A stretch of 64,000 nt of DNA. Source: Cytophagaceae bacterium. Its GTDB lineage: Bacteria > Bacteroidota > Bacteroidia > Flavobacteriales > Flavobacteriaceae. Positions 1 to 64,000 of the stretch are shown piece after piece (position 1 is the stretch's first letter; every line of letters begins with the position of its first letter). The position numbers and the translations under genes were made by a program. The notes under the pieces are model-generated. The model saw only the letters and a list, made by a program, of their open reading frames with translations. It did not search any database and was not told the DNA's origin. The stretch is taken from positions 1-64,000 of the forward strand of contig PALD01000041.1 of NCBI GenBank assembly GCA_002710685.1. Direction: 5' to 3'.

Positions 1-89
1 AGTGACACGAAAAGTGGAAAGTAGAAATAAGAAATTAGAGAAGATAATCTAGCAGTCCACAGTTGCAGTAAGCAATTTGGATGCTTTGT

Positions 90-127
90 CAGTTCGAGTG
101 GCGGCACAGCCTGCCGTATCGAGAACT
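90..127 (-). repeat. Stem-loop intergenic repeat, copy 1
   Basis: On the minus strand this reads AGTTCTCGATAC, then an inner inverted repeat (GGCAG/CTGCC-like), then CACTCGAACT. The ends match those of copy 2 while the inner stem differs. Conserved outer ends with a variable inner hairpin are what a dispersed intergenic repeat family looks like. Orientation is opposite to copy 2. Confidence 0.6.
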
Positions 128-177
128 AGGCAAAGAGTGATGGGTTACGAATGATGAGCGACGAGTGACGAACAAAC

Positions 178-216
178 ACTTCTCGATACAATTCGCCACG
201 GCGAATCACTCGAAGT
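178..216 (+). repeat. Stem-loop intergenic repeat, copy 2
   Basis: Reads ACTTCTCGATACA, a hairpin ATTCGCC-AC-GGCGAAT, then CACTCGAAGT. The outer ACTTC/GAAGT are themselves inverted. It shares the CTCGATAC and CACTCGAA ends with copy 1. Confidence 0.65.
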
Positions 217-342
217 GACACAAGAAATTGAAAGCAGAAATAAGAAAATAGAAATGACGAAAAAACAATACCCCAATTCGCTAATTAGCTAATTTCCTAA
301 CCAACTCATTGACCAATTGACACATTAACTCATTAATCCATT

Positions 343-1446
343 ATGAAAATCCTCCTCGCTCCAGATAAATTTAAAGGTTCGCTTAGCGCAAAGGGCGTCT
401 GTGATGCGCTTGAATCTGGCTTGCGCCAAAATCATCCTGATGCAGAAATTATCAAATTTCCGCTGGCGGATGGCGGTGAGGGCTCGCTTGCTGTAATCGC
501 TAATCACCTGGATGGACAATGGATAACGGCCAAAGTGAATGACCCGCTTTTTAGGGAAATCGAAGCCAAATATTTTTTATCTGGCGATGCGGCATATATA
601 GAAATGGCCGAGGCTTCGGGCTTTGACTTGTTGACTCACGAAGAGCGCAACTGCTTGTACACAACAACGCTGGGCACTGGCGAACTCATAAATGATGCGC
701 TCAATCGGGGTGCAAAACAGGTGTATTTATTTATTGGCGGCTCCGCGACTTGTGATGGCGGGATGGGCGTTGCGGCGGCTTTGGGCTATCAATTTCTGGA
801 TGATAATGGTAAGTATTTAAAGCCTTTCGGCGAAAATATGCTAGCCGTAAAAAAGATTATTCCACCTAAAGAAAAGATAAAAGCAACCTTCATTACCCTT
901 TGTGACGTGAACAATCCCTTTTATGGTAAAAATGGTGCTGCACATGTTTTTGGTCCGCAGAAGGGAGCTGATGAAAAAGCCGTGCAACAACTGGATGCTG
1001 GACTGAAAAATCTAGCTGAAATCGTTGAACGGGATTTGGGTAAATCAATCGCTGATATTCCCGGGGTGGGTGCCGCTGGTGGCCTGGGCGGCGGTTCGGT
1101 GGCATTTCTGGATGCCAACTTGCAATCTGGACTACAAACAATTATACAGTTGGTCAATTTTGAAAAGGTGGCTTCAGACGTTGATGTTATCATCACGGGC
1201 GAAGGCAAAATCGACGGACAAACGCTGCAAGGAAAAGTTGTGCAGGGCGTCGTAACTTTGGCGAAAGCCAAAAAAATACCCGTACACGCCGTATGCGGCA
1301 TCACTGACCTAACCGCGATGGAAATACAGGAACTTGGTCTAGCCTCATGTTCACAGATCATGGAAAATACAAACTCCATTGATGAGGCATTTACAATGGC
1401 TTTTAATATCTTAAGAGAGCTAGGTTCAAAAATAACATTGCAATGA
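343..1446 (+). CDS. glxK: Glycerate kinase, type I family
   Basis: A 367-residue protein starting MKILLAPDKFKGSLSA, the hallmark opening of type I glycerate kinases (GlxK/GarK family), which phosphorylate D-glycerate with ATP, usually to 2-phosphoglycerate. Glycine-rich segments IGGSATCDGGMG (about residue 128) and GVGAAGGLGGG (about 241), and ITGEGKIDGQT near 285, match the family. Length is near the usual 370-380. No signal peptide, so cytoplasmic. Its stop overlaps the start of the GH172 gene (ATGA), so it is the first visible gene of a four-gene operon. Why a glycerate kinase heads a secreted-enzyme operon is not evident; it may process a glycerate-substituted or oxidised sugar product (inference). 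Confidence 0.92.
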   Translation: MKILLAPDKFKGSLSAKGVCDALESGLRQNHPDAEIIKFPLADGGEGSLAVIANHLDGQWITAKVNDPLFREIEAKYFLSGDAAYIEMAEASGFDLLTHEERNCLYTTTLGTGELINDALNRGAKQVYLFIGGSATCDGGMGVAAALGYQFLDDNGKYLKPFGENMLAVKKIIPPKEKIKATFITLCDVNNPFYGKNGAAHVFGPQKGADEKAVQQLDAGLKNLAEIVERDLGKSIADIPGVGAAGGLGGGSVAFLDANLQSGLQTIIQLVNFEKVASDVDVIITGEGKIDGQTLQGKVVQGVVTLAKAKKIPVHAVCGITDLTAMEIQELGLASCSQIMENTNSIDEAFTMAFNILRELGSKITLQ

Positions 1447-2657
1447 AAAACACAAGGATTTTATTAGTACTCCCCGTTATGCTCTTTTTGGCAAAGGCCA
1501 GGGCGCAAGAGATTTTCTCCATGCAGCAAAACAAGGAGACCCGCTGGGTGAGCTTTGAAAACAAAACGGGCGAAAGACAGAAAGGCGGCATGTCAAACAA
1601 CGGTCGTAAAGGCAATGCCTTTGAGATGCTCAAGGCCGGTGAAACGGTAGATTTGATGCAGGTGGATGGAAGCGGGACGGTGCGCCGTATCTGGATGACC
1701 TGTAGTGACCGTAGCCCAGAGATGTTGCGCTCCCTGGTATTGCGAGCGTACTGGGATGGTTCAAAAAAACCTGCCGTTGAAGTCCCCATTGGTGATTTTT
1801 TTGGGATAGGCCTGGGCATGCGTGTCCCATTTGAAAGTGCGCTTTTTACAGACCCCGAGGGGCGTTCTTTTAATACTGTCGTCCCCATGCCGTTCAAAGA
1901 AAGTGGCAGGATTACACTGACCAATGAATCTAACAAGGACCTCATACAGCTGTTTTATGACATTGACCTGCTCATGGAAGACCATACTGAAGATATGCTC
2001 TACTTTCATTCATACTGGAACCGGGAGAACATGACAACCCTGGGTAAGGATTTTAAGATCTTGCCCAAAATAAAGGGGCGTGGCAGGTTCCTGGGCACAA
2101 ATGTGGGCGTGCGCACGGATAGTGTGTATGGCACGACATGGTTTGGCGAAGGCGAAATCAAGATGTACATTGACGGAGATGGGGAATACCCCACCATCAT
2201 AGGTACGGGAACCGAAGATTATGTGGGCACGGCCTATGGGCAGGGCGCATATTCCAGCGCTTATCAAGGTTCGCCGGTAGCCAGTGCTGAAAAGGGTATA
2301 TATGCTTTTTACCGCTACCACATTCCAGACCCCGTTTTCTTCTATAAGGATATCCAGGTTGACCTGCAGCAAATGGGTGGCGCTGGTCGCGAAAAAGTCC
2401 TGGAGATGATTGGAGATGACGTAAACCTTAAACCGGTTACGCTCCACGACAATGAAAATTTCATCAGGTTCCTGGAGCTGGAGCAACCCGTGGATTATAC
2501 TGACCCTTCCATACCCCAGCGCGGTTTTATCGTGTTCATGCGGGAAGATGATGTTTCGGCAACCGCATATTTTTATCTGGACAGGCCCACCACAGACCTT
2601 CCCAGGCTACAGGATCTGAGCGCAAGGACAGAAGACCTCCCACAGAAAAAGAAATAG
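1443..2657 (+). CDS. DUF2961 / GH172 family secreted glycoside hydrolase
   Basis: A 404-residue exported protein with a signal peptide (cleavage near ARA-QE, residue 22). The body matches DUF2961, now GH172, whose characterised members act on alpha-D-fructofuranosides (difructose dianhydride I synthase/hydrolase) or D-arabinofuranosides. Visible family motifs are SGTVRRIWMT (about 77-86), VPIGDFFG (about 114-121) and IIGTGTEDYVGTAYGQ (252-267); Glu258 in GTGTEDY is the best nucleophile candidate and Glu283 a possible acid/base. It overlaps the glycerate kinase stop by 4 nt and the sulfatase starts 2 nt after its stop. A GH32 fructan locus lies 4.6 kb away, so fructan-derived substrate is plausible, but a sulfated arabinan-type glycan is equally open given the adjacent sulfatase. 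Confidence 0.85.
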   Translation: MKNTRILLVLPVMLFLAKARAQEIFSMQQNKETRWVSFENKTGERQKGGMSNNGRKGNAFEMLKAGETVDLMQVDGSGTVRRIWMTCSDRSPEMLRSLVLRAYWDGSKKPAVEVPIGDFFGIGLGMRVPFESALFTDPEGRSFNTVVPMPFKESGRITLTNESNKDLIQLFYDIDLLMEDHTEDMLYFHSYWNRENMTTLGKDFKILPKIKGRGRFLGTNVGVRTDSVYGTTWFGEGEIKMYIDGDGEYPTIIGTGTEDYVGTAYGQGAYSSAYQGSPVASAEKGIYAFYRYHIPDPVFFYKDIQVDLQQMGGAGREKVLEMIGDDVNLKPVTLHDNENFIRFLELEQPVDYTDPSIPQRGFIVFMREDDVSATAYFYLDRPTTDLPRLQDLSARTEDLPQKKK

Positions 2658-2659
2658 AT

Positions 2660-4198
2660 ATGATGTACAGCAAGGTCAAATTGCTTTTTATTTGTTTGAT
2701 ATACATTGTCCCTTTTTTGGCTTTAAGCCAAAAAAGGGACAAACCAAACGTCATACTCATCAATGTAGATGACCTGGGTTATGGTGACCTGGGCTGCTAT
2801 GGGGCCACTAAGGTCAGGACCCCAAATATCGATAAACTGGCAACCGAGGGACTGCGTTTTACCGATGCGCATACGGTTTCGGCGGTGTGCACACCATCTC
2901 GATATGCCCTGCTTACAGGAGAATACCCCGTGAGGAACAATGGGCTTTCGCACGCAATTTTCTCTAGGGATTCCCTGATTATTGATACTGGTAAGTTTAC
3001 CCTTGCCAACGTTTTTAAAAGCAGCGGCTACACTACAGGGATAGTGGGAAAATGGCATTTGGGATTTGGCAAGCAAAGGCCCGTAGACTGGAACGCCCCG
3101 CTTAAACCTGGCCCGTTGGAGCTGGGTTTTGATTATTATTTTGGCGTGCCCGTGCTCAATAGCCATCCGCCATTTGTATATGTGGAAAACCATACGGTCG
3201 TGGGCCTTACAGATGATGACCCCATGGTATATGGCAAGGATGCCGCCACCCTGCCCTATCCAGAAAAATGGAATCGCGGGCTACAGAAACTGGGCGGTGC
3301 AAAAAAAGCCCATGAACTCTACCGCGACTACCTTGTGGGCACAACGCTTAAGGATACTGCAATAGCATTTATAAAAAAGAATAAGCAAAAGCCGTTTTTC
3401 TTATACTTTGCCACTACAAACATCCACCACCCATTTACTCCTGCAAAACGATTTTTAGGCACAAGTGATGCGGGCAGATATGGTGATTTTATCCATGAAC
3501 TGGACTGGATGGTGGGCGAGGTTATGCAAACATTAAAAGAAGAAGGTCTGGATGAGAACACCCTGGTCATCCTAACGAGCGACAATGGCGGGATGCTCAA
3601 CCGCGGTGGGCAGGATGCCTATGCCATGGAACATAAGATCAATGGTAAACTCATGGGTTTTAAGTTTGATGCATGGGAGGGCGGCCACCGTATCCCCATG
3701 ATTGTCCGGTGGCGTGATAAGGTCAAGGCCGGTACTGTATCTGGGCATTTGATAAGCAACGTTGACTTCGTGGCGACCATGGCCGAGCTCGTAGGGCAAA
3801 ATATCCCCAAAGGTAATGCCATTGACAGCCAGCCATTGCTGGCCGTACTTCTGGGAAAGACAGATACAGATTTAAGAACAGAACTTCTCATCGCTCCAGA
3901 TAACCTAGATAATCTGGCTTTGCGCCAAAATAACTGGATGTATATCTCTGGTCAGGGTGGCGGTGGTTTTCATGCCCCTTATGTAGGCATGCACGACCTG
4001 GGAGGGCCAGCAGCCTTTTTCTTTACGGGGCAAACCAATAGTGACATTGCCGATGGCAAGATAAAAGAAGGTGCCCCACCAGGACAGTTGTACAACCTAG
4101 AAGTCGACTTGACCGAAAACAAAAACCTATATGACCAGCATCCTGAAATCGTGGAGAAAATGAAAAAGAGAATCGACGAAATCCTCAATAAAAAATGA
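2660..4198 (+). CDS. Secreted S1-family sulfatase
   Basis: A 512-residue sulfatase with a signal peptide (about 1-23). The formylglycine signature CTPSR is at residues 77-81, so Cys77 needs maturation by an anaerobic or aerobic sulfatase-maturing enzyme not seen here. Metal ligands are suggested by NVDDLGYGD (about 35-43), GKWHLG (130-135) and LTSDNGG (about 307-313). It probably removes sulfate esters from a polysaccharide or oligosaccharide in the periplasm or at the cell surface. Start: ATG at 2660, directly followed by another ATG at 2663. Its stop overlaps the esterase start (ATGA). A perfect 29-nt inverted repeat (2710-2738) is embedded in the signal-peptide codons, encoding the stretch ending LALSQKR. 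Substrate cannot be told from sequence. Confidence 0.92.
   Translation: MMYSKVKLLFICLIYIVPFLALSQKRDKPNVILINVDDLGYGDLGCYGATKVRTPNIDKLATEGLRFTDAHTVSAVCTPSRYALLTGEYPVRNNGLSHAIFSRDSLIIDTGKFTLANVFKSSGYTTGIVGKWHLGFGKQRPVDWNAPLKPGPLELGFDYYFGVPVLNSHPPFVYVENHTVVGLTDDDPMVYGKDAATLPYPEKWNRGLQKLGGAKKAHELYRDYLVGTTLKDTAIAFIKKNKQKPFFLYFATTNIHHPFTPAKRFLGTSDAGRYGDFIHELDWMVGEVMQTLKEEGLDENTLVILTSDNGGMLNRGGQDAYAMEHKINGKLMGFKFDAWEGGHRIPMIVRWRDKVKAGTVSGHLISNVDFVATMAELVGQNIPKGNAIDSQPLLAVLLGKTDTDLRTELLIAPDNLDNLALRQNNWMYISGQGGGGFHAPYVGMHDLGGPAAFFFTGQTNSDIADGKIKEGAPPGQLYNLEVDLTENKNLYDQHPEIVEKMKKRIDEILNKK
2710..2738. repeat. Perfect 29-nt inverted repeat in sulfatase signal-peptide codons
   Basis: Arms of 14 nt (CCCTTTTTTGGCTT and its complement) around a single central T. 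It contains the 17-mer TTTGGCTTTAAGCCAAA that recurs through the window. In frame it encodes the end of the signal peptide and the first mature residues (LALSQKR). Confidence 0.9.
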
Positions 4199-5106
4199 AA
4201 AGGATAGCCTTTGTATTGATCCTATTCCTCATCGCCCACCAAGGCCTGAATGCCCAAGAACATATCATTAAATTGTGGGATGAGGTCCCAAATCAAAATA
4301 AAACCGACGAGAAAGAAAAGATTACAGAAAAAGGAGTAAAACTTATTGCCAACGTACAAGAGCCATTGATTGAAGTCTACCTACCCAGTGCACGATCACA
4401 AACCGGCGAGGCTGTGCTTATTTTTCCGGGTGGCGGTTATCATGTTTTGGCGTATGATTGGGAAGGTCGCGACCTGGCAAAATACTTGAGTAGTCAAGGC
4501 ATTGTAGGAATTGTGGTAAAATACCGTTTACCCATTTCAAAGTCGATTATCAATCCGTCAATCGCGCCTTTGCAAGATGCGCAACGCGCCATGCGCATCC
4601 TGCGCAGTAAGGCTAAAGAATGGCATATTGATGAAAACAAAATTGGGATTATGGGCTTTTCCGCGGGTGGACATCTAGCCTCCACTTTAGGAACGCAATA
4701 TGACGAAAAAGTCTACGAGCCCACCGATGATGCTGATAAACTAAGTGCTCGTCCTGATTTTATGGCGCTCATTTATCCCGTAATCACAATGACAGATTTA
4801 ACGCATGGCGGTTCTAAAGAAGCGCTGATAGGTAAAAATCCCACAGCCGAAATGATAAAAAAATACAGCGGCGAACTCAATGTAAATGCAGAAACCCCAT
4901 CCACTTTTATCGTGCATTCTATGGATGATGATGCTGTGCCTGTTGAGAACAGTTTGCAGTTTCTGGACGCGCTTGCAAAAAACAAAATCTACACTGAAGC
5001 TCACATTTATCCTACCGGCGGTCACGGTTATTCCATGGGAATAGGCAATGCGCAACTAAGCAGCTGGCCCGGATTATTTGTTACTTGGGTAAAAACACTT
5101 CTGTAG
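4195..5106 (+). CDS. Secreted alpha/beta hydrolase (esterase-like)
   Basis: A 303-residue protein with signal peptide (cleavage near LNAQ-EH). The fold is alpha/beta hydrolase of the BD-FAE/esterase type: oxyanion FPGGGYH near 77-83, nucleophile elbow GFSAGGH with Ser156, acid in the HSMDDDAVP segment (Asp245 likely), and His277 in GGHGYS. In polysaccharide-degrading operons such enzymes usually remove acetyl or other ester groups; that role here is inferred from its position after GH172 and sulfatase genes, with which it overlaps by 4 nt. A 19-nt hairpin repeat 6 nt after the stop probably ends transcription. Confidence 0.88.
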   Translation: MKRIAFVLILFLIAHQGLNAQEHIIKLWDEVPNQNKTDEKEKITEKGVKLIANVQEPLIEVYLPSARSQTGEAVLIFPGGGYHVLAYDWEGRDLAKYLSSQGIVGIVVKYRLPISKSIINPSIAPLQDAQRAMRILRSKAKEWHIDENKIGIMGFSAGGHLASTLGTQYDEKVYEPTDDADKLSARPDFMALIYPVITMTDLTHGGSKEALIGKNPTAEMIKKYSGELNVNAETPSTFIVHSMDDDAVPVENSLQFLDALAKNKIYTEAHIYPTGGHGYSMGIGNAQLSSWPGLFVTWVKTLL

Positions 5107-5112
5107 ATGTTC

Positions 5113-5131
5113 TTTTGGCTTAAAGCCAAAA
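5113..5131. terminator. Hairpin repeat between convergent genes
   Basis: TTTTGGCTT-A-AAGCCAAAA, 9-bp arms, in the 35-nt gap between the esterase stop and the AraC gene stop. It is followed by an A-rich tract and preceded by T residues, so it could act as a weak bidirectional terminator. Exact copy of the 17-mer repeat family. Confidence 0.6.
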
Positions 5132-5141
5132 AAATAAAAAC

Positions 5142-6035
5142 CTAATTAAACGAATGCCTGAACTGCACCGGTGAAAGATTTGTCTTTTTCTTGAACAAAG
5201 TGCTGAATGACTGCGCGTGCTCAAAACCCAGCGCGTACGCAATCTCACTCACAGAAAGATTGGTGGTTGACAGTTGCTCCTTAGCCTTTTCTATCAACTT
5301 ATCGTGCAGGTGTTGTTGCGTGTTTTGCCCTGTGTGTATTCTCAGCAAATCGCTGAGATAATTGGGCGACAAATTCATGAGTTGGGCAACATGCTGCACG
5401 GTGAGCCGTTTTTGTTCTGCAGTATTCTCATTGTAATATTGCTCTAGAATGCTTTCAAACTTCTCCAGCAATTGATGATTATGACTCTTTCTGGTGATGA
5501 ATTGCCGCTCGTAAAATCGGTTAGAATATGTGAGGAGCAGCTCAATTTGCGACAGGATAATCTCCTGCGTGTGCTTATCAATATGCTGATATTCTTTCTC
5601 GATTTTTTCTAGGATTGAAATTAAATAATCCTCTTCTTCGGCAGAGAGATGCAGCGCCTCATGAACCGCATACGAAAAAAAAGTATAGCTATTTATCTTG
5701 CCCGCAAGCGGATGACCCAACAGAAAATCCTGATGAAAAATCAATAAAACACCAGAGCCACACTCGGTATTTTTAAGGTCCAGATGTTGCACTTGATTAG
5801 GCGCAGTGAAACTCAAAACACCTTTGTCATAATCATAATGCTGCTGACCGTATCTAATTTTTCCTTTTGCATTTCGCTTAAGCGCAACACAATAAAATTT
5901 ATTTACAAAATGCTCCCAAATCTCATCTTCCAGAAAAATACTTTCTTCAAGATCAATGACACTTACCAGCGGATGTTTAGGTTCTGGTAGCGATAATAAT
6001 CTGTGAAATTGCGAAATGGTTTCTATTGCGTTCAT
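5142..6035 (-). CDS. AraC-family transcriptional regulator
   Basis: A 297-residue cytoplasmic protein. The C-terminal ~90 residues carry the double helix-turn-helix of AraC/XylS regulators: LTVQHVAQLMNLSPNYLSD and LSVSEIAYALGFEHAQSFS, ending in FKKKTNLSPVQFR. The N-terminal ~180 residues resemble the cupin-type ligand-binding half. It lies downstream of the aldo/keto reductase on the same strand, but a hairpin terminator separates them, so it may have its own promoter in the short gap. Control of the neighbouring reductase is likely by habit of such pairs, not shown by any operator I can see. Confidence 0.9.
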   Translation of the reverse strand: MNAIETISQFHRLLSLPEPKHPLVSVIDLEESIFLEDEIWEHFVNKFYCVALKRNAKGKIRYGQQHYDYDKGVLSFTAPNQVQHLDLKNTECGSGVLLIFHQDFLLGHPLAGKINSYTFFSYAVHEALHLSAEEEDYLISILEKIEKEYQHIDKHTQEIILSQIELLLTYSNRFYERQFITRKSHNHQLLEKFESILEQYYNENTAEQKRLTVQHVAQLMNLSPNYLSDLLRIHTGQNTQQHLHDKLIEKAKEQLSTTNLSVSEIAYALGFEHAQSFSTLFKKKTNLSPVQFRHSFN

Positions 6036-6053
6036 GCTGTAATTTATTTAAAA

Positions 6054-6080
6054 AGCCTTTGTACAAAAAGCACAAAGGCT
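6054..6080 (-). terminator. Intrinsic terminator after aldo/keto reductase gene
   Basis: Stem AGCCTTTGT/ACAAAGGCT (9 bp) with a 9-nt loop; on the minus strand it is followed by TTTTAAATAAAT. It lies just 8 nt beyond the reductase stop. Confidence 0.75.
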
Positions 6081-6088
6081 CCTAATTT

Positions 6089-7093
6089 TTAATCTAATAA
6101 TCCCATACTGAATTCATCATAAGGCTCGCCAGTATCAGTTCCCAGAGGTACGATACTTTCTAACCTTGACAAGTCTGCACTGGTCAATTCTATTTGCGTA
6201 GCATTAATATTTTGCTCCACATATTTTCTGCGTTTTGTTCCTGGAATTGGCAAAATCCCCTTTGCCATGATCCACGCTAGGGCCAGTTGAGACGGTGTGA
6301 TATTTTTTTCTTCGGCCATGGTTTCAATAGCATTTACAAGCTCTATATTCTTGTAAAAATGACCTTCCTGAAAACGCGGTATCGCACGACGAAAATCATT
6401 CTCTGGCAAATCATCAATACTTCTAATTTGCCCAGATAGAAAGCCACGACCCAAAGGCGAATATGCCACAAAACCAATTCCCAACTCATTCAACGTTTGT
6501 ATAACTCCGCGCTCCTCAACTGTACGTTCAAAAAGAGAATACTCACTCTGAACAGCCGTGATAGGATGCACAGCATGTGCGCGCTTCACAGTCTCAGATG
6601 AAACTTCAGACAATCCTAGATAACCTACTTTTCCTTCCTTTACCAGTTCGCTCATCGCCTCAACGGTTTCTTCAATAGATGTATTTTTATCAAGGCGGTG
6701 CATGTAATACAAATCGATAAAATCGGTTTTCAGATTTTTTAGCGAACGCTCAACCGCCTTCTTCACATATTCCTTCTTGCCGTTTATCGCCCAAGTAACT
6801 TTGTCATTATCGTCAATCTCCCAGCCAAATTTCGTCGCAATGATGTATTTGTCTCGATTTTCGCCAATAGCTTTCGCGATAAGCTGTTCATTTTTAAAAG
6901 GTCCGTACAGATCTGCGGTATCCAGAAAATTCCCGCCCATTTCAAAAGATTTATGAATGGTGGCAATTGCTTCCTTTTCATCCGCTGGTCCATACATATT
7001 GGCATCTTCAAAGCCGGTCATTCCCATACAGCCTAGACCTATTTTGGGCACAACCAGACCTTCACTTCCTAACTTGATTTTTTTAATTTCCAT
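6089..7093 (-). CDS. Aldo/keto reductase
   Basis: An NAD(P)H-dependent oxidoreductase of the aldo/keto reductase superfamily, 334 residues from the chosen start. The catalytic tetrad is visible: Asp in FLDTADLYG, Tyr in the same segment, Lys in IIATKFG, and His in YYMHRLD. The C-terminal GILPIPGTKR matches the cofactor-binding loop. The open frame extends 16 codons further upstream to 7141, but family members begin as here (MEIKKIKLGSEGL), so I place the start at 7093. Similar proteins reduce a broad range of aldehydes or ketones; no specific substrate can be inferred. An AraC gene follows after a terminator. Confidence 0.9.
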   Translation of the reverse strand: MEIKKIKLGSEGLVVPKIGLGCMGMTGFEDANMYGPADEKEAIATIHKSFEMGGNFLDTADLYGPFKNEQLIAKAIGENRDKYIIATKFGWEIDDNDKVTWAINGKKEYVKKAVERSLKNLKTDFIDLYYMHRLDKNTSIEETVEAMSELVKEGKVGYLGLSEVSSETVKRAHAVHPITAVQSEYSLFERTVEERGVIQTLNELGIGFVAYSPLGRGFLSGQIRSIDDLPENDFRRAIPRFQEGHFYKNIELVNAIETMAEEKNITPSQLALAWIMAKGILPIPGTKRRKYVEQNINATQIELTSADLSRLESIVPLGTDTGEPYDEFSMGLLD

Positions 7094-7189
7094 TTCATTG
7101 ATTTTAGTGATACAAAGGTCTGTAGCAACCCACTTCTGCATGTATGCAAATCACAGAATCACATGAGCAAATCAAGAATATGGATGTTT

Positions 7190-7208
7190 TTTTGGCTTAA
7201 AGCCAAAA
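7190..7208. repeat. Hairpin repeat (TTTGGC...GCCAAA family)
   Basis: TTTTGGCTT-A-AAGCCAAAA, 9-bp arms, intergenic between the reductase start and the GH32 terminator. It stands directly beyond the GH32 terminator and could back it up. Confidence 0.75.
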
Positions 7209-7210
7209 GA

Positions 7211-7239
7211 AAAAGTTCCTGCCAATGACAGGAACTTTT
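7211..7239 (-). terminator. Intrinsic terminator of the fructan operon
   Basis: Stem AAAAGTTCCTG/CAGGAACTTTT (11 bp) with a 7-nt loop, 43 nt beyond the GH32 stop; the minus strand continues with TTTCTTTT. Confidence 0.85.
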
Positions 7240-7282
7240 AACAATCAACTTAAATCATAATTGATGATCAATCAAAAATGAA

Positions 7283-9007
7283 TTACTTCCAGATGCTTTT
7301 AAGTTCATAAACCTCAAGGTGGACCAACTTTGACTTACCCTTGCTCATTATGGAAATCTTATTATTCTCAAGATTTACCAGCGTGCTGACCGGCATAAAG
7401 AAAACACCATCATTTGCAAAGATTTCGAGCCCTGTTCTATCCACATACATTGAAAGTTTAAGTTTCTTCCCATCCGTTTTTAAAGTAGCTTTCTCATCAG
7501 CTACTTGAAGTGTTGCATTTTTTGCATCATAGATGACCTTGACCCCTTTAATATCAAGCGTGATGCTTTCGGTTTCTTGTAAGTCTATTTCAGCCTGTAT
7601 TTCTATCGGTTTCTCACCTTCAAATTCAACAGGAAATGCCGCTTGACCCAGCTCCACATTATTGAATGTGTAGCGCTTACCCCTTAACTTTTTAAATTCT
7701 TCAACGGGCTTTCGTGATAACCTGATACCTTCATCGGTTGAGATTAGTTTTAACTCTGTAGCGATGCCCATACTCTGGTTGAAATCATTCCCTGAGGCTG
7801 TATTTGTTTTCGTCCTGAACCATCCTATCTCAATTTTCCTTCCTTGGGGATCATTAGTAAAGGTTTGTGCGGCATAGTAATCCTGAGTTTGTACACTTGT
7901 TAAACGAGACTCTTCAGGATGAAAGGCCTCCCCATCAAAGGTGCCCACGGCATATTCTCCATTTGCTGCGGTGATCACCCATTTTTTTGCACCGGGCATT
8001 CCCTGTACAGGAAGCTCATAAAGATCTGGGCATTCAAAAAGGTATCTATCATCACCTATTCCTCCTTCTATGGTGCTGGTAAGCTCCCAGTCTTTGAGAT
8101 TCTTAGACGAGAAAAAGTGCATGGTGTTCAACCTGTTTTCTTTTTCTACCCATAATACCATTACCCATTTTTGTTCTGGCTCATACCAGATGACCTTAGG
8201 GTCCCTATTGCCATCTGTCACCTTAGGTACCGCAGGATGATCTAGCCGTTTAAAATTTCTACCATCATTGCTGTAGGCTATACCTTGTATCCAGTCATCA
8301 CTTGATGTAAAAGAAACGACCATCGCCGGTTTATCCTTTGAGCCAAAGCCGCTTGTATTCTTCTTATCCACAACACCACTACCGCTAAAAACCGGTCCAT
8401 ACTCATCTGGATAAAGTGCTTCTCCCACTTCTTTCCAGTGCACAAGATCTTTACTTACAGCATGTCCCCAGTGCATATTTCCCCATTCACTACCATAAGG
8501 GTTGTGCTGAAAAAACAAGTGGTACTCTCCCTCATAATACACCAGGCCATTAGGGTCATTATTCCAGCCGCGTTTTGGCGAAAAATGAATCTGCCCCCGT
8601 TGACTCTCATTGTATAGCTTGTCTTTATCGAGCTCTTTGTTACTCTGCTTGATCAAGCTAAATTCTTTAGCATCAGCTGCCAGACCATCTACTGCCAATT
8701 CTAGGGTCTTGCCCTCCCAGTCACTTATATCTAGATAAGCGTACCAGTCTGGGTTTTCCTCAGCCAATTCTATATCAATCCAGCGTACTTTCTCGCCGTT
8801 CACAAAAACGTCAAGGCGCTTGCGCTCCACGCCATTCTTTACTGGTAGCAAAAGCCATTTTTTCTCTGCTTTGATTGTCTTTTTTTGGCTTAAAGCCAAA
8901 ACAGGAAAATCATTATCAACGCGCACTTCATGCGCCGCCCGCAACGCAGTTGCCGTAAAAACCACGGTCAATGTCGCCATTGCAATCTCTCTAAACTTAA
9001 ATTTCAT
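7283..9007 (-). CDS. GH32 fructan hydrolase with N-terminal DUF4980-type domain
   Basis: A 574-residue secreted glycoside hydrolase family 32 enzyme (levanase/inulinase/invertase group) that cleaves beta-fructosidic bonds and retains configuration. After a signal peptide comes an N-terminal beta-rich module (about 27-120, DUF4980-like), then the five-bladed propeller: WNNDPNG with nucleophile Asp151, transition-state stabiliser RDP with Asp269, acid/base EC with Glu325, then a C-terminal beta-sandwich (about 440-574). It is the last gene of the susC-susD-fructokinase-GH32 operon and has a strong terminator. Exo-acting levan or inulin hydrolase is likely but linkage cannot be read from sequence. 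The 17-mer palindrome repeat at 8883-8901 falls near the N terminus, encoding LALSQKK. Confidence 0.94.
   Translation of the reverse strand: MKFKFREIAMATLTVVFTATALRAAHEVRVDNDFPVLALSQKKTIKAEKKWLLLPVKNGVERKRLDVFVNGEKVRWIDIELAEENPDWYAYLDISDWEGKTLELAVDGLAADAKEFSLIKQSNKELDKDKLYNESQRGQIHFSPKRGWNNDPNGLVYYEGEYHLFFQHNPYGSEWGNMHWGHAVSKDLVHWKEVGEALYPDEYGPVFSGSGVVDKKNTSGFGSKDKPAMVVSFTSSDDWIQGIAYSNDGRNFKRLDHPAVPKVTDGNRDPKVIWYEPEQKWVMVLWVEKENRLNTMHFFSSKNLKDWELTSTIEGGIGDDRYLFECPDLYELPVQGMPGAKKWVITAANGEYAVGTFDGEAFHPEESRLTSVQTQDYYAAQTFTNDPQGRKIEIGWFRTKTNTASGNDFNQSMGIATELKLISTDEGIRLSRKPVEEFKKLRGKRYTFNNVELGQAAFPVEFEGEKPIEIQAEIDLQETESITLDIKGVKVIYDAKNATLQVADEKATLKTDGKKLKLSMYVDRTGLEIFANDGVFFMPVSTLVNLENNKISIMSKGKSKLVHLEVYELKSIWK
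8883..8901. repeat. Hairpin repeat inside GH32 N terminus
   Basis: TTTTGGCTT-A-AAGCCAAAA. In the GH32 reading frame it encodes LALSQ, the same residues and frame as in the sulfatase. Confidence 0.85.
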
Positions 9008-9043
9008 AGTCGTTTTATAATCAGGTTAGTGTTGTACAGGTTG

Positions 9044-9925
9044 TTAAAAATCCTGCAATTGTTGTTGTGTGATCTGGGGGTTTGCGCCATCATGTGACGC
9101 CACCATGGCACCCATGGCACAAGTATTATCCAGGGCTTCCTGAGGATTCTTGCCTTGCAAAATATAGATAAGCAATGTTGCCAAAAATGAATCTCCTGCG
9201 CCTACCGTATCCTTTACCTGAGTTTTATACCCGCCATGATAAAATAGTTGATCTTCGTGATACAGTACTGCACCATGCTCACCCAGCGTGGCACATATGG
9301 TTTTTGCCCTAGACCAAGTTTTTAAAAACTTAAGGTTTTGATCTAGGGAGTTGAATGGAGACCCAAGTTTACGGCATATTTCATAAAGCTCATCGTCGTT
9401 CATCTTGATAAAATCCGCCGACTGTAAAAGGGGTTTTAGCACCTGAAGTTCACAGTGCGGCTTCCTCAAGTTTACATCAAAAACTTTATATCTCGCCAGC
9501 CCCAGCAAACCGTGTAATGTGGTTCTTGAAACCTCATCCCTGCAGGCCAGACTACCAAAAATAAATACATCTGCCGCCTCAACGATGGATTGCGCTGTTG
9601 CATTCATCGCTATCTTGTCCCACGCCACAGGATAAGCAATGGTATATTCTGCAGCGCCCTTTGCATCGAGAACTACATTTACAACCCCCGTGTCCCAGTC
9701 ATTTAGCTGTATTCCTTCTATACCTACCTCATTTTCGGCTGCATAGGTCAAGATTTGTCTACCATTCTCATCATCGCCCACGGCACTTATCATCTTGCTC
9801 TTTGCCCCTAGGCTTGCCATTCTCAACGCCACGTTGAGCGGTGCACCACCTATCTTTTTTCCTTGTGGCAGTAGATCCCAGAGCACCTCCCCGTAACTTC
9901 CGGTATTTAAAATTTTATTCTTCAA
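9044..9925 (-). CDS. Fructokinase, PfkB family
   Basis: A 293-residue cytoplasmic sugar kinase. PfkB signatures are GGAPLNVALR (26-35) and DTVGAGDSFLATLL (239-252) with catalytic base Asp245. It most closely resembles fructokinases and would convert fructose to fructose 6-phosphate with ATP. Position between susD and GH32 in a fructan operon supports fructose as substrate. The gap of 36 nt to GH32 indicates cotranscription; the 97-nt gap from susD contains a TTTCGCGAAAGCG palindrome. Confidence 0.92.
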   Translation of the reverse strand: MKNKILNTGSYGEVLWDLLPQGKKIGGAPLNVALRMASLGAKSKMISAVGDDENGRQILTYAAENEVGIEGIQLNDWDTGVVNVVLDAKGAAEYTIAYPVAWDKIAMNATAQSIVEAADVFIFGSLACRDEVSRTTLHGLLGLARYKVFDVNLRKPHCELQVLKPLLQSADFIKMNDDELYEICRKLGSPFNSLDQNLKFLKTWSRAKTICATLGEHGAVLYHEDQLFYHGGYKTQVKDTVGAGDSFLATLLIYILQGKNPQEALDNTCAMGAMVASHDGANPQITQQQLQDF

Positions 9926-9987
9926 TCGTTTCTTGTTTACAAGTTATAACTACAGGTTTAAACCGGTCTATTGAGTATATTTTTGAT

Positions 9988-10002
9988 GCTTTCGCGAAAG
10001 CG
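9988..10002. repeat. GCTTTCGCGAAAGC palindrome in the susD-fructokinase gap
   Basis: Perfect 14-nt palindrome followed by G, so it contains the recurring 13-mer TTTCGCGAAAGCG. It lies inside the operon, so it is more likely an RNA hairpin or a DNA signal than a full terminator. Confidence 0.8.
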
Positions 10003-10022
10003 AAACAGTCACAGAAAACTCG

Positions 10023-11705
10023 TTAATATCCCGTGTTCTGTACATACAAATCGCGGCTAAAGTTGATTTGCGCCTGAGGGATGGGTAGGTATTCTTCACG
10101 GTTTTTATCAAAATTTGCATTTTGATAATACACAACGTCTTCTGCCTCGTTGGCATAAAATGCATTGAGGACTTCGCTGGCTACACCCCATCTCACGAGG
10201 TCAAAAAATCTGTTACCTTCCATTGCAAATTCCAGGCGTCTCTCCCACCGCATGGCTTTTCTGGCAAAATCTTGGGTCCATGTACAGTTTTGACCATCTA
10301 TGTATGGCGAGATATTCACATTATCACCATATACCAGAGAAACACTATTTGCAGCACGCTGTCTTATCTCATTTATGATGGGCAACGCCTCATCCTGTCT
10401 ACCCAGTTCTATGAGCGCCTCGGCCTTAAATAGCAGGACATCAGCATAGCGTATTTCTATCCTGTTTTTAGAGTTGCCATAAAAGGGATCTATATTTACA
10501 AAACAATCGCATCCTGGAGATACATTTTCTTTTAACGAAGCAAAATAGCCGTATGTGTTAGGAGATCTATTCCAGTTCTCTTCATAGGTGTAATTCTCGT
10601 CATATTTAAATGGCATGCCCGGTATGGCCACGGTATGATAGAGCCTAGGGTCAACTTGTGAAGCATTTAAATTGTTATAGTCAAAATCTGTATCATTATA
10701 GGTTTCAAATTGAGGCAGGCCTTCATCGGTCTTATAGGCATTCACAAGATCCTGACTGGGTTTTTGAAAATCGCAGCATCCAGCCCCTTGTGGTACTGAA
10801 AGAACATCAGAAAAATTGAGTCGGCCATGTAGGGTCCCGTCATTATCTGAAAATTGAATTGCAAAGACTGACTCTGTTCCATTTTCATAAGAGCCGGGTA
10901 GAAAATTATTTGCAAAATCACTTTCCAGGCCGTGGTTCAAAACCATATTTGAAGCGCTAACGACCTCCTCTAGATGCTGATTGTCAATGCTGGTGACATT
11001 ATAATTTTCATCTTGTTGATAGGCTTGATATAACCTTACTTTAGCAAGATAACCATAGGCCGCACTTTTATCAACCCTTCCTATTTCTGGCTGGCTCTCT
11101 GGCAATCCATCAACCGCCATTTGAAATTCACTGGCAATCTTCTGCCACAGTTCATCATTAGTAAACTCTTTATTAGATATGGTACCATATTCATCTGCCG
11201 GAACCTCTTCTGTGATGTAGGGCATGTATTTAAACATGATCTTCAGCATAAAATAAAAGTGCCCCCTTAAAAAATGCATTTCAGCAATTCTTTGAGATTT
11301 AAGATCAAAACTGGATTCATCTATTTGTTCTAATGCCGATAAAGCCCTATTGACCCGTGAGATAGCCACATAGCAATTGTACCAAAACCGGTCTAACTCC
11401 CCAAAATCTGTCCTGATATTCTCTGAAATTTCAAAAAAATGAAACACTTGAATATCATTAGGCCCACTTCCTCCCTTATAGGCGTCATCTGCCCTTACAT
11501 TGCCATATGGCCATAGACTAAAGGGCACATCATAATGGTCATTGCCCAGGGAGGAATATGCCGCAGTTACAAAGCCATCAACATTATCCGGAGTGATTAA
11601 TTGATTTTCAGAAAGAACTGCGTTGGGCTCTTTCTCAAGATAGTCTGAGCATCCCAATAAGGTCAATCCTAAAAGGGTGCAGAATATTTTATATGTTGTT
11701 TTCAT
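10023..11705 (-). CDS. SusD/RagB-family outer-membrane glycan-binding lipoprotein
   Basis: A 560-residue lipoprotein: lipobox LLGC with Cys19, then the SusD_N region (DYLEKEPNAVLSENQLI) and TPR-like helices. C-terminal features RIEIRYADVLLFKAEALIELG, NEIRQRA and MRWERRLEFAMEGNRFFDLVRWG are classic for the RagB/SusD family. It forms the lid on the partner SusC barrel and captures oligosaccharides at the cell surface. It lies 9 nt after susC and upstream of fructokinase and GH32, so oligofructose/levan is the expected ligand (inference from neighbours). Confidence 0.95.
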   Translation of the reverse strand: MKTTYKIFCTLLGLTLLGCSDYLEKEPNAVLSENQLITPDNVDGFVTAAYSSLGNDHYDVPFSLWPYGNVRADDAYKGGSGPNDIQVFHFFEISENIRTDFGELDRFWYNCYVAISRVNRALSALEQIDESSFDLKSQRIAEMHFLRGHFYFMLKIMFKYMPYITEEVPADEYGTISNKEFTNDELWQKIASEFQMAVDGLPESQPEIGRVDKSAAYGYLAKVRLYQAYQQDENYNVTSIDNQHLEEVVSASNMVLNHGLESDFANNFLPGSYENGTESVFAIQFSDNDGTLHGRLNFSDVLSVPQGAGCCDFQKPSQDLVNAYKTDEGLPQFETYNDTDFDYNNLNASQVDPRLYHTVAIPGMPFKYDENYTYEENWNRSPNTYGYFASLKENVSPGCDCFVNIDPFYGNSKNRIEIRYADVLLFKAEALIELGRQDEALPIINEIRQRAANSVSLVYGDNVNISPYIDGQNCTWTQDFARKAMRWERRLEFAMEGNRFFDLVRWGVASEVLNAFYANEAEDVVYYQNANFDKNREEYLPIPQAQINFSRDLYVQNTGY

Positions 11706-11714
11706 AACAGGTTT

Positions 11715-14700
11715 TTATAAGGTTAGATTAAGTCCCATGGTTATGGTAAGTGGCAGCGGATAGCCAAATCCTGGATTCTCAGGATCTACACCGGTAAACT
11801 CTGAAGACGAAATAGTAAATAAGTTTTGACCACTGGTATACAGTCTAAGACTTGACACATTAATTTGATCAAGCAAGGAATTAGGTAAGGTATACCCCAC
11901 TTGCAGGTTTCTCAATTTTAAGTACGCACCATTCTCTACAAAGTAGGTGGAGAATCTATTTTCGGCATTTCTATCTATTGTCGTTAATGCTGGTATGGTA
12001 GAATTAGGATTATCTGGAGACCAGGCATTGAGCAAACGCGTTCCTTTATTAGAACCTATATCGTCGATGCTCCAAAAATCAGTTTGACCTTTTCTGCCGT
12101 TGATAACATCAGTTTTGCCGATCCCCTGCCAAAACATGGTAAAGTCAAAACCTTTATAATCAAGGACTATGTTTAGCCCGTAGCTAAAATCAGGATAAGG
12201 CTCCCCTATCCACGTGCGGTCATCATCTGTAATAACACCATCCCCATCTATATCTCGATAGCGAATTCTACCCAAACCCTTGCCTTCTTGTTCTGCAGAG
12301 TTGTCAAGTTCACCCTGCGTTTTAAATAGTCCATCAGCAATGTAACCGTACATGGAGTTTAAGGGTCTTCCCAAAATATTATCGTCACTGCCATTACCTC
12401 CATAGTTGTTCTGCACTTCAACGGGTAAGAAGGTAACCTTGTTTTCATTAGTTGAAACATTAGCGTTGATATCAATCCCGAGGCCCCATTTTGTTGTATG
12501 GCGATACCCCAAGGCAAACTCAAAACCTTTATTTTCCAGAGATACTCCATTCACCCATCTATTTCCGCCTTCACCGATGGCTCCTAGATAAGGAGGTAAT
12601 ACCAGAATATCTTCGGTTTCTTTAAAGTAATAGTTGACTTCCCCATAAATCTCTTGATTCATTAGGCTGAAATCTAAACCGATATTCGTTTGGGTCGTGG
12701 TTTCCCATTTTAAATCATCGTTTCCTATTTGTATACCTTTAAAACCAGACGGCAAAAGCCCAGAGCCAGAGCCGGAAAGGTCATAAGCTGTACCCCAAGC
12801 CGAATTCCATGTGGGATCTCCACCACTATAATCTGAGATATAAAGGGAGTAGATTGCATTATTGGCAATCTCTTGATTTCCCGTTTGTCCCCATCCCGCG
12901 CGCAGCATCAGGTTTGAAACAAAGGGCACATCCTGTAGAAATGATTCATTTGAAATACGCCATCCAGCAGAAAAAGCTGGAAAGGTCCCAAAACGATTGT
13001 TTTTACCAAACCTAGACGAACCATCCCTCCTCAATGTAGCAGAAACTAGATATTTATCATCGTATGTGTAATCCAGTTTTCCAAAGTAGGACAACAAACT
13101 ATAAGCCGTGGCGCCTCCAGTACTATAGGCTTCACCAGTAGCAGCGTCTGGGTACATATATTCTGGAGTTTCAATAATAAAGTCTTCATTACGTGAACTT
13201 GCACTCCGGTAATTTTCCTCGTACATTTCAATACCCGCGAGACCTTTTAGCTCATGTTTACCCAAGGTAATATCATACGTGAGCGTATTGGACCATGTTG
13301 TTTTTAAGTTGGTATTTTGATTTATAGTAACGGCATTCTGATCATTTCTCAAGTATCCAGAGGAATAGCTAAGTTGCAGGGCCCGTTGATAGTAATTGTT
13401 ATAATCAATACCAAAACTCGTTCTGAGATGTAGGTTTTCAATAGGTTCTGCGTCTGCGAAAACATTACCAAAAACCCTATAATATTCATAATCATTATTG
13501 CTGTTATCTACCAGTAGGCGCACGGGATTTTGCCTATCGTTCATACCGCCCACAGGACCACCCCAGCCTTCTCCATCTACGGTTCTTACCGGCACTATGG
13601 GAAGTGCTTTTAATGCCGGGTCTAGCACTTGTGGGCTTACTAGCTCGTTAGTCCTATTAAGCGTGATGTTCTCCCCCACTTTAAGGCGCCCGTCATAGAA
13701 ATTATAAGAACTGTTGAGTCGGGTGCTTATCCTATTAAAGTTGCTGTACTTTATAATTCCTTCATTATCATAATATCCCAGTGAAAATAAATATGTTCCT
13801 TTCTCACTACCGTTAGATACAGCCAGGTCATAAGATTGCACAAAACCACTGCGGGAAACTTCGTCAAACCAGTCAGTATCTGCAGCGCGTAGCGTTTGTT
13901 CTTCATCTAGAAATTCTGGGATAATTACTTCGTTGAGCACTGCCCCTTCTCCGGTACCTGTATAGTCAAATTGATACCTAAGGTTATTGTTATTTGGGTC
14001 TAACCCATCGTTAATATTAGCCTGCCACAACACTTGACCAAATTGTTCTGCATTGAGTACATCCTGCCTGTTTGTATAATTACTGGTAGACATGTAGGTC
14101 TTAAAGTTGATTTGCATCTTGCCCACCTTACCTTGTTTTGTGGTAATAATGATCACACCATTTGATGCACGGGAACCATAAATACTGGCAGATGATGCAT
14201 CCTTTAAAACTTGAATAGACTCAATATCATTAGGATTCAATTCATGCATTCCCGCTTTAGTGGGAACACCATCTATGACAAATAATGGAGAAGTGTTGTT
14301 AAGCGTGCCTATTCCTCTAATGTTAATTGACGTTCCTCCCCCACTAGGAGACGCATCTGCATTGATTTGAACACCCGCTACGCGACCTTGTAATGCCTTA
14401 ATGGGGTTTGGTTCGGGTTGCTTATCCAGTTCCTCAACATCTACTACTGCGACGGCGCCCGTTATATCCGCACGCTTTTGAGCCGTGTATCCGGTAAGAA
14501 CGACTGCATCAAGTTCCTGGGAGCTTAGCTCTAAGGCCACGTCTAGCGATGATTTACCTTCTACCGGCAACTCCACCGTCTTAAATCCCACAAAACTTAA
14601 TATCAATGTCGCTGTGGGCGAAATGTTCTCAAGACTATACTTACCGTCAAAGTCTGTACTGGTTCCGTTAGTAGAGCCTGCCACAAGCACAGTTACTCCA

Positions 14701-14810
14701 GGCAAGGGTGTACCATCTTCAACGGATGTCACCGTACCTGATATCGTATGCTGGCCGTATGAAACAACACAGATAAAAAGTGCCACAAGGGGCAACAGTA
14801 TTTTTTTCAT
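11715..14810 (-). CDS. SusC-type TonB-dependent outer-membrane transporter
   Basis: A 1031-residue protein: signal peptide ending VVSYGQ, a CarboxypepD_reg-like domain (about 22-100, HTISGTVTSVEDGTPLPGVTV), a plug domain (about 115-225, with INIRGIGTLNNTSPLFVIDGVP and KDASSASIYGSRASNGVIIITTK), and a long C-terminal beta-barrel ending in MGLNLTL. This is the SusC/RagA family that imports glycans using TonB energy. It starts the susC-susD-fructokinase-GH32 operon. The 285-nt region upstream contains a 12-nt palindrome and a -7-like element, both candidates for control by the adjacent hybrid kinase. Confidence 0.95.
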   Translation of the reverse strand: MKKILLPLVALFICVVSYGQHTISGTVTSVEDGTPLPGVTVLVAGSTNGTSTDFDGKYSLENISPTATLILSFVGFKTVELPVEGKSSLDVALELSSQELDAVVLTGYTAQKRADITGAVAVVDVEELDKQPEPNPIKALQGRVAGVQINADASPSGGGTSINIRGIGTLNNTSPLFVIDGVPTKAGMHELNPNDIESIQVLKDASSASIYGSRASNGVIIITTKQGKVGKMQINFKTYMSTSNYTNRQDVLNAEQFGQVLWQANINDGLDPNNNNLRYQFDYTGTGEGAVLNEVIIPEFLDEEQTLRAADTDWFDEVSRSGFVQSYDLAVSNGSEKGTYLFSLGYYDNEGIIKYSNFNRISTRLNSSYNFYDGRLKVGENITLNRTNELVSPQVLDPALKALPIVPVRTVDGEGWGGPVGGMNDRQNPVRLLVDNSNNDYEYYRVFGNVFADAEPIENLHLRTSFGIDYNNYYQRALQLSYSSGYLRNDQNAVTINQNTNLKTTWSNTLTYDITLGKHELKGLAGIEMYEENYRSASSRNEDFIIETPEYMYPDAATGEAYSTGGATAYSLLSYFGKLDYTYDDKYLVSATLRRDGSSRFGKNNRFGTFPAFSAGWRISNESFLQDVPFVSNLMLRAGWGQTGNQEIANNAIYSLYISDYSGGDPTWNSAWGTAYDLSGSGSGLLPSGFKGIQIGNDDLKWETTTQTNIGLDFSLMNQEIYGEVNYYFKETEDILVLPPYLGAIGEGGNRWVNGVSLENKGFEFALGYRHTTKWGLGIDINANVSTNENKVTFLPVEVQNNYGGNGSDDNILGRPLNSMYGYIADGLFKTQGELDNSAEQEGKGLGRIRYRDIDGDGVITDDDRTWIGEPYPDFSYGLNIVLDYKGFDFTMFWQGIGKTDVINGRKGQTDFWSIDDIGSNKGTRLLNAWSPDNPNSTIPALTTIDRNAENRFSTYFVENGAYLKLRNLQVGYTLPNSLLDQINVSSLRLYTSGQNLFTISSSEFTGVDPENPGFGYPLPLTITMGLNLTL

Positions 14811-14843
14811 ATGAGTGTTTTTTAATTGATTAGTGATTGAGCA

Positions 14844-14851
14844 CTAAACTA
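14844..14851 (-). promoter_or_regulatory. Possible -7 element of susC promoter
   Basis: TAGTTTAG, 33 nt before the susC start, resembles the Bacteroidota TAnnTTTG -7 box with one mismatch. No clear TTTG -33 box is present at the usual distance, as might be expected for an activator-dependent promoter. The 10-mer TAGTTTAGTG also occurs upstream of the porin gene at 40375. Confidence 0.35.
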
Positions 14852-14864
14852 TCTTGGCTCATAC

Positions 14865-14876
14865 GAAATCGATTTC
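14865..14876. promoter_or_regulatory. Palindrome upstream of susC, candidate operator
   Basis: GAAATCGATTTC, a perfect 12-nt palindrome 55 nt before the susC start and just upstream of the putative -7 box. An AraC-type output domain more often binds direct repeats, so assignment to the hybrid kinase is uncertain. Confidence 0.3.
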
Positions 14877-14969
14877 TTTATCGTAACAGATGCGTATTGT
14901 TTTGATAAACGACATGTGAATAACGGTGGAAAGCCTCGCCAGGCCTGCCATTGATGATGTTTGAGTGGT

Positions 14970-14982
14970 TTTCGCGAAAGCG
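14970..14982. repeat. TTTCGCGAAAGCG repeat
   Basis: Exact copy of the 13-mer, in the gap between the hybrid kinase stop and susC. Confidence 0.75.
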
Positions 14983-15095
14983 ATTGAGTTTATATTATGT
15001 TACATCAAGTTCTAAATTTGAAACATATCAAGCCGCCACACACGACCCTTTGAGATCTTCATGCGTGCGATGTAACCTGTTGATAAGTGTAAAAT

Positions 15096-17825
15096 TTACA
15101 GTTCTTGAGCTTTTCTGGTCGCGGCAGGTGTTATGCCATACTTGTTTTTAAAGGAAGTAGAAAAATAATTTGGGGAAGAGAAACCGCATTTATAGGCAAT
15201 TTCAGCAATGGTCAACGTGCTCGATTTTAATAGGGATCTCGCCTTTTCTAGCTTAAAATCTGTCATATATTCACTCACACTTACCCCCAGTAACGCCTTG
15301 ACCTTGCGGTACAGTTGTACGCGGGATATGCCTATGGCTTTCGCCAAAATCTCCACATTAAAGTCTGAGTTATCGAGATTCTCCCGAATGTGCTGATTGA
15401 GTTCTTGTATGAAATTTTGCTCTGGAGTGCCAAAATTTTCTTTCTGTTCTATCTTATGAATGTTGTTCATGTAATAGAACTTGAGTTTCTCTCTATTATA
15501 GATGATGGATTTTAAGGATTGCTGCAAGATTGCAAAACTGAACGGTTTAACCAGATACAGGTCTGCACCACTCTGCAATCCCTTGAGGTAAGAATCTTTA
15601 TCCCCCAATGCCGTGAGCATCACCGTGGGAATGTGAGAGGTACGCAAATCTGACTTCAAGATCTTGCATACCTCATAGCCACTATGCCCCACAATATTAA
15701 CGTCACACAAGATTATATCTGGTATGTGCTCAAAAGCCAGATCTAGGGCATCAGCCCCGTCAGACTTTAAAGTTATATACTCCCGCGACAATCTTTTCTC
15801 AAGATATTTCTGCAATTCTGTATTGTCTTCAATGATGAGTATTGAGAATTTGTCTTCCTGCTCCACATTTTCCTGTGGTAGAAAATTTTTATCTGACGTC
15901 TGCGCAAATTCTATAATAGAATTATTGTCTGCGACCTCAGGTTCATCAATAATATGGTCTTCATTAAAATGTGTCTTGCCCTTAAATAGGGTAATGATAA
16001 ACTGAGTTCCCCTGTGTGAATGTACCTCGATCTTGCCCAGGTGCAGATCTATAAATTGTTTAGTAAGGTTGAGGCCTATACCAGAGCTGTTTTTACGGTT
16101 TATTGCACCTCTAAAAAACGCATCAAAAACATTCGCTAACTCTTCCTGCGGGATGCCTATCCCCGAATCTTTAAAAAGAATCTTTACTTCGTTGCCTTCT
16201 GGATAATCCTTGATTTCAATGTGTATCTTGCCATGATCTGGAGTAAATTTAAACGCGTTTGAGAGAAGGTTGAAGTAGGCCTTATCCATCAAGTTGCGAT
16301 CCATATAAACATACACCTCTTCATTATTTGTTTTTAATGTATACTTAATATCCCTCTTCTTCGCCTCGCGTTCAAACTCTTTATAAATCAATGCAGAAAA
16401 CTTAAAGAGATTTGTTTTTGAAACGCGTAGATTGAAAGTGCGGTCCTCTACTTTTCTAAAATCAAGAAGATTATTTATCAACCTCAGTAATCTATTTGAG
16501 TTATTGTAGATAAGCTCTACCTCGTTAATTAAAAACGATCCTGCCAGTTTCTTGTTTTCTGCTATAGATTCTATTGAACTTTGTATAAGTGTAATGGGAG
16601 TTTTGAACTCATGTGATATTCCAGTGAAGAAATTCATCCGTGCCTCATTACTTTCCTTGGCCTCATTGGCAATCTTCTTGATCTGGTTGCGCTGTGTGGT
16701 TACTTTTTCATTTGTGATCTCCAGTTGTCTATTCTTTCGCCTTATAAGTCTAATTGAAAATATACTGTAGATTGTAAGGCAGATAGTGATGATAAAAAGT
16801 ATGAGCACAACTTGCAAGATATTTTTCTGCAGGGAGTACCGCTCTTTCTGTATGGCCAGAACGTTAACCTGCTCTTCAATCTCATGTTGCTGCTCATTGA
16901 TTTTATCAAATTGATCTTTCATGATATCCACATTGATACGATCTATCAAGGTGGTGCTTAAAATATTACGCTTAGAGAAATCCTTACCTTCCAGTATATC
17001 CAGGGTCAAGTCAATAGCTTCTGCTCCCGCTGTGGGATATAATACCGTTGCCACGAAATCGCCTCGTGCGACCATATTAACACCACCATCGGGGAGGTTT
17101 AGACCGTCAACACCTATGAACTTTATCTTTTCAGAGAGTCCTAACTGCTGAGCAATCCGCAGGGCATTGAGTGTGGTATCATCATTAAAACCATACACGT
17201 AGTCAATGGAATCCCCCATAACTTTAAATGCTTTTAAAATCTCATCGTGTGGAAAACCTTGAAAGGATTTTACAACCTGTATATCTTCATGCTCATCTAC
17301 AACCTGGTAAAAGCCTAGGCTACGTTCTTTTGCAGGAGAGGAGTTGTCTCCTCCACGTATTTCCATGACGTGCAGCGGAGCCGTCTTTTGAGACACGATA
17401 TAGTTACCCACATTGCGCCCCACTTGTAAATTATCTCCACCTATGAATGCTGTATAATTCTCAGAGTTTACTTTTCTATCGATGAGGATTATGGGAATAT
17501 TTTTGGCGAAAGCCTTATTTAAAACCGGCACGAGGGAGTCTGCATCTAGCGGTGAGACTATAATGGCATCTTTACCAGCGGCAATCATACTTTCTATCTG
17601 CTTTATTTGTAATGCAATATCCGCTTCTGCCTGGGTAATCTGTAAGGCGATGTCACTATTTAACGAGGCCTTGAGCTGCATGCTCTCGTTCATGGCAACA
17701 CGCCACGGGTGAGAGCCCAGGCATTGTGAAAAGCCTATATCATATTTAGCCATGGGCTGCTTCTCACACCCCTGAATACAAAATATAACGAGTATTGCGA
17801 GAACAAAACCTTTCCTTAAAGTCAT
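15096..17825 (-). CDS. Hybrid two-component regulator with periplasmic sugar-binding sensor
   Basis: A 909-residue one-protein two-component system. Order: export signal, periplasmic binding protein-like sensor of LacI/ribose-binding type (about 27-300, IIVSPLDADS, IPIILIDRK, IGVDG), coiled coil, one membrane helix (about 336-358), HisKA with phospho-His405 (GISHEFKTP), HATPase (N box NAFKFTP, DSGIGIP, GIGLNL), receiver with phospho-Asp708 (IILCDVN) and Lys760 (VKPF), and a C-terminal AraC helix-turn-helix (about 822-909). The architecture is that of BT1754 of Bacteroides thetaiotaomicron, a fructose sensor (established). Next to susCD/GH32 it is very likely the fructose-responsive activator of this locus. 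Confidence 0.94.
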   Translation of the reverse strand: MTLRKGFVLAILVIFCIQGCEKQPMAKYDIGFSQCLGSHPWRVAMNESMQLKASLNSDIALQITQAEADIALQIKQIESMIAAGKDAIIVSPLDADSLVPVLNKAFAKNIPIILIDRKVNSENYTAFIGGDNLQVGRNVGNYIVSQKTAPLHVMEIRGGDNSSPAKERSLGFYQVVDEHEDIQVVKSFQGFPHDEILKAFKVMGDSIDYVYGFNDDTTLNALRIAQQLGLSEKIKFIGVDGLNLPDGGVNMVARGDFVATVLYPTAGAEAIDLTLDILEGKDFSKRNILSTTLIDRINVDIMKDQFDKINEQQHEIEEQVNVLAIQKERYSLQKNILQVVLILFIITICLTIYSIFSIRLIRRKNRQLEITNEKVTTQRNQIKKIANEAKESNEARMNFFTGISHEFKTPITLIQSSIESIAENKKLAGSFLINEVELIYNNSNRLLRLINNLLDFRKVEDRTFNLRVSKTNLFKFSALIYKEFEREAKKRDIKYTLKTNNEEVYVYMDRNLMDKAYFNLLSNAFKFTPDHGKIHIEIKDYPEGNEVKILFKDSGIGIPQEELANVFDAFFRGAINRKNSSGIGLNLTKQFIDLHLGKIEVHSHRGTQFIITLFKGKTHFNEDHIIDEPEVADNNSIIEFAQTSDKNFLPQENVEQEDKFSILIIEDNTELQKYLEKRLSREYITLKSDGADALDLAFEHIPDIILCDVNIVGHSGYEVCKILKSDLRTSHIPTVMLTALGDKDSYLKGLQSGADLYLVKPFSFAILQQSLKSIIYNREKLKFYYMNNIHKIEQKENFGTPEQNFIQELNQHIRENLDNSDFNVEILAKAIGISRVQLYRKVKALLGVSVSEYMTDFKLEKARSLLKSSTLTIAEIAYKCGFSSPNYFSTSFKNKYGITPAATRKAQEL

Positions 17826-17940
17826 TGATTTTTATTAGAAAGGTTGAAAATAGATAATTTTCAGCGCATTGTACAGAGAAATATCAAGCGATGGACCGAT
17901 TTTGACTGCAATTTATATTTTCCCAATAGAAAACAAAAAA

Positions 17941-17958
17941 GCCTCACTTTCGTGAGGC
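17941..17958 (-). terminator. Terminator after tRNA-Arg
   Basis: Stem GCCTCAC/GTGAGGC with a 4-nt loop; the minus strand continues with TTTTTTG. It sits 6 nt past the tRNA 3' end. Confidence 0.85.
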
Positions 17959-17964
17959 TTTCTG

Positions 17965-18038
17965 TGATCGCGAAGGGATTCGAACCCCTGACCGTCTGCT
18001 TAGAAGGCAGATGCTCTATCCAGCTGAGCTACGCGACC
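17965..18038 (-). tRNA. tRNA-Arg (anticodon TCT)
   Basis: 74 nt reading GGTCGCG on the 5' side and CGCGATC plus discriminator A on the 3' side (seven acceptor pairs, one G-U). D arm TAGCTCAGCTGGATAGAGC, anticodon stem CTGCC/GGCAG-type with loop CTTCTAA giving TCT, and T arm GGGGTTCGAATCCC are all present. CCA is not encoded. Confidence 0.95.
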
Positions 18039-18140
18039 TTTTTTTGCGGGTGCAAATATATCGCTTTTAACTAAGTCTTCAATATTTATTGTGAGAAATA
18101 AAAAGCTGCACTTTGAAACTTCCTCTCTAGGTCATTAAAG

Positions 18141-19901
18141 CTAGTTATTTTCTTGTTTCATTTGATAGGGAATATAATTTTCCCACTCCCAGGGTGTGTA
18201 AACATCCTTCATGCCCACGTCAAGGAGCTCCTTAAAAATCCCTCGGCTATTGGCGCTATTGGTCATGATGAGGATGCCCTTGCCCGTTTCAGGAAACAGG
18301 ATGCTGTAATGAATAAAGCCATCGCCCCCACCTTCTTTAAAAACGCCCTTGCCGTAGGGCGTATCCAGATATCCCCATCCCAGGCCATAACTTAGGTTGA
18401 TATCATCATGGGCATCGGTAAGGATTTTAGCACCTTCATTAAACTGGCTTTTAGTTTTTATCCTTATTTGTGGCGAGAACATCTCGTCATAAGACTCTTT
18501 TGTGATCAACTCCTGGTGAAGCACTGCCGTGAGGAATTTTATATAATCCTCAACCGTTGTCTCCAATGTGCTGGGAGCACGCGCCTCATTATCCTTATCC
18601 TTGGGATAAACGCTGCCATCTGCTTTATGGCCATAGGCAAAATCATTATTGAAGCGAGGCAAAAACCTATAACTCGTGTTTTTCATGCCCAGGGGCTTAA
18701 ATATCTTTTCTTGTGCCACCTGCTCAAGTCCTTTGCCCGTAAGCTTTTCTAACACCGTCTGTAGATACACCATGCCCTCGCCAGAATAAACAAACTTTTC
18801 TCCAGGTTTACCGTGAACCCTCAACTTGCGGTCTGGTTCATACCACCGCCAGTTGATAAATCCCGTGGTATGTGACAGGCACATCCTGGCAGTTATCTTG
18901 TGATAAAGCGTGTCTGCTTTTAAATCATCATAATCATCCTGCCACTCCGTCTGCGGTTCATATTCATATATTTTTTTGGGTAGATAGGACTCAAGGGGAG
19001 TATCCAGGTCGATTACCTTTTCTTCGACCAATTTCATTACCAGGACTCCAAAAACGGCCTTGCTCAACGAGGCCCCGTACATATTTGTCGTATCGGTCAG
19101 CTTCTCATTTTCAGGTAGGTTCTTATATCCCAGCACTTCTTTAAAAACCGGCTTGCCGTCATTGAACACGGCAACGCCCATACCTTGTATGTGTGCATCT
19201 TCGGCAAGTTGGTGTAGCTTTCGCGAAAGCGAATCTTGTGTGATTGCCGTGCCATCCAGCCTTATGATTTCTTGACTTTGCATCTTGCAGCCAGTAAGGC
19301 CCATGAACACCAGGAAAAGCGCAGTCATGATTTTTCTAGACTTCTTTATCCTTAAAAAGGGTATGGCGGGATAATAGCATTTATGGCTGTTGACCACATA
19401 GATTACATTAACGAGCACGGTAATCACACAAAAAGGCAATACTAGTATAAAAGCAAAAAACCCAAAGCCCTCCACAGTGACCAGCATGATAAATGATAAC
19501 ACATATGCCAGCAATACGGTGATCTGAAAATTGACCACCTTCTTGCCATGAAGGTCATAAATAGGATTATCATCACGCTTGTGAATCCACAAAAACAAGG
19601 GGATAAGCACATTGAACAACGGGATAACAAAACCAATGAGTGGTGACCCGTGCAGCAGTAACAGCCACTTTGTGGTGACCGCTTCTTCCTTGGGGTCCTC
19701 TAACGGTAGCAAATCATCCACATCAACATCCAGCGCTGCTGCAAGCAGTTTTACCGTTTGCAGGTGTGGGTTGACATCGCCTTTTTCAATGCGTTGAATG
19801 GTGCGCACCGTGACTTGTGTACGCTCGGCAAGTTCTTCTTGCGTAAAGCCTTTTAATTTACGTTGATAGACTAGGTTTTTTGAGATTGATGAATGGTCCA
19901 T
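18141..19901 (-). CDS. XRE regulator-DUF4870 membrane-serine beta-lactamase-like fusion
   Basis: A 586-residue protein joining three parts without a break. Residues 7-60 form an XRE helix-turn-helix (FTQEELAERTQVTVRTIQRIEKG). Residues about 77-175 are a DUF4870-like membrane module. From about 192 comes a second hydrophobic segment with a lipobox-like LTGC (Cys205), then a class C beta-lactamase/PBP-like serine hydrolase with SxxK at Ser278-Lys281, a YSG motif (in VYSGEG) and a GGGDGF loop. It could be a membrane-tethered regulator with an extracytoplasmic serine hydrolase sensor, or two former genes joined by loss of a stop. An internal ATG at 19328 (Met192) could make a stand-alone lipoprotein hydrolase. 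A GCTTTCGCGAAAGC palindrome lies at 19217-19230, encoding SLSRK. Confidence 0.85.
   Translation of the reverse strand: MDHSSISKNLVYQRKLKGFTQEELAERTQVTVRTIQRIEKGDVNPHLQTVKLLAAALDVDVDDLLPLEDPKEEAVTTKWLLLLHGSPLIGFVIPLFNVLIPLFLWIHKRDDNPIYDLHGKKVVNFQITVLLAYVLSFIMLVTVEGFGFFAFILVLPFCVITVLVNVIYVVNSHKCYYPAIPFLRIKKSRKIMTALFLVFMGLTGCKMQSQEIIRLDGTAITQDSLSRKLHQLAEDAHIQGMGVAVFNDGKPVFKEVLGYKNLPENEKLTDTTNMYGASLSKAVFGVLVMKLVEEKVIDLDTPLESYLPKKIYEYEPQTEWQDDYDDLKADTLYHKITARMCLSHTTGFINWRWYEPDRKLRVHGKPGEKFVYSGEGMVYLQTVLEKLTGKGLEQVAQEKIFKPLGMKNTSYRFLPRFNNDFAYGHKADGSVYPKDKDNEARAPSTLETTVEDYIKFLTAVLHQELITKESYDEMFSPQIRIKTKSQFNEGAKILTDAHDDINLSYGLGWGYLDTPYGKGVFKEGGGDGFIHYSILFPETGKGILIMTNSANSRGIFKELLDVGMKDVYTPWEWENYIPYQMKQENN
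19217..19231. repeat. GCTTTCGCGAAAGC palindrome inside the fusion gene
   Basis: Same 14-mer plus G as at 9988. It lies in codons just after the lipobox, at the start of the exported hydrolase domain. Confidence 0.8.
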
Positions 19902-20109
19902 GATTTCTAGAATTTTGTTGGGTCAAAGCTACCCCACATCTTGCTCCCTCCACCCGACATTTAGGTGTCACCTATATGTCAAGATAAGGCAAACCATTAT
20001 TTTACGTTGCATTTATAGCCTATTTTGACAAAAAAGGGCCTGAATATACCTGGGCTTGCGCCAAAATTATTTAACCATAAATTCAAGTCAACCTTCTACT
20101 TAATCCTTA

Positions 20110-20117
20110 TATCTTTG
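20110..20117 (+). promoter_or_regulatory. -7 promoter element of serine dehydratase gene
   Basis: TATCTTTG matches the Bacteroidota TAnnTTTG consensus and lies 19 nt before the start codon, giving a very short leader. No strong -33 TTTG was found. Confidence 0.5.
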
Positions 20118-20136
20118 ACCCCGTTTAAAAAACCAC

Positions 20137-21579
20137 ATGGAAAAGTCTGCGCAAATAGAATGTATAAGTGTTTTTGACATGCTTAAGGTGGGCGTGGGCC
20201 CCTCGAGTTCACACACCCTGGGACCCTGGCGTGCCGCACAGCGCTGGATTGCCGAACTCAAGAAAAAGGACATCTTTGAACTGGTTGAAAAAATACACGT
20301 TGACCTGTATGGATCGCTCAGCCTCACCGGCAAGGGCCACGCGACAGACATTGCAACTGTACTGGGACTCATGGGGCATGACCCCGTGACCATTGACATT
20401 GCCATAATTCAAACAGAAATTGACACGCTCAAGGCAAAAAATATCCTGTGCCTTAACGGCGAAAAAAATATCCCTTTCACCTTTACCGAAGATGTAAAGT
20501 TCAACCGCAACTTCCTGGAATTTCACCCTAATGGAATCACATTTAGAGCTTTGCTGAGCAATGGAAAAAAATGCAGCTCCTCCTTCTATTCCATAGGTGG
20601 TGGCTTTGTGGTAAAAAAAGAGCGTAAGAATGCCAGTAAAAAACTGAAGAAATTTGACGCTTTTCCCTTTAAGATTCAAACGGGTAATGAGCTGCTTGCC
20701 TTTTGTAAACAGGAAAACAAGAACATATCGCAAATCGTACTTGAAAATGAGCGCTCCCTCCGCACGGATGAAGAAATCAATGCCAGCCTCAAACAGATAT
20801 GGGATGTCATGTTAGACTCCATGTATGTGGGCTGTCACAGCGAGGGCAACCTCCCTGGTGGACTCAACGTAAAACGCCGCGCCAAGGAAATTCATGACCG
20901 TCTCATTGGTGAAACACAATACAGCGGCACCGAAGACTGGATTCCCGCGATAAGAAATACAGAAGTAAAATTCCGTCAAATTCTTAAATGGGTTAGCTGT
21001 TTCGCTTTAAGCGTAAACGAAGTGAATGCCTCGCTAGGCCGCGTGGTTACTGCCCCTACTAATGGTAGCGCCGGCACCGTGCCCGCGGTTTTGATGTATT
21101 ACCTGGTTATCGAGAACCACAACGCGGGTTTTGAAGAGATTAAAAAGTTCATGCTTGTCGCTGGCGAAATTGGCAGCTTATTTAAAAAAGGCGCGACCAT
21201 TTCTGCTGCGATGGGCGGTTGCCAGGCAGAAATAGGGGTTTCTTCTGCGATGGCGGCCGGTGCGCTTACCGAGCTCCTGGGCGGCACTCCAGAACAGGTC
21301 CTGATGGCCAGCGAAATCGCGATGGAACATCACCTGGGCCTTACCTGCGACCCCATTGGCGGCCTTGTGCAAATACCATGTATAGAGCGCAACGCGATGG
21401 GCGCGATCAAGGCGATAAACGCCGCAGAAATCGCTCTAGAAAGTGACGCCAGCAAAGCAAAAGTGCCACTGGACAAGGTCATCGAGACCATGTGGGAGAC
21501 CGCAAAAGACATGAATAAGAAGTACAAAGAAACTTCTGAGGGCGGTCTCGCGGTTCAGGTAAACCTCAGCGATTGCTAG
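20137..21579 (+). CDS. sdaA: L-serine ammonia-lyase, single-chain iron-sulfur type
   Basis: A 480-residue cytoplasmic enzyme that deaminates L-serine to pyruvate. The N-terminal half starts [20 protein letters not shown] (beta domain) and the C-terminal half has [14 protein letters not shown]. Three cysteines, Cys362 (GGCQAEIG), Cys404 (LTCDPIGG) and Cys415 (IPCIERN), have the spacing of the [4Fe-4S] ligands in characterised enzymes of this type. Length is usual for the fused form. It is transcribed away from the XRE fusion gene; the 235-nt gap has a good -7 box near its end. Confidence 0.95.
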
Positions 21580-21645
21580 CACATTTAATCATAAAATAAC
21601 CTTTGGCGCAAGCCACAAATCCCTGATTTTCCATAAGATTGCTCC

Positions 21646-23415
21646 ATGAAAAATTGGATGCTTTTTAGCGCTTTTTTGTCGCTGGCGGTTTTGGCTCAAG
21701 GCCAAAAGAAAACACAAATCGCCTTTCTTGCAGATGTGCATTTGCAGGTTCCTTTTACTGAACTGGAAGGCACAGATTACCTCGGAATCATAAACCCAGA
21801 AACGGGGAAGCCCACGCTCATCCGCACCATGGAAGCGCAGCTGCATTCTACCCGTATTTTTAACGAGAACTATTTTGCCTTCCTCGCAGCACTAGAAGAT
21901 TTAGCCAATCGCGGAATCAAGTTAGTCGCGCTTCCCGGCGATTATACTGATGATGGTCAGCCGGTTCACCTGCGTGGATTGCAGAAAATCCTTGAGAAAT
22001 ATGAGCAGGAATATGACATGCAATTCTTTATCACCACAGGAAATCATGACCCGGTAAGACCTTTCGGTACGGAGGCTGGAAAATCAGATTTTTTGGGCAA
22101 AAATGGAATGGAGCAAAGTATTGTAAGTCATCCGGATTTAGCTAAGCCTGAGACAAATCTTCCTGCTATCATCACTCAAGATATTGCAAAAATGGGATAT
22201 GACGGCGTGACGTCCATCCTTCAGAATTTTGGCTTTAAGCCAGAGCAAAATCAACTTTTCTGGACAACTCCTTTTGCTCAATATGATGTTGAGAATTACA
22301 CTTTCGCGAAAGCAAAACAAGCCGCAGAACTCAGCAACAGAATGTATGAAGTTGCGCCTGGTTACACAGTTCCTGACGTGAGTTATGTGGTTGAACCGAT
22401 TGATGGAATCTGGCTGATGGCCATTGATGGCGATGTTTTTATTCCGCGTGATGGTGCGCCTGAAGATGGTGACAATTACGGCGGCGCAAGCACAGGGTAT
22501 AACAATGTGCTGACGCATAAGAAGCACTTGATTGCTTGGGCAAATAAAATGGCAGAAATGGCCAAGAACAATGGAAAAACATTGATTGCATTTTCACACT
22601 TCCCCATGCTGGATTTTAATGACAACGCTTCCGCGGAAATTGAACAGCTCATGGGCAAGAACAAATGGCAACTAGAGCGCGTTCCTGATGCGGAAGTCGC
22701 TAAAGCCTTTGCCGATGCAGGCATAAAAATCCATTTTGCCGGGCACATGCACATCAATGATTCTAACATCACAACTTCTGGAAACAATACGTTGTTGAAC
22801 GTACAAGTTCCTTCGCTGGCGGCGTATCCTGCAGCGTACAAATTACTCACCATTGATGGGCAAAAGTTAGAAATTGAAACCGTAGAAGTGAACACAAAAG
22901 CGTTTACTGAGCATTTTCCACTATATGAAATGGAATACGAGTATTTGAAAAACACAGCGCCAGAAAAGCTTTGGAATCATGAAATCTTGAACACTGAAGA
23001 TTATGCAGCATTCACTCAATTTCATTTAAAAGAATTGGTACGATTGAGATTCATTCCTCAAGATTGGCCGGAAGAACTGAGTTCATTTTTGGCGCAAGCC
23101 AACGCTCAAGACATCTTAAAAAAGATAAACGGTAAGCAATCAAAACTTTTATCTAGTTGGCAAGGAAGCGACCTTATCGAGGACTTTCACAAAATACGTT
23201 CGGCTGATGTATTGGCGTTTGACGATATCCCAAAATCCCGCATTCACGATTACAAATTGCTTATTAAAGCTAGTGCAAAATCAGAAAAAGAATCGCAGGA
23301 TGTTGTAAAAATGCAACTCCAACTGATGCTGAAAATCCTAGATAAATTCATGCATGGCACACCGGCCGACCATTTTATCTATAACCTGAAAACCGGAAAA
23401 ATCAGGCAAAAATAA
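21646..23415 (+). CDS. Secreted calcineurin-like metallophosphoesterase
   Basis: A 589-residue exported protein (signal peptide ending VLAQGQ). Metallophosphoesterase motifs appear in order: LADVHL (about 28-33), LPGDYTDDG (about 94-102), TTGNHDP (about 124-130) and HFAGHMHIND (about 363-372). Such enzymes hydrolyse phosphomonoesters or diesters with two metal ions; a nucleotidase or phosphodiesterase role at the cell surface is likely. It converges on a PI-PLC-like/alkaline phosphatase gene, suggesting joint use in phosphate scavenging. The gene holds four short palindrome repeats (21689, 22227, 22301 and 23087), more than any other gene here. The C-terminal ~190 residues have no motif I recognise. 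Confidence 0.88.
   Translation: MKNWMLFSAFLSLAVLAQGQKKTQIAFLADVHLQVPFTELEGTDYLGIINPETGKPTLIRTMEAQLHSTRIFNENYFAFLAALEDLANRGIKLVALPGDYTDDGQPVHLRGLQKILEKYEQEYDMQFFITTGNHDPVRPFGTEAGKSDFLGKNGMEQSIVSHPDLAKPETNLPAIITQDIAKMGYDGVTSILQNFGFKPEQNQLFWTTPFAQYDVENYTFAKAKQAAELSNRMYEVAPGYTVPDVSYVVEPIDGIWLMAIDGDVFIPRDGAPEDGDNYGGASTGYNNVLTHKKHLIAWANKMAEMAKNNGKTLIAFSHFPMLDFNDNASAEIEQLMGKNKWQLERVPDAEVAKAFADAGIKIHFAGHMHINDSNITTSGNNTLLNVQVPSLAAYPAAYKLLTIDGQKLEIETVEVNTKAFTEHFPLYEMEYEYLKNTAPEKLWNHEILNTEDYAAFTQFHLKELVRLRFIPQDWPEELSSFLAQANAQDILKKINGKQSKLLSSWQGSDLIEDFHKIRSADVLAFDDIPKSRIHDYKLLIKASAKSEKESQDVVKMQLQLMLKILDKFMHGTPADHFIYNLKTGKIRQK
21689..21707. repeat. TTTTGGC-TCAAG-GCCAAAA inverted repeat in signal-peptide codons
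   Basis: Arms of 7 nt, loop of 5. It encodes the end of the metallophosphoesterase signal peptide (LAQGQK). Confidence 0.75.
22227..22242. repeat. Near-complete copy of the TTTGGC...GCCAAA repeat
   Basis: TTTTGGCTTTAAGCCA, in frame encoding FGFKP rather than LALSQ, so a different frame tolerates the repeat. Confidence 0.7.
22301..22312. repeat. CTTTCGCGAAAG palindrome
   Basis: Perfect 12-nt palindrome within the metallophosphoesterase gene, followed by C, encoding the TFAKA stretch. Confidence 0.7.
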
Positions 23416-23434
23416 TTTTGGCTTTAAGCCAAAA
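23416..23434. terminator. Hairpin repeat forming the whole gap between convergent genes
   Basis: TTTTGGCTT-T-AAGCCAAAA begins on the base after the metallophosphoesterase stop and ends one base before the stop of the opposing gene. With T and A tracts on each side it can act as a small bidirectional terminator. Confidence 0.7.
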
Positions 23435-23435
23435 A

Positions 23436-25187
23436 CTATTCTTTAATTTCTAGCGCTTTCATGATTTTATGGAAAATCTCAGTGTTCTCAAAAACACCTG
23501 TGAAATGCTGAGATTGCGGGCCATACGCAAAAATAGGAACCATCGACGCCGTGTGGTCGTTTGATAAAAATCCGGCTTCAACTTCGCCATTTTCAAGACT
23601 TCCTTGCATAATGCCCAGCCCAGAAGTTTCATGGTCTGCAGTGATGATTACCAATGTGTTTTTATTTTTATCAGCCTCCATCAGGGCTGCACGCACGGCT
23701 TGGTCAAAATCAAGCATTTCAGTGACGATACCCTTAATATTATTTGTGTGCCCGTTGCTGTCAATCTTCGCGCCTTCCACCATCAGAAAATATGGTTTTT
23801 CCTGTTTTTCAAGTTCGCCAAGAACCTTTTCAAAAAATTCCGGAAAAATTGCTCCACGCTCAATAGCCGGCAAGAATGCCTCACGCTCCAGATAATCCTT
23901 TGCATTTTTACCATCTACCTTTTGAGGAATCCCCAGCATAGGAATTTTAATGGCCTTAGAAGAAACGTAAAAGTTTATTTGGCTTAAAGCCAAATCTTCT
24001 AAAATCGCATCACTGTTGTCACGCTCTGGCTCATGCGCATAAAATGCAGAAGGCGTCGCTCCCGTGATCTCATCTGTGGTCATAAGGCCGGTAATGTAAC
24101 CCTTTGTACCCAGGATTTCGGTAATGTTCTTTATGGGCTGCCCATCAGCATTTGTGCCTATGGCACGGTTGTTTGTCTTTTCACCGGTCGCCATGGCCGT
24201 AGCTCCCGCAGCAGAATCCGTCACCAAATCATCATATGAAGATGTCTTTATCAACCCAATATTCTGCAACTGCGTTAAGTTCAGCTCACCGCCATTGGCA
24301 ATCATCGCTGATGAAATCTGACTCAAACCATTACCGTCGCCGATAAGCAGAATCACGTTTTTGGGTTGTGCCTTAGGATCATAATCAAACCGTGGTTTGT
24401 AGATCTTGGTCTGTTCAGGATTTTGATACGTGCGTAAATCAAGGGATTTCAAGAATAGGTCGACCTCATCAGGATGGTCTGTATTTACATAATCCACGCC
24501 CATTTTTGCAAATTTGCTCCAGGCGGTTCTGGTATCTGGGGTGCCCCAAAAACGGAAGGGCTTCCCATATTCATGTGCTTTAGCAACCACATCTTTTATC
24601 TTTTGCATGTCAGCCGCGACCGGTCTCCCCAGCCCATTCCAATGAGAAAAGCCCGAAAAACCCTTACTTATCATCGCGACCTTGCTTAAATCTATGGTAT
24701 CAAGGTCATCCAGGCTTTGATGGTCAAACCAGATGTAATCTGGGTACGCACCATATTCTGCAGCCGGTGGACGGTTGCCCGAAATCGCGATTATCAGTTT
24801 GTTGCTTTGGCGAATGCCGGGATAATCTTCTAGCGCTTCGATGATTTTTGACAAGGTCTTTTTTGCATCAGATTTTAAATCTACCAGCAACTGCAATTCT
24901 CTAAACCCTCCTTTTTCAATCAAGTTTTCAATGGGGTCAAAATAGAGATGCTGCAATGTGTTATCTTCCTTAATTTCAGCTTCAGCATGGGTCACATATA
25001 GTTTTCCGTTTTTCAGGTAAACATCTGCCTCAATGGAGTTTGCGCCGTGTATATAAGCCTTCCAGAAAGGGAATTCCTGCTCATAATCATTGTGCGAATG
25101 AAACTTGTAGGTTGATTGTGTCTGCTGCGCTTTCGCCGAAAGGCAAAAAAGAAAAAACAAGGCGCAAAAAAGGTGGATTGTCTTCAT
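23436..25187 (-). CDS. PI-PLC/GDPD-like domain fused to alkaline phosphatase
   Basis: A 583-residue secreted protein from the chosen start (MKTIHLFCALFF), with a signal peptide ending SAKAQ. The open frame extends 15 codons further but that extension would precede the signal peptide. Residues 28-250 resemble PI-PLC/glycerophosphodiesterase barrels: FHSHNDYE (His30, His32), IEADVYL (Glu53, Asp55), VTHAEAE and LVDLKSD. Residues 275-583 are a PhoA-type alkaline phosphatase: LIGDGNG (Asp284), VTDSAAGATA with nucleophile Ser325, TADHETSG and NDHTASMVP. It may split a phosphodiester and then release phosphate from the product. It converges on a secreted metallophosphoesterase gene. A CTTTCGCCGAAAGG repeat lies in the signal-peptide codons. 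Confidence 0.88.
   Translation of the reverse strand: MKTIHLFCALFFLFCLSAKAQQTQSTYKFHSHNDYEQEFPFWKAYIHGANSIEADVYLKNGKLYVTHAEAEIKEDNTLQHLYFDPIENLIEKGGFRELQLLVDLKSDAKKTLSKIIEALEDYPGIRQSNKLIIAISGNRPPAAEYGAYPDYIWFDHQSLDDLDTIDLSKVAMISKGFSGFSHWNGLGRPVAADMQKIKDVVAKAHEYGKPFRFWGTPDTRTAWSKFAKMGVDYVNTDHPDEVDLFLKSLDLRTYQNPEQTKIYKPRFDYDPKAQPKNVILLIGDGNGLSQISSAMIANGGELNLTQLQNIGLIKTSSYDDLVTDSAAGATAMATGEKTNNRAIGTNADGQPIKNITEILGTKGYITGLMTTDEITGATPSAFYAHEPERDNSDAILEDLALSQINFYVSSKAIKIPMLGIPQKVDGKNAKDYLEREAFLPAIERGAIFPEFFEKVLGELEKQEKPYFLMVEGAKIDSNGHTNNIKGIVTEMLDFDQAVRAALMEADKNKNTLVIITADHETSGLGIMQGSLENGEVEAGFLSNDHTASMVPIFAYGPQSQHFTGVFENTEIFHKIMKALEIKE
23978..23994. repeat. 17-mer palindrome inside alkaline phosphatase domain
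   Basis: TTTGGCTTAAAGCCAAA, 8-bp arms; in frame it encodes LALSQ within the phosphatase domain, far from the signal peptide. Confidence 0.8.
25130..25143. repeat. CTTTCGCCGAAAGG repeat in signal-peptide codons
   Basis: Encodes LSAKA at the end of the signal peptide of the phosphatase fusion. The 13-mer CCTTTCGGCGAAA (either strand) also occurs at 43583, 47081 and 49899. Confidence 0.7.
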
Positions 25188-25265
25188 GAATCTCAACGAT
25201 AGTTGACCGTAAAGATAGAAACCCGCACACAAGAAAATATCGGCTTAACGATTATATAATATGCG

Positions 25266-26636
25266 CTACCGCAGCCCCTGAAAATATGTGCGCGCCTCCC
25301 GCATGACCCGTGGTGCCATGATCAATGTAGAGATCATCGTGGGATAGGCCATGATGGCAAAAAACCCGTCAATAAGGTTGATCATGGTGCTCAAGCTGGT
25401 GGTTGCCCCCAGCATGATGCTCACGATAAAGAAGTAGTTGTAAATGTGTTTATGGCTTGCGCCAAAAAGAAATGCGAGACACTTACTACCATAATAACTG
25501 TAACTGAACAGCGAACTCAAGCTGAACACGGCGATGCACAGCAGCAGGATGTATTTACCATACACGGGGAACGAATCTGAAAAGGCTTTTGCCGTAAGGC
25601 TAACACCATTTGCATCACTTGTCTTCCAGACGTCAGTAACCAATATGGCGAGCGCGGTAAGGGTACACACGACAATCGTATCAATAAACGGCCCCAGCAT
25701 GGCCACGAGACCCTCGCGGGTGGGTATTGCGGTTTTTGCCGCGCCATGGGCCATGGGCGCGGTACCTATACCCGCCTCGTTAGAAAATGCGCCGCGTCTT
25801 ACCCCCAGGATTATCAAACCACCCAGAACACCCCCTAGAAATGGCTCTCCAGTGTAGTTGTGAGCTGAAAATGCATTGCTGAAGATCAAACCAAAATACT
25901 CCCCTATCCTATCTACATGCAATATGAGGATACCGGCAACGGCAACAAAATAAATAAGTACCATGGCGGGCACCAGCCTTGCCGCGGTATTGCTGATGCG
26001 CTTTAAACCTCCCAGTATCACGACAGAGGTTATGATAACAAGGATCACCCCTATGGTGACCTTGGCGCCCATGCCATCTTCAATTCCGTTGGGAACCAGC
26101 AGAATATCAGTGATTGCCTGTGTTAATTGATTGACGTTAAAGACCGGCAAGGCACCTACAAGCCCTGCAATGCTAAAAATGACCGCAAGAAACCGCCAGT
26201 TCTTTCCCAGTCCCTGGGTAATAAAATACATGGGGCCACCCTGCAGCCCGCCCTTGCTGTCCTTGCCACGGTACATGATGGCAAGGCTTCCGGTAAAGAA
26301 TTTAGTAGCCATGCCCACCAGTGCACTCACCCACATCCAAAACACGGCACCGGGGCCTCCCACGGCAATGGCCACGGCAACACCGGCAATATTGCCCATT
26401 CCCACGGTTGCTGAAAGTGCAGTTGTCAATGCCTGAAAATGTGAAATCTCACCAGGGTCATCAGGGTCATCATACTTGCCACGCAGCACGCTCACGGCAT
26501 GGCCCAGGTATCTAAAGGGTAGGAAACGGGAGTAGATCATGAGGAAAAATCCGCCGCCTATCAACAGGATCAATAAGGGCAATCCCCACATGGCAGATGC
26601 AAATTTTCCGATGATTTCATCTACTGCATCCAGCAT
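25266..26636 (-). CDS. Sodium:alanine/glycine symporter, AgcS family
   Basis: A 456-residue inner-membrane transporter with about ten hydrophobic helices. Family signatures are seen: GNIAGVAVAIAVGGPGAVFWMW (split helix, about 80-101), GGPMYFI (about 137-143) and NEAGIGTAPMAHGAA (about 282-296). It imports alanine or glycine with sodium. It starts 6 nt after purC, closing the phoH-purC-agcS run. A GGCTTGCGCCAAAA repeat lies at 25454-25467 within the gene. Confidence 0.93.
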   Translation of the reverse strand: MLDAVDEIIGKFASAMWGLPLLILLIGGGFFLMIYSRFLPFRYLGHAVSVLRGKYDDPDDPGEISHFQALTTALSATVGMGNIAGVAVAIAVGGPGAVFWMWVSALVGMATKFFTGSLAIMYRGKDSKGGLQGGPMYFITQGLGKNWRFLAVIFSIAGLVGALPVFNVNQLTQAITDILLVPNGIEDGMGAKVTIGVILVIITSVVILGGLKRISNTAARLVPAMVLIYFVAVAGILILHVDRIGEYFGLIFSNAFSAHNYTGEPFLGGVLGGLIILGVRRGAFSNEAGIGTAPMAHGAAKTAIPTREGLVAMLGPFIDTIVVCTLTALAILVTDVWKTSDANGVSLTAKAFSDSFPVYGKYILLLCIAVFSLSSLFSYSYYGSKCLAFLFGASHKHIYNYFFIVSIMLGATTSLSTMINLIDGFFAIMAYPTMISTLIMAPRVMREARTYFQGLR

Positions 26637-26642
26637 AAAGTA

Positions 26643-27590
26643 TTATGAATTTAAGTACGTGAGCACATTGGACTCTATGCGTTTTTCTATGTTTGTAACA
26701 TCTGCTTTTGCAAAAGCCTCTCCCGTGATGTTCTCGTAAAGTTCAATATACCGTTCAGAAACCGAAGCGATATAACTATCGCTCATCTCTGGCACTTGTT
26801 GTCCTTTTTTGCCCTGAAAACCATTGGTTATCAACCACTGGCGCACAAACTCCTTGCTCAATTGCTTTTGTGGTTCGCCCTTTTTTTGACGTTCTGCATA
26901 ACCATCTGCATAAAAATACCGTGAGCTATCTGGTGTATGGATCTCATCAATCAAGACGATTTTACCCTCGGCGGTCTTCCCAAACTCATATTTTGTATCT
27001 ACCAAAATCAAACCACGTCCTGCCGCGATTTGCGTACCCCGTTCAAAGAGTTTTAAGGTATAGTCTTCAAGCACCTCATAATCTTCTTTTGAGACGATGC
27101 CCCGTTTTAATATATCTTCTTTTGAAATGTCTTCATCATGGTCACCCATCTCGGCCTTTGTTGCCGGTGTGATTATGGGTTCGGGGAACTTGTCATTTTC
27201 AATCATCCCCTCGGCCATGCGCACTCCGCACAGCATCCTCTTGCCAGCTTTATATTCGCGTGCAGCGTGGCCAGAAAGATAACCGCGTATCACCATTTCA
27301 ACTTTGAATGGCTCACATTGCTCTCCCACGGCAACATTGGGGTCTGGGGTTGCTTCCAGCCAGTTAGGAACGATATCCTCAGTTGCCTTCATCATCTTTG
27401 TGGCAATCTGGTTGAGGATCTGCCCCTTGTATGGTATTCCCTTTGGCATGACCACGTCAAAGGCGCTTAGCCTATCTGTGGCAATCATGACCAGCTTATC
27501 ATCAGCAAGGGTGTAAACTTCACGCACCTTGCCCTTGTACACTTTTTTTTGTCCTGGGAAATTGTAATTTGTATCTGTAATGGTATTCAT
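26643..27590 (-). CDS. purC: Phosphoribosylaminoimidazole-succinocarboxamide synthase
   Basis: A 315-residue purine biosynthesis enzyme that joins CAIR and aspartate to SAICAR with ATP. Motifs include [13 protein letters not shown] (about 15-27), TDRLSAFDV (about 38-46), [17 protein letters not shown] (about 96-112), [11 protein letters not shown] (about 196-206) and [11 protein letters not shown] (about 217-227). Length fits the longer eukaryote-like/Bacteroidota SAICAR synthases. The start lies 25 nt after phoH, suggesting one transcript. Confidence 0.95.
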
Positions 27591-27615
27591 TTGCTATGCT
27601 CTAACCGGGTAGGGA

Positions 27616-28569
27616 TCAATTTCTGTTCTCAATATCCTTATATGCTGCGATAACCTCCTTAACAAGCGGGTGACGTATGACATCCTTATCATCAAGATAA
27701 ATCATGCCCACGCCCTTCACGTCCTTGAGGATGAGGAGGGCCTCTTTTAAACCACTTATGATCCTTCTGGGAAGGTCAATTTGCCCAGGGTCTCCCGTAA
27801 TAAGAAATTTTGCGTTCTTGCCCATACGCGTGAGGAACATCTTCATCTGAGCGTGGGTGGTATTTTGAGCCTCATCCAGGATCACAAAGGCATTGTCAAG
27901 GGTACGCCCCCTCATAAATGCCATGGGCGCTATTTGAATGGTGCCGTTCTCGATGAGCCCTTCAAGCCGCTCATGTGGAATCATATCCCTTAACGCATCA
28001 TATAATGGCTGCATATAGGGGTCTAGTTTTTCCTTGAGGTCCCCTGGAAGAAAGCCCAGGTTTTCACCGGCTTCAACAGCGGGGCGTGTCAAGATGATGC
28101 GCTTAACCTGTTTTTCCTTCAAGGCCTTTACCGCAAGGGCAACACCGGTATAGGTTTTTCCGGTACCTGCAGGACCTATGGCAAAGACCATGTCATTCTT
28201 GTATGCCAGGTCCACGAGTTTGCGCTGGTTTGCCGTTTGTGCCTTTATCAACTTTCCGCCTATGCCATGCACGAGCACTTCGCCACTTCTTGCAGAAGTT
28301 TCATAATCCTCCTTGCTCTCACTGGTGAGCACGCGCTCTATGGAATTTTCATCCAGTTTGTTATATTTAGCAAAATGGTCGAGCAGCATGGTGAGCCGTT
28401 TGTCAAATTCTTCAAGCTCGTCCTCACCTCCGTAAGCCTTGAGGTGATTGCCCCTGGCCACGATTTTAAGTTTGGGAAAGTACTTTTTGATCAGTTCAAT
28501 GTTCGCATTACGTTGACCAAAAAATTCACGTGGGGCGATTTCTGAAAGTTCGATGATAAGTTCGTTCAA
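27616..28569 (-). CDS. phoH: PhoH family ATPase
   Basis: A 317-residue cytoplasmic ATPase. Walker A GPAGTGKT at 132-139 and Walker B FVILDEAQN around 228-236 (Asp232-Glu233) are clear; TRPAVEAGENLGFLPGD and LTGDPGQIDLP are PhoH hallmarks. PhoH-like proteins are predicted RNA-associated ATPases/helicases; function in vivo is poorly defined. First gene of the minus-strand run phoH-purC-agcS, divergent from the SAM hydrolase gene. Confidence 0.93.
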   Translation of the reverse strand: MNELIIELSEIAPREFFGQRNANIELIKKYFPKLKIVARGNHLKAYGGEDELEEFDKRLTMLLDHFAKYNKLDENSIERVLTSESKEDYETSARSGEVLVHGIGGKLIKAQTANQRKLVDLAYKNDMVFAIGPAGTGKTYTGVALAVKALKEKQVKRIILTRPAVEAGENLGFLPGDLKEKLDPYMQPLYDALRDMIPHERLEGLIENGTIQIAPMAFMRGRTLDNAFVILDEAQNTTHAQMKMFLTRMGKNAKFLITGDPGQIDLPRRIISGLKEALLILKDVKGVGMIYLDDKDVIRHPLVKEVIAAYKDIENRN

Positions 28570-28624
28570 AAGCGCATGGATTTATGTATGAGAATAGGGA
28601 TTTATCTTTAGTTTTGTGCTTAAA

Positions 28625-28632
28625 CAAATGTA
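28625..28632 (-). promoter_or_regulatory. -7-like element upstream of phoH
   Basis: TACATTTG on the minus strand fits TAnnTTTG, 56 nt before the phoH start; no matching -33 TTTG seen at the usual spacing. Confidence 0.4.
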
Positions 28633-28681
28633 AATAATTTTAACCGTTATCCCCTTTTAAAAATATCAACAATACCCACGT

Positions 28682-29512
28682 ATGCCCATTATAACCCTTA
28701 CTACTGATTTTGGCCTGAAAGACCATTTTGCAGGCGCGGTCAAGGGTGCTATTTATAGTGAACTAGAATCAGTCAATATTGTTGATATCTCGCATGGCAT
28801 CTCGCCATTTCATATCATGGAGGCTGCCTACATCATTCAAAACGCCTATAAAAATTTCCCGGAAGGGACCATACACATCATAGGCATTGACAGTGAACAG
28901 AACCCCGAGAACCAGCATATTGCCGTTAAACTGGATGGTCATTATTTTATCTGTGCAAACAATGGTATTGTTTCGTTAATAACAAAAAACATACTGCCGG
29001 AAGAAATGGTTGAAATCAATATTCACGACCGCATCACGACAAACTTTACCGTACTTGATGTTTTTGTGAAGGTTGCCTGCCATATCGCCCGGGGCGGGAC
29101 GCTGGGGGTGATAGGAAAGCCCATCAGGGAAATCAAGGAAATCACCGGGATGCACCCCGTGGTCAATAGTGACAAGAAGACTATCATGGGCAACGTCATC
29201 TATGTTGATAACTATGGCAATGTGGTCACTAACATCACCCAGAAATTATTTGATGATGTGGGCAAGGGACGCGATTTTATCATCACGGTGCGCAAGGCGA
29301 CCTTTACCCAGATTTTCAACAGGTATAGTGACGCCATCAATTTTGACATTGAAAAATCAAAACGGGAAGAAGACGGTAAAAAACTTGCGGTGTTCAACTC
29401 TTCTGGATATATAGAACTTGCGATTTACAAAAGCAACCCCACCACGGTGGGCAGTGCTTCCACGCTATTTGGGCTAGATTACCGGGATACCGTTACAATA
29501 AATTTTGAATAG
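28682..29512 (+). CDS. SAM hydrolase (DUF62/SAM hydroxide adenosyltransferase family)
   Basis: A 276-residue cytoplasmic protein opening PIITLTTDFGLKDHFAGAVKG, the defining start of the family that includes SAM hydroxide adenosyltransferases and the chlorinase/fluorinase enzymes. The segments NIVDISHGISPFHI, HIIGIDSEQNP, FICANNGIVSLI and VIYVDNYGNVVTN also match. Most members hydrolyse S-adenosylmethionine to adenosine and methionine; the normal length and absence of a halogenase-type insertion favour hydrolase over halogenase. It precedes gldFG by 61 nt and may be cotranscribed with them. Confidence 0.9.
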   Translation: MPIITLTTDFGLKDHFAGAVKGAIYSELESVNIVDISHGISPFHIMEAAYIIQNAYKNFPEGTIHIIGIDSEQNPENQHIAVKLDGHYFICANNGIVSLITKNILPEEMVEINIHDRITTNFTVLDVFVKVACHIARGGTLGVIGKPIREIKEITGMHPVVNSDKKTIMGNVIYVDNYGNVVTNITQKLFDDVGKGRDFIITVRKATFTQIFNRYSDAINFDIEKSKREEDGKKLAVFNSSGYIELAIYKSNPTTVGSASTLFGLDYRDTVTINFE

Positions 29513-29573
29513 CAGATACGAAAACCATAATTTAAACGCTTTACAACCGCAAGCCTAGAATAGCGATATATAC

Positions 29574-30290
29574 ATGCTGGCCATCTTTAGAAAGGAAATA
29601 AACTCATTTTTTGCCTCCACGACGGGATATCTCGTAATAGGCCTGTTTCTTGTGCTCAATGGTCTTTTTCTCTGGGTTTTTGAGGGAGATTTCAATATCC
29701 TGGATTATGGGTATGCTGATCTTACCCCGTTCTTTCAACTGGTGCCGTGGATTTTTTTGTTCCTTATCCCAGCAGTGACCATGCGCAGCTTTAGTGATGA
29801 AATAAAACAGGGAACCCTGGAAATCCTGCTTACCAAACCCATTACCATTTTTCAACTCGTCATGGGCAAGTTTCTGGGTGCATTTGTACTGATACTCGTG
29901 GCCCTCCTTCCCACCTTGATTTATATATGGGCCATTGCAGCACTGGGCAATCCCGTGGGAAACCTAGATTATGGCATCCTGATAGGCTCATACCTGGGTT
30001 TATTGTTTTTGGCGGCGGCTTACACCTCCATGGGCATCTTCATGTCCAGCCTTACCACAAACCAGATAACGGCCTTCATCATGAGCCTCTCCATTTGCTT
30101 TGTATGGTATTATGGCCTTGATGGCCTGGCTGACCTACTGGCAATGCACTGGCTGGGCAACCTGAGCATGCGTCAGCATTTTGACAGTATTTCGCGCGGG
30201 GTTATTGATACGCGCGACCTTGTATATTTCATTTCGGTGGGGGCATTGTTTTTTTACCTCACCATGCTTCGTACCAAAACAAAAAGATAG
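29574..30290 (+). CDS. gldF: GldF, gliding motility ABC transporter permease
   Basis: A 238-residue inner-membrane protein with about six helices. It begins MLAIFRKEINSFFASTTGYLV and contains FSDEIKQGTLEILLTKPITIFQLVMGKF, typical of ABC-2 permeases and of GldF in Flavobacteriia. It abuts gldG (stop at 30290, next start at 30291). The ATPase partner GldA is not in the window; in this phylum it is commonly encoded elsewhere. Confidence 0.9.
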   Translation: MLAIFRKEINSFFASTTGYLVIGLFLVLNGLFLWVFEGDFNILDYGYADLTPFFQLVPWIFLFLIPAVTMRSFSDEIKQGTLEILLTKPITIFQLVMGKFLGAFVLILVALLPTLIYIWAIAALGNPVGNLDYGILIGSYLGLLFLAAAYTSMGIFMSSLTTNQITAFIMSLSICFVWYYGLDGLADLLAMHWLGNLSMRQHFDSISRGVIDTRDLVYFISVGALFFYLTMLRTKTKR

Positions 30291-31967
30291 ATGAAGCAGT
30301 CCTTAAAAAACATCCTGTTTGTGATTATTGGCCTTATCCTGGTCAATGTTGTCGCAGGGCTTGCATTTACACGGTTTGACCTTACAAAAGACAAAAGATA
30401 TACCCTTTCGCAAACCTCTGAAGATATTTTGGCCCAAGCCAAAAACACAATTTTAATAGATGTTTTTTTGGCCGGTGATTTTCCTGACGAGTTCAACAAG
30501 CTACAGGAGGAGACCAGGCAGCTGCTTGAAGAATATGAAGCGTTGAACCCCAACATCAACTTTAACTTCATCAACCCTGTCACGGCTGGCGAAACCGTGG
30601 AGATTGCAGCCCAACGCTTTGTACAGGGAGGTATGCGGCCAGAGCAGGTGCAGGTACGCGATAACGGCAAGACCACTCAAGAAATCTTTTTTCCATGGGC
30701 CGTGGTGAGCTATGAAGGCAGGAGCATCAAGGTTTCCCTGCTCAAAAAAGCCCTGGGCGCCACACCTGATGAGCTGGTGAGCCGCAGTGTGCAAAACCTG
30801 GAGTATGCCTTTAGTGACGCTTTTTATAAGCTCCTTAACCCCAAAAGTAAGCGTATCGCGGTCTTGAAGGGCAATGGTGAATTACAGGATGGCAACATCG
30901 CAGATTTTTTTGCAACGCTTCGCGAAAGTTATTTTATCGCACCCTTTCCGCTGGACTCAATCGCCCAAAAGCCCAAGGCCACCTTTGAAGCCCTCAACAA
31001 GTTTGACCTCATCGTTGCGGCAAAACCCACAAAACCATTTACCGATGCACAAAAATTTGCACTGGACCAGTACACCATGAACGGCGGCAAGTCTCTATGG
31101 CTCATCGATGAGGTCAACATGGAAACAGACAGCCTCTATAATGAAACGGGGAGCACGCTGGCTTTTCCACGGGAGCTGAACCTGCGGGACATGTTCTTTC
31201 AATATGGCGTGCGCATCAACCCATCGCTGGTAGAGGACCTCTATGCCGCCCCCATCGTGCTGGCCACCGGCGAGGCAAGTGAGAGCCGGTACAGCCAGAT
31301 GCCCTGGTTTTATTACCTGAGCGTCACCAGCCCAGAGAACCACCCCATAAATACAAACATCGACAACCCCGTACGCCTGCGTTACGCAAGCCCCATCGAT
31401 ACCCTTGACAATGGTATTGACAAGACCATCCTGCTAAGGTCATCACAATTGAGCAAGGTGGATGGCGTGCCAAAAATCGTCTCCCTTGAGGAGATAAGCA
31501 CCGATCCAGACCCCAAGGCATTTGCCACGGCACCACAAAACCTGGCCGTGCTGCTCGAAGGTGATTTTACCTCCATGTACAAAGACCGCGTACGCCCAGA
31601 GGAGATGGACGGGCTCCCCTTTCGCGCAAGCGCTATAAAACCCACTAAAATGATCGTGGTGGCTGATGGAGATATCATAAAAAATGACCTGGGCAAGAAT
31701 GGAGAGCCGCTCCAACTGGGCTTTGACCGCTTTACCTATACGCAGTATGGCAACAAGGAGTTCCTGCTCAATGCGGTCAATTACCTGCTTGACGATTCTG
31801 GGCTTATCAACATTCGCAGCAAGGATATTGCACTGCCGGCCCTTGATGCCCAGCGCGCCGTTGAGGAGAGAGGCAAGTGGCAGGCCTTGATGCTGGGGCT
31901 TCCGCTGGTGTTTCTGGCCATTTTTGCGACCGTTTTCATCCTTCTTGCAAAACGCCGTTACCGCTAG
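30291..31967 (+). CDS. gldG: GldG, gliding motility ABC transporter substrate-binding component
   Basis: A 558-residue protein with one N-terminal membrane helix (about 6-28), a long extracytoplasmic region and a C-terminal helix (about 530-552) ending KRRYR. RFDLTKDKRYTLSQTSEDIL near the N terminus is the family hallmark. GldG works with GldF and GldA in type IX secretion/gliding in Flavobacterium johnsoniae (established). Start directly follows the gldF stop. A TTTTGGC-CCAA-GCCAAAA inverted repeat is embedded at 30427-30444. Confidence 0.93.
   Translation: MKQSLKNILFVIIGLILVNVVAGLAFTRFDLTKDKRYTLSQTSEDILAQAKNTILIDVFLAGDFPDEFNKLQEETRQLLEEYEALNPNINFNFINPVTAGETVEIAAQRFVQGGMRPEQVQVRDNGKTTQEIFFPWAVVSYEGRSIKVSLLKKALGATPDELVSRSVQNLEYAFSDAFYKLLNPKSKRIAVLKGNGELQDGNIADFFATLRESYFIAPFPLDSIAQKPKATFEALNKFDLIVAAKPTKPFTDAQKFALDQYTMNGGKSLWLIDEVNMETDSLYNETGSTLAFPRELNLRDMFFQYGVRINPSLVEDLYAAPIVLATGEASESRYSQMPWFYYLSVTSPENHPINTNIDNPVRLRYASPIDTLDNGIDKTILLRSSQLSKVDGVPKIVSLEEISTDPDPKAFATAPQNLAVLLEGDFTSMYKDRVRPEEMDGLPFRASAIKPTKMIVVADGDIIKNDLGKNGEPLQLGFDRFTYTQYGNKEFLLNAVNYLLDDSGLINIRSKDIALPALDAQRAVEERGKWQALMLGLPLVFLAIFATVFILLAKRRYR
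30427..30444. repeat. TTTTGGC-CCAA-GCCAAAA inverted repeat in gldG
   Basis: Arms of 7 nt, loop of 4, in frame encoding LAQAK. Confidence 0.7.
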
Positions 31968-32009
31968 TTTCTGTTAATAAGTTTGTTTCGGCAAAAAAGG
32001 CTATTACGA

Positions 32010-32017
32010 TATATTTG
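32010..32017 (+). promoter_or_regulatory. -7 promoter element of dnaN
   Basis: TATATTTG matches TAnnTTTG. TTTG at 31982 and TTTC at 31986 lie 24 and 20 nt upstream and could serve as a -33 box. A small hairpin ACTGCC-ACG-GGCAGT follows at 32022-32036 in the expected leader. Confidence 0.5.
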
Positions 32018-32112
32018 TAACACTGCCACGGGCAGTAATTTCCTTATTGAAAATAACTAATCAAAGCATAAATTTTTAGCCTTACGGCGAAAGCTTGCAA
32101 AATGCAAACCCT

Positions 32113-33231
32113 ATGAAATTTATCGTATCGAGTTCCTACCTTTTAAAGCAATTACAGGTGCTGGGCGGTGTGATCAACAACAGCAACACCCTTCCCATCC
32201 TTGATAATTTTCTTTTTGAACTGGATGGAAACTCCCTCAAGGTTTCAGCTTCAGACCTAGAAACCACAATGATTGCCCAGCTTGATGTAGAGAGTGAGGA
32301 CAACGGCAGCATTGCCGTACCGGCAAGGCTGTTGCTCGACACCCTCAAGACCTTCCCGGAGCAACCCTTGACGTTTGTAGTAGAAGACAACAGCACTATA
32401 GAAATAAGCAGCAGCCATGGTAAATATGCCCTGGCGTATTCTCCAGGCGAAGAGTTTCCCAATGCCGTGGAACTTGATGACCCCAGCACAGTCACCATAC
32501 CGGCAGAGATTCTTGCCACGGCCATAAGCAATACCATCTTTGCCACCGGTAATGATGATTTAAGGCCCGTAATGAGCGGTGTTTTCTTTCAGTTTGCGTC
32601 AGACGGGCTGACCTTTGTGGCAACAGATGCCCATAAACTTGTCAAGTACAGCCGCAGTGATGTTTCTGCCTCTCAAACGGCTGAGTTTATCATGCCAAAG
32701 AAACCTTTGAATCAATTAAAAGGAATCTTAGCAACAAGCGACAGCGAAATCCAGGTAGAGTATAATGAAAGCAACGCGAAATTTACTTTTGACAACGTAC
32801 AGATGATTTGTCGCTTGATTGATGGGAAATATCCTAACTATGAAGCTGTGATTCCTAAAGAGAACCCTAATAAACTTATCATTGACCGTAACCAATTCTT
32901 GAATTCTGTGCGCCGTGTGTCTATATTCTCGAATAAGACCACGCACCAAATTCGTTTAAAAATCGCTGGCGCAGAATTGAATATTTCTGCAGAGGACATA
33001 GATTACAGCAACAAGGCCGAAGAGCGCCTCACCTGTGATTACCAAGGTGATGATATGCAGATAGGTTTTAACAGCCGTTTTCTTATTGAAATGCTCAACA
33101 ACCTTAACGCTAATGATGTTTCCCTTGAGATGTCATTGCCCAACCGCGCAGGAATTCTAACTCCCGTTGATGGTGTGGATGAAGGTGAAAATGTCACCAT
33201 GCTGGTAATGCCAGTAATGTTGAATAACTAA
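32113..33231 (+). CDS. dnaN: DNA polymerase III sliding clamp, beta subunit
   Basis: A 372-residue protein beginning MKFIVSSSYLLKQLQVLGGVI, the conserved start of DnaN. Three repeated clamp domains follow (roughly 1-120, 128-245 and 248-372), with the C-terminal VTMLVMPVML typical of the family. The frame can be extended to a TTG at 32095, but alignment and the ATG favour 32113. It encircles DNA and tethers the polymerase. dnaA is not adjacent and no cluster of DnaA boxes is evident, so this need not be the origin. A strong terminator follows. Confidence 0.95.
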   Translation: MKFIVSSSYLLKQLQVLGGVINNSNTLPILDNFLFELDGNSLKVSASDLETTMIAQLDVESEDNGSIAVPARLLLDTLKTFPEQPLTFVVEDNSTIEISSSHGKYALAYSPGEEFPNAVELDDPSTVTIPAEILATAISNTIFATGNDDLRPVMSGVFFQFASDGLTFVATDAHKLVKYSRSDVSASQTAEFIMPKKPLNQLKGILATSDSEIQVEYNESNAKFTFDNVQMICRLIDGKYPNYEAVIPKENPNKLIIDRNQFLNSVRRVSIFSNKTTHQIRLKIAGAELNISAEDIDYSNKAEERLTCDYQGDDMQIGFNSRFLIEMLNNLNANDVSLEMSLPNRAGILTPVDGVDEGENVTMLVMPVMLNN

Positions 33232-33261
33232 ATGTTTCCGCAAGCTTATAAATAGTATTAG

Positions 33262-33282
33262 ACCCCGCTATTTGAGCGGGGT
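33262..33282 (+). terminator. Terminator of dnaN
   Basis: Stem ACCCCGCT/AGCGGGGT, 5-nt loop, then TTTTTGTTTT. The stop codon of the convergent gene (33268-33270) lies inside the stem, so that gene's last codons double as the terminator. Confidence 0.9.
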
Positions 33283-33903
33283 TTTTGTTTTCCCTGATTG
33301 CCTTGAAATCAATTTCCCTTCTGCATCATAGGTCTTAATCCGGAATCTTTTTCCCCATTTAATAATATGATATTGATATAATTTACTGTTTATATTATAC
33401 GAATTTATTCTATATGGCATACCAGCACCCTCATGAATAAAATTTTCCTCATATTTAGAGCCATCTTTCCTGAAAGTCATCTCATAAATCAAATACCCGT
33501 TATCATATCTTTTAATCGCCTTAAGGTTTCCATTTTCATAATATTCCACTCGCTTACCCGAAGCTAATTTCTTACAATCAAGATAAACCGAACCTGCATA
33601 CATATCCTCTCCTTTAATTCTAAGAAATGACGGAATATATATGGTATCTCCATGTGTGTATGCAAAAGATATTACTGTTTTGTAACCAGATCTATGTACA
33701 TTGAGTTTTAATGAGAACTTTGGCCCATACTTCCCATCTAATTTAAAATCTCTAGCATAATCTTCTTCATGTTCTTCTATCTCGTAGTCAAAATCTACAA
33801 TCTCATTTAAACATTCATCTATTATAACGGGAGGATTATTTCTTTGGCCGTAGCCCAAAAAACAAAAAAACAATTGTGTAGATATTAAAACCCGCTTAAC
33901 CAT
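33268..33903 (-). CDS. Secreted hypothetical protein with MORN-like repeats
   Basis: A 211-residue exported protein (signal peptide ending LGYGQ). I do not recognise the family as a whole. Residues about 115-150 contain short toothpaste-like repeats of the MORN_2 kind (VEYYENGNLKAIKRYDNG, then FRKDGSKYEEN), and a further YDAEGKLISRQ near the C terminus. The region looks more AT-rich than the neighbouring dnaN and glt genes, which may mean a different history. It converges on dnaN, with its 3' end inside the dnaN terminator. No function is assigned. Confidence 0.75.
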   Translation of the reverse strand: MVKRVLISTQLFFCFLGYGQRNNPPVIIDECLNEIVDFDYEIEEHEEDYARDFKLDGKYGPKFSLKLNVHRSGYKTVISFAYTHGDTIYIPSFLRIKGEDMYAGSVYLDCKKLASGKRVEYYENGNLKAIKRYDNGYLIYEMTFRKDGSKYEENFIHEGAGMPYRINSYNINSKLYQYHIIKWGKRFRIKTYDAEGKLISRQSGKTKTPLK

Positions 33904-33920
33904 AACTCAATATAAAAAAA

Positions 33921-33943
33921 GCCCGCCAGCAATGCCGGCGGGC
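33921..33943 (-). terminator. Terminator of gltBD
   Basis: Stem GCCCGCC/GGCGGGC with a 9-nt loop; the minus strand continues with seven T residues. Lies 23 nt beyond the gltD stop. Confidence 0.88.
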
Positions 33944-33966
33944 CTTACCCCTAATTCAAATTAAAA

Positions 33967-35433
33967 TTACACCCTCGGGAGATCTCCATCTCCTTTAAGT
34001 GGAAGATTACTCTTGCCCATGAGAAATTTATCTACATGGTGAGCTGCCTGACGGCCTTCACTGATGGCCCATACGATAAGGGATTGCCCCCTGCGCTGGT
34101 CTCCCGCGACAAAAACGCCCGGCACGTTGCTCATATAATTTTCATTGGTTGCCTTAAAGTTTGTCCTGGCATCCATCTCTATACCCAGTTGCTCTGCGAT
34201 TGTGGGTTCACTGCCCGTAAAACCAAGGGCGAGTAAAACCAGGTCACATTCCCACTCTTTTTCGGTTCCGGGAACTTCCTTGAGCTGTGGGCGCTCACCG
34301 GGTCTGTGAACCCACTCCACCTCTGCGGTGACGAGACCTTTGAGATTACCGTTTTCATCACCTTTAAATTCCTTTGTGGAAATGGCAAAATGACGCTCAG
34401 CTCCTTCTTTATGTGATGAGCTCGTCCTCAAGCGCATGGGCCAGTACGGCCATGGCTGGTTTTCTGGCCTATCTTCTGTGCCCTTGCCCATGATCTCAAA
34501 GTTCTGCACGCTCACGGCGCCCTGGCGTATGGAGGTCCCTATACAGTCGCTTCCGGTATCCCCACCTCCTATGACGATTACTTTTTTGGCTGTAGCCAAA
34601 ATATCTTCGCCCACATACTCCAGGCCATCCACGCGGCGGTTGTTTTGCGGAAGAAAATCCATTGCTTGGTGCACACCTTTTAAATCTGCTCCCGGGATGG
34701 GCAATGACCTTCTCACGGTAGCCCCGCCACAAAGCACAACAGAATCAAAATCTGCTTTCAATTGATCAGCGGCAATATCCTTGCCTATGGCCGTGTTTGT
34801 GACAAACCTGATACCTTCTTCTTCAAGTACGGCAAGCCTGCGGTCAATCACTGATTTTTCCATCTTAAAGTCTGGAATGCCATAGCGCAATAGTCCACCA
34901 GGTTTTTCATCACGCTCATAAACAGTTACTTCATGGCCCGCACGGTTTAATTGTTGCGCAGCGGCAAGTCCCGCTGGGCCTGAACCCACAACGGCCACTT
35001 TCTTGCCGGTACGCCATGCGGGAGGATTTGCTTTTATCCACCCTTTTTCAAAGGCAACCTCAGCGATGTTTTTTTCAATATTCTCAATGGTCACGGGGGG
35101 TTCATTGATGCCCAAAACACAGGCCTCCTCACAGGGGGCGGGGCACAACCTACCCGTAAACTCAGGGAAGTTGTTAGTACCATGCAGGATGGTTGCGGCC
35201 TTTTCCCATTTGCCACGGTAAACCGCATCGTTAAAATCTGGAATAAGGTTACCCAGCGGGCAACCACTGTGGCAAAAGGGTATACCACAATCCATGCAGC
35301 GTGCTCCCTGGTGCTTTAACTCTTCTTTTTGTAATGGAACCGTGAATTCCCTGTATTCTTTGATACGTTCTTCAACCGGCTTGTAGGGTTCCGTCTTTCT
35401 GTCGTATTCTAAAAATCCTGTAGGTTTTCCCAT
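33967..35433 (-). CDS. gltD: Glutamate synthase small subunit
   Basis: A 488-residue flavoprotein that passes electrons from NADPH to the large subunit. N-terminal cysteines CMDCGIPFCHSGCPLGN (about 41-57) and CPAPCEEACV (about 97-106) bind [4Fe-4S] clusters; FAD and NADPH sites are VAVVGSGPAGLAAAQQL (about 145-161) and VIVIGGGDTGSDCIG (about 286-300). VPGVFVAGDQRRGQSLIVWAISEGR near the C terminus is the second FAD motif. Lies 3 nt after gltB. A TTTTGGCT-GT-AGCCAAAA repeat is embedded at 34584-34601. Confidence 0.95.
   Translation of the reverse strand: MGKPTGFLEYDRKTEPYKPVEERIKEYREFTVPLQKEELKHQGARCMDCGIPFCHSGCPLGNLIPDFNDAVYRGKWEKAATILHGTNNFPEFTGRLCPAPCEEACVLGINEPPVTIENIEKNIAEVAFEKGWIKANPPAWRTGKKVAVVGSGPAGLAAAQQLNRAGHEVTVYERDEKPGGLLRYGIPDFKMEKSVIDRRLAVLEEEGIRFVTNTAIGKDIAADQLKADFDSVVLCGGATVRRSLPIPGADLKGVHQAMDFLPQNNRRVDGLEYVGEDILATAKKVIVIGGGDTGSDCIGTSIRQGAVSVQNFEIMGKGTEDRPENQPWPYWPMRLRTSSSHKEGAERHFAISTKEFKGDENGNLKGLVTAEVEWVHRPGERPQLKEVPGTEKEWECDLVLLALGFTGSEPTIAEQLGIEMDARTNFKATNENYMSNVPGVFVAGDQRRGQSLIVWAISEGRQAAHHVDKFLMGKSNLPLKGDGDLPRV
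34584..34601. repeat. TTTTGGCT-GT-AGCCAAAA inverted repeat in gltD
   Basis: Arms of 8 nt with a 2-nt centre, in frame encoding ILATAKK just before the NADPH-binding motif. Confidence 0.7.
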
Positions 35434-35436
35434 TTC

Positions 35437-38400
35437 TTATTCGGTTAAATCTGTTAATTTTTCTTCTTCCTCTAGTCTTATCAATGCCTTGCGGTATTCT
35501 TCAGGAAGTACTTTTATGAACTTGGGCAACGTGGCATCCCAGTTCTCAAGGATGCGCTGGGCAAGTTCACTTTGTGTATAATTATAATGGTTAGTGATAA
35601 GCTCTTTCAATTGAGCTATATCTTCTTGCTCCGTCACCGGGTCAAGGTTAAGGGCATCATTCTTACAATTTGCCCTGAAGGTGTCTTTCTCGTCAAAAAT
35701 GTATGCGACACCACCACTCATACCAGCTCCAAAGTTTCTACCTGTCTTGCCCAGAATCACGGCAACACCCCCGGTCATGTACTCACATCCATGGTCTCCT
35801 ATCCCTTCTACCACGGCATGCGCACCAGAGTTCCTCACGCAAAAGCGCTCACCGGCAATACCGTTAAAGTATGCTTCTCCACTTGTTGCACCATATAGGG
35901 CAACGTTACCTATGATTATATTTTCATACGATTTTATTGTAGATCCATCGGGGATCTTGACAATGATTCGAGCTCCAGAAAGTCCCTTGCCCACATAATC
36001 ATTTGAGTTACCGTCAATCTTCAACGTTAGTCCTTTTGTGGCAAACGCACCAAAACTTTGCCCGGCCGAGCCTTTAAAGTTCACTTTTAAGGTATTGTCC
36101 GGCAAGCCTTGCTCACCATAGATTTTTGAGATTTCATTGCTTATGATTGCGCCCACGGCCCTATCTGTATTGTGAATCTCCATATCCAGCACGGTTTTCT
36201 CTTTACGGAAAAGCGCCGTGTGGGCCAGTTCCACAATTTCAAAATCTATTGAACTGTGCAAATTGTGGTTTTGCTCCTGTGTATTGTAAACCTCCACTCC
36301 TGGAGGTGTTTCTATCGTATGTAGTATGGGCGTGAGGTCAATACCATGTGATTTGTAATGTTCAATGGCTCTGTTCCTATCTAGTTTGTGTACCTGCCCC
36401 ACCATCTCATCTACAGTGCGGAAACCCAGTTTTGCCATAATTTCTCGCAATTCTTCAGCAACAAAATACATAAAGTTCACCACATGCTCTGGTTGCCCCT
36501 TGAACTTCTTACGTAAATCAGGGTTTTGCGTGGCAATCCCCACTGGGCAGGTGTTGAGGTGGCAAACACGCATCATGATACATCCAGATGCCACTAATGG
36601 CGCTGTCGCAAAACCAAATTCTTCAGCTCCCAGCAGGCATGCTATCGCGACATCACGGCCCGTTTTTAACTGACCGTCACATTCTAGACGGATACGGCTA
36701 CGCAGGTCATTGAGCACCAGTGTTTGCTGTGCTTCGGCAATACCCAGTTCCCAGGGCAATCCCGCGTGGCGCAGCGAGGTCAATGGAGACGCCCCTGTAC
36801 CACCATCGTAACCCGAAACAAGAATCACGTCAGCTTTGGCCTTAGCCACACCGGCAGCCACCGTACCCACGCCTACTTCAGAAACCAATTTTACGTTGAT
36901 CCTGGCATGGCGGTTTGCTGATTTTAAGTCATAGATCAACTGGGCCAGATCCTCAATGGAATAAATATCGTGGTGTGGTGGTGGCGAAATCAGTCCCACA
37001 TAAGGTGTACTCTTACGTGTTTTTGCAATAAACTTATTCACCTTCTCCCCAGGGAGCTGCCCGCCTTCGCCAGGCTTTGCCCCCTGGGCCATTTTTATCT
37101 GTATCTCTGCCGCACTGGTCAAATAGTTGCTGGTCACCCCAAAACGCCCAGAGGCAACTTGCTTTATCGCGCTGTTACGCCAGTCGCCGTTAGGGCTTTT
37201 GTAAAAACGCTCAGCATCTTCTCCTCCTTCTCCACTGTTGCTCTTACCGCCTATACGGTTCATGGCAACGGCCAGGTTTTCATGCGCCTCCTTACTGATG
37301 GAGCCATATGACATTGCCCCGGTCTTGAAACGCTTTACGATTTCCGTCCAGGGTTCAACCTCCTCAATGGGTATGGGGTCATAGTTGCCAAACTCAAACA
37401 TCCCACGGATGGTCATCAACTGCCTGGACTGCTCGTTCACAAGCTTAGCATATTCCTTATAGGTTGCCGGGTTGTTGCGGCGCACGGACTCCTGCAGTTT
37501 TGCGATTGTCAATGGGTTGAACATGTGTTTTTCGCCATTACGCCTCCAGCGGTACTCGCCTCCTATCTCCATATCCAGGTTACCGGATACATCTTGTGCT
37601 TCAAAAGCATTGCTGTGCCGTTTTGCCACTTCGCGCTCTATCTCATACAGGCCTATACCTTCAATCCTACTGGGCGTATTGGGAAAATACCTGTTGATCA
37701 AATCAGAATTGAGCCCCAGTGCTTCAAAAATCTGCGAGCCACGGTACGAGTTCAAGGTGGAGATGCCTATTTTGTTCATCACCTTCACCACGCCCTTCCC
37801 TATGGCCTTGTTATAGTTTTTTACTGCTTCCGCGAAAGCGATATCCCCCAGGTTTCCTTCTTCGACCTGCTCTTGTAGGATCTCATTGACCAGGTAAGGG
37901 TTAATCGCACTTGCACCATATCCAAAAAGTAGGGCAAAATGATGTACCTCTCGAGGTTCAGCAGATTCAATGATAAAGCTCATCTTAGAACGCTTGCCCA
38001 GTGCAAAAAGGCCGCTGTTTAAATAAGCGCAGGCCAGTAATGCCGGGATGGGGGCCATCTCTTGGTTTACCCCGCGGTCAGACAATATCAATATTTTTGT
38101 GCCTTCATCAATGGCCCTTGATGCATCATCAATCATCTTGTCGAGGGCCTGCTCCAGCCCATTTAACCCACGCTTTGCCTCATAAAGTATCGAGATACTC
38201 GTAGACTTGAAATTCTTATCATCAAAGTTCTTGATCTTATCCAGGTCTTCTTTTGAGATAACCGGATTCTGTATCCTTATCTTCCTGGCATAATCTGGTG
38301 TTATCTCCAGCAGGTTTGCATCTTCCCCCAGGGTGAGGCTCAGGTCTGTGATCAATTCTTCACGTATGCCATCAAGGGGTGGGTTAGTTACCTGGGCAAA

Positions 38401-39948
38401 GAGTTGCTTAAAATAGTTATAGAGCAATTGTGGCCTTTCGCTCAGTACGGCCAATGGCGTATCGTTACCCATGGAACCTATGGGTTCCTTGCCCAATCCT
38501 GCCATGGGCAGTATGATGGTATTGATGTCTTCCTGGGTGTACCCAAAGGTGTTCTTGCGCTGTTGCATGGGTGAAGCGTCAAAGCTTACATCAACATTAC
38601 GGTACGGTATGTCCCTTAAATGTACGCGGTTTTCTTCAAGCCACTTGCCATAGGGATTTTTAGAAACGATATGCTCCTTGATTTCCTCATCGTTGACAAT
38701 ACGGCCCTCCTTCATGTTCACCAAGAACATCCTTCCTGGCTCGAGACGGCCGTGAAAGGCAATATTGCTGGGCTCCAGGTCAAGTACCCCTGTTTCAGAA
38801 GACATGATGACAAAACCTGTTTTTGTTACAGAATAGCGAGAAGGCCTCAAGCCGTTTCTATCAAGTACCGCTCCTATATAATCACCATCAGTAAAAGGTA
38901 TGGATGCGGGACCGTCCCAAGGTTCCATGATGCAACTGTTGAATTCATAGAAGGCCTTTTTAGTTTCGCTCATGCTCTCATGCTTTTCCCAAGCTTCAGG
39001 AACAAGCATCATCATGATCTCAGGCAAGGACCTTCCTGACATCAACAAGAGCTCCACGACCATATCCATGGATGCAGAATCTGATTTTCCTTTTAATATA
39101 ATGGGAAAGAGTTCTTTTATTTCGTCACCAAAGAGATCACTTTTCAATAATTCTTCACGGCTGTTCATGCGCGAGATATTTCCCCGCAAGGTGTTGATCT
39201 CCCCGTTATGGCACATGTACCTAAAAGGTTGTGCGAGGTCCCACGTGGGGAAGGTATTTGTAGAAAACCGCTGGTGTACAAGTGCAAGTCGCGTTGTCAA
39301 TTTAGGGTCAAGCAGGTCAGTATAATAAAACTTGATATCTTCAGGCATCAAAAGCCCTTTAAAAATCAAGGTCTTTGTTGAGAGGCTGGGCAGGTAGAAC
39401 CTTGACCTTTCAGAGAGTTTGCTCTCTGATATGATATGCTCCGTGATCTTGCGGGCCGTGTAGAGTTTGATCTGGAAAATCCTGTCTTCCAGCCCTTCTT
39501 CAGGCTTACCTATAAATATCTGTTCAATATGCGGCTCGGTGTCTGCTGCTATCGCACCTAGGTATCCATGATCTACGGGAACTTTTCTCCATCCCAGGAG
39601 CTTTAGTCCTTTTTCTTTTATTTGTTGGGCAAATACACCTTTACAATATTCCCGTTGGTTCTCCTTTTTTGGTAAAAAGACATTGCCCATGGCATACTGT
39701 CTTGCCTCTGGAAGTTCAAAACCACATTTTTCAACAAAGAAATCATGCGGGATATCTATAAGGATACCTGCTCCATCACCTGTTTTTCCATCAGCACTTA
39801 CCGCCCCCCTGTGTTCAAGTTTTTCTAGAATTTCAAGTGCTTTGTGGATGATATCATTTGATTTATTGCCCTCAAGGCTACAAATGAATCCAGCACCACA
39901 ATTTTCATGTTCAAATTCTGGGGAATATAATCCTTGTTTTGCTTTCAT
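35437..39948 (-). CDS. gltB: Glutamate synthase large subunit
   Basis: A 1503-residue enzyme from the chosen start (MKAKQGLYSPEFEHENCGAGF). The frame runs 11 codons further upstream, but family members begin here. Cys17 (NCGAGF) is the expected N-terminal nucleophile of the glutaminase domain after propeptide removal. The central and FMN-binding regions follow (GGKSNSGEGGEDAERF, LISPPPHHDIYSIEDLAQL, VSGYDGGTGASPLTS), with cysteines in CIMMRVCHLNTCPVGIAT for the 3Fe-4S cluster, then the C-terminal beta-helix. It makes glutamate from glutamine and 2-oxoglutarate. It diverges from the porin-glnK-amtB operon across a 463-nt hairpin-rich region. Confidence 0.96.
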   Translation of the reverse strand: MKAKQGLYSPEFEHENCGAGFICSLEGNKSNDIIHKALEILEKLEHRGAVSADGKTGDGAGILIDIPHDFFVEKCGFELPEARQYAMGNVFLPKKENQREYCKGVFAQQIKEKGLKLLGWRKVPVDHGYLGAIAADTEPHIEQIFIGKPEEGLEDRIFQIKLYTARKITEHIISESKLSERSRFYLPSLSTKTLIFKGLLMPEDIKFYYTDLLDPKLTTRLALVHQRFSTNTFPTWDLAQPFRYMCHNGEINTLRGNISRMNSREELLKSDLFGDEIKELFPIILKGKSDSASMDMVVELLLMSGRSLPEIMMMLVPEAWEKHESMSETKKAFYEFNSCIMEPWDGPASIPFTDGDYIGAVLDRNGLRPSRYSVTKTGFVIMSSETGVLDLEPSNIAFHGRLEPGRMFLVNMKEGRIVNDEEIKEHIVSKNPYGKWLEENRVHLRDIPYRNVDVSFDASPMQQRKNTFGYTQEDINTIILPMAGLGKEPIGSMGNDTPLAVLSERPQLLYNYFKQLFAQVTNPPLDGIREELITDLSLTLGEDANLLEITPDYARKIRIQNPVISKEDLDKIKNFDDKNFKSTSISILYEAKRGLNGLEQALDKMIDDASRAIDEGTKILILSDRGVNQEMAPIPALLACAYLNSGLFALGKRSKMSFIIESAEPREVHHFALLFGYGASAINPYLVNEILQEQVEEGNLGDIAFAEAVKNYNKAIGKGVVKVMNKIGISTLNSYRGSQIFEALGLNSDLINRYFPNTPSRIEGIGLYEIEREVAKRHSNAFEAQDVSGNLDMEIGGEYRWRRNGEKHMFNPLTIAKLQESVRRNNPATYKEYAKLVNEQSRQLMTIRGMFEFGNYDPIPIEEVEPWTEIVKRFKTGAMSYGSISKEAHENLAVAMNRIGGKSNSGEGGEDAERFYKSPNGDWRNSAIKQVASGRFGVTSNYLTSAAEIQIKMAQGAKPGEGGQLPGEKVNKFIAKTRKSTPYVGLISPPPHHDIYSIEDLAQLIYDLKSANRHARINVKLVSEVGVGTVAAGVAKAKADVILVSGYDGGTGASPLTSLRHAGLPWELGIAEAQQTLVLNDLRSRIRLECDGQLKTGRDVAIACLLGAEEFGFATAPLVASGCIMMRVCHLNTCPVGIATQNPDLRKKFKGQPEHVVNFMYFVAEELREIMAKLGFRTVDEMVGQVHKLDRNRAIEHYKSHGIDLTPILHTIETPPGVEVYNTQEQNHNLHSSIDFEIVELAHTALFRKEKTVLDMEIHNTDRAVGAIISNEISKIYGEQGLPDNTLKVNFKGSAGQSFGAFATKGLTLKIDGNSNDYVGKGLSGARIIVKIPDGSTIKSYENIIIGNVALYGATSGEAYFNGIAGERFCVRNSGAHAVVEGIGDHGCEYMTGGVAVILGKTGRNFGAGMSGGVAYIFDEKDTFRANCKNDALNLDPVTEQEDIAQLKELITNHYNYTQSELAQRILENWDATLPKFIKVLPEEYRKALIRLEEEEKLTDLTE

Positions 39949-40084
39949 ATTTCTAAGTTTTATACCTAACTGCTCAATCAAAGCTATTCAATATTCCTTG
40001 ACCTATACAAGTTAAAAGTATTAAGGGTTTTATTATTTCGGTATTGTTAAAAATGAACCATATAAATAAGGTATTGCAAAAAAT

Positions 40085-40108
40085 AGCATCTTCTTTTTAT
40101 AAGATGCT
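40085..40108 (-). promoter_or_regulatory. Terminator-like hairpin in gltB leader
   Basis: AGCATCTT/AAGATGCT with an 8-nt loop. On the minus strand it is followed by ATTTTTTG, the form of an intrinsic terminator, 137 nt before the gltB start. It could be an attenuator if transcription of gltB starts further upstream, or the end of a small minus-strand RNA. Confidence 0.5.
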
Positions 40109-40282
40109 AAAATCTGCTTGTAATCAAAAACCTAATATTTTGTTTACTTTTTGTTAACTCAAACTTAAAATCTGCCGTTTTTGAGCAAAATATGTCCTTT
40201 TTTAACATGGATTTTGGCAAAATCCGCCACTTCAAGACAATAAAGTTATCAATTTCTCGCAAGCTACAAGGTTATCAAATAC

Positions 40283-40306
40283 ACACCCCTAAAAAATAGG
40301 GGGTGT
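40283..40306 (+). promoter_or_regulatory. Hairpin upstream of porin-glnK-amtB
   Basis: ACACCCC/GGGGTGT with a 10-nt A-rich loop, about 105 nt before the porin start, in the upstream control region. Confidence 0.4.
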
Positions 40307-40345
40307 TATTTGAATATCTAATAAAAATATTAACATACCCCCAAA

Positions 40346-40363
40346 ATATTGATGGGTCAATAT
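40346..40363. promoter_or_regulatory. Inverted repeat upstream of porin gene
   Basis: ATATTGA-TGGG-TCAATAT, 7-bp arms, ending 12 nt before the putative -7 box; position suits a regulator-binding site. Confidence 0.35.
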
Positions 40364-40374
40364 CAATTAATGGC

Positions 40375-40382
40375 TAGTTTAG
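40375..40382 (+). promoter_or_regulatory. -7-like element of porin-glnK-amtB
   Basis: TAGTTTAG, 30 nt before the porin start; same sequence and similar downstream bases (TAGTTTAGTG) as upstream of susC. Confidence 0.35.
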
Positions 40383-40411
40383 TGGCTCACCAATAACCAA
40401 TTTTTTTTGAT

Positions 40412-41533
40412 ATGAAAAAAATCACCTTACCATTTATGATGTTTTTTGCCGCTATGGCATTTGCCCAGGATGACACACCATCTTGGCTTGACGGTTTCAC
40501 TTTATCAGGTTCTGCTGATGCGTATTACCGCCTTAACCTTAACGCTAATAACAAATACATGCCAGAAACACCTGGTGATGATGACCTGAGCTACTATGCT
40601 ACCCCAGGATCTTCATTTGCCAATCAGCCTGGTTTTGCCATAGGTATGGCAAATCTTGTCTTTGGTTATGAAACTGGAGATGTAGGTGTGGTTGCTGACC
40701 TTGTTTTTGGTCCCCGTGGAGAGGACGCCGTATTTCTTTCTGGACCCAGTTCTAATATCGTAAACCAGCTTTATGTGTACTGGAACGTGAGCGAGAAGGT
40801 GACCTTGACCTTTGGTAACTGGAACACCTTCTTGGGGTATGAGGTTATTTCGCCCACAGCAAACTTTAACTATTCTACCTCTTACATGTTTTCTTATGGA
40901 CCGTTTTCTCATACTGGCTTAAAGGCTGATTTTGCCCTTGATGACAACTGGAGCGCCATGCTTGCCGTCATGAATCCTACTGACTTTACCGAGAATAACC
41001 CCTTTGGCAGCTACAGTGTGGGTGGTCAACTGGGATATAGCAATGATGGCGGAAGCGCTTTCCTTAACCTGCTTTATGGCGACCAAGATGGAAATTATGA
41101 AGATGAAGGCCTGGGCGAAGGTGCCGGGGCAACTTTTCAAGTGGACCTTACCACCGGATGGGACCTTTCTGACAGTTTCTACCTAGGGCTTAACACTACA
41201 TACAATACCACTGATGGCGGTGATGGAGGAGAAGATTTTGGCTTCTATGGAGCTGCACTTTATGCACAACTTGCCGTGAGCGATGCATTTGCAATAGGGG
41301 TTCGCCCTGAATATTTCAGCGAATTTGGTTACTTTGGTGCTATAGGAGCAACAGATGCAGCTGGCGACGCTGATGTTTTTGCAGTTACCCTTTCTGGAAA
41401 TGCTAAAGTGGGTCCATTGACCTTCATTCCAGAATTCAGGATTGACTCTGCAAGTGAGGAAGCTTTCCTCAACGATTTTGAACCACAGAAGAGCCTAGCT
41501 TCATTTTTGCTCGCAGCAGTATATAGTTTCTAA
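40412..41533 (+). CDS. Outer-membrane porin, BBP2/OmpL-like family
   Basis: A 373-residue protein with a signal peptide ending MAFAQ and alternating beta-strand pattern to a terminal Phe (AVYSF), typical of an outer-membrane barrel. The start FTLSGSADAYYRLNLN and segments FGNWNTFLGYEVISP and YSTSYMFSYGPFSHTGLKAD match the putative beta-barrel porin-2 family. It heads the porin-glnK-amtB operon (18 nt to glnK), so it probably lets ammonium or small nitrogen compounds through the outer membrane under nitrogen limitation (inference from context). Confidence 0.85.
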   Translation: MKKITLPFMMFFAAMAFAQDDTPSWLDGFTLSGSADAYYRLNLNANNKYMPETPGDDDLSYYATPGSSFANQPGFAIGMANLVFGYETGDVGVVADLVFGPRGEDAVFLSGPSSNIVNQLYVYWNVSEKVTLTFGNWNTFLGYEVISPTANFNYSTSYMFSYGPFSHTGLKADFALDDNWSAMLAVMNPTDFTENNPFGSYSVGGQLGYSNDGGSAFLNLLYGDQDGNYEDEGLGEGAGATFQVDLTTGWDLSDSFYLGLNTTYNTTDGGDGGEDFGFYGAALYAQLAVSDAFAIGVRPEYFSEFGYFGAIGATDAAGDADVFAVTLSGNAKVGPLTFIPEFRIDSASEEAFLNDFEPQKSLASFLLAAVYSF

Positions 41534-41550
41534 CAAAACCCTTATTAAAA

Positions 41551-41889
41551 ATGAAGAAAATTGAAGCAATTATCAGGAAATCAAAATTTACGGCCGTAAA
41601 AGAAGCCTTGCACGACAAGGGCATAAACTTCTTTTCTTACTGGGATGTTACCGGTCTAGGTAATGAAAAAGTAGGCGCGGTTTACCGTGGTGTTTCCTAT
41701 AGTACCAGCGACATTCAACGTCGTTACCTTAGTATCGTGGTAAACGATGAATTTGAACAAGCAGCTATTGACGCCATCCTCACTGCGGCCAAGACCGGAG
41801 AAGTAGGAGACGGTAAAGTTTTTGTCTCAGACATCAAGGAGGCATACCGTATAAGAACCGGCAACAAAGGCGGCGAAACCTTAACCTAA
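41551..41889 (+). CDS. glnK: Nitrogen regulatory protein P-II
   Basis: A 112-residue PII signalling protein. It starts MKKIEAIIRKSKF; the T-loop YRGVSYSTSDIQRR keeps the Tyr (GVSY) at the position uridylylated in enterobacteria; GEVGDGKVFV is the B-loop and IRTG the C-loop. It senses 2-oxoglutarate, ADP and ATP and blocks AmtB. Symbol glnK is chosen because it sits directly upstream of amtB. The T-loop is more polar than in E. coli GlnB. Confidence 0.95.
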   Translation: MKKIEAIIRKSKFTAVKEALHDKGINFFSYWDVTGLGNEKVGAVYRGVSYSTSDIQRRYLSIVVNDEFEQAAIDAILTAAKTGEVGDGKVFVSDIKEAYRIRTGNKGGETLT

Positions 41890-41920
41890 AACTAACCTTA
41901 TCTAATTCAAATAACACAAT

Positions 41921-43138
41921 ATGGAAACTAATGCTGTATTAGACTTAATGTGGATCGTGATTGCGGGAATACTCGTATTCTTCATGCAAGCAGGATTCAC
42001 CCTGGTTGAGTCTGGATTTACACGATCTAAGAACACTGTAAACATTATCATGAAAAACTTAATGGACCTATGTATAGGTTCACTAGGTTTCTGGATCATA
42101 GGTTATACGATTATGTATGGAGATTCAATAGGTAGTTTTATAGGTACTCCGGATTTATTCTACAATGACCCTGCAGATATGCACAACCTGTTCTTTCAAA
42201 CGGTTTTTGCTGCAACAGCTGCAACCATTGTCTCTGGGGCAATCGCCGAAAGAACAAAATTCTCTACCTATATCATCTTCTCACTGGTGATGACCGTTGT
42301 TATCTACCCCATCTCAGGTCACTGGGTGTGGCAAGGTGATGGCTGGTTGACTAACCTGGGCTTTATTGACTTTGCGGGTTCTACCGTTGTTCACTCAGTA
42401 GGTGGATGGGCCGGTCTAGTTGCCGCTGCACTTGTGGGGCCCCGTATAGGCAAGTACACTGATGGAAAGGTAAATGCCATCCCAGGCCATAACATGATGT
42501 ATGGCGCACTGGGTGTATTCATCCTTTGGTTGGGGTGGTTTGGGTTTAACCCAGGCTCTGAGCTGGCCATCTCTGGCGATAGTGCAAACCATGTTGCCGG
42601 TATCGTTATCACCACGAACCTTGCAGCAGCAGCTGGAGCATTAGCAGCCCTTTTCTTGACATGGATACGCTATGGTAAACCAGACCTCTCAATGACACTT
42701 AACGGTGCACTTGCAGGCCTTGTGGGCATTACCGCCGGTTGTGCCGCTGTAGATAACTTTGGCGCAGCACTTATAGGTGTGATCTGTGGTCTTGTCGTAG
42801 TGTTCTCAATTGAGTTTGTAGACAAGAAACTCAAGGTTGACGATCCAGTAGGCGCGGTTTCTGTTCACGGTGTATGTGGAGCATTGGGAACTTTGCTTGT
42901 AGGTCTTTTTGCAGTAGATGGTGGACTTTTCTACGGTGGTGGAGCAGGTCAACTAGGAGTTCAGGCAGCAGGTGTATTCGGTATCGGCGCGTGGGCCATG
43001 GTTACCTCTTTCATCGTACTTTTTATACTTAAAAAGACCGTAGGTTTAAGAGTTTCTGAAAAAGAAGAAGTTGAAGGTCTTGATGATCATGAGCATGGCG
43101 CAAGTGCATATCCTGATTTTACCATCAACGATAGATAG
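41921..43138 (+). CDS. amtB: Ammonium transporter
   Basis: A 405-residue inner-membrane channel with about 11 helices. Signatures: FFMQAGFTLVESGFTRSKNTVNIIMKN (the GFTxxESG motif), AERTKFSTY, HSVGGWAGLVAAALVGPR, FGFNPGSE and VSVHGVCGALGTLLVG with the pore His. The C-terminal tail ends EGLDDHEHGASAYPDF, an element found in many PII-regulated Amt proteins. Cotranscribed with glnK (31-nt gap) and followed by a terminator. Confidence 0.96.
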   Translation: METNAVLDLMWIVIAGILVFFMQAGFTLVESGFTRSKNTVNIIMKNLMDLCIGSLGFWIIGYTIMYGDSIGSFIGTPDLFYNDPADMHNLFFQTVFAATAATIVSGAIAERTKFSTYIIFSLVMTVVIYPISGHWVWQGDGWLTNLGFIDFAGSTVVHSVGGWAGLVAAALVGPRIGKYTDGKVNAIPGHNMMYGALGVFILWLGWFGFNPGSELAISGDSANHVAGIVITTNLAAAAGALAALFLTWIRYGKPDLSMTLNGALAGLVGITAGCAAVDNFGAALIGVICGLVVVFSIEFVDKKLKVDDPVGAVSVHGVCGALGTLLVGLFAVDGGLFYGGGAGQLGVQAAGVFGIGAWAMVTSFIVLFILKKTVGLRVSEKEEVEGLDDHEHGASAYPDFTINDR

Positions 43139-43172
43139 TCTTATTTAAAATTTGCCATAATTATAATGAAGG

Positions 43173-43194
43173 AACCCGGCCGTAAAGCCGGGTT
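43173..43194 (+). terminator. Terminator of porin-glnK-amtB
   Basis: Stem AACCCGGC/GCCGGGTT, 6-nt loop, followed by TCTTTTATTTT; its T tract reaches the stop codon of the convergent DUF4870 gene. Confidence 0.88.
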
Positions 43195-43198
43195 TCTT

Positions 43199-43543
43199 TT
43201 ATTTTATAAAACTGATGTTCAAAGGGTAATATGGCAATTCACCATTTGAAGCCTTGATGGCATTTATAATAGGAAAAACAAAAGCAATGATCCCTATACC
43301 TATCAACCCAAGTATTCCCAGTCCAAATAGCAGGATCAATGGAATGCATAGTAAACAGTATAGAAACATGCTTATCTGAAAATTGATGATACTCTTGCCA
43401 TGAGCATCCATGGCCATGACCTTGTCGCGCTGTGTAAGCCACAAAACCAGTGGAACGATAAAACCCCCTATGCAGGTCACAATATCCAGTAATTGTGAAA
43501 GATGGGCAATTGCCAGTAACGATCTGTCTTCTCTTAACATCAT
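43199..43543 (-). CDS. Small DUF4870 membrane protein
   Basis: A 114-residue membrane protein with an N-terminal amphipathic stretch and about three helices; HLSQLLDIVTCIGGFIVPLVLW and AHGKSIINFQISMFLY are DUF4870 signatures. The frame extends 45 codons upstream to 43678, but that part looks non-coding and holds two palindrome repeats; MMLREDRSLLAIAHL at 43543, preceded by an A/G-rich AAAAAAGAAAAAT, is a better start. Function unknown. The same module forms the membrane part of the XRE fusion at 18141, so the two may be related by domain capture. Confidence 0.82.
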   Translation of the reverse strand: MMLREDRSLLAIAHLSQLLDIVTCIGGFIVPLVLWLTQRDKVMAMDAHGKSIINFQISMFLYCLLCIPLILLFGLGILGLIGIGIIAFVFPIINAIKASNGELPYYPLNISFIK

Positions 43544-43582
43544 ATTTTTCTTTTTTGATTGATTGATATACAAATAGGTATG

Positions 43583-43637
43583 CCTTTCGGCGAAAGTGTT
43601 ACAAATACCATTATTTTTTTGGCAAAAGCCAGAAAAA
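43583..43637. repeat. Two palindromes upstream of the DUF4870 gene
   Basis: CCTTTCGGCGAAAG at 43583-43596 and a longer TTTTTTTGGC-AAAA-GCC inverted repeat (one G-T wobble) at 43614-43637. Two different members of the palindrome families lie 18 nt apart in one gap. Confidence 0.65.
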
Positions 43638-43644
43638 AAACTTT

Positions 43645-43660
43645 TGGCACGCTCATTGAT
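43645..43660 (+). promoter_or_regulatory. Sigma-54-like site upstream of the Arg/Ser-rich protein gene
   Basis: TGGCACG-CTCA-TTGAT fits the sigma-54 pattern TGGCACG-N4-TTGCW except A for C at the -12 position. It lies 54 nt before the start. A TAGTTTAA sequence at 43660 could instead be a vegetative -7 box. Confidence 0.3.
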
Positions 43661-43713
43661 TAGTTTAAGGTGTACCATCCAAGAAACGTGTACAAACTTT
43701 AAAAACGAAAATC

Positions 43714-45111
43714 ATGAAAAAACTAATATTTCTTTTCGCAGCCCTTTTTAGTGGTATTGCATTGGCCACGGCCGATGACGTGGATGGCAACTACAGGTAC
43801 GATGGAAGCAGGTATATCTTCATGGAAGGTGGGATTGAATTTTCAGTCTATCCTGATGGAGAATTTGACTTTGTGATACCGCAAGTAGTCAATGGACTAA
43901 GCCTTAATGTAAATACAGGCCCAGTAAACATAAGCTTTAACTCAGGATACAATTATGACCCTTATGTGCAATATGACCAGTACGGAGCGGTAATACAAAT
44001 TGAGGATGTACCCGTTTACTATGATAACTGGGGGAGGATAATACAGGCAGGAAATGTCTATATCTCCTATGACAACAATAGAATTGTACGTGTGGGTGGA
44101 CTACAGGTATATTACAGTGGAGCACAATTTTCGCACGTGGTGGGATATATCAATGTCTATAACCGTGGTTATGCATATCAACCTTACCATGACTTTTTTT
44201 ACAGGCCCTATTATGACAGGTGCCTCGTGTATACGGTTCCTTACCGTAGGTTTTACAGGCCCACGCGATATAGCTATGTATATCACAGAAATCATTATAT
44301 GTTGGGTTATGCCCATGGTTATGCAAATGCATACCATGATTTTAAAAGACCTACCGGCAGGATTGCACATAATACTGCCCGTCGCGGAAGCTATGCGGAT
44401 GCCCGTACAAGCACCAGCCGTCAATATGCCCGTAGCAACAGCAATGCAAGCAGGAGCAGTATTGCAAGGAGCAATGGTACGAGAAGCGAGGTAAGCAGGA
44501 GCAGTGCAAATGGCAATACCGTAAGCCGCAGCAGCAGCAATAGCTCAAGAAATTCTGCTGCGAGGAGCACAAATCCCACAAGGAGCAGCAGTGCGTATTC
44601 CTCAAGCAGAAATGGCAACTCCCCCGTGATCAACAGCAGGAGCAACTCAACCCGCTCATCTGCAACAAGGAGTTCTTCTGCAAGGACGGCGCCCAGTACC
44701 ACAAGAACCCAAGCAACCAGGAGTTCTCAAAATACCAGGGCCACACAAAGTGCCAGGAGTACCACCACAAGGCAAAACAATACTAGTGCGCAACGTTCAA
44801 GTTCAACAAACAGGAACAACGCCACAAGAAGTACACAAAGCAGCAGGACAAACAATGCTGCCAGGACTTCTCAAAGCAGCCGCAACAATACGGCTAGGGC
44901 CACAAGGACCCAGAGCAGCAATAGCCAGGCCAGGCGCACTGCCCAACCGCAGCGTCAAAGCGTGAACAGGGCATCAACAACCAGGTCCAGCAGTAGCAGG
45001 GCCAGCACTCCACGCCCCACAAACCGGGCGTCAAGCGCAACAAGATCATCATCCAGTAATCGTTCATCTGGAGGCTCATCACGCTCAAGAGGAGGCCGCA
45101 ACAATATTTAA
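43714..45111 (+). CDS. Secreted protein with long Arg/Ser-rich disordered tail
   Basis: A 465-residue exported protein; signal peptide about 1-20 (ending GIALAT). Residues about 24-200 are rich in Tyr, Gly and Val and look folded, with repeated phrases (VPVYYDNWGRIIQAGNVYISYDNNRIV, then GGLQVYYSG). Residues about 215-465 are almost wholly Arg, Ser, Thr, Asn, Ala and Gln with recurring RSS, SRSS and TRSS units and no Lys: a strongly basic, disordered tail resembling an RS domain. I do not recognise a function. It could bind acidic polymers such as polysaccharide, DNA or LPS outside the cell (inference). It has its own terminator. Confidence 0.85.
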   Translation: MKKLIFLFAALFSGIALATADDVDGNYRYDGSRYIFMEGGIEFSVYPDGEFDFVIPQVVNGLSLNVNTGPVNISFNSGYNYDPYVQYDQYGAVIQIEDVPVYYDNWGRIIQAGNVYISYDNNRIVRVGGLQVYYSGAQFSHVVGYINVYNRGYAYQPYHDFFYRPYYDRCLVYTVPYRRFYRPTRYSYVYHRNHYMLGYAHGYANAYHDFKRPTGRIAHNTARRGSYADARTSTSRQYARSNSNASRSSIARSNGTRSEVSRSSANGNTVSRSSSNSSRNSAARSTNPTRSSSAYSSSRNGNSPVINSRSNSTRSSATRSSSARTAPSTTRTQATRSSQNTRATQSARSTTTRQNNTSAQRSSSTNRNNATRSTQSSRTNNAARTSQSSRNNTARATRTQSSNSQARRTAQPQRQSVNRASTTRSSSSRASTPRPTNRASSATRSSSSNRSSGGSSRSRGGRNNI

Positions 45112-45138
45112 GGTGATTTTTTGGTTGGTTAGTTGAAG

Positions 45139-45168
45139 ATCCCGTCTCAGTTTTATTCTGGGCGGGAT
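45139..45168 (+). terminator. Terminator of the Arg/Ser-rich protein gene
   Basis: Outer stem ATCCCG/CGGGAT and inner CAG/CTG, loop TTTTATT, then TTTTCC. The stop codon of the convergent flippase gene (45153-45155) lies in the loop. Confidence 0.7.
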
Positions 45169-46622
45169 TTTCCGATTTTAAGAAACCTGTGCAAAAGGTC
45201 ATTCACCTCCCCAGAAATCCTAAGCCTGTATACCACCATAATATATACAGTGCTTATAATACTGGCCTTGACGGCAATTGAAACAAGGGGATGCCAGTTA
45301 AAATCCCAAAAGAAGAATAAGCCAAAGAGAACAATCATTATAATACTTACCACAGCAGAATCACGTGTAAATGGCTGTAAATGGAATTTCTTATACACCA
45401 CGTATATCTTTGCACCACAATAGCCCACCGAGGCTATAAATGTGGCGATTGCAGCACCATTGATCCCTAGCCAGGGTATAAAGACGGTATTGAGCACGAC
45501 CGCGATTACAACCATACCCACCCCCAGTACAAGTACCAGCCTATAATAATCACTGTTGTAGATTATTGCATTGTTATTACCCATGATATTTTCAAGCAAT
45601 TTTGCCATAGAGACCAGCAAGACCACATAAAGTCCCTTAGAATAATTGGGATCTAGCATGAGGTACAATTGCTTGATGTTGCAGAGTATGAGCAGGAAAA
45701 TAAGCCCCGAAACGATAAAAAGCGTTAATGAACTTTTTTTATAAAGGTCCTCAAGCGCTACATGGTTTTTTTCATTGAGCAACCTGGCCGTAAGAGGATA
45801 TGTAATTTGGTGCATCGCCCGTGAAGGCACCGCAATCACGGTGGCAATATAGATTGCGACCGCATAAAAGGCCACATTTTCAATAGGGACCATCTTGCCT
45901 ATCATGAACATATCAATCTCCAGGATCATGACCGCAACAGAACCCGCCACGATGATAAGGGCGCTATATTTTATGACCCGGCTTAGGTCATGGGGAAAAA
46001 CAAGAACAAACCTGGGCTTCTTGAGCTTAAACGCATAGAACATCATGATGACCGTACGCAAACCATAACTCACGCCCAGTAGCGCCATAAAGGCTTTAAA
46101 ATCAATCCAGTTCATGGCAAATAGTATAAGCAGCAACGTGACCGCAAACCTATGAAAGACTTCTTTCATAAAATTGCCCATCACACTTTGCAGCTGTATC
46201 CTTGCCCAGGCATAAAAAACCTCAAAATAGGCCATGGCAATACCAATCAGGAATATCAAGGGAATATAAGGTGCTACAACTTCATTCTCAGTCGTGAGGA
46301 AATCTGCAATTTGATCATAGAACAAGATCAATATGGCTGTCGCCGGAATAATCACCGCAATGGGCAATGCCAACATCAGGGTAAGGAATGAATCCTGGTC
46401 CTTTTTGGCGTAAGCCGTATAAAATTTTACAATGGTACTATGCACACCAAAGGCAAGTACCGGCATGAGAATGGACGCCGCGCTCAATAAAAAGGAGACG
46501 AGGCCATAATCTTCATCCTTAAAAAAATGTACATATAGTACCAAGGTGTTCACCGCCCCTATCGCAAAGCCCAGATAGGTTGTGATCATGTTTTTTAAAG
46601 ACTGTGTGGCGACGATTCCCAT
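45153..46622 (-). CDS. Polysaccharide flippase-like membrane protein (Wzx/MATE-type)
   Basis: A 489-residue inner-membrane protein with about 14 hydrophobic helices. It starts VATQSLKNMITTYLGFAIGAVNTLVLY and shows the repeated two-bundle pattern of the polysaccharide biosynthesis/oligosaccharide flippase superfamily. It probably moves lipid-linked sugars across the inner membrane. Its start overlaps the stop of the glycosyltransferase by one base (TAATG), so the two are translationally linked. Two Arg/Pro residues precede the stop, which lies inside the opposing terminator. Confidence 0.88.
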   Translation of the reverse strand: MGIVATQSLKNMITTYLGFAIGAVNTLVLYVHFFKDEDYGLVSFLLSAASILMPVLAFGVHSTIVKFYTAYAKKDQDSFLTLMLALPIAVIIPATAILILFYDQIADFLTTENEVVAPYIPLIFLIGIAMAYFEVFYAWARIQLQSVMGNFMKEVFHRFAVTLLLILFAMNWIDFKAFMALLGVSYGLRTVIMMFYAFKLKKPRFVLVFPHDLSRVIKYSALIIVAGSVAVMILEIDMFMIGKMVPIENVAFYAVAIYIATVIAVPSRAMHQITYPLTARLLNEKNHVALEDLYKKSSLTLFIVSGLIFLLILCNIKQLYLMLDPNYSKGLYVVLLVSMAKLLENIMGNNNAIIYNSDYYRLVLVLGVGMVVIAVVLNTVFIPWLGINGAAIATFIASVGYCGAKIYVVYKKFHLQPFTRDSAVVSIIMIVLFGLFFFWDFNWHPLVSIAVKASIISTVYIMVVYRLRISGEVNDLLHRFLKIGKSRPE

Positions 46623-47917
46623 TATATGCTGGTGATGGTTTTTTTAATGACCTTGGCAAGTTGCCCCGTGAGGTTCTTGCGATAAAACCTATCGATATCC
46701 CCCGTGCACCGCAGCTCTTTTCCTGCTCTATATGCCTCAAAAAGTTCAATCACAAAGGCCTTGATGGCCTCTTCATCCTGATAGGTAAAGCACCGGCCCG
46801 AGTCACATTGCTCAACAAGCTCAAAAAAGTCAGCTCCTGACGGGCCCACGGCAAGTATGGGCCTTCTTGCGGCAAGATATTCAAAGACTTTTCCTGGGAT
46901 TATGACCTGTGTCTCTGGTGTGTCAATCTCGATGAGCAGGAGGGCAAAAGCCTCATGTTGCGCCCTTAGGGCTTCAGGGTGTGTGAGGTATCCCGTGAGT
47001 TCCACGTTTTCTTTTAGGCCATGGCTATCCAGCGATTGCAGTACCGTTTCACTTACCTTGCCCGCAAGTTTTATTTTTAGCCTTTCGGCGAAATCAAAGC
47101 GTTCTTGTTTTATCTGGGCCAGGATTTTCCAAAGGATTTCCGGGTTGCGTTTTGACAACAAAGACCCTATATGTGCAAGGGTAAAATACACACCTGGCTT
47201 GCCCTGTGGCACCTCTTCTTCATCAAATCCATTTGTGATACAGGTTACGGGAGACTGGGTTTTCTTTTCAAGGTCCCGCTTTGTAGATGGGCTGGTCACA
47301 ATCACCGCATCTGCGGCATTTAGCACTTCGTGCTCTAGCGCCTCGTGTTTTTTTCGGGATTTTTTTGTGAGCTTTAATTGCTCATGGTAACCTATGGTGG
47401 TCCATGGATCCCTAAAATCAACCAACCAGGGTAGGTTTTTTTTTCGCTTGAGCGAAAGACCTATCAAGTGCAGGCTATGTGGCGGTCCTGTTGTTATAAT
47501 GGCATCCACGGGATTTTCATCAAGGTAACCCCCCAGGAAACCAACTGATGGCCCTACCCAAAGCCTGCGTGCGTCAGGAATGAAAAAATTGCCCCGTATG
47601 TACAACATCATGCGCTGCATAAGGGATTGTTTTTTATGCTCTTGAATAATCCCGGCGCTTAGGTTATTGGTTTGCTTTTTTGAGAAGAGACTGGCCAGTG
47701 CATAGGGTTCCTTGATAGGATATTTGAGAATCTTGACCGCGCCGGGCACCTCCTCCAGCAGCGAGTTATCCTGCAATGGATAACTGGGATTTTCTGGTAT
47801 GTACACTACGGGCTCGATGCCAAATTGTGGCAGGTATTTTACAAACTTCAACCATCGCTGTACTCCCGGCCCTCCTGCTGGGGGCCAATAATAGCAGATG
47901 ATCAAAACTCTGGTCAC
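46622..47917 (-). CDS. Glycosyltransferase, GT4-like
   Basis: A 431-residue cytoplasmic or membrane-associated transferase. N-terminal LIICYYWPPAGGPGVQRWLKFVKYLPQFG is typical of GT4-type enzymes acting in surface polysaccharide synthesis; SLLSKRNPEILWKIL and the segment PGKVFEYLAARRPILAVGPSGADFFEL carry the C-terminal donor-binding EX7E-like region. Donor and acceptor cannot be told. Cotranscribed with the flippase and preceded by the YfhO gene (21-nt gap). A CCTTTCGGCGAAA repeat lies at 47081 and a TTTCGCT-TG-AGCGAAA palindrome at 47442-47457. Confidence 0.88.
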   Translation of the reverse strand: MTRVLIICYYWPPAGGPGVQRWLKFVKYLPQFGIEPVVYIPENPSYPLQDNSLLEEVPGAVKILKYPIKEPYALASLFSKKQTNNLSAGIIQEHKKQSLMQRMMLYIRGNFFIPDARRLWVGPSVGFLGGYLDENPVDAIITTGPPHSLHLIGLSLKRKKNLPWLVDFRDPWTTIGYHEQLKLTKKSRKKHEALEHEVLNAADAVIVTSPSTKRDLEKKTQSPVTCITNGFDEEEVPQGKPGVYFTLAHIGSLLSKRNPEILWKILAQIKQERFDFAERLKIKLAGKVSETVLQSLDSHGLKENVELTGYLTHPEALRAQHEAFALLLIEIDTPETQVIIPGKVFEYLAARRPILAVGPSGADFFELVEQCDSGRCFTYQDEEAIKAFVIELFEAYRAGKELRCTGDIDRFYRKNLTGQLAKVIKKTITSI

Positions 47918-47938
47918 GGACGTTGCTGTTTGAGGTGG

Positions 47939-50401
47939 TTAATCTTCAATGAGGGGTTCTTTTCTCCTGGCCCGCTTGATGCCATAGAAGATACCTCCTA
48001 GAATAATGAGCACGAGCAGGATATTTGAGGCCAGGCTAATGGTACCGCCCGTCTTGACTACCTGGGGTTCAAACTTAAACTCAAGGGTATGTTCACCGGC
48101 AGGGACCATCATGGCGCGCAACATATAATCTGCCCTGAAATATTCAGATTTGTTGCTGTCAATATAGGCATTCCATCCATTGGGATAATAGACTTCACTA
48201 AAAACAGCGAGCCTCTCAATGGATGAACTTGAACGGTATGTGAGGTGATTGGGCTGGTGGGCAACTAATTTTATGCTCGCCGTGGAGTCCTGTGGGAAGA
48301 TTTTTGCCGGAAGGCGATTCTCAAACTCTTCATTGATTATGGCAGTCTGCCTGGTATTAAGACTGTCAATTGACAATAGTTCTTGGTTTGCATCTGGAAC
48401 AATCTTCACGTTTTGCACAAACCATGCATTACCGTTTGCATTGGGGTTGCGCTGTACGGTTTGCTGACCATCTTCCCCTTGGTTCATCACATACTTTACG
48501 TTGAGCATGTTGAGGGGTTCTGTCTTGTTCTTATATATATAAAAATCTGCAATATCCTGCATTCTTGCGGGTTTTGCGCCATGATACCCGCCTATTGAGT
48601 TAAAGAAATAGCTAGACCTGCCGCCGCCATTGAACTCATTGTATGGGTTACCTGCAAGTACCCTGAAATGTGTTGTGTCCTTAAGGATTTCCTTATCCTG
48701 CGGAGTGGATTGAAATGGCTGGTTCATTAACCTGGCAGATACAAAATTATCAGCATTTACATATCTTTTATCTACCTGCACAAGGTCAAAAAGGATGAGG
48801 ATACCCACGATGACAAGCACGATGTTTTCAGAAAGCTTTTTCTTGATATAGAAGTAAAGTGCGCCTGCCACGAGCAGGACCAGTATCAATGTTTTTATGA
48901 CATCAGCGGTGTATATTGCCTTACGGTCCTCACGGATGGCATTGATAAAGTCCATGCCAAAATTTTGAATAAAATAGGCATCGCTATCTCCACCAAAATT
49001 AAAAAGTGTCCCTTTGAACAGGAGCAATATCAATGCTAGGCCACCGGTAATGATTGTGGTCCATTTTAGGGCTTTTAATTTTTTATCATCAGCTTCAAGA
49101 TGCTGCAACATCTTCATCAACCCAAAAACAGCAAGTATGGGAACACACAACTCTGTGATTACCTGTATGGATGTAACCGCCCGGAACCTGTTGTACAAGG
49201 GGAAATACTTGACCCATAAATCAGTAAACCAACTCAAATTACCGCCATAGCTCAACAATAGTGAGAGAACGGTGCCCCCCACCAGCCACCATTTTAACCT
49301 GCCCTTTACTAGGAACAGGCCCAGCACAAAAAGGAATATCACCACTGCGCCTATGTAGGCAGGTCCTGATACCCCGGGCTGTGCGCCCCAGTAATACAAT
49401 CCAAACTGTCCATACACATCCTCAACTTGATTTGCGGGCACTTTTTGCTGTCGCAAAAATTTTGCGAAAGCGCTATCTGGGTCATAGGGTTCGGCGTTTG
49501 AACCGCCAAAAAGACCGGCTACAAACAGGTCTAGCGTTTCAGGGATGCCATAACTGTACTGGTTGATATATTCGGTATCCAGGCCAGCTTCCTTGTCTTG
49601 TTTTTCAGTACCATCAGGGTTTATGGTTATCTCACTTTTGCCCCGGGTGCTAAAAGCAGTGTACTCGCTGGTGGCCATGAGGCTGGCTGCATTGGCACCC
49701 AGCGCGAGCAGCCCAGCAAGTGCCAGGACCCCGATGCTCATAAGGTAATGTTTGAGTTCTTTTTTACGGATGGCGTCCACGAGATAGGCAATGCCCAGGA
49801 TAATGACCAGGATAAAGAGATAATAGGTCATCTGCACGTGGTTTGCCACAATCTCGAGCGCGGCTCCCAGGGCAGTAACTATGAAGCCTAGAATGTATTT
49901 TCGCCGAAAGGTTAAAATTATACCGCTCAAAACCAATGGAAAATAGGCCACGGCATGTGCCTTGCTGTTATGTCCCACGCCCAGGATCACGATGAGATAT
50001 GTTGAAAACCCAAAGGCAAGTGCGCCCAGCCCGGCATAACGCCAGTCTAGCTTGAGCGAAAGCAATAAAATATAGAAACATACAAAGCCCAGAAAGACAT
50101 AATCTGCCGGCCGGGGTAGAAAACGTATGGCTAGATCTAGTTGTTTAATCCAGTTATGGGGATATTTTGCCCCCAGTTGATAGGTGGGCATCCCGGCAAA
50201 TGCAGTATCCGTCCAGTAGGGTTCTTCTCCTGTTTTTTCCCTAAAGTCCGCCTGTTGCCTTGACATCCCGGCGTATTGTACGATGTCACTCTGGTAGATT
50301 TTCTTACCTTGAAGTACGGGACTAAAATATACAAGTGTGACAACAACAAAAACTGCCAACATTGCAATATGGGGCAGCAATCTCCTTAGTGAAAACGCCA
50401 T
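47939..50401 (-). CDS. YfhO-family multi-pass membrane protein
   Basis: An 820-residue inner-membrane protein with about 12-13 helices in the first 600 residues and a periplasmic beta-rich part (about 570-780) before a last helix. VFVVVTLVYFSPVLQGKKIYQSDIVQYAG and DTAFAGMPTYQLGAKYPHN are hallmark segments of the Bacteroidota YfhO group, which is related to GT-C-type membrane glycosyltransferases. In Gram-positives YfhO helps modify lipoteichoic acid; here a role in sugar decoration of envelope polymers is inferred from the neighbouring flippase and transferase. Lies upstream of both on the same strand. Confidence 0.85.
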   Translation of the reverse strand: MAFSLRRLLPHIAMLAVFVVVTLVYFSPVLQGKKIYQSDIVQYAGMSRQQADFREKTGEEPYWTDTAFAGMPTYQLGAKYPHNWIKQLDLAIRFLPRPADYVFLGFVCFYILLLSLKLDWRYAGLGALAFGFSTYLIVILGVGHNSKAHAVAYFPLVLSGIILTFRRKYILGFIVTALGAALEIVANHVQMTYYLFILVIILGIAYLVDAIRKKELKHYLMSIGVLALAGLLALGANAASLMATSEYTAFSTRGKSEITINPDGTEKQDKEAGLDTEYINQYSYGIPETLDLFVAGLFGGSNAEPYDPDSAFAKFLRQQKVPANQVEDVYGQFGLYYWGAQPGVSGPAYIGAVVIFLFVLGLFLVKGRLKWWLVGGTVLSLLLSYGGNLSWFTDLWVKYFPLYNRFRAVTSIQVITELCVPILAVFGLMKMLQHLEADDKKLKALKWTTIITGGLALILLLFKGTLFNFGGDSDAYFIQNFGMDFINAIREDRKAIYTADVIKTLILVLLVAGALYFYIKKKLSENIVLVIVGILILFDLVQVDKRYVNADNFVSARLMNQPFQSTPQDKEILKDTTHFRVLAGNPYNEFNGGGRSSYFFNSIGGYHGAKPARMQDIADFYIYKNKTEPLNMLNVKYVMNQGEDGQQTVQRNPNANGNAWFVQNVKIVPDANQELLSIDSLNTRQTAIINEEFENRLPAKIFPQDSTASIKLVAHQPNHLTYRSSSSIERLAVFSEVYYPNGWNAYIDSNKSEYFRADYMLRAMMVPAGEHTLEFKFEPQVVKTGGTISLASNILLVLIILGGIFYGIKRARRKEPLIED

Positions 50402-50430
50402 AGATTTATTCTAAAAAAAGAGCCCGAAAA

Positions 50431-50694
50431 TTAGTCAATTTCTTCGTAATCGATATACTCGCCCACCTTTTTGTTTGAGCTCTTTTGCTGCTGGGGAGCG
50501 CTATATATTGAAGTTTCCCCTTCATGTCTGGGTTCTTGTCGTGGCTGCTGGCCATAATGATAGGCCTTGCTACCAAAACGTTCTTGGACCTTGCGCGCAA
50601 GAAAGCGCATGATGTATGGGGATAAAAGTTTAAACAAATACCTCAACGCCATCAGGACCAGAAGTATTATCAAAAGCGTCTGCAGAAACTTCAT
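50431..50694 (-). CDS. DUF4834 family small membrane protein
   Basis: An 87-residue protein: one membrane helix (about 4-26, LQTLLIILLVLMALRYLFKLL), a basic stretch, and a polar tail rich in Gln, Ser and Lys ending GEYIDYEEID, the conserved acidic end of DUF4834 proteins of Bacteroidota. Function unknown. It is the first gene of the run leading to the YfhO, transferase and flippase genes (29-nt gap), so probably cotranscribed. Confidence 0.85.
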   Translation of the reverse strand: MKFLQTLLIILLVLMALRYLFKLLSPYIMRFLARKVQERFGSKAYHYGQQPRQEPRHEGETSIYSAPQQQKSSNKKVGEYIDYEEID

Positions 50695-50931
50695 CTTGTT
50701 AGTATTGGACTACAAATTTAACCAATATCATAACCATAGAAACCTAAAAAAAGGATAAAAACCTTCTTGAGAACCGGGTCGATATTATCATTTAACCTGA
50801 AAATCCTGGTGAAATTGCCCAGGTATTCAAAAAAAACGAAGCGGGGCTTTATGGACACAACTGTACAATTATCTGGGTTTGAACATCGTTTGAGCACTAC
50901 AATAACTTTAGGGAATGTATTAAATTTATAC

Positions 50932-50939
50932 TATGTTTG
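50932..50939 (+). promoter_or_regulatory. Promoter -7 element of the MetA-type outer-membrane gene
   Basis: TATGTTTG matches TAnnTTTG; a TTTA at 50907-50910, 21 nt upstream, could be the -33 box. 46 nt before the start codon. Confidence 0.5.
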
Positions 50940-50985
50940 TCTCTAGGGTCTTGAGATAAATGAACCCCCCTTTAATGCTGCCTGT

Positions 50986-51897
50986 ATGAACCGTGCGAGA
51001 AACCTCTCTTTATTTTTATTATTTACCATTAGCTTGAGCTTCTCCGCGTTTTCTCAATATACCGAAACCATAAACAGCAACCGCCCCGGTCAATCGCAGG
51101 GGGCCTTTGCGGTGGGTAATGGTGTGCTTCAAGGAGAACTGGGCGCATACAGTACAAATGAAGAACACAACCTGCTCAATTATAAGGCAGAAGGATGGGG
51201 GACAGACTTTGCCATACGTTATGGATTTCTCATGGAGCAGCTAGAAATCAACCTGGAGGGCTCATACCTAAATGACGATGTAACCTATACCAGTGGCAAT
51301 TATCCAGATTTTCATGAAAGTGGGTTTCCCAAGTTGACCGCAGGGGTCAAATACCTTATCTATGACCCTTATAAAAAAGAGAGAAAAATAAATTTGTATA
51401 GCTACCATGCAAACCATGGAGTAAAATGGAGGGACCTAGTACCCGCCGTTGCAGCCTATGCCGGCATCAATTACATCCATAGCGACAATCCCTACCTACC
51501 CACAAGCCAGGAAGGCATGAGCCCTAAGGTCATGCTTATCACCCAGCACAACTGGGGCCGCTTTGTATGGACCAATAATTTTATAGGGGACCAGATTATC
51601 ATGACAGATTATCCCACCTATGCGTGGATCACCACCATGACCCACAGCTTTACCTCCAGGATAGCCGGGTTTGTTGAATACCAGATGATCAAGAGCGATA
51701 TTTATGCAGATGACATCTTCAGGTTTGGAGGAGCCTACCTTATTACAAAAGACTTTCAGGTTGATATAAACGCACTTACTAATTTTAAGGACACCCCGTC
51801 AAAGTTTCAATATGGCCTGGGAGTTTCTTACCGTCTCGATTTTCATGATCACGACGAACTTTTGCCCACAGAAGGAAGCGAACTGGATAGAAAGTAA
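50986..51897 (+). CDS. Outer-membrane transporter-like protein (MetA-pathway family)
   Basis: A 303-residue exported barrel-like protein: signal peptide ending SAFSQ, then INSNRPGQSQGAFAVGNGVLQGELG, which is the typical opening of the putative phenol meta-pathway (Phenol_MetA_deg) family found throughout Bacteroidota. Beta-strand alternation runs to GLGVSYRLDF, followed by a short acidic tail. The family name reflects its first context and says little about substrate. Followed 21 nt later by a GNAT gene, probably one transcript. Confidence 0.8.
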   Translation: MNRARNLSLFLLFTISLSFSAFSQYTETINSNRPGQSQGAFAVGNGVLQGELGAYSTNEEHNLLNYKAEGWGTDFAIRYGFLMEQLEINLEGSYLNDDVTYTSGNYPDFHESGFPKLTAGVKYLIYDPYKKERKINLYSYHANHGVKWRDLVPAVAAYAGINYIHSDNPYLPTSQEGMSPKVMLITQHNWGRFVWTNNFIGDQIIMTDYPTYAWITTMTHSFTSRIAGFVEYQMIKSDIYADDIFRFGGAYLITKDFQVDINALTNFKDTPSKFQYGLGVSYRLDFHDHDELLPTEGSELDRK

Positions 51898-51918
51898 GTT
51901 TTTTGCCATCACTACAAT

Positions 51919-53037
51919 ATGATTACGATAAAGGAAATGAAATCAAAAAAGGATATGACAAACTTTGTCAAATATCCCTTTTTGCTATACAAAAATGAAA
52001 AAAACTGGGTGCCACCCCTCATCAACGATGAGCTTGCCAGCATGGACAAGGATAAGAACCCCGTCTTTAAAAATGCAGAGGCGCGCTTTTTTATCGCTTA
52101 TAAAAATGATAAGCCTGTCGGCAGAATAGCCTCTATCGTTAACCGTACAGAAATAGAAGAACAGGGAAAACCCAAGATGCGTTTTGGGTGGTTTGACGTC
52201 ATTGATGATATAGAAGTCACCAAGGCCCTACTGGGTAAAATCCAGGAAATAGGCAAAGAAAACAACCTGGAGTGGATGGAAGGTCCCGTGGGTTTCAGCA
52301 ATATGGAAAAGGCCGGAATGCTCATAGAAGGCTTTGACTATATGAACACCATGATCACCTGGTACAACTTTCCATACTACAAAGAACATTTTGAGCAACT
52401 GGGCTTCAAGAAAGCTGAAGAATGGGTAGAATACATTATTGATGTTCCCGAGATTTTACCCGAAAAAGTACACCGCTTCTCACAGATCATCATGGAGCGC
52501 TACAATCTCAAGGTAGTAGGTTTCCGTAACACCAAGGAAATCCTGCCCTATGTCAACGGTATGTTTGACCTGCTCAACAAGACCTATGGCAAGCTGAGCA
52601 CCTTTGTACCCATCAAGCAATATCAAATTGACCACTACAAGGAAAAATATATAAAATACATCCATCCGTCATATATTAAATGTATTGCAGATGAAAATGA
52701 CAAGCTCATTGCCTTTGCCATCACGATGCCCTCGTTCAGCAAGGCATTAAAAAAGGCCAATGGCAAGTTGTTGCCCCTGGGCTTTTACCACTTGCTCAAG
52801 GCACGCAAGTATAATGACATGGCTGCATTTTACTTGATAGGCATTGACCCCGAGTATCAGGGCAAGGGAGTCACGGCCCTTGTCTTTGAAGAAATGCACA
52901 ACCTCTTTAAGCATAACGGCATCACAAAAGTAGAGACTAACCCAGAGCTTGAAGACAACAAGGCCATTCAACAACTGTGGAAACACTATGACTACAACCT
53001 CCACAAGAGGAGAAGGACCTATAAAAAAGACCTCTAA
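51919..53037 (+). CDS. GNAT-superfamily acyltransferase
   Basis: A 372-residue cytoplasmic protein. The C-terminal part has the GNAT acetyl-CoA motif IGIDPEYQGKGVTALVFEEM (about 311-330) followed by KVETNPELEDNKAIQQLWKHY. The N-terminal half has FFIAYKNDKPVGRIASIVN, like the beta strands of a first GNAT-like fold, so it may be a double-GNAT protein. Acceptor unknown. Ends at a bidirectional terminator. Confidence 0.82.
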   Translation: MITIKEMKSKKDMTNFVKYPFLLYKNEKNWVPPLINDELASMDKDKNPVFKNAEARFFIAYKNDKPVGRIASIVNRTEIEEQGKPKMRFGWFDVIDDIEVTKALLGKIQEIGKENNLEWMEGPVGFSNMEKAGMLIEGFDYMNTMITWYNFPYYKEHFEQLGFKKAEEWVEYIIDVPEILPEKVHRFSQIIMERYNLKVVGFRNTKEILPYVNGMFDLLNKTYGKLSTFVPIKQYQIDHYKEKYIKYIHPSYIKCIADENDKLIAFAITMPSFSKALKKANGKLLPLGFYHLLKARKYNDMAAFYLIGIDPEYQGKGVTALVFEEMHNLFKHNGITKVETNPELEDNKAIQQLWKHYDYNLHKRRRTYKKDL

Positions 53038-53041
53038 AAGA

Positions 53042-53071
53042 AAAAGCATCAGCCGTGAGACTGATGCTTTT
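53042..53071. terminator. Bidirectional terminator
   Basis: Stem AAAAGCATCAG/CTGATGCTTTT (11 bp), 8-nt loop, followed by ATTTTTT on the plus strand and TTTCTTTT-like bases on the minus strand. Serves the GNAT gene and the opposing SIMPL gene. Confidence 0.85.
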
Positions 53072-53094
53072 ATTTTTTAAACTTACTTGTATTG

Positions 53095-53769
53095 TTACAT
53101 AACCAGTGCAAAGTTTACCTGAACGTTTGCCGTAATGGTCATTTCGCCTGGAGCGAGGGATTCTTGAGTGTCAGAAAAGGCCTTTGCCATCCTTACCTGC
53201 GGCATAGGTTGAGGAGCCTCTGTGCCCGCCTCAGATATTTGAATTGCAGTACCTACCTTTTGACCCAGTGCAGCAGCATATTCCTCAGCTTTCATCTTGG
53301 CATTTGCAATAGCTTTTTTACGGGCCTGGCTTTCATACTCCTCCATTTTAGAAGAAGAAAAAGAAATACCCTGCACCCCGTTTACACCAGTATCAATCAA
53401 TTTGAGCATTACCTCATCATAGCGTTTCAACTCCCTTAATTTAATCGAGATGGTCTGCGTTGCGCGATAGGTAGAGACCTTGGTCTTGTAATCCTGGGTC
53501 CTGTACAGCCTCACATATTGTGTTTGCACATCATTTTGCTTTATGCCCAGTTGCTTGGTAAGGTCCAGTATGTTGTCAACGGTGGCATCGTTTTCTTTCT
53601 TTACCGTTGCAGCTTCCTTGCCCTCATTTTCAACATTGATGGTCAGGGTTACTTCATCTGGTACCACCTTTACCTCTCCCGTACCGTTAACATTGACGGT
53701 GTGTGGGATTTCTTGTGCAATTCCTGTGGACATAACCAAAAGTATAAATGGTAATACTAACTTTTTCAT
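53095..53769 (-). CDS. SIMPL-domain (DUF541) periplasmic protein
   Basis: A 224-residue exported protein with signal peptide ending TGIAQ. The mature part starts VNVNGTGEVKVVPDEVTLTINVENEG, the hallmark of the SIMPL/DUF541 family, and has ARKKAIANAKMKAEEYAAALGQKVG, the conserved helix. In E. coli the relative YggE is linked to oxidative stress tolerance; the biochemical role is unknown. Single gene with its own terminator. Confidence 0.9.
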   Translation of the reverse strand: MKKLVLPFILLVMSTGIAQEIPHTVNVNGTGEVKVVPDEVTLTINVENEGKEAATVKKENDATVDNILDLTKQLGIKQNDVQTQYVRLYRTQDYKTKVSTYRATQTISIKLRELKRYDEVMLKLIDTGVNGVQGISFSSSKMEEYESQARKKAIANAKMKAEEYAAALGQKVGTAIQISEAGTEAPQPMPQVRMAKAFSDTQESLAPGEMTITANVQVNFALVM

Positions 53770-53855
53770 GGTTCAAAATTTTATTGTTTTAAACCAAATT
53801 AGTCAAAACGCATACCAAAAAACCGGACCAGCACTTTTTTAATACGCTTTTAAGA

Positions 53856-53874
53856 TTTTGGCTTTAAGCCAAAA
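53856..53874 (-). terminator. Hairpin repeat after rhomboid gene
   Basis: TTTTGGCTT-T-AAGCCAAAA, ending 3 nt before the rhomboid stop codon on the plus-strand map. Same 17-mer repeat; likely terminator for the rhomboid gene. Confidence 0.65.
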
Positions 53875-53877
53875 AAA

Positions 53878-54528
53878 TTAAATCTTGCCGGTCTTGTTGA
53901 GTATAAAGAGTACGATGATGGGTATGGCCAGCAATACCACCATGAGCGTGTTTGTGGTCAACAGGGTGGGTATCATGCACAGGGTGATCACATAACCGCC
54001 TATCGCCCCGCCAAAATGCGCATCATGACCTATATTATCACGGCGGGAGCGCATGCCATAAATGGAATAGAGCAAGTAGCCGATACCAAAAATATAAGCG
54101 GGGATGGGGATGGGTATAAAGAACATGTACAAGCTCATATCTGGTTGCAGCAATATCGCAGAATATAAAATCCCCGAGACCGCACCGCTCGCCCCCACTG
54201 CCGAATAGTGATACTCATCCTTGTGAAAATAAAACGACAGCAGGTTGCCCAGCACCAGGCTGCCCAGGTAGATGATAAGAAAATTGACACTGCCCAAAAA
54301 TGTCACGACAATTGACGCAAAAAAATAGAGCGTCAACATATTAAAGACCAGGTGCGGGGTGTTGACATGCAAAAATCCGGATGAAAAAACACGTATCTGC
54401 TCGCCCCGCCGTATGGCCCCGGTATTGAATTTATATTTTTCAAAAAAGGAAAAATCATTAAAACCCTTGATGGATACCAGCACGTTTGCCAGGATTACCA
54501 CAACGGTCACCAGATTTAAATCTCCCAT
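53878..54528 (-). CDS. Rhomboid-family intramembrane serine protease
   Basis: A 216-residue membrane protein of about six helices. The catalytic Ser114 is in VGASGAVSG (GxSG motif) and His171 in DAHFGGAIGG; HVNTPHLVFNM (His54, His59, Asn63) is the conserved second-helix segment. Cleaves membrane-spanning substrates. Unusual only in being short at the C terminus, a common form in Bacteroidota. Divergent from the acyltransferase gene. Confidence 0.92.
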   Translation of the reverse strand: MGDLNLVTVVVILANVLVSIKGFNDFSFFEKYKFNTGAIRRGEQIRVFSSGFLHVNTPHLVFNMLTLYFFASIVVTFLGSVNFLIIYLGSLVLGNLLSFYFHKDEYHYSAVGASGAVSGILYSAILLQPDMSLYMFFIPIPIPAYIFGIGYLLYSIYGMRSRRDNIGHDAHFGGAIGGYVITLCMIPTLLTTNTLMVVLLAIPIIVLFILNKTGKI

Positions 54529-54583
54529 AAAAGCTCAAAGTTTAGCCTCAAATATACCTATATTTGACCAAAATTGACGGCAG

Positions 54584-55462
54584 ATGCAATGGCTAATATT
54601 CTGGCTCACCTACCCACTCCTTAGACTGGTTTCCCTCCTACCCTTCCCGGTTTTCTACAGGTTTTCTGACGTGGTGTGCTTCCTCGTGTACAGGGTGATA
54701 GGCTACCGTAAAAAAGTGGTGCGGCATAACCTGGACATGGCTTTTCCTGGGCTTTCGCCAAAAGAAAGAAAGCATATTGAAAAAAAGTTCTACAGCCATA
54801 TGTGCGATATGTTTCTTGAGATGATCAAGTCTATCTCCATCAAGGAAGAAGAGCTCAAGAAAAGATTTGTGTTCAAGGATTTAAGCCTTATCAATGAATT
54901 TCAGGAGAAAAACCAAAGCTTCCTGATGATCATGGGCCATTATGCCAGTTATGAATGGCTAAGCGCGTTGCAGTTTTATTTTGACGTGCCCGGCTATGGC
55001 ATCTATAAAAGGATAAAGAACAAATATTTTGACAAGATGGTGCGGGATATCAGGGGGCGTTTTAACTCAAAGCTCATCACAAACAAAGAGGCCATCTTTA
55101 CCATACGCAAGCAGCAAAAGGATGGGCTCATGACTACGTATGCCTTTATCGCCGACCAGTCCCCACGAGTGAGCAACACTCACCACTGGAGTACATTTTT
55201 TGGTCATCAAGTGCCCACGTTTACCGGGGTGGAGCGGCTGGCCAAATCAACAGGAATGCCCGTACTACACGTCAATGTAAAAAAGGTGAAGCGCGGGTTT
55301 TATGAAGCTTCGTTTAAAATGCTGAGTGCCAAACCCCAAACAACTCCAGAATTTAAGATCACCGATATGTTTATGCATGAACTGGAAAATCAAATCAAGG
55401 CCGCCCCAGAATATTACCTCTGGACGCATAAGCGGTTTAAACACGTTAAGAATACTGGTTAA
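54584..55462 (+). CDS. LpxL/HtrB-family lipid A acyltransferase
   Basis: A 292-residue membrane-associated acyltransferase. Catalytic HX4E motif is His119-Glu124 in MGHYASYEW. One N-terminal hydrophobic segment (about 3-35), then VVRHNLDMAFPGLSPKERKHI, the typical opening of lipid A lauroyl/myristoyltransferases; ADQSPRVSNTHHWSTFFG and YLWTHKRFK are also conserved. It adds a secondary acyl chain to lipid A in the inner membrane. Bacteroidota often have one or two copies, so I leave the symbol open. Confidence 0.9.
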   Translation: MQWLIFWLTYPLLRLVSLLPFPVFYRFSDVVCFLVYRVIGYRKKVVRHNLDMAFPGLSPKERKHIEKKFYSHMCDMFLEMIKSISIKEEELKKRFVFKDLSLINEFQEKNQSFLMIMGHYASYEWLSALQFYFDVPGYGIYKRIKNKYFDKMVRDIRGRFNSKLITNKEAIFTIRKQQKDGLMTTYAFIADQSPRVSNTHHWSTFFGHQVPTFTGVERLAKSTGMPVLHVNVKKVKRGFYEASFKMLSAKPQTTPEFKITDMFMHELENQIKAAPEYYLWTHKRFKHVKNTG

Positions 55463-55500
55463 GCCAGATGTAAGATGTTTGAATAAATTATCTCGTATTT

Positions 55501-56883
55501 CTAAATCAATTCCTGTATCTCCATTATCATCCTGTCAGCAACCCCATCTGCTTCCTGTTGTGATGGAGCTTCGGTATAGATACGTATGATGGGCTCGGTA
55601 TTTGATTTGCGCAGGTGAATCCAGTGGTTTCTAAAATCAATCTTGACACCATCAACCGTGCTTATTTCTTCATCTTTATATTTTTTGGCGACAGCCTCAA
55701 GAATCTTATCCACGTCAAGACCTGGGGTAAGTTCTATTTTTTTCTTGCTCATGAAGTATAGTGGATATTCGGCTTTTAAGGCGGATACACATATTTTTTT
55801 CTTGGCAAGATGCGTCAAGAACAGTGCAACCCCCACGATACTATCGCGCCCATAGTGCAAAGCGGGATAGATAACCCCGCCATTGCCCTCACCGCCTATA
55901 ACGGCATTGACCTCCTTCATTTTTTCTACCACATTGACCTCTCCCACCGCTGCTGCATAATATGCTCCTCCATGTTTTAGAGTTACATCACGCAGCGCCC
56001 TGCTTGAAGAAAGGTTAGATACCGTATTGCCCTGGTTTTCTCCCAAAACATAGTCTGCGCAGGCCACGATGGTATATTCCTCGCCAAACATCTCCCCTTT
56101 TTCATCAATAAGCGCCAGCCTGTCAACATCAGGATCTACCACGACCCCAAGGTCTGCATGTTCCTCTACCACAAGTTTGCATATATCACCCAGATGCTCT
56201 TTAAGCGGCTCGGGATTATGTGGAAAATGCCCCGTGGGCTCGCAATATAGCTTTACCACATGCACGCCCAGGCGTTCCAGCAACATGGGCACAATCATTC
56301 CGCCGGTACTGTTCACACCATCTACAACAACCTTAAACTTGGCCTCCTTGATGGCCTCAACATCTACCAGGTCAAGGTCAAGCACTTCATCTATGTGCAG
56401 GTCAAAGTAAGCATCATTGCTGGTTATTTCACCCAGGTTATCCACTTGGGCAAACTCAAAGTCCTCACTTTCGGTCAAGGCAAGGATTTCCTTGCCGGCC
56501 TCTGCGTTGAGAAACTCACCTTTAGCATTGAGCAGTTTAAGTGCATTCCATTGCTTTGGATTGTGAGATGCGGTCAATATAATGCCGCCATCAGCATGCT
56601 CCATGGGCACCGCTACTTCAACCGTGGGCGTTGTGGAAAGGTCAAGGTCTATAACGTGAATCCCCAGCCCAACCAGTGTGTTCATGACCAACTCCTGAAT
56701 CATCTTACCACTAAGGCGGGCATCACGCCCCACCACAACACGGTAATTTTCCTTATTGCGCTGTTTTTTTATAAAAGTGCCATAGGCCGCGGCAAACTTC
56801 ACGGCATCAATGGGGGTCAAGTTATCCCCCGTTGCCCCGCCTATGGTACCGCGTATTCCAGAAATTGATTTTATTAACGTCAT
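55501..56883 (-). CDS. glmM: Phosphoglucosamine mutase / phosphohexomutase
   Basis: A 460-residue alpha-D-phosphohexomutase. Phosphoserine Ser106 is in ILTASHNPKQWNALK; metal-binding VDPDVDR has Asp250, Asp252, Asp254; sugar-binding GGEGNGGVIYP and the C-terminal phosphate loop RKSNTEPIIRIYTEA follow. It most likely converts glucosamine 6-phosphate to 1-phosphate for peptidoglycan and LPS; phosphomannomutase cannot be excluded by eye. It diverges from an AcpH-like gene; the gap has a TTTTGGC-AAAA-GCCAAAA hairpin. Confidence 0.88.
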   Translation of the reverse strand: MTLIKSISGIRGTIGGATGDNLTPIDAVKFAAAYGTFIKKQRNKENYRVVVGRDARLSGKMIQELVMNTLVGLGIHVIDLDLSTTPTVEVAVPMEHADGGIILTASHNPKQWNALKLLNAKGEFLNAEAGKEILALTESEDFEFAQVDNLGEITSNDAYFDLHIDEVLDLDLVDVEAIKEAKFKVVVDGVNSTGGMIVPMLLERLGVHVVKLYCEPTGHFPHNPEPLKEHLGDICKLVVEEHADLGVVVDPDVDRLALIDEKGEMFGEEYTIVACADYVLGENQGNTVSNLSSSRALRDVTLKHGGAYYAAAVGEVNVVEKMKEVNAVIGGEGNGGVIYPALHYGRDSIVGVALFLTHLAKKKICVSALKAEYPLYFMSKKKIELTPGLDVDKILEAVAKKYKDEEISTVDGVKIDFRNHWIHLRKSNTEPIIRIYTEAPSQQEADGVADRMIMEIQELI

Positions 56884-56905
56884 AATTTGTGTCTAAAGTT
56901 TATCA

Positions 56906-56923
56906 TTTTGGCAAAAGCCAAAA
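56906..56923. repeat. TTTTGGC-AAAA-GCCAAAA inverted repeat upstream of glmM
   Basis: Arms of 7 nt; in a divergent gap, so not a terminator for either adjoining gene. Confidence 0.75.
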
Positions 56924-56986
56924 CGCCTTTGCAAATATACCATATCACACTGCTTTGCCTATGTAAGGAATTTGTAAATTGACAAC

Positions 56987-57586
56987 GTGAATTTTTTGGC
57001 ACACATCTATCTCTCCGGTGATGACGACCTCATAAAACTGGGAAACTTCATGGCTGATGGCATCAAGGGCAATCGTTATTTAGACTTTTCCCCCGGCATA
57101 CGGCGTGGCATAATCCTGCACCGTGAAATTGATACCTACACTGACGCCCACCCCATCGTGAGGCAAAGTACGCGGCGGCTTCATGAAAATTACAGCCACT
57201 ACAGCGGGGTAATTGTAGACATCTACTACGACCATTTTTTAGCTAAAAACTGGTCACATTATTACCAGCAGCCCCTGGAAGCATATGTTGAAGATTTTTA
57301 TAAACTGCTCTATGCAAATTTTGATAGGCTTACGCCAAAAATAAAAAACATGGTTCCCCACATGGTGCGCGAAAATTGGCTATTGAGCTATGCCGGGCTA
57401 GACGGTATCGCCACCGTACTGTACAACATGAACCGCAGGACAAAAAACCGAAGCGGTATGGACAAGGCCATCAACGACCTCCAGGAACATTACACGGCTT
57501 TTGAAGAAGAATTTACCATGTTCTTTGAAGAGCTCATGCGCCACTGCGCCACAAAACTTGAAGAAATAAAACTAGACATCCCATAA
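56987..57586 (+). CDS. AcpH-like (DUF479) ACP phosphodiesterase family protein
   Basis: A 199-residue cytoplasmic protein. It starts with GTG: the N-terminal MNFLAHIYLSGDDDLIKLGNFM is the conserved opening, so no better start exists. HxxIDxxTDxHP (HREIDTYTDAHP) and VIVDIYYDHFLAKNW are metal-binding hallmarks of the ACP phosphodiesterase family, distantly related to HD hydrolases. In E. coli AcpH removes the phosphopantetheine arm from acyl carrier protein. Leads into the ggt gene (10-nt gap). Confidence 0.87.
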   Translation: MNFLAHIYLSGDDDLIKLGNFMADGIKGNRYLDFSPGIRRGIILHREIDTYTDAHPIVRQSTRRLHENYSHYSGVIVDIYYDHFLAKNWSHYYQQPLEAYVEDFYKLLYANFDRLTPKIKNMVPHMVRENWLLSYAGLDGIATVLYNMNRRTKNRSGMDKAINDLQEHYTAFEEEFTMFFEELMRHCATKLEEIKLDIP

Positions 57587-57596
57587 AAAACTTGGT

Positions 57597-59321
57597 ATGA
57601 AAAGACCATTACTCCTCTCCCTGTTTATCCTGACAGCTTTTGTAACCTCATGTAAAAATGAAAAGCCCCGTGAGAAGCACTATGGCCTCATCGCAGATAA
57701 GGGCATGGTGGTCTCCGCACGCGAGGAAGCCTCAAGGATAGGCGTGGAAATCATGAAAAAAGGCGGCAATGCCTTTGATGCGCTTATCGCTACAGACATG
57801 GCACTTAACGTGACCTATCCATTTGCGGGCAGTATAGGTGGTGGAGGATTTATGGTCTACCGTAAGGCAGATGGCGAAATTGGCGCGCTTGATTACAGGG
57901 AGAAGGCGCCCCTTGCGGCCAGCCGCGACATGTATCTTGATGAAAATGGCGCCCCCATTGACTCATTGAGCCGCCAGGGTGGTCTCGCCGTGGGAGTTCC
58001 CGGGAGTATTGCGGGCATGTATGCCATACATGACAAACTGGGCTCGCTCCCCATGGAAGAAATCCTGCAACCCGTTATAGAGCTTGCCCAGAAAGGTTTT
58101 GTAATTACAGATAATCAGTTGGGACGATTTCAGCGGCTTGCAGAGACCTTTGAAAAAGTTAATGGCAAGCGCATACTTTTTTCTGAGGGCTTTTTAAAAA
58201 ATGATAGCCTTACGGCGAAAAAATCTGGGGATACCCTTAAAAATCCGAAACTGGCCGAGACCTTCAGGAGGCTTGCTGCTAATGGTAAGGCAGAATTTTA
58301 TGAAGGTGAAACAGGACAAAAACTGGTGGCATTCATGCAATCCAAAGGTGGTATTCTTACCCTAGAAGATTTAAAGGCCTATGAGGCCGTTTGGCGAAAG
58401 CCCATTGTCTCTAATTACAAAGGATTGAAGGTTATAGGTATGCCACCTCCCAGTAGCGGTGGGGTATGCCTTGCTCAAATCTTAAAAATGATTGAACCTT
58501 ATGACCTTGCAGCATATGGTCATAATACTGAGAAGTCCATACAGGTCATCACGGAGGCCGAGCGCCGCGCCTATGCTGACCGCAGTTTTTATCTAGGCGA
58601 CCCAGATTTTAACGACATCCCCATTGATAAGTTAACGAGTGCAAGTTATGCCAGTGAACGTATGGAGAATTTCTCTTTTGAGCACGCCACACCGTCAGTA
58701 GAGATTGAGCACGGGGCAATCCCAGGATATGAGAGCATGGAGACCACCCACTACTCCATCATTGACCAGTATGGCAATGCCATTGCGGTCACCACAACAC
58801 TCAATGGAGCTTATGGTTCAAAATTGTATGCTGATGAACTGGGCTTCTTCCTCAACAATGAGATGGACGATTTTAGCGTAAAACCTGGCAGTCCCAATAT
58901 GTTTGGGCTCATAGGTGCAGAGGCAAATGCCGTTGAACCTGGCAAGCGCATGCTTAGTAGTATGACGCCCACCATCGTTGAGAAAGATGGCAAATTATGG
59001 ATGAGCGTGGGTACTCCCGGCGGTTCTACCATAATCACATCGGTATTGCAAACGTTGCTTAACGTGTCTGCTTATGATATGACCATGCAAGAGGCGGTAG
59101 ATGCTCCCCGTTTTCATCATCAGTGGTTACCAGATAATGTTATTTTTGAACCCCAATCTTTTGATGCTAAATTACTCGAGAGCCTTACGGCGAAAGGCTA
59201 CAGCACGGTACAGGAAAAGAGTGTGATCTTGGGCAAGGTTGATGGCATACTCGTCATGCCCAGCGGAAAGCTTGAGGGCGGCGCTGACCATAGGGGTGAT
59301 GACACAGCGGTTGGGTTTTAG
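57597..59321 (+). CDS. ggt: Gamma-glutamyltransferase
   Basis: A 574-residue exported proenzyme with lipobox VTSC (Cys19), so probably a lipoprotein. It is cut autocatalytically before Thr383 (ETTHYSIID) to give the two subunits; the new N-terminal Thr is the nucleophile. PFAGSIGGGGFMVYR (about 75-89), MPPPSSGGVCLAQIL (about 282-296) and GTPGGSTIITSVLQ are substrate-site segments. It hydrolyses glutathione and other gamma-glutamyl compounds in the periplasm. Two copies of GCCTTACGGCGAAA (58207 and 59182) both encode SLTAK within this gene. Confidence 0.95.
   Translation: MKRPLLLSLFILTAFVTSCKNEKPREKHYGLIADKGMVVSAREEASRIGVEIMKKGGNAFDALIATDMALNVTYPFAGSIGGGGFMVYRKADGEIGALDYREKAPLAASRDMYLDENGAPIDSLSRQGGLAVGVPGSIAGMYAIHDKLGSLPMEEILQPVIELAQKGFVITDNQLGRFQRLAETFEKVNGKRILFSEGFLKNDSLTAKKSGDTLKNPKLAETFRRLAANGKAEFYEGETGQKLVAFMQSKGGILTLEDLKAYEAVWRKPIVSNYKGLKVIGMPPPSSGGVCLAQILKMIEPYDLAAYGHNTEKSIQVITEAERRAYADRSFYLGDPDFNDIPIDKLTSASYASERMENFSFEHATPSVEIEHGAIPGYESMETTHYSIIDQYGNAIAVTTTLNGAYGSKLYADELGFFLNNEMDDFSVKPGSPNMFGLIGAEANAVEPGKRMLSSMTPTIVEKDGKLWMSVGTPGGSTIITSVLQTLLNVSAYDMTMQEAVDAPRFHHQWLPDNVIFEPQSFDAKLLESLTAKGYSTVQEKSVILGKVDGILVMPSGKLEGGADHRGDDTAVGF
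58207..58220. repeat. GCCTTACGGCGAAA repeat, ggt copy 1
   Basis: Exact 14-mer also found at 32079-32092, 59182-59195 and, inverted, 63783-63796; here in frame encoding SLTAK. Confidence 0.7.
59182..59199. repeat. GCCTTACGGCGAAA repeat, ggt copy 2
   Basis: Contains the 14-mer and extends to an AGCCTT/AAGGCT stem; again encodes SLTAK. Confidence 0.7.
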
Positions 59322-59325
59322 TGAT

Positions 59326-59338
59326 TTTCGCGAAAGCG
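59326..59338. repeat. TTTCGCGAAAGCG repeat in convergent gap
   Basis: Exact 13-mer, 4 nt after the ggt stop, in the 46-nt gap to the opposing HD-domain gene. It may form a short hairpin but has no T tract. Confidence 0.75.
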
Positions 59339-59367
59339 TAAACCCCAAAAACAAAGAAATCAAATAT

Positions 59368-61413
59368 CTACTCTGGATACTCCACCCGCAGGTGGTAAAT
59401 ATTGTTAAGCTTTGACTTGAGGACTTTTTTAATGGTCTGTATTTCCTTGAAAGTAATGTTTGCGTTTAAGAATTGACCATCTTCCATCTGCTTATTGATG
59501 ATTTTCTCCACAAAGCTGTCTATCAAGACCGAGGTGGGATTCTTAAGGCTTTTACTGGCTGCCTCCACGCTGTCTGACATCATGAGGATTGCGGTCTCCT
59601 TGCTAAAGGGCAACGGCCCGGGATATTTAAAATCATTGATATTGACCTCTTCATCCTGCTCCTGGGCTTTCTTAAAAAAGTAATATACCGTGCTGGTGCC
59701 ATGGTGGGTGCGTATAAAATCTATGACCCTATCTGGAAGGTTGTTTTTGCGCGCAATCTCAATACCGTTGATAACGTGGTCGATAATGATGCGGGCACTC
59801 TCTGTGGGAGAAAGGTCTTCATGGGTGTTTATACCGGTCATTTGATTTTCGGTAAAATCTGTGGGGTTGAGCATCTTGCCTATGTCATGGTACAATGCGC
59901 CCACGCGCACAAGCATGGAGTTTGCCCCTATTTCATTTGCAGCAGCTTCGGCCAGGTTGGCCACGTTCAAACTGTGGTGAAATGTCCCCGGTGCCTTATT
60001 TGCCAGGTCCTTGAGCAGTTTACTATTGGTATCACTTAGCTCCAGTAATGACAGGTCGCTAACCAGACCAAAAATCTTCTCATACGCATAGATCAAGGGT
60101 TGTACAAAAAGGGTGGCGAGACCTCCCAAGAAAAAAATGCCAAAAGTCTGCCACTCCAGGTTCTTGATGGTTCCCTCGTGGATAATGTGAAATGCAAAAT
60201 AACCCAGGATATAGATAAAGGTAATCTGTCCCACCGATATGAACAGGTTTGCACGTTTGTACAGTTCGCTACCCGTCAAGATGGTCACGATACCCGCGAT
60301 TACCTGCAAGAACATATATTCAGAGGTGTTGGGCACGATAAAGCCCAGCAGCAATATGGTTATCACATGCGTAAAGAGGCCCAACCGTGCATCAAAGAAA
60401 GCCTTGATGACCAGTGGAAGGATGCATAAGGGCACCACATACACATAATTTGAATCATATTTTACCACAATCGTGGTCAACAATACCATCAGGATGATAT
60501 TGAAAAAGATAAACGTGATTTTAGTATTGTTCTCAAAAACCTGGTCACGGTATGTTTTAATAAAAAACAGCAACATTGACAGCGCCACCGAGACCAGCAG
60601 GACATATCCAAAAACGACCCAGTTGTACTGGCTATCCGTCCAGGATTGAGATTCATATTCCGCTTTAAGCGAATTCAATATTTGGTAGGTTCTTTCCTCC
60701 ACGATTTCACCCTTGGCCACAATGCGGCTTCCACGGGAGATGATCCCGCGGGTGGGAGAAATTTTGGCAAGTTCAGTCTCCAGCTCCTTATCCGTGAGTT
60801 TTTCATCAAAGACCACATTGGGCTGTATAATCTCAAAGAAGAGTTCCTTAAAGGTGTTTGAGGCTTCGGTAAAATCACTATTGCTCAACTTGCGGTTGAT
60901 GACAATCACGACTTCTACAGAAGTCTTGAGGTTTTCAAGCACGGTCTCCTCCACCTCATTGCCCCGCCTGAGATAAATGGGCGTATCAGGCTCAAAACTG
61001 CTGGTCTCGCTTATCACCCCGTATTTATAGATGGATTCAAGTAGTGACTTCCCAAATTCCTGCAGCTGCTTTTTCTTGTTTTGATGAATACTATCAGTAA
61101 ACACAAGCGGGAATTGATTGTTATAATCAGCCAGCACCTGCTCAGCTACTTCCCTGTCATAAGTAAAGTAAGGAATGATATTATTGCGCACGGCAGCACG
61201 CTCCTCATCCAGTTGTTCCTCGCTCTTTAATATGGAAAAATCGACCGGCGCATAGAGGTTATCATACTGCCAGGGTTTATTTTGCTGAAAATCAAACTGA
61301 AACTTACAACTTTTGGGAAATAAGTATACAATCAATATGGTACCTGCGATACAAAGCAATACTTTATAAAGCAACCCTTGATTTTTATAGAATGTATTAA
61401 GAAGGTCTTTCAT
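59368..61413 (-). CDS. PgpH-like 7TM receptor with HD phosphohydrolase domain
   Basis: A 681-residue inner-membrane protein. An N-terminal helix (about 15-31), an extracytoplasmic 7TMR-HDED domain (about 40-260), seven helices (about 264-450) and a cytoplasmic HD domain (about 470-660) with His480, His509-Asp510 (ALYHDIGKM) and His570-His571. The architecture matches PgpH proteins of Firmicutes, which degrade cyclic di-AMP (established there); the same role in this bacterium is likely. It converges on ggt and diverges from the thiolase gene. Confidence 0.92.
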   Translation of the reverse strand: MKDLLNTFYKNQGLLYKVLLCIAGTILIVYLFPKSCKFQFDFQQNKPWQYDNLYAPVDFSILKSEEQLDEERAAVRNNIIPYFTYDREVAEQVLADYNNQFPLVFTDSIHQNKKKQLQEFGKSLLESIYKYGVISETSSFEPDTPIYLRRGNEVEETVLENLKTSVEVVIVINRKLSNSDFTEASNTFKELFFEIIQPNVVFDEKLTDKELETELAKISPTRGIISRGSRIVAKGEIVEERTYQILNSLKAEYESQSWTDSQYNWVVFGYVLLVSVALSMLLFFIKTYRDQVFENNTKITFIFFNIILMVLLTTIVVKYDSNYVYVVPLCILPLVIKAFFDARLGLFTHVITILLLGFIVPNTSEYMFLQVIAGIVTILTGSELYKRANLFISVGQITFIYILGYFAFHIIHEGTIKNLEWQTFGIFFLGGLATLFVQPLIYAYEKIFGLVSDLSLLELSDTNSKLLKDLANKAPGTFHHSLNVANLAEAAANEIGANSMLVRVGALYHDIGKMLNPTDFTENQMTGINTHEDLSPTESARIIIDHVINGIEIARKNNLPDRVIDFIRTHHGTSTVYYFFKKAQEQDEEVNINDFKYPGPLPFSKETAILMMSDSVEAASKSLKNPTSVLIDSFVEKIINKQMEDGQFLNANITFKEIQTIKKVLKSKLNNIYHLRVEYPE

Positions 61414-61534
61414 TGTGGGACTTACCGCGTAAAAGTACTAAAAATTTACCGCCGAAAAGACATACCTGCCCCCATGATTGATGAGCCTTTTCGGTTTAAT
61501 TTGATTAAATTCGCACACATCATTTTTAAGAGAT

Positions 61535-62710
61535 ATGAACAACGAAGTCGTAATAGTTTCAGCAGCAAGGACACCCATAGGTAGTTTTATGGGGAGTTTA
61601 TCTACCATCCCGGCAGCACAGCTGGGCACGGTGGCAATAAAGGGTGCGCTTGAAAAAATCAACCTTGACCCCGCACTTGTTGAAGAAGTCTATATGGGCA
61701 ACGTAGTGCAGGCAGGTGTGGGCCAGGCACCGGCGAGACAAGCAGCATTGGGTGCCGGCATACCAGATACGGTACCGTGCACCACCATAAACAAGGTTTG
61801 CTCCTCTGGGCTTAAAAGTGTTATGATGGCTGCCCAGGCAATAGCACTGGGCGATGCTGAGGTGATCGTGGCCGGTGGAATGGAAAACATGAGTTTGATT
61901 CCACATTATGTACATATGCGTACCGGAACAAAATTTGGCCCTGCATCTCTAGTGGACGGCATGCAGCGCGACGGGCTTGTTGATGCTTATGACGGCAACG
62001 CCATGGGCGTTTGTGCTGACGCCTGCGCTGAAAAATACGAATTCTCAAGGGAGGAGCAGGATGCATACGCCATACAAAGCTATGAGCGCTCAGCTGCCGC
62101 ATGGAAAGCTGGTAAATACAATGATGAGGTTGTTGCCGTTGAAGTACCACAGCGTCGTGGAGAGCCTATTGTGGTACAAGAGGATGAAGAATATAAAAAT
62201 GTAAGAATCGAGAAGGTGGCAAGTCTTCGCCCTGCGTTTTCAAAAACCGGGACAGTCACTGCCGCAAATGCTTCTACCATTAATGACGGTGCAGGTGCCG
62301 TGGTGGTCATGAGCAGGAAAAAAGCTGATGAACTGGGCCTTGAACCCTTGTGTAGCATCTTGAGCTATGCAGATGCCGCGCAAGAGCCCAAATGGTTTAC
62401 AACAGCCCCGGCAAAGGCTTTGCCAAAAGCTTTGGCTAAAGCCAAACTAAGCCTTGATGACATTGAATATTTTGAATTTAACGAGGCGTTCTCCGTAGTG
62501 GGACTTGCTAACATGAAAATACTGGGCCTTACCGATGCCAATGTCAATGTAAACGGTGGCGCGGTCTCCCTGGGGCATCCCCTGGGTTGCAGCGGTGTGC
62601 GTATCTTGATAACGCTCATCAACGTCCTAAAACAAAACAATGCAAAACTGGGAGCAGCGGCCATATGCAATGGCGGCGGTGGAGCTTCATCAATGGTAAT
62701 CTCGCGTTAA
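61535..62710 (+). CDS. Acetyl-CoA C-acyltransferase (thiolase)
   Basis: A 391-residue cytoplasmic thiolase. Catalytic Cys89 lies in INKVCSSGLKS; His in NGGAVSLGHPLGCSG and Cys in AAAICNGGGGASS complete the active site. It exchanges acetyl groups between CoA thioesters in acetoacetyl-CoA formation or fatty acid breakdown. It begins AARTPIGSFMGSL like biosynthetic acetyl-CoA acetyltransferases; either type is possible. A TTTGGCT-AA-AGCCAAA inverted repeat is embedded at 62430-62445. The peptidase gene starts 3 nt after. Confidence 0.93.
   Translation: MNNEVVIVSAARTPIGSFMGSLSTIPAAQLGTVAIKGALEKINLDPALVEEVYMGNVVQAGVGQAPARQAALGAGIPDTVPCTTINKVCSSGLKSVMMAAQAIALGDAEVIVAGGMENMSLIPHYVHMRTGTKFGPASLVDGMQRDGLVDAYDGNAMGVCADACAEKYEFSREEQDAYAIQSYERSAAAWKAGKYNDEVVAVEVPQRRGEPIVVQEDEEYKNVRIEKVASLRPAFSKTGTVTAANASTINDGAGAVVVMSRKKADELGLEPLCSILSYADAAQEPKWFTTAPAKALPKALAKAKLSLDDIEYFEFNEAFSVVGLANMKILGLTDANVNVNGGAVSLGHPLGCSGVRILITLINVLKQNNAKLGAAAICNGGGGASSMVISR
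62430..62445. repeat. TTTGGCT-AA-AGCCAAA inverted repeat in thiolase gene
   Basis: Arms of 7 nt with a 2-nt centre; encodes ALAKAK. Confidence 0.65.
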
Positions 62711-62713
62711 TCC

Positions 62714-63463
62714 ATGAAATACGGCATTTGTCAATTGAGCATCGTCCCCATGCGGTTTGAACCCACAGATAAGGGCGAAATGGTCAACCAAGTCCTTTAT
62801 GGGGAGTTCTTCAAAGTGCTTGAACAGCGCAAATCCTGGAGCCGCATACGCCTGGCCCACGACAAATATGAGGGCTGGATAGATAATAAACAATACCGCG
62901 AGATTAGCGAAGAAGAATACAATTACGCTAAAGCGAAAAATCCTCAGCTTGCCGCAGACCTCCTGCAAATGGTAACCTGCAGGGATGGCAACATCATGAG
63001 CGTCACAATGGGCTCTACCATTACGGCCATTGACTTGCTTGAAGATGATTTTGAGGGAACACTTTTAGGTGAACCCAAAGAAAAGCCCGAATTCATTAAC
63101 ACCGCATTACTGTATTTAAAAAGTCCGTACCTATGGGGTGGTCGCACACCTTTTGGTATAGATTGCAGCGGCTTTACACAAATGGTGTACCGCCTTAATG
63201 GGCACCGTTTGCTTAGGGATGCATCTCAACAGGCTACCCAGGGGGAAGCATTAAGTTTTATTGAAGAAAGTGAACCGGGAGATTTAGCCTTTTTTGACAA
63301 TGCTGATGGCGATATCGTGCATGTGGGCATCATCATGCAGGATAATTATATAATTCATGCGCATGGCGAAATACGCATCGACCGCATTGACCACTCCGGT
63401 ATCTATAATGCTGAACGCCGGATGCATACACATAAACTTAGGGTCATCAAGAAAATCCTGTAA
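62714..63463 (+). CDS. NlpC/P60 (C40) peptidase with SH3-like N terminus
   Basis: A 249-residue enzyme without a signal peptide. Residues about 1-62 form an SH3-like domain (VLYGEFFKVLEQRKSWSRIRL, YEGWIDNKQY). The C-terminal domain has Cys151 in FGIDCSGFTQMVY, His203 in GDIVHVGII and His215 in YIIHAHGEI, the C40 triad. It likely cuts recycled peptidoglycan peptides (gamma-D-Glu-meso-Dap bonds) in the cytoplasm, as related Bacteroidota/Bacillus YkfC-type enzymes do. Linked to the thiolase gene by a 3-nt gap. Confidence 0.9.
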   Translation: MKYGICQLSIVPMRFEPTDKGEMVNQVLYGEFFKVLEQRKSWSRIRLAHDKYEGWIDNKQYREISEEEYNYAKAKNPQLAADLLQMVTCRDGNIMSVTMGSTITAIDLLEDDFEGTLLGEPKEKPEFINTALLYLKSPYLWGGRTPFGIDCSGFTQMVYRLNGHRLLRDASQQATQGEALSFIEESEPGDLAFFDNADGDIVHVGIIMQDNYIIHAHGEIRIDRIDHSGIYNAERRMHTHKLRVIKKIL

Positions 63464-63561
63464 GTACAGTTTTTCCTACAATTTCTTAATGCACCCCTAT
63501 TTATCCAGCGGGTTGCCCATTCAAGAATCTTAACTATTCCTTAGGTAGGTCAATAAAATGT

Positions 63562-64000
63562 TTATTGCTTCTTTCCCTTTTTGCTCCCCTCGTAGATGTC
63601 ATACTTTACTAACCTTGATTCAAGCTTAGCATTGTATAATTTTATTTTTCGTGAAGTTCTAAGACCCACATGTTTCAAAGCCTCAAGATTTGAGGTAATG
63701 AACCATGCCTCGGTATCTGGGTAGTTCTGTTTTAGGGTATCGCCTATCTTGCTGTAAAAATCTTCCATATCCACGGCAAGCCTTTCGCCGTAAGGCGGGT
63801 TAAAGACCATCTGCAAATGCCGTTCTGTTTCTTTTTCTGTCCTGAAAAAATCCTGCTGCTCAACCGTTATAAAATCTTCCAGCTGCGCATTTTTAATATT
63901 TTCCTGTGCTTTATACACCGCTGACGATGCCCGGTCAAAGCCTTTTATGGTAAAATGGAATTCCTTTACTTTTTTAAGGGCGGCATTCTCAATAACTTCG
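63562..64000 (-). CDS. RNA methyltransferase, C-terminal part (RlmL/THUMP-type), cut by window end
   Basis: The gene enters from beyond 64000; only the last 145 or so residues are here. The segment FHFTIKGFDRASSAVYKAQENIKNAQ leads to VFNPPYGERL, motif IV (NPPY) of N6-adenine/N2-guanine methyltransferases, and the C-terminal AWFITSNLEALKHVGLRTSRKIKLYNAKLESR is typical of the THUMP-domain RlmL-like group acting on 23S rRNA. The tail is Lys-rich. The TTTCGCCGTAAGGC repeat at 63783-63796 falls on the codons for PPYGER. Confidence 0.85.
   Translation of the reverse strand, partial: EVIENAALKKVKEFHFTIKGFDRASSAVYKAQENIKNAQLEDFITVEQQDFFRTEKETERHLQMVFNPPYGERLAVDMEDFYSKIGDTLKQNYPDTEAWFITSNLEALKHVGLRTSRKIKLYNAKLESRLVKYDIYEGSKKGKKQ

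Follow-up and report, generated by a model that had tools for sequence, protein, structure and literature searches.

The near-palindromic 17-mer of a Flavobacteriaceae genome is one sub-form of a genome-wide hairpin signal

Background

Iterated words in genomes have mostly been described as strings of letters, uptake sequences, Chi and HIP1 among them. A stretch of 64,000 nucleotides from a Flavobacteriaceae genome (contig PALD01000041.1, positions 1 to 64,000; hereafter the window) raises the question of what maintains a near-palindromic 17-mer that an earlier note on this DNA had listed in seven exact copies and had read as a hairpin under selection. We describe here a hairpin whose conservation is shown by covariation of the kind that proves RNA folds, and that is likelier to be read in single-stranded DNA than in mRNA. 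Topical searches of open-licence literature turned up no comparable motif in Flavobacteriaceae, and five motif forms, searched as exact strings in open-licence papers, gave no match.

Copies in the window and in the genome

All seven exact copies lie where the earlier note had placed them. Allowing up to two mismatches, the window holds 17 strand-matches at 9 places (palindromic sites may score once per strand), whereas 100 dinucleotide shuffles average 0.08, and TTTGGC-N2-6-GCCAAA occurs at 13 places against a shuffle mean of 0.12. The near-copy reported at 22227 exists, with one mismatch, but occupies 22228-22244; the looser forms reported at 21689, 30427, 34584, 56906 and 62430 are also present, each coordinate being the start minus one, and the copy at 1257-1272 had been overlooked. 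The division of the 12 places into seven in genes and five in gaps holds, the seven being in or on the edge of called genes. The assembly examined (4.99 Mb in 80 contigs, listed contamination 8.79%) contains 144 exact 17-mers and no copy of a reversed control pattern, so that neither of the outcomes that would have spoken against the motif, namely counts near those of shuffled sequence or copies restricted to the window, was seen. No exact copy was found in 59 relatives, 12 congeners among them.

Within an 864-kb sample of the genome, in which genes were called with custom scripts rather than a standard gene caller, 77 palindromic forms (17-mers included) fall in coding sequence, where 20 synonymous-codon shuffles averaged 1.9 and never exceeded 4. 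A further 76 lie in gaps, compared to 0.05 in order-3 Markov sequence. Among exact 17-mers, 33 of 40 are in gaps.

A hairpin defined by pairing

The 17-mer is one sub-form of a larger hairpin signal. The recurring unit in the 864-kb sample is 5'-TTY followed by a 3-bp G+C-rich stem, usually closed by C-G, around a 4-nt GNAA or a 5-nt TTWAA loop. Its density is about 470 sites per Mb, or roughly one every two kilobases, and extrapolation from 406 sites in 864 kb gives about 2,300 genome-wide. The window holds 42 hairpin sites. The places recorded in it are as follows (strand in brackets, with a dot where none is assigned):

418..430 (-) hairpin GGC/GCC, loop GCAA, glycerate kinase gene
822..834 (-) hairpin GCC/GGC, loop GAAA, glycerate kinase gene
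1257..1272 (+) TTTGGCGAAAGCCAAA, glycerate kinase gene
2716..2732 (.) exact 17-mer, 5' edge of sulfatase-like gene
5114..5130 (.) exact 17-mer, convergent gap
7191..7207 (.) exact 17-mer, gap
8884..8900 (.) exact 17-mer within GH32 gene (LALSQ)
9990..10005 (.) TTTCGCGAAAGCGAAA, gap
14970..14982 (+) hairpin CGC/GCG, loop GAAA, gap
15336..15348 (-) hairpin GGC/GCC, loop GAAA, gene
17502..17514 (+) hairpin GGC/GCC, loop GAAA, gene
19219..19231 (+) hairpin CGC/GCG, loop GAAA, gene
20053..20065 (-) hairpin GGC/GCC, loop GCAA, gap
21602..21614 (+) hairpin GGC/GCC, loop GCAA, gap
21690..21706 (.) TTTGGCTCAAGGCCAAA, phosphoesterase-like gene
22228..22244 (.) one-mismatch 17-mer, same phosphoesterase-like gene as 21690..21706
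22626..22638 (-) hairpin CGC/GCG, loop GGAA, gene
23088..23100 (+) hairpin GGC/GCC, loop GCAA, gene
23417..23433 (.) exact 17-mer, convergent gap
23978..23994 (.) exact 17-mer within alkaline-phosphatase-like gene (LALSQ)
25132..25144 (+) hairpin GCC/GGC, loop GAAA, gene
25454..25466 (-) hairpin GGC/GCC, loop GCAA, gene
25588..25600 (+) hairpin GCC/GGC, loop GTAA, gene
30428..30443 (.) TTTGGCCCAAGCCAAA, gene
31620..31632 (+) hairpin CGC/GCG, loop GCAA, gene
32079..32091 (-) hairpin GCC/GGC, loop GTAA, gap
34585..34600 (.) TTTGGCTGTAGCCAAA, gene like glutamate synthase small subunit, adjoining the large-subunit gene
37828..37840 (+) hairpin CGC/GCG, loop GAAA, glutamate synthase large subunit gene
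43582..43594 (-) hairpin GCC/GGC, loop GAAA, gap
46404..46416 (+) hairpin GGC/GCC, loop GTAA, gene
47080..47092 (-) hairpin GCC/GGC, loop GAAA, gene
47442..47457 (.) TTTCGCTTGAGCGAAA, gene
48303..48315 (+) hairpin GCC/GGC, loop GGAA, gene
53857..53873 (.) exact 17-mer, gap, stop codon 4 nt away
54750..54762 (-) hairpin GGC/GCC, loop GAAA, gap
56907..56922 (.) TTTGGCAAAAGCCAAA, divergent gap
57327..57339 (-) hairpin GGC/GCC, loop GTAA, gene
58207..58219 (-) hairpin GCC/GGC, loop GTAA, gene
58390..58402 (+) hairpin GGC/GCC, loop GAAA, gene
59182..59194 (-) hairpin GCC/GGC, loop GTAA, gene
59326..59338 (+) hairpin CGC/GCG, loop GAAA, gap
62431..62446 (.) TTTGGCTAAAGCCAAA, gene
63784..63796 (+) hairpin GCC/GGC, loop GTAA, gene

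The motif sets were refined and counted on the same sample, and pairing was measured across all TTYNNNGNAANNN contexts: in 406 of 2333 the stem is complementary at each of its three positions, where 57.6 are expected. The excess extends over different stems, namely GGC/GCC (142 versus 14.3 expected), CGC/GCG (101 versus 11.5), GCC/GGC (70 versus 4.3), CCC/GGG (9 versus 0.3), CAC/GTG (7 versus 0.3) and CGT/ACG (6 versus 0.2). GNAA sites number 236 in coding sequence against 4.4 in synonymous-codon shuffles, and 71 in gaps against 0 expected.

The earlier view that the arms are conserved and the loops vary stands in part. The inner stem is conserved by pairing, whereas TTT and AAA are not, since single mismatches between them occur often and compensated double changes hardly ever; and there is more than one loop, but with lengths mostly of 4 nt (61 sites) or 5 nt (49), against 0 of 3 nt and 3 of 6 nt. 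Because TTT/AAA behave as unpaired and the loops are not free, the unit is best described as TTY, a 3-bp stem and a restricted loop. T occupies positions -3 and -2 in 89% and 86% of paired contexts, compared to 33-34% of unpaired ones; outside the motif the flanks are unpaired, with nothing more than a lean to T/A.

Could the motif instead be an operator palindrome, recognised in duplex DNA by a transcription or nucleoid protein? The 17-mer taken alone is a near-perfect double-strand palindrome. But the pair adjoining TTT is G-C at 110 sites, C-G at 46 and mixed at 2, and these 156 matched sites against 2 mixed ones fail the test of independent half-sites. In addition, two spacings are used, and oriented, non-palindromic GNAA sites form the majority (249 of 405), which makes an operator very unlikely.

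Origin of the sites within genes

We compared in-gene sites with orthologues in 400 kb of the congener G005, which made 76 of 306 sites usable and left 230 out. None of the 76 shows an indel in the motif, such as the clean insertions that the earlier note had proposed looking for would leave, and insertion is thus rejected as the source of in-gene copies, a test that covers in-gene sites while most exact 17-mers sit in gaps. The hairpin is common to both orthologues in 5 of 76 comparisons, and amino-acid identity is 0.559 in the motif and 0.674 in the flanks (P 1.4e-4). Sites in gltD-like and purD-like genes, including TTTGGCTGTAGCCAAA at 34585..34600, arose by substitution, as comparison with 12 congeners shows; in another orthologue comparison 152 of 205 rows were dropped. 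Judged from these alignments, in-gene sites are gained by substitution, even in conserved genes and with an amino-acid cost, and the hairpin is maintained at the expense of protein sequence. The absence of in-gene indels, the G-C/C-G swap and the varied complementary triplets together bear out the proposal that a hairpin was selected rather than one sequence copied.

REP elements are 20-40 bp long, carry a conserved flank beside the hairpin, are copied by insertion and are tied to a Y1 transposase (RAYT). A mobile small repeat of this kind, or a MITE or other small dispersed repeat copied by insertion, would account for the high copy number and species specificity, and Y1 transposase matches were found in the motif-rich genomes G240, G276 and G022. 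No such match was found in the window genome (G000) or in motif-rich G224, and REP/RAYT is therefore rejected for the window genome. The test for REP/RAYT or MITE copies inserted relative to empty sites failed likewise, with no indel at 76 in-gene sites, and the flanks past the motif are unpaired. Short hairpins in many copies are also described for REP/REPIN (PMC3733652 and PMC3116915), and the two are alike in hairpin, flank and number, but the lack of in-gene indels and of a Y1 match sets this motif apart and makes copying by insertion extremely improbable.

DNA or RNA as the folded strand

Mini-hairpins of d(GCGAAAGC) and GNA/GNNA loops are very stable in DNA, and we take a GNAA-type loop with a C-G closing pair to belong to this unusually stable class; those mini-hairpins are a physical motif rather than a genomic system, and share loop and closing pair with the present one. 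GNAA loops are paired in 17.4% of contexts, compared to 1.9% for GNGA and 2.0% for unrelated loops. Within genes 96 GNAA hairpins are sense and 140 antisense (P 0.005), and in co-oriented gaps 20 hairpins are sense and 23 antisense. Since GNGA is not in excess and the sense strand is not preferred, reading in DNA is likelier than in mRNA, and the fold is probably a single-stranded DNA hairpin. These odds are lowered slightly by the outer stem pair, at which G-T/T-G (19) exceeds A-T/T-A (7), although C-A and C-T, at 25 each, are more frequent again. The antisense bias within genes also counts against the leading interpretation given below.

A hairpin acting in mRNA, whether to stabilise 3' ends, to mark a processing site or to terminate transcription in an unusual way, would agree with these outer pairs and with the prevalence of exact 17-mers in gaps. 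The palindromic gap copies also fit a role in RNA, as 18 of 31 lie within 20 nt of a stop codon where 8.3 are expected. However, 201 of 249 GNAA sites are in genes without sense preference, GNGA loops are not enriched, the middle pair does not favour G-T (A-T/T-A 13, G-T/T-G 4), and the stem is followed by A-rich rather than T-rich sequence; on balance an mRNA role is rather improbable. Inverted repeats near transcription terminators are described in excerpts of PMC13155455, and some gap copies are similarly close to stop codons, but the missing T-tract and the in-gene majority led us to reject an intrinsic terminator. Rfam at gathering thresholds returned tRNA only in the window, with no family match for the motif.

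Spacing and occurrence in other genomes

The same hairpin grammar is present in other Bacteroidota, with stem preferences that differ between genomes. Sites are strikingly evenly spaced in G240 (CV 0.567, 61 sites), G276 (0.565, 22 sites) and G427 (0.443, 33 sites), which represent two genera, versus 0.94-0.98 in simulations; the exact 14-mer taken by itself is spaced less evenly in G240 (CV 0.732, P 0.025), and evenness in G224 is suggestive (CV 0.686, P 0.07). In the window genome it is weak: for all sites the CV is 0.930 versus 0.982 (P 0.125), intervals shorter than 800 bp are under-represented (P 0.016), palindromic sites taken separately give P 0.048, and GNAA sites alone show no evenness (P 0.34). 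Windows below 0.38 GC hold fewer sites; a protein scan covered three long site-free stretches, all of low GC, and the other long ones have ordinary GC.

Copy number differs sharply even between close relatives. Density is about 470 sites per Mb here versus 45 in the congener G005, and GCTTTCGCGAAAGC occurs in 408-857 copies in four of 299 genomes and in 0-89 in the other 295. A mutational by-product, in which template switching perfects imperfect hairpins at stable loops, would be in line with the several different paired stems and the stability of the loop class in DNA, but is quite unlikely given this contrast, the required unpaired TTY flank and the even spacing in other genomes.

Another possibility is a chromosome landmark, with one hairpin every few kilobases read in the cell for replication, single-strand priming, repair or compaction, in a role like that of HIP1 or Chi but recognised by its fold. 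It is favoured by the regular spacing in the three genomes above, by sites on either strand relative to genes and by the scarcity of sites in low-GC windows. The within-genus contrast, which would leave close relatives without an essential landmark, and the varying stem preferences weigh against it, and we regard it as possible though doubtful.

A putative self or uptake signal

Known systems help to narrow the choice. HIP1 of cyanobacteria consists of iterated palindromic words with alternatives in some species (excerpts of PMC4390886), and is a fixed octamer enclosing methylase sites. The present motif is likewise iterated and palindromic in part of its forms, but its stems and loops vary, the window genome has no fixed internal palindrome, and the test for a fixed palindromic octamer failed. 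DUS of Neisseriaceae and USS of Pasteurellaceae are present both within and between genes in copy numbers from hundreds to thousands, the gap copies being discussed as terminators (excerpts of PMC1939737 and PMC2346458); they are reported to show significant even spacing and in-gene copies, and are linear words, not palindromes (PMC1939737), with dialects that differ between taxa (PMC3630211). We found no established uptake sequence for Bacteroidota in open-licence papers; in excerpts of PMC7965970 Riemerella columbina is reported to prefer its own DNA, the candidate signals being k-mer counts only. Over-representation in genes and gaps and, for in-gene sites, gain by substitution are shared with DUS/USS, whereas here the fold is kept and the stem is conserved in pairing, not in letters. 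Among known systems DNA uptake sequences come closest to the motif in behaviour, the difference being that the motif is a structure code.

Taken together, the hairpin is most likely a 'self' or landmark signal on DNA with a putative reader. Our leading interpretation, to which we assign a probability of about 40%, is a genome-wide self-identity or uptake/recombination signal formed as a single-stranded DNA hairpin on either strand. The putative reader would recognise the hairpin when the chromosome or an incoming strand is single-stranded, and DNA with one or more hairpins every few kb would preferentially be taken up, kept or recombined; molecular drive would therefore spread the sites, as it does DNA uptake sequences. 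More tentatively, some Bacteroidota may mark their chromosomes by a structure code (TTY, 3-bp stem, GNAA) every few kilobases with lineage-specific stem preferences, through which a machine reading single strands would identify self DNA during transformation or recombination. We know of no earlier uptake or self signal defined by fold rather than letters, and this would then be the first as far as we are aware. The motif offers a way to test whether natural transformation in Bacteroidota is sequence-selective, or whether they have some other reader of single-stranded DNA.

ComEC occurs in 7 of 7 genomes, whether these are rich or poor in the motif, and is therefore non-discriminating and rejected as a marker of motif-rich genomes. 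A family-wide excess of all GC-rich hairpins was rejected, being seen only in some genomes, as were the Salinimicrobium hairpins as the same element, which are set in longer shared flanks. In low-copy genomes the motif forms clusters in which a 933-nt spacing recurs; a tie between motif and carried machine was rejected, the clusters being a shared copper/heavy-metal-type island with conserved sites. The motif may also serve as a marker for recently acquired islands. In a viral collection of 2.9 million contigs, the 17-mer occurs in 9 stretches and CGCTTTCGCGAAAGCG in 41.

Copy number of the 17-mer and of the hairpin signal

The earlier note had described seven exact copies of a near-palindromic 17-mer in the window; all seven are present at the coordinates it gave, and our count found 144 exact copies in this genome (reversed control, 0) and none in 59 other genomes searched, 12 of them congeners. 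The looser TTTGGC-N2-6-GCCAAA has 13 occurrences in the window, versus 0.12 in shuffles. With the loop set to N3-6, we counted 492 in this genome (control, 1), compared with 2 to 32 per genome among the 12 congeners (controls, 1 to 13). TTTSGCTTWAAGCSAAA has 227 copies here; of the 397 family genomes searched only 20 have any match, and none apart from this one exceeds 14. The host is a Flavobacteriaceae; for one window gene the closest matches among named loci come from Christiangramia (84% protein identity), and in the three congeners tested that gene is only 72-73% identical.

The 17-mer is one sub-form of a hairpin signal consisting of 5'-TTY, a 3-bp G+C-rich stem and a GNAA or 5-nt TTWAA loop. 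Combined, these hairpins reach 470 per Mb (406 sites in an 864-kb sample of this genome, made up of 41 pieces), and 42 lie in the window, where the largest site-free interval is at most 5.8 kb.

Pairing of the stem

We collected every TTYNNNGNAANNN on both strands without requiring pairing, which gave 2333 contexts. All three stem positions were complementary in 406 of them, versus 57.6 expected from triplet frequencies, and two of three in 408 versus 337. Exact complements make up seven of the nine strongest stem combinations, the remaining two being open only at the outer pair, and 11 of the 22 combinations listed, whose lower end (n up to 6) is mixed.

Stem combinations (5' arm/3' arm), seen and expected
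GGC/GCC: 142 seen, 14.3 expected
CGC/GCG: 101 seen, 11.5 expected
GCC/GGC: 70 seen, 4.3 expected
CGC/GCA: 24 seen, 4.8 expected; open at outer pair alone
CGC/GCT: 23 seen, 5.0 expected; open at outer pair alone
CCC/GGG: 9 seen, 0.3 expected
CAC/GTG: 7 seen, 0.3 expected
CGT/ACG: 6 seen, 0.2 expected
GCT/AGC: 6 seen, 0.5 expected

Pairing depends on the loop, the paired share being 17.4% for GNAA, 4.1% for GNCA, 3.9% for TNNA, 3.2% for ANAA, 1.9% for GNGA and 2.0% for unrelated loops. Loops of 2, 3 and 6 nt showed no excess of pairing, and the excess at 5 nt comes chiefly from TTTAA/TTAAA (125 of 149 contexts paired). In the 864 kb, TTTGGC-Nk-GCCAAA is almost confined to k=4 (61 sites) and k=5 (49 sites); k=6 has 3, k=0-3 none, and k=7-14 together 3, with 0.32 expected per spacing. 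TTTCGC-Nk-GCGAAA has 25 sites at k=4 and 21 at k=5. Matched arms (110 GGC/GCC and 46 CGC/GCG) far outnumber mixed arms (2), and the TTT/AAA arms carry many single mismatches and almost no compensated doubles, which indicates that the G-C pairs are kept for their complementarity and the flanking T/A for its letters. T stands at -3 and -2 in 89% and 86% of paired hairpins versus 33-34% of unpaired contexts. Half-sites outside hairpins are near the maximal-order Markov expectation, yet above the low-order one.

A second palindromic sub-form, CTTTCGSCGAAAG, which overlaps two GAAA hairpins, occurs 31 times in the 864 kb (loci L016-L035 and L116-L135 plus the window), and 6 of its 14 gap copies lie in divergent gaps.

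DNA or RNA, and position relative to genes

Of the GNAA hairpins within genes, 96 are sense and 140 antisense (P 0.005), and in co-oriented gaps the strands are 20 versus 23. C-G closes the stem in 322 cases, T-A in 19 and G-C in 3, and the middle pair is A-T/T-A in 13 and G-T/T-G in 4. The strand counts, the lack of enrichment for GNGA loops and the make-up of the middle pair favour DNA while leaving room for RNA, and the conserved object is probably a DNA hairpin. Opposite to these indicators, the outer, looser pair (A-T/T-A 7, G-T/T-G 19, C-A 25, C-T 25) leans slightly toward RNA, and palindromic gap copies lie within 20 nt behind a stop codon in 18 of 31 cases versus 8.3 expected, which counts against the DNA reading; the figures are 9 of 21 versus 4.0 for the 17-mer and 10 of 27 versus 5.3 for GNAA gap sites. 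In DNA, GCGAAAGC and loops of the related GNA/GNNA type have unusually high stability. DNA folding of the sites returned the expected stem-loops; the bare 13-mer does not stand out, with 65 of 200 shuffles folding equally well, and under the DNA energy model GNAA and GNGA loops are not distinguished.

The 40 17-mers of the sample fall mostly in gaps (33, with 2 at edges and 5 in genes); the share in gaps is 44 of 116 for other palindromic sites and 45 of 249 for remaining GNAA sites (3 more at edges), the coding fraction being 0.90. Two features of the window were observed alongside.

2706-2742: longer inverted repeat enclosing the 17-mer at 2716, its 18-nt arms perfect (flanks ttgtcccttt...aaagggacaa), where a sulfatase-like gene starts
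7283-17825: probable fructan utilisation locus with GH32, PfkB kinase, SusD-like protein, SusC-like receptor and a hybrid two-component regulator with Peripla_BP_4 sensor

Origin of in-gene sites

What defines the hairpin is its fold, with a flank kept as sequence; its in-gene copies arose by substitution, and copies occur both within genes and in gaps. Two genes, one gltD-like and one purD-like (the latter name read off the sequence alone), show no gap around the motif when aligned with 12 congeners each; one congener purD is split over two contigs. The lysine of I-K-A in gltD (11 of 12 congeners) is leucine here, and in purD A-T occupies the two positions that follow D-L (or its counterpart). 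Among the 76 of 306 in-gene sites with a usable orthologue in 400 kb of the congener G005, none has an indel within the motif, compared with 6 of 380 flank windows, and G005 has its own site at 5. Compared with the flanks, the motif has lower identity, both for nucleotides (0.565 versus 0.647, P 1.2e-4) and for amino acids (0.559 versus 0.674, P 1.4e-4). Since selecting sites by motif in one genome itself lowers identity somewhat, the stronger argument is the excess in coding sequence over synonymous-codon shuffles, which is 77 versus 1.9 for palindromic sites and 236 versus 4.4 for GNAA sites. At L023:6654, CTTTCGCCGAAAG here stands opposite CTTTCGCGAAAGC at the homologous place in G005 (C1), which may be a change of sub-form at a kept site.

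Other genomes, spacing and possible function

Among 299 Flavobacteriaceae, GCTTTCGCGAAAGC, whose common extension CGCTTTCGCGAAAGCG shows TTT-CGC-GAAA-GCG on both strands, is frequent in four (857, 664, 578 and 408 copies); this genome has 89 copies and all others have 0-19. In the sampled rich genomes (G240, G276, G427 and G224) CGC/GCG is the sole strongly enriched paired stem. Stem preferences differ from this in G462, of another order of the class (GCC/GGC 9 versus 1.1, GGC/GCC 7 versus 0.7; GNAA pairing 11.5% versus 1.9%), and in G784 (GGC/GCC 10 versus 0.5; 3.95% versus 2.2% paired). G005 shows a trace only (CGC/GCG 13 versus 0.6; 3.0% versus 1.9%), and 80 pooled named Flavobacteriaceae loci almost no excess (2.30% versus 2.17%). 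In a draw of 395 Bacteroidota that did not contain the GCTTTCGCGAAAGC-rich genomes, TTTSGCGAAAGCS occurs 413 times here, 107 times in G462 and at most 53 times elsewhere.

Spacing is strikingly even in G240 (CV 0.567, 61 sites) and G427 (CV 0.443, 33 sites), with 0 of 2000 simulations as low in either case, and in G276, of the same genus as G427 (CV 0.565, 22 sites, P 0.0035). The exact 14-mer alone gives CV 0.732 (P 0.025) in G240, G224 is suggestive (CV 0.686, P 0.07), and evenness is weak in this genome. A role as chromosome landmarks fits nearly as well as an uptake-type drive and is on our assessment only somewhat less probable. An uptake-type drive would jointly account for the even spacing, the protein cost, the stem preferences and the fewer sites in foreign-looking DNA, and we give an uptake or self-marking role a probability of roughly 0.4. 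The hairpin would be read as single-stranded DNA, on either strand, by a putative protein reader. Known uptake sequences share most distributional traits with this signal (PMC1939737, PMC2346458); they are words, whereas the signal here is a fold. HIP1 is a fixed octamer tied to methylases (PMC4390886), and the main text of a broad survey of inverted repeats (PMC13155455) contains neither 'bacteroid' nor 'flavobact'.

Foreign DNA and islands

Windows with GC below 0.38 carry 2.5 sites per 10 kb (4 windows) and those with GC 0.44-0.47 carry 5.75 (55 windows); the correlation (Spearman 0.29, P 0.006) is partly expected of a G+C-rich motif. Ten proteins scanned from three long low-GC site-free stretches had an Eco57I-type methylase, an SNF2/PLD helicase, a phage integrase and a HipA kinase among their matches, and four of the ten had no match; other long site-free stretches have ordinary GC. 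At L135:888-7714, the longest site-free stretch among those listed for the sample, the Eco57I-type methylase adjoins the SNF2/PLD-domain helicase, and the stretch is likely a defence island.

A copper/heavy-metal-type island (L210-L220), common to several low-copy genomes across genera and encoding in L210 an RND pump, an outer-membrane efflux protein, a multicopper oxidase and P-type ATPases, carries GCTTTCGCGAAAGC sites whose positions are conserved, as would be expected if the island came from a motif-rich host. In four genomes two of these sites are separated by 933 nt.

REP/RAYT was rejected for this genome, which has no Y1 transposase match and no indel at the in-gene sites compared with orthologues. 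Salinimicrobium loci L042, L044, L045, L048 and L049 (around 5600-7700 and 11400-13500) hold clusters of several hairpin repeats in shared flanks (CTCCTT..AAGGAG, CGGATT..AATCCG and CCTGAA..TTCAGG), which are REP-like and distinct from the present motif.
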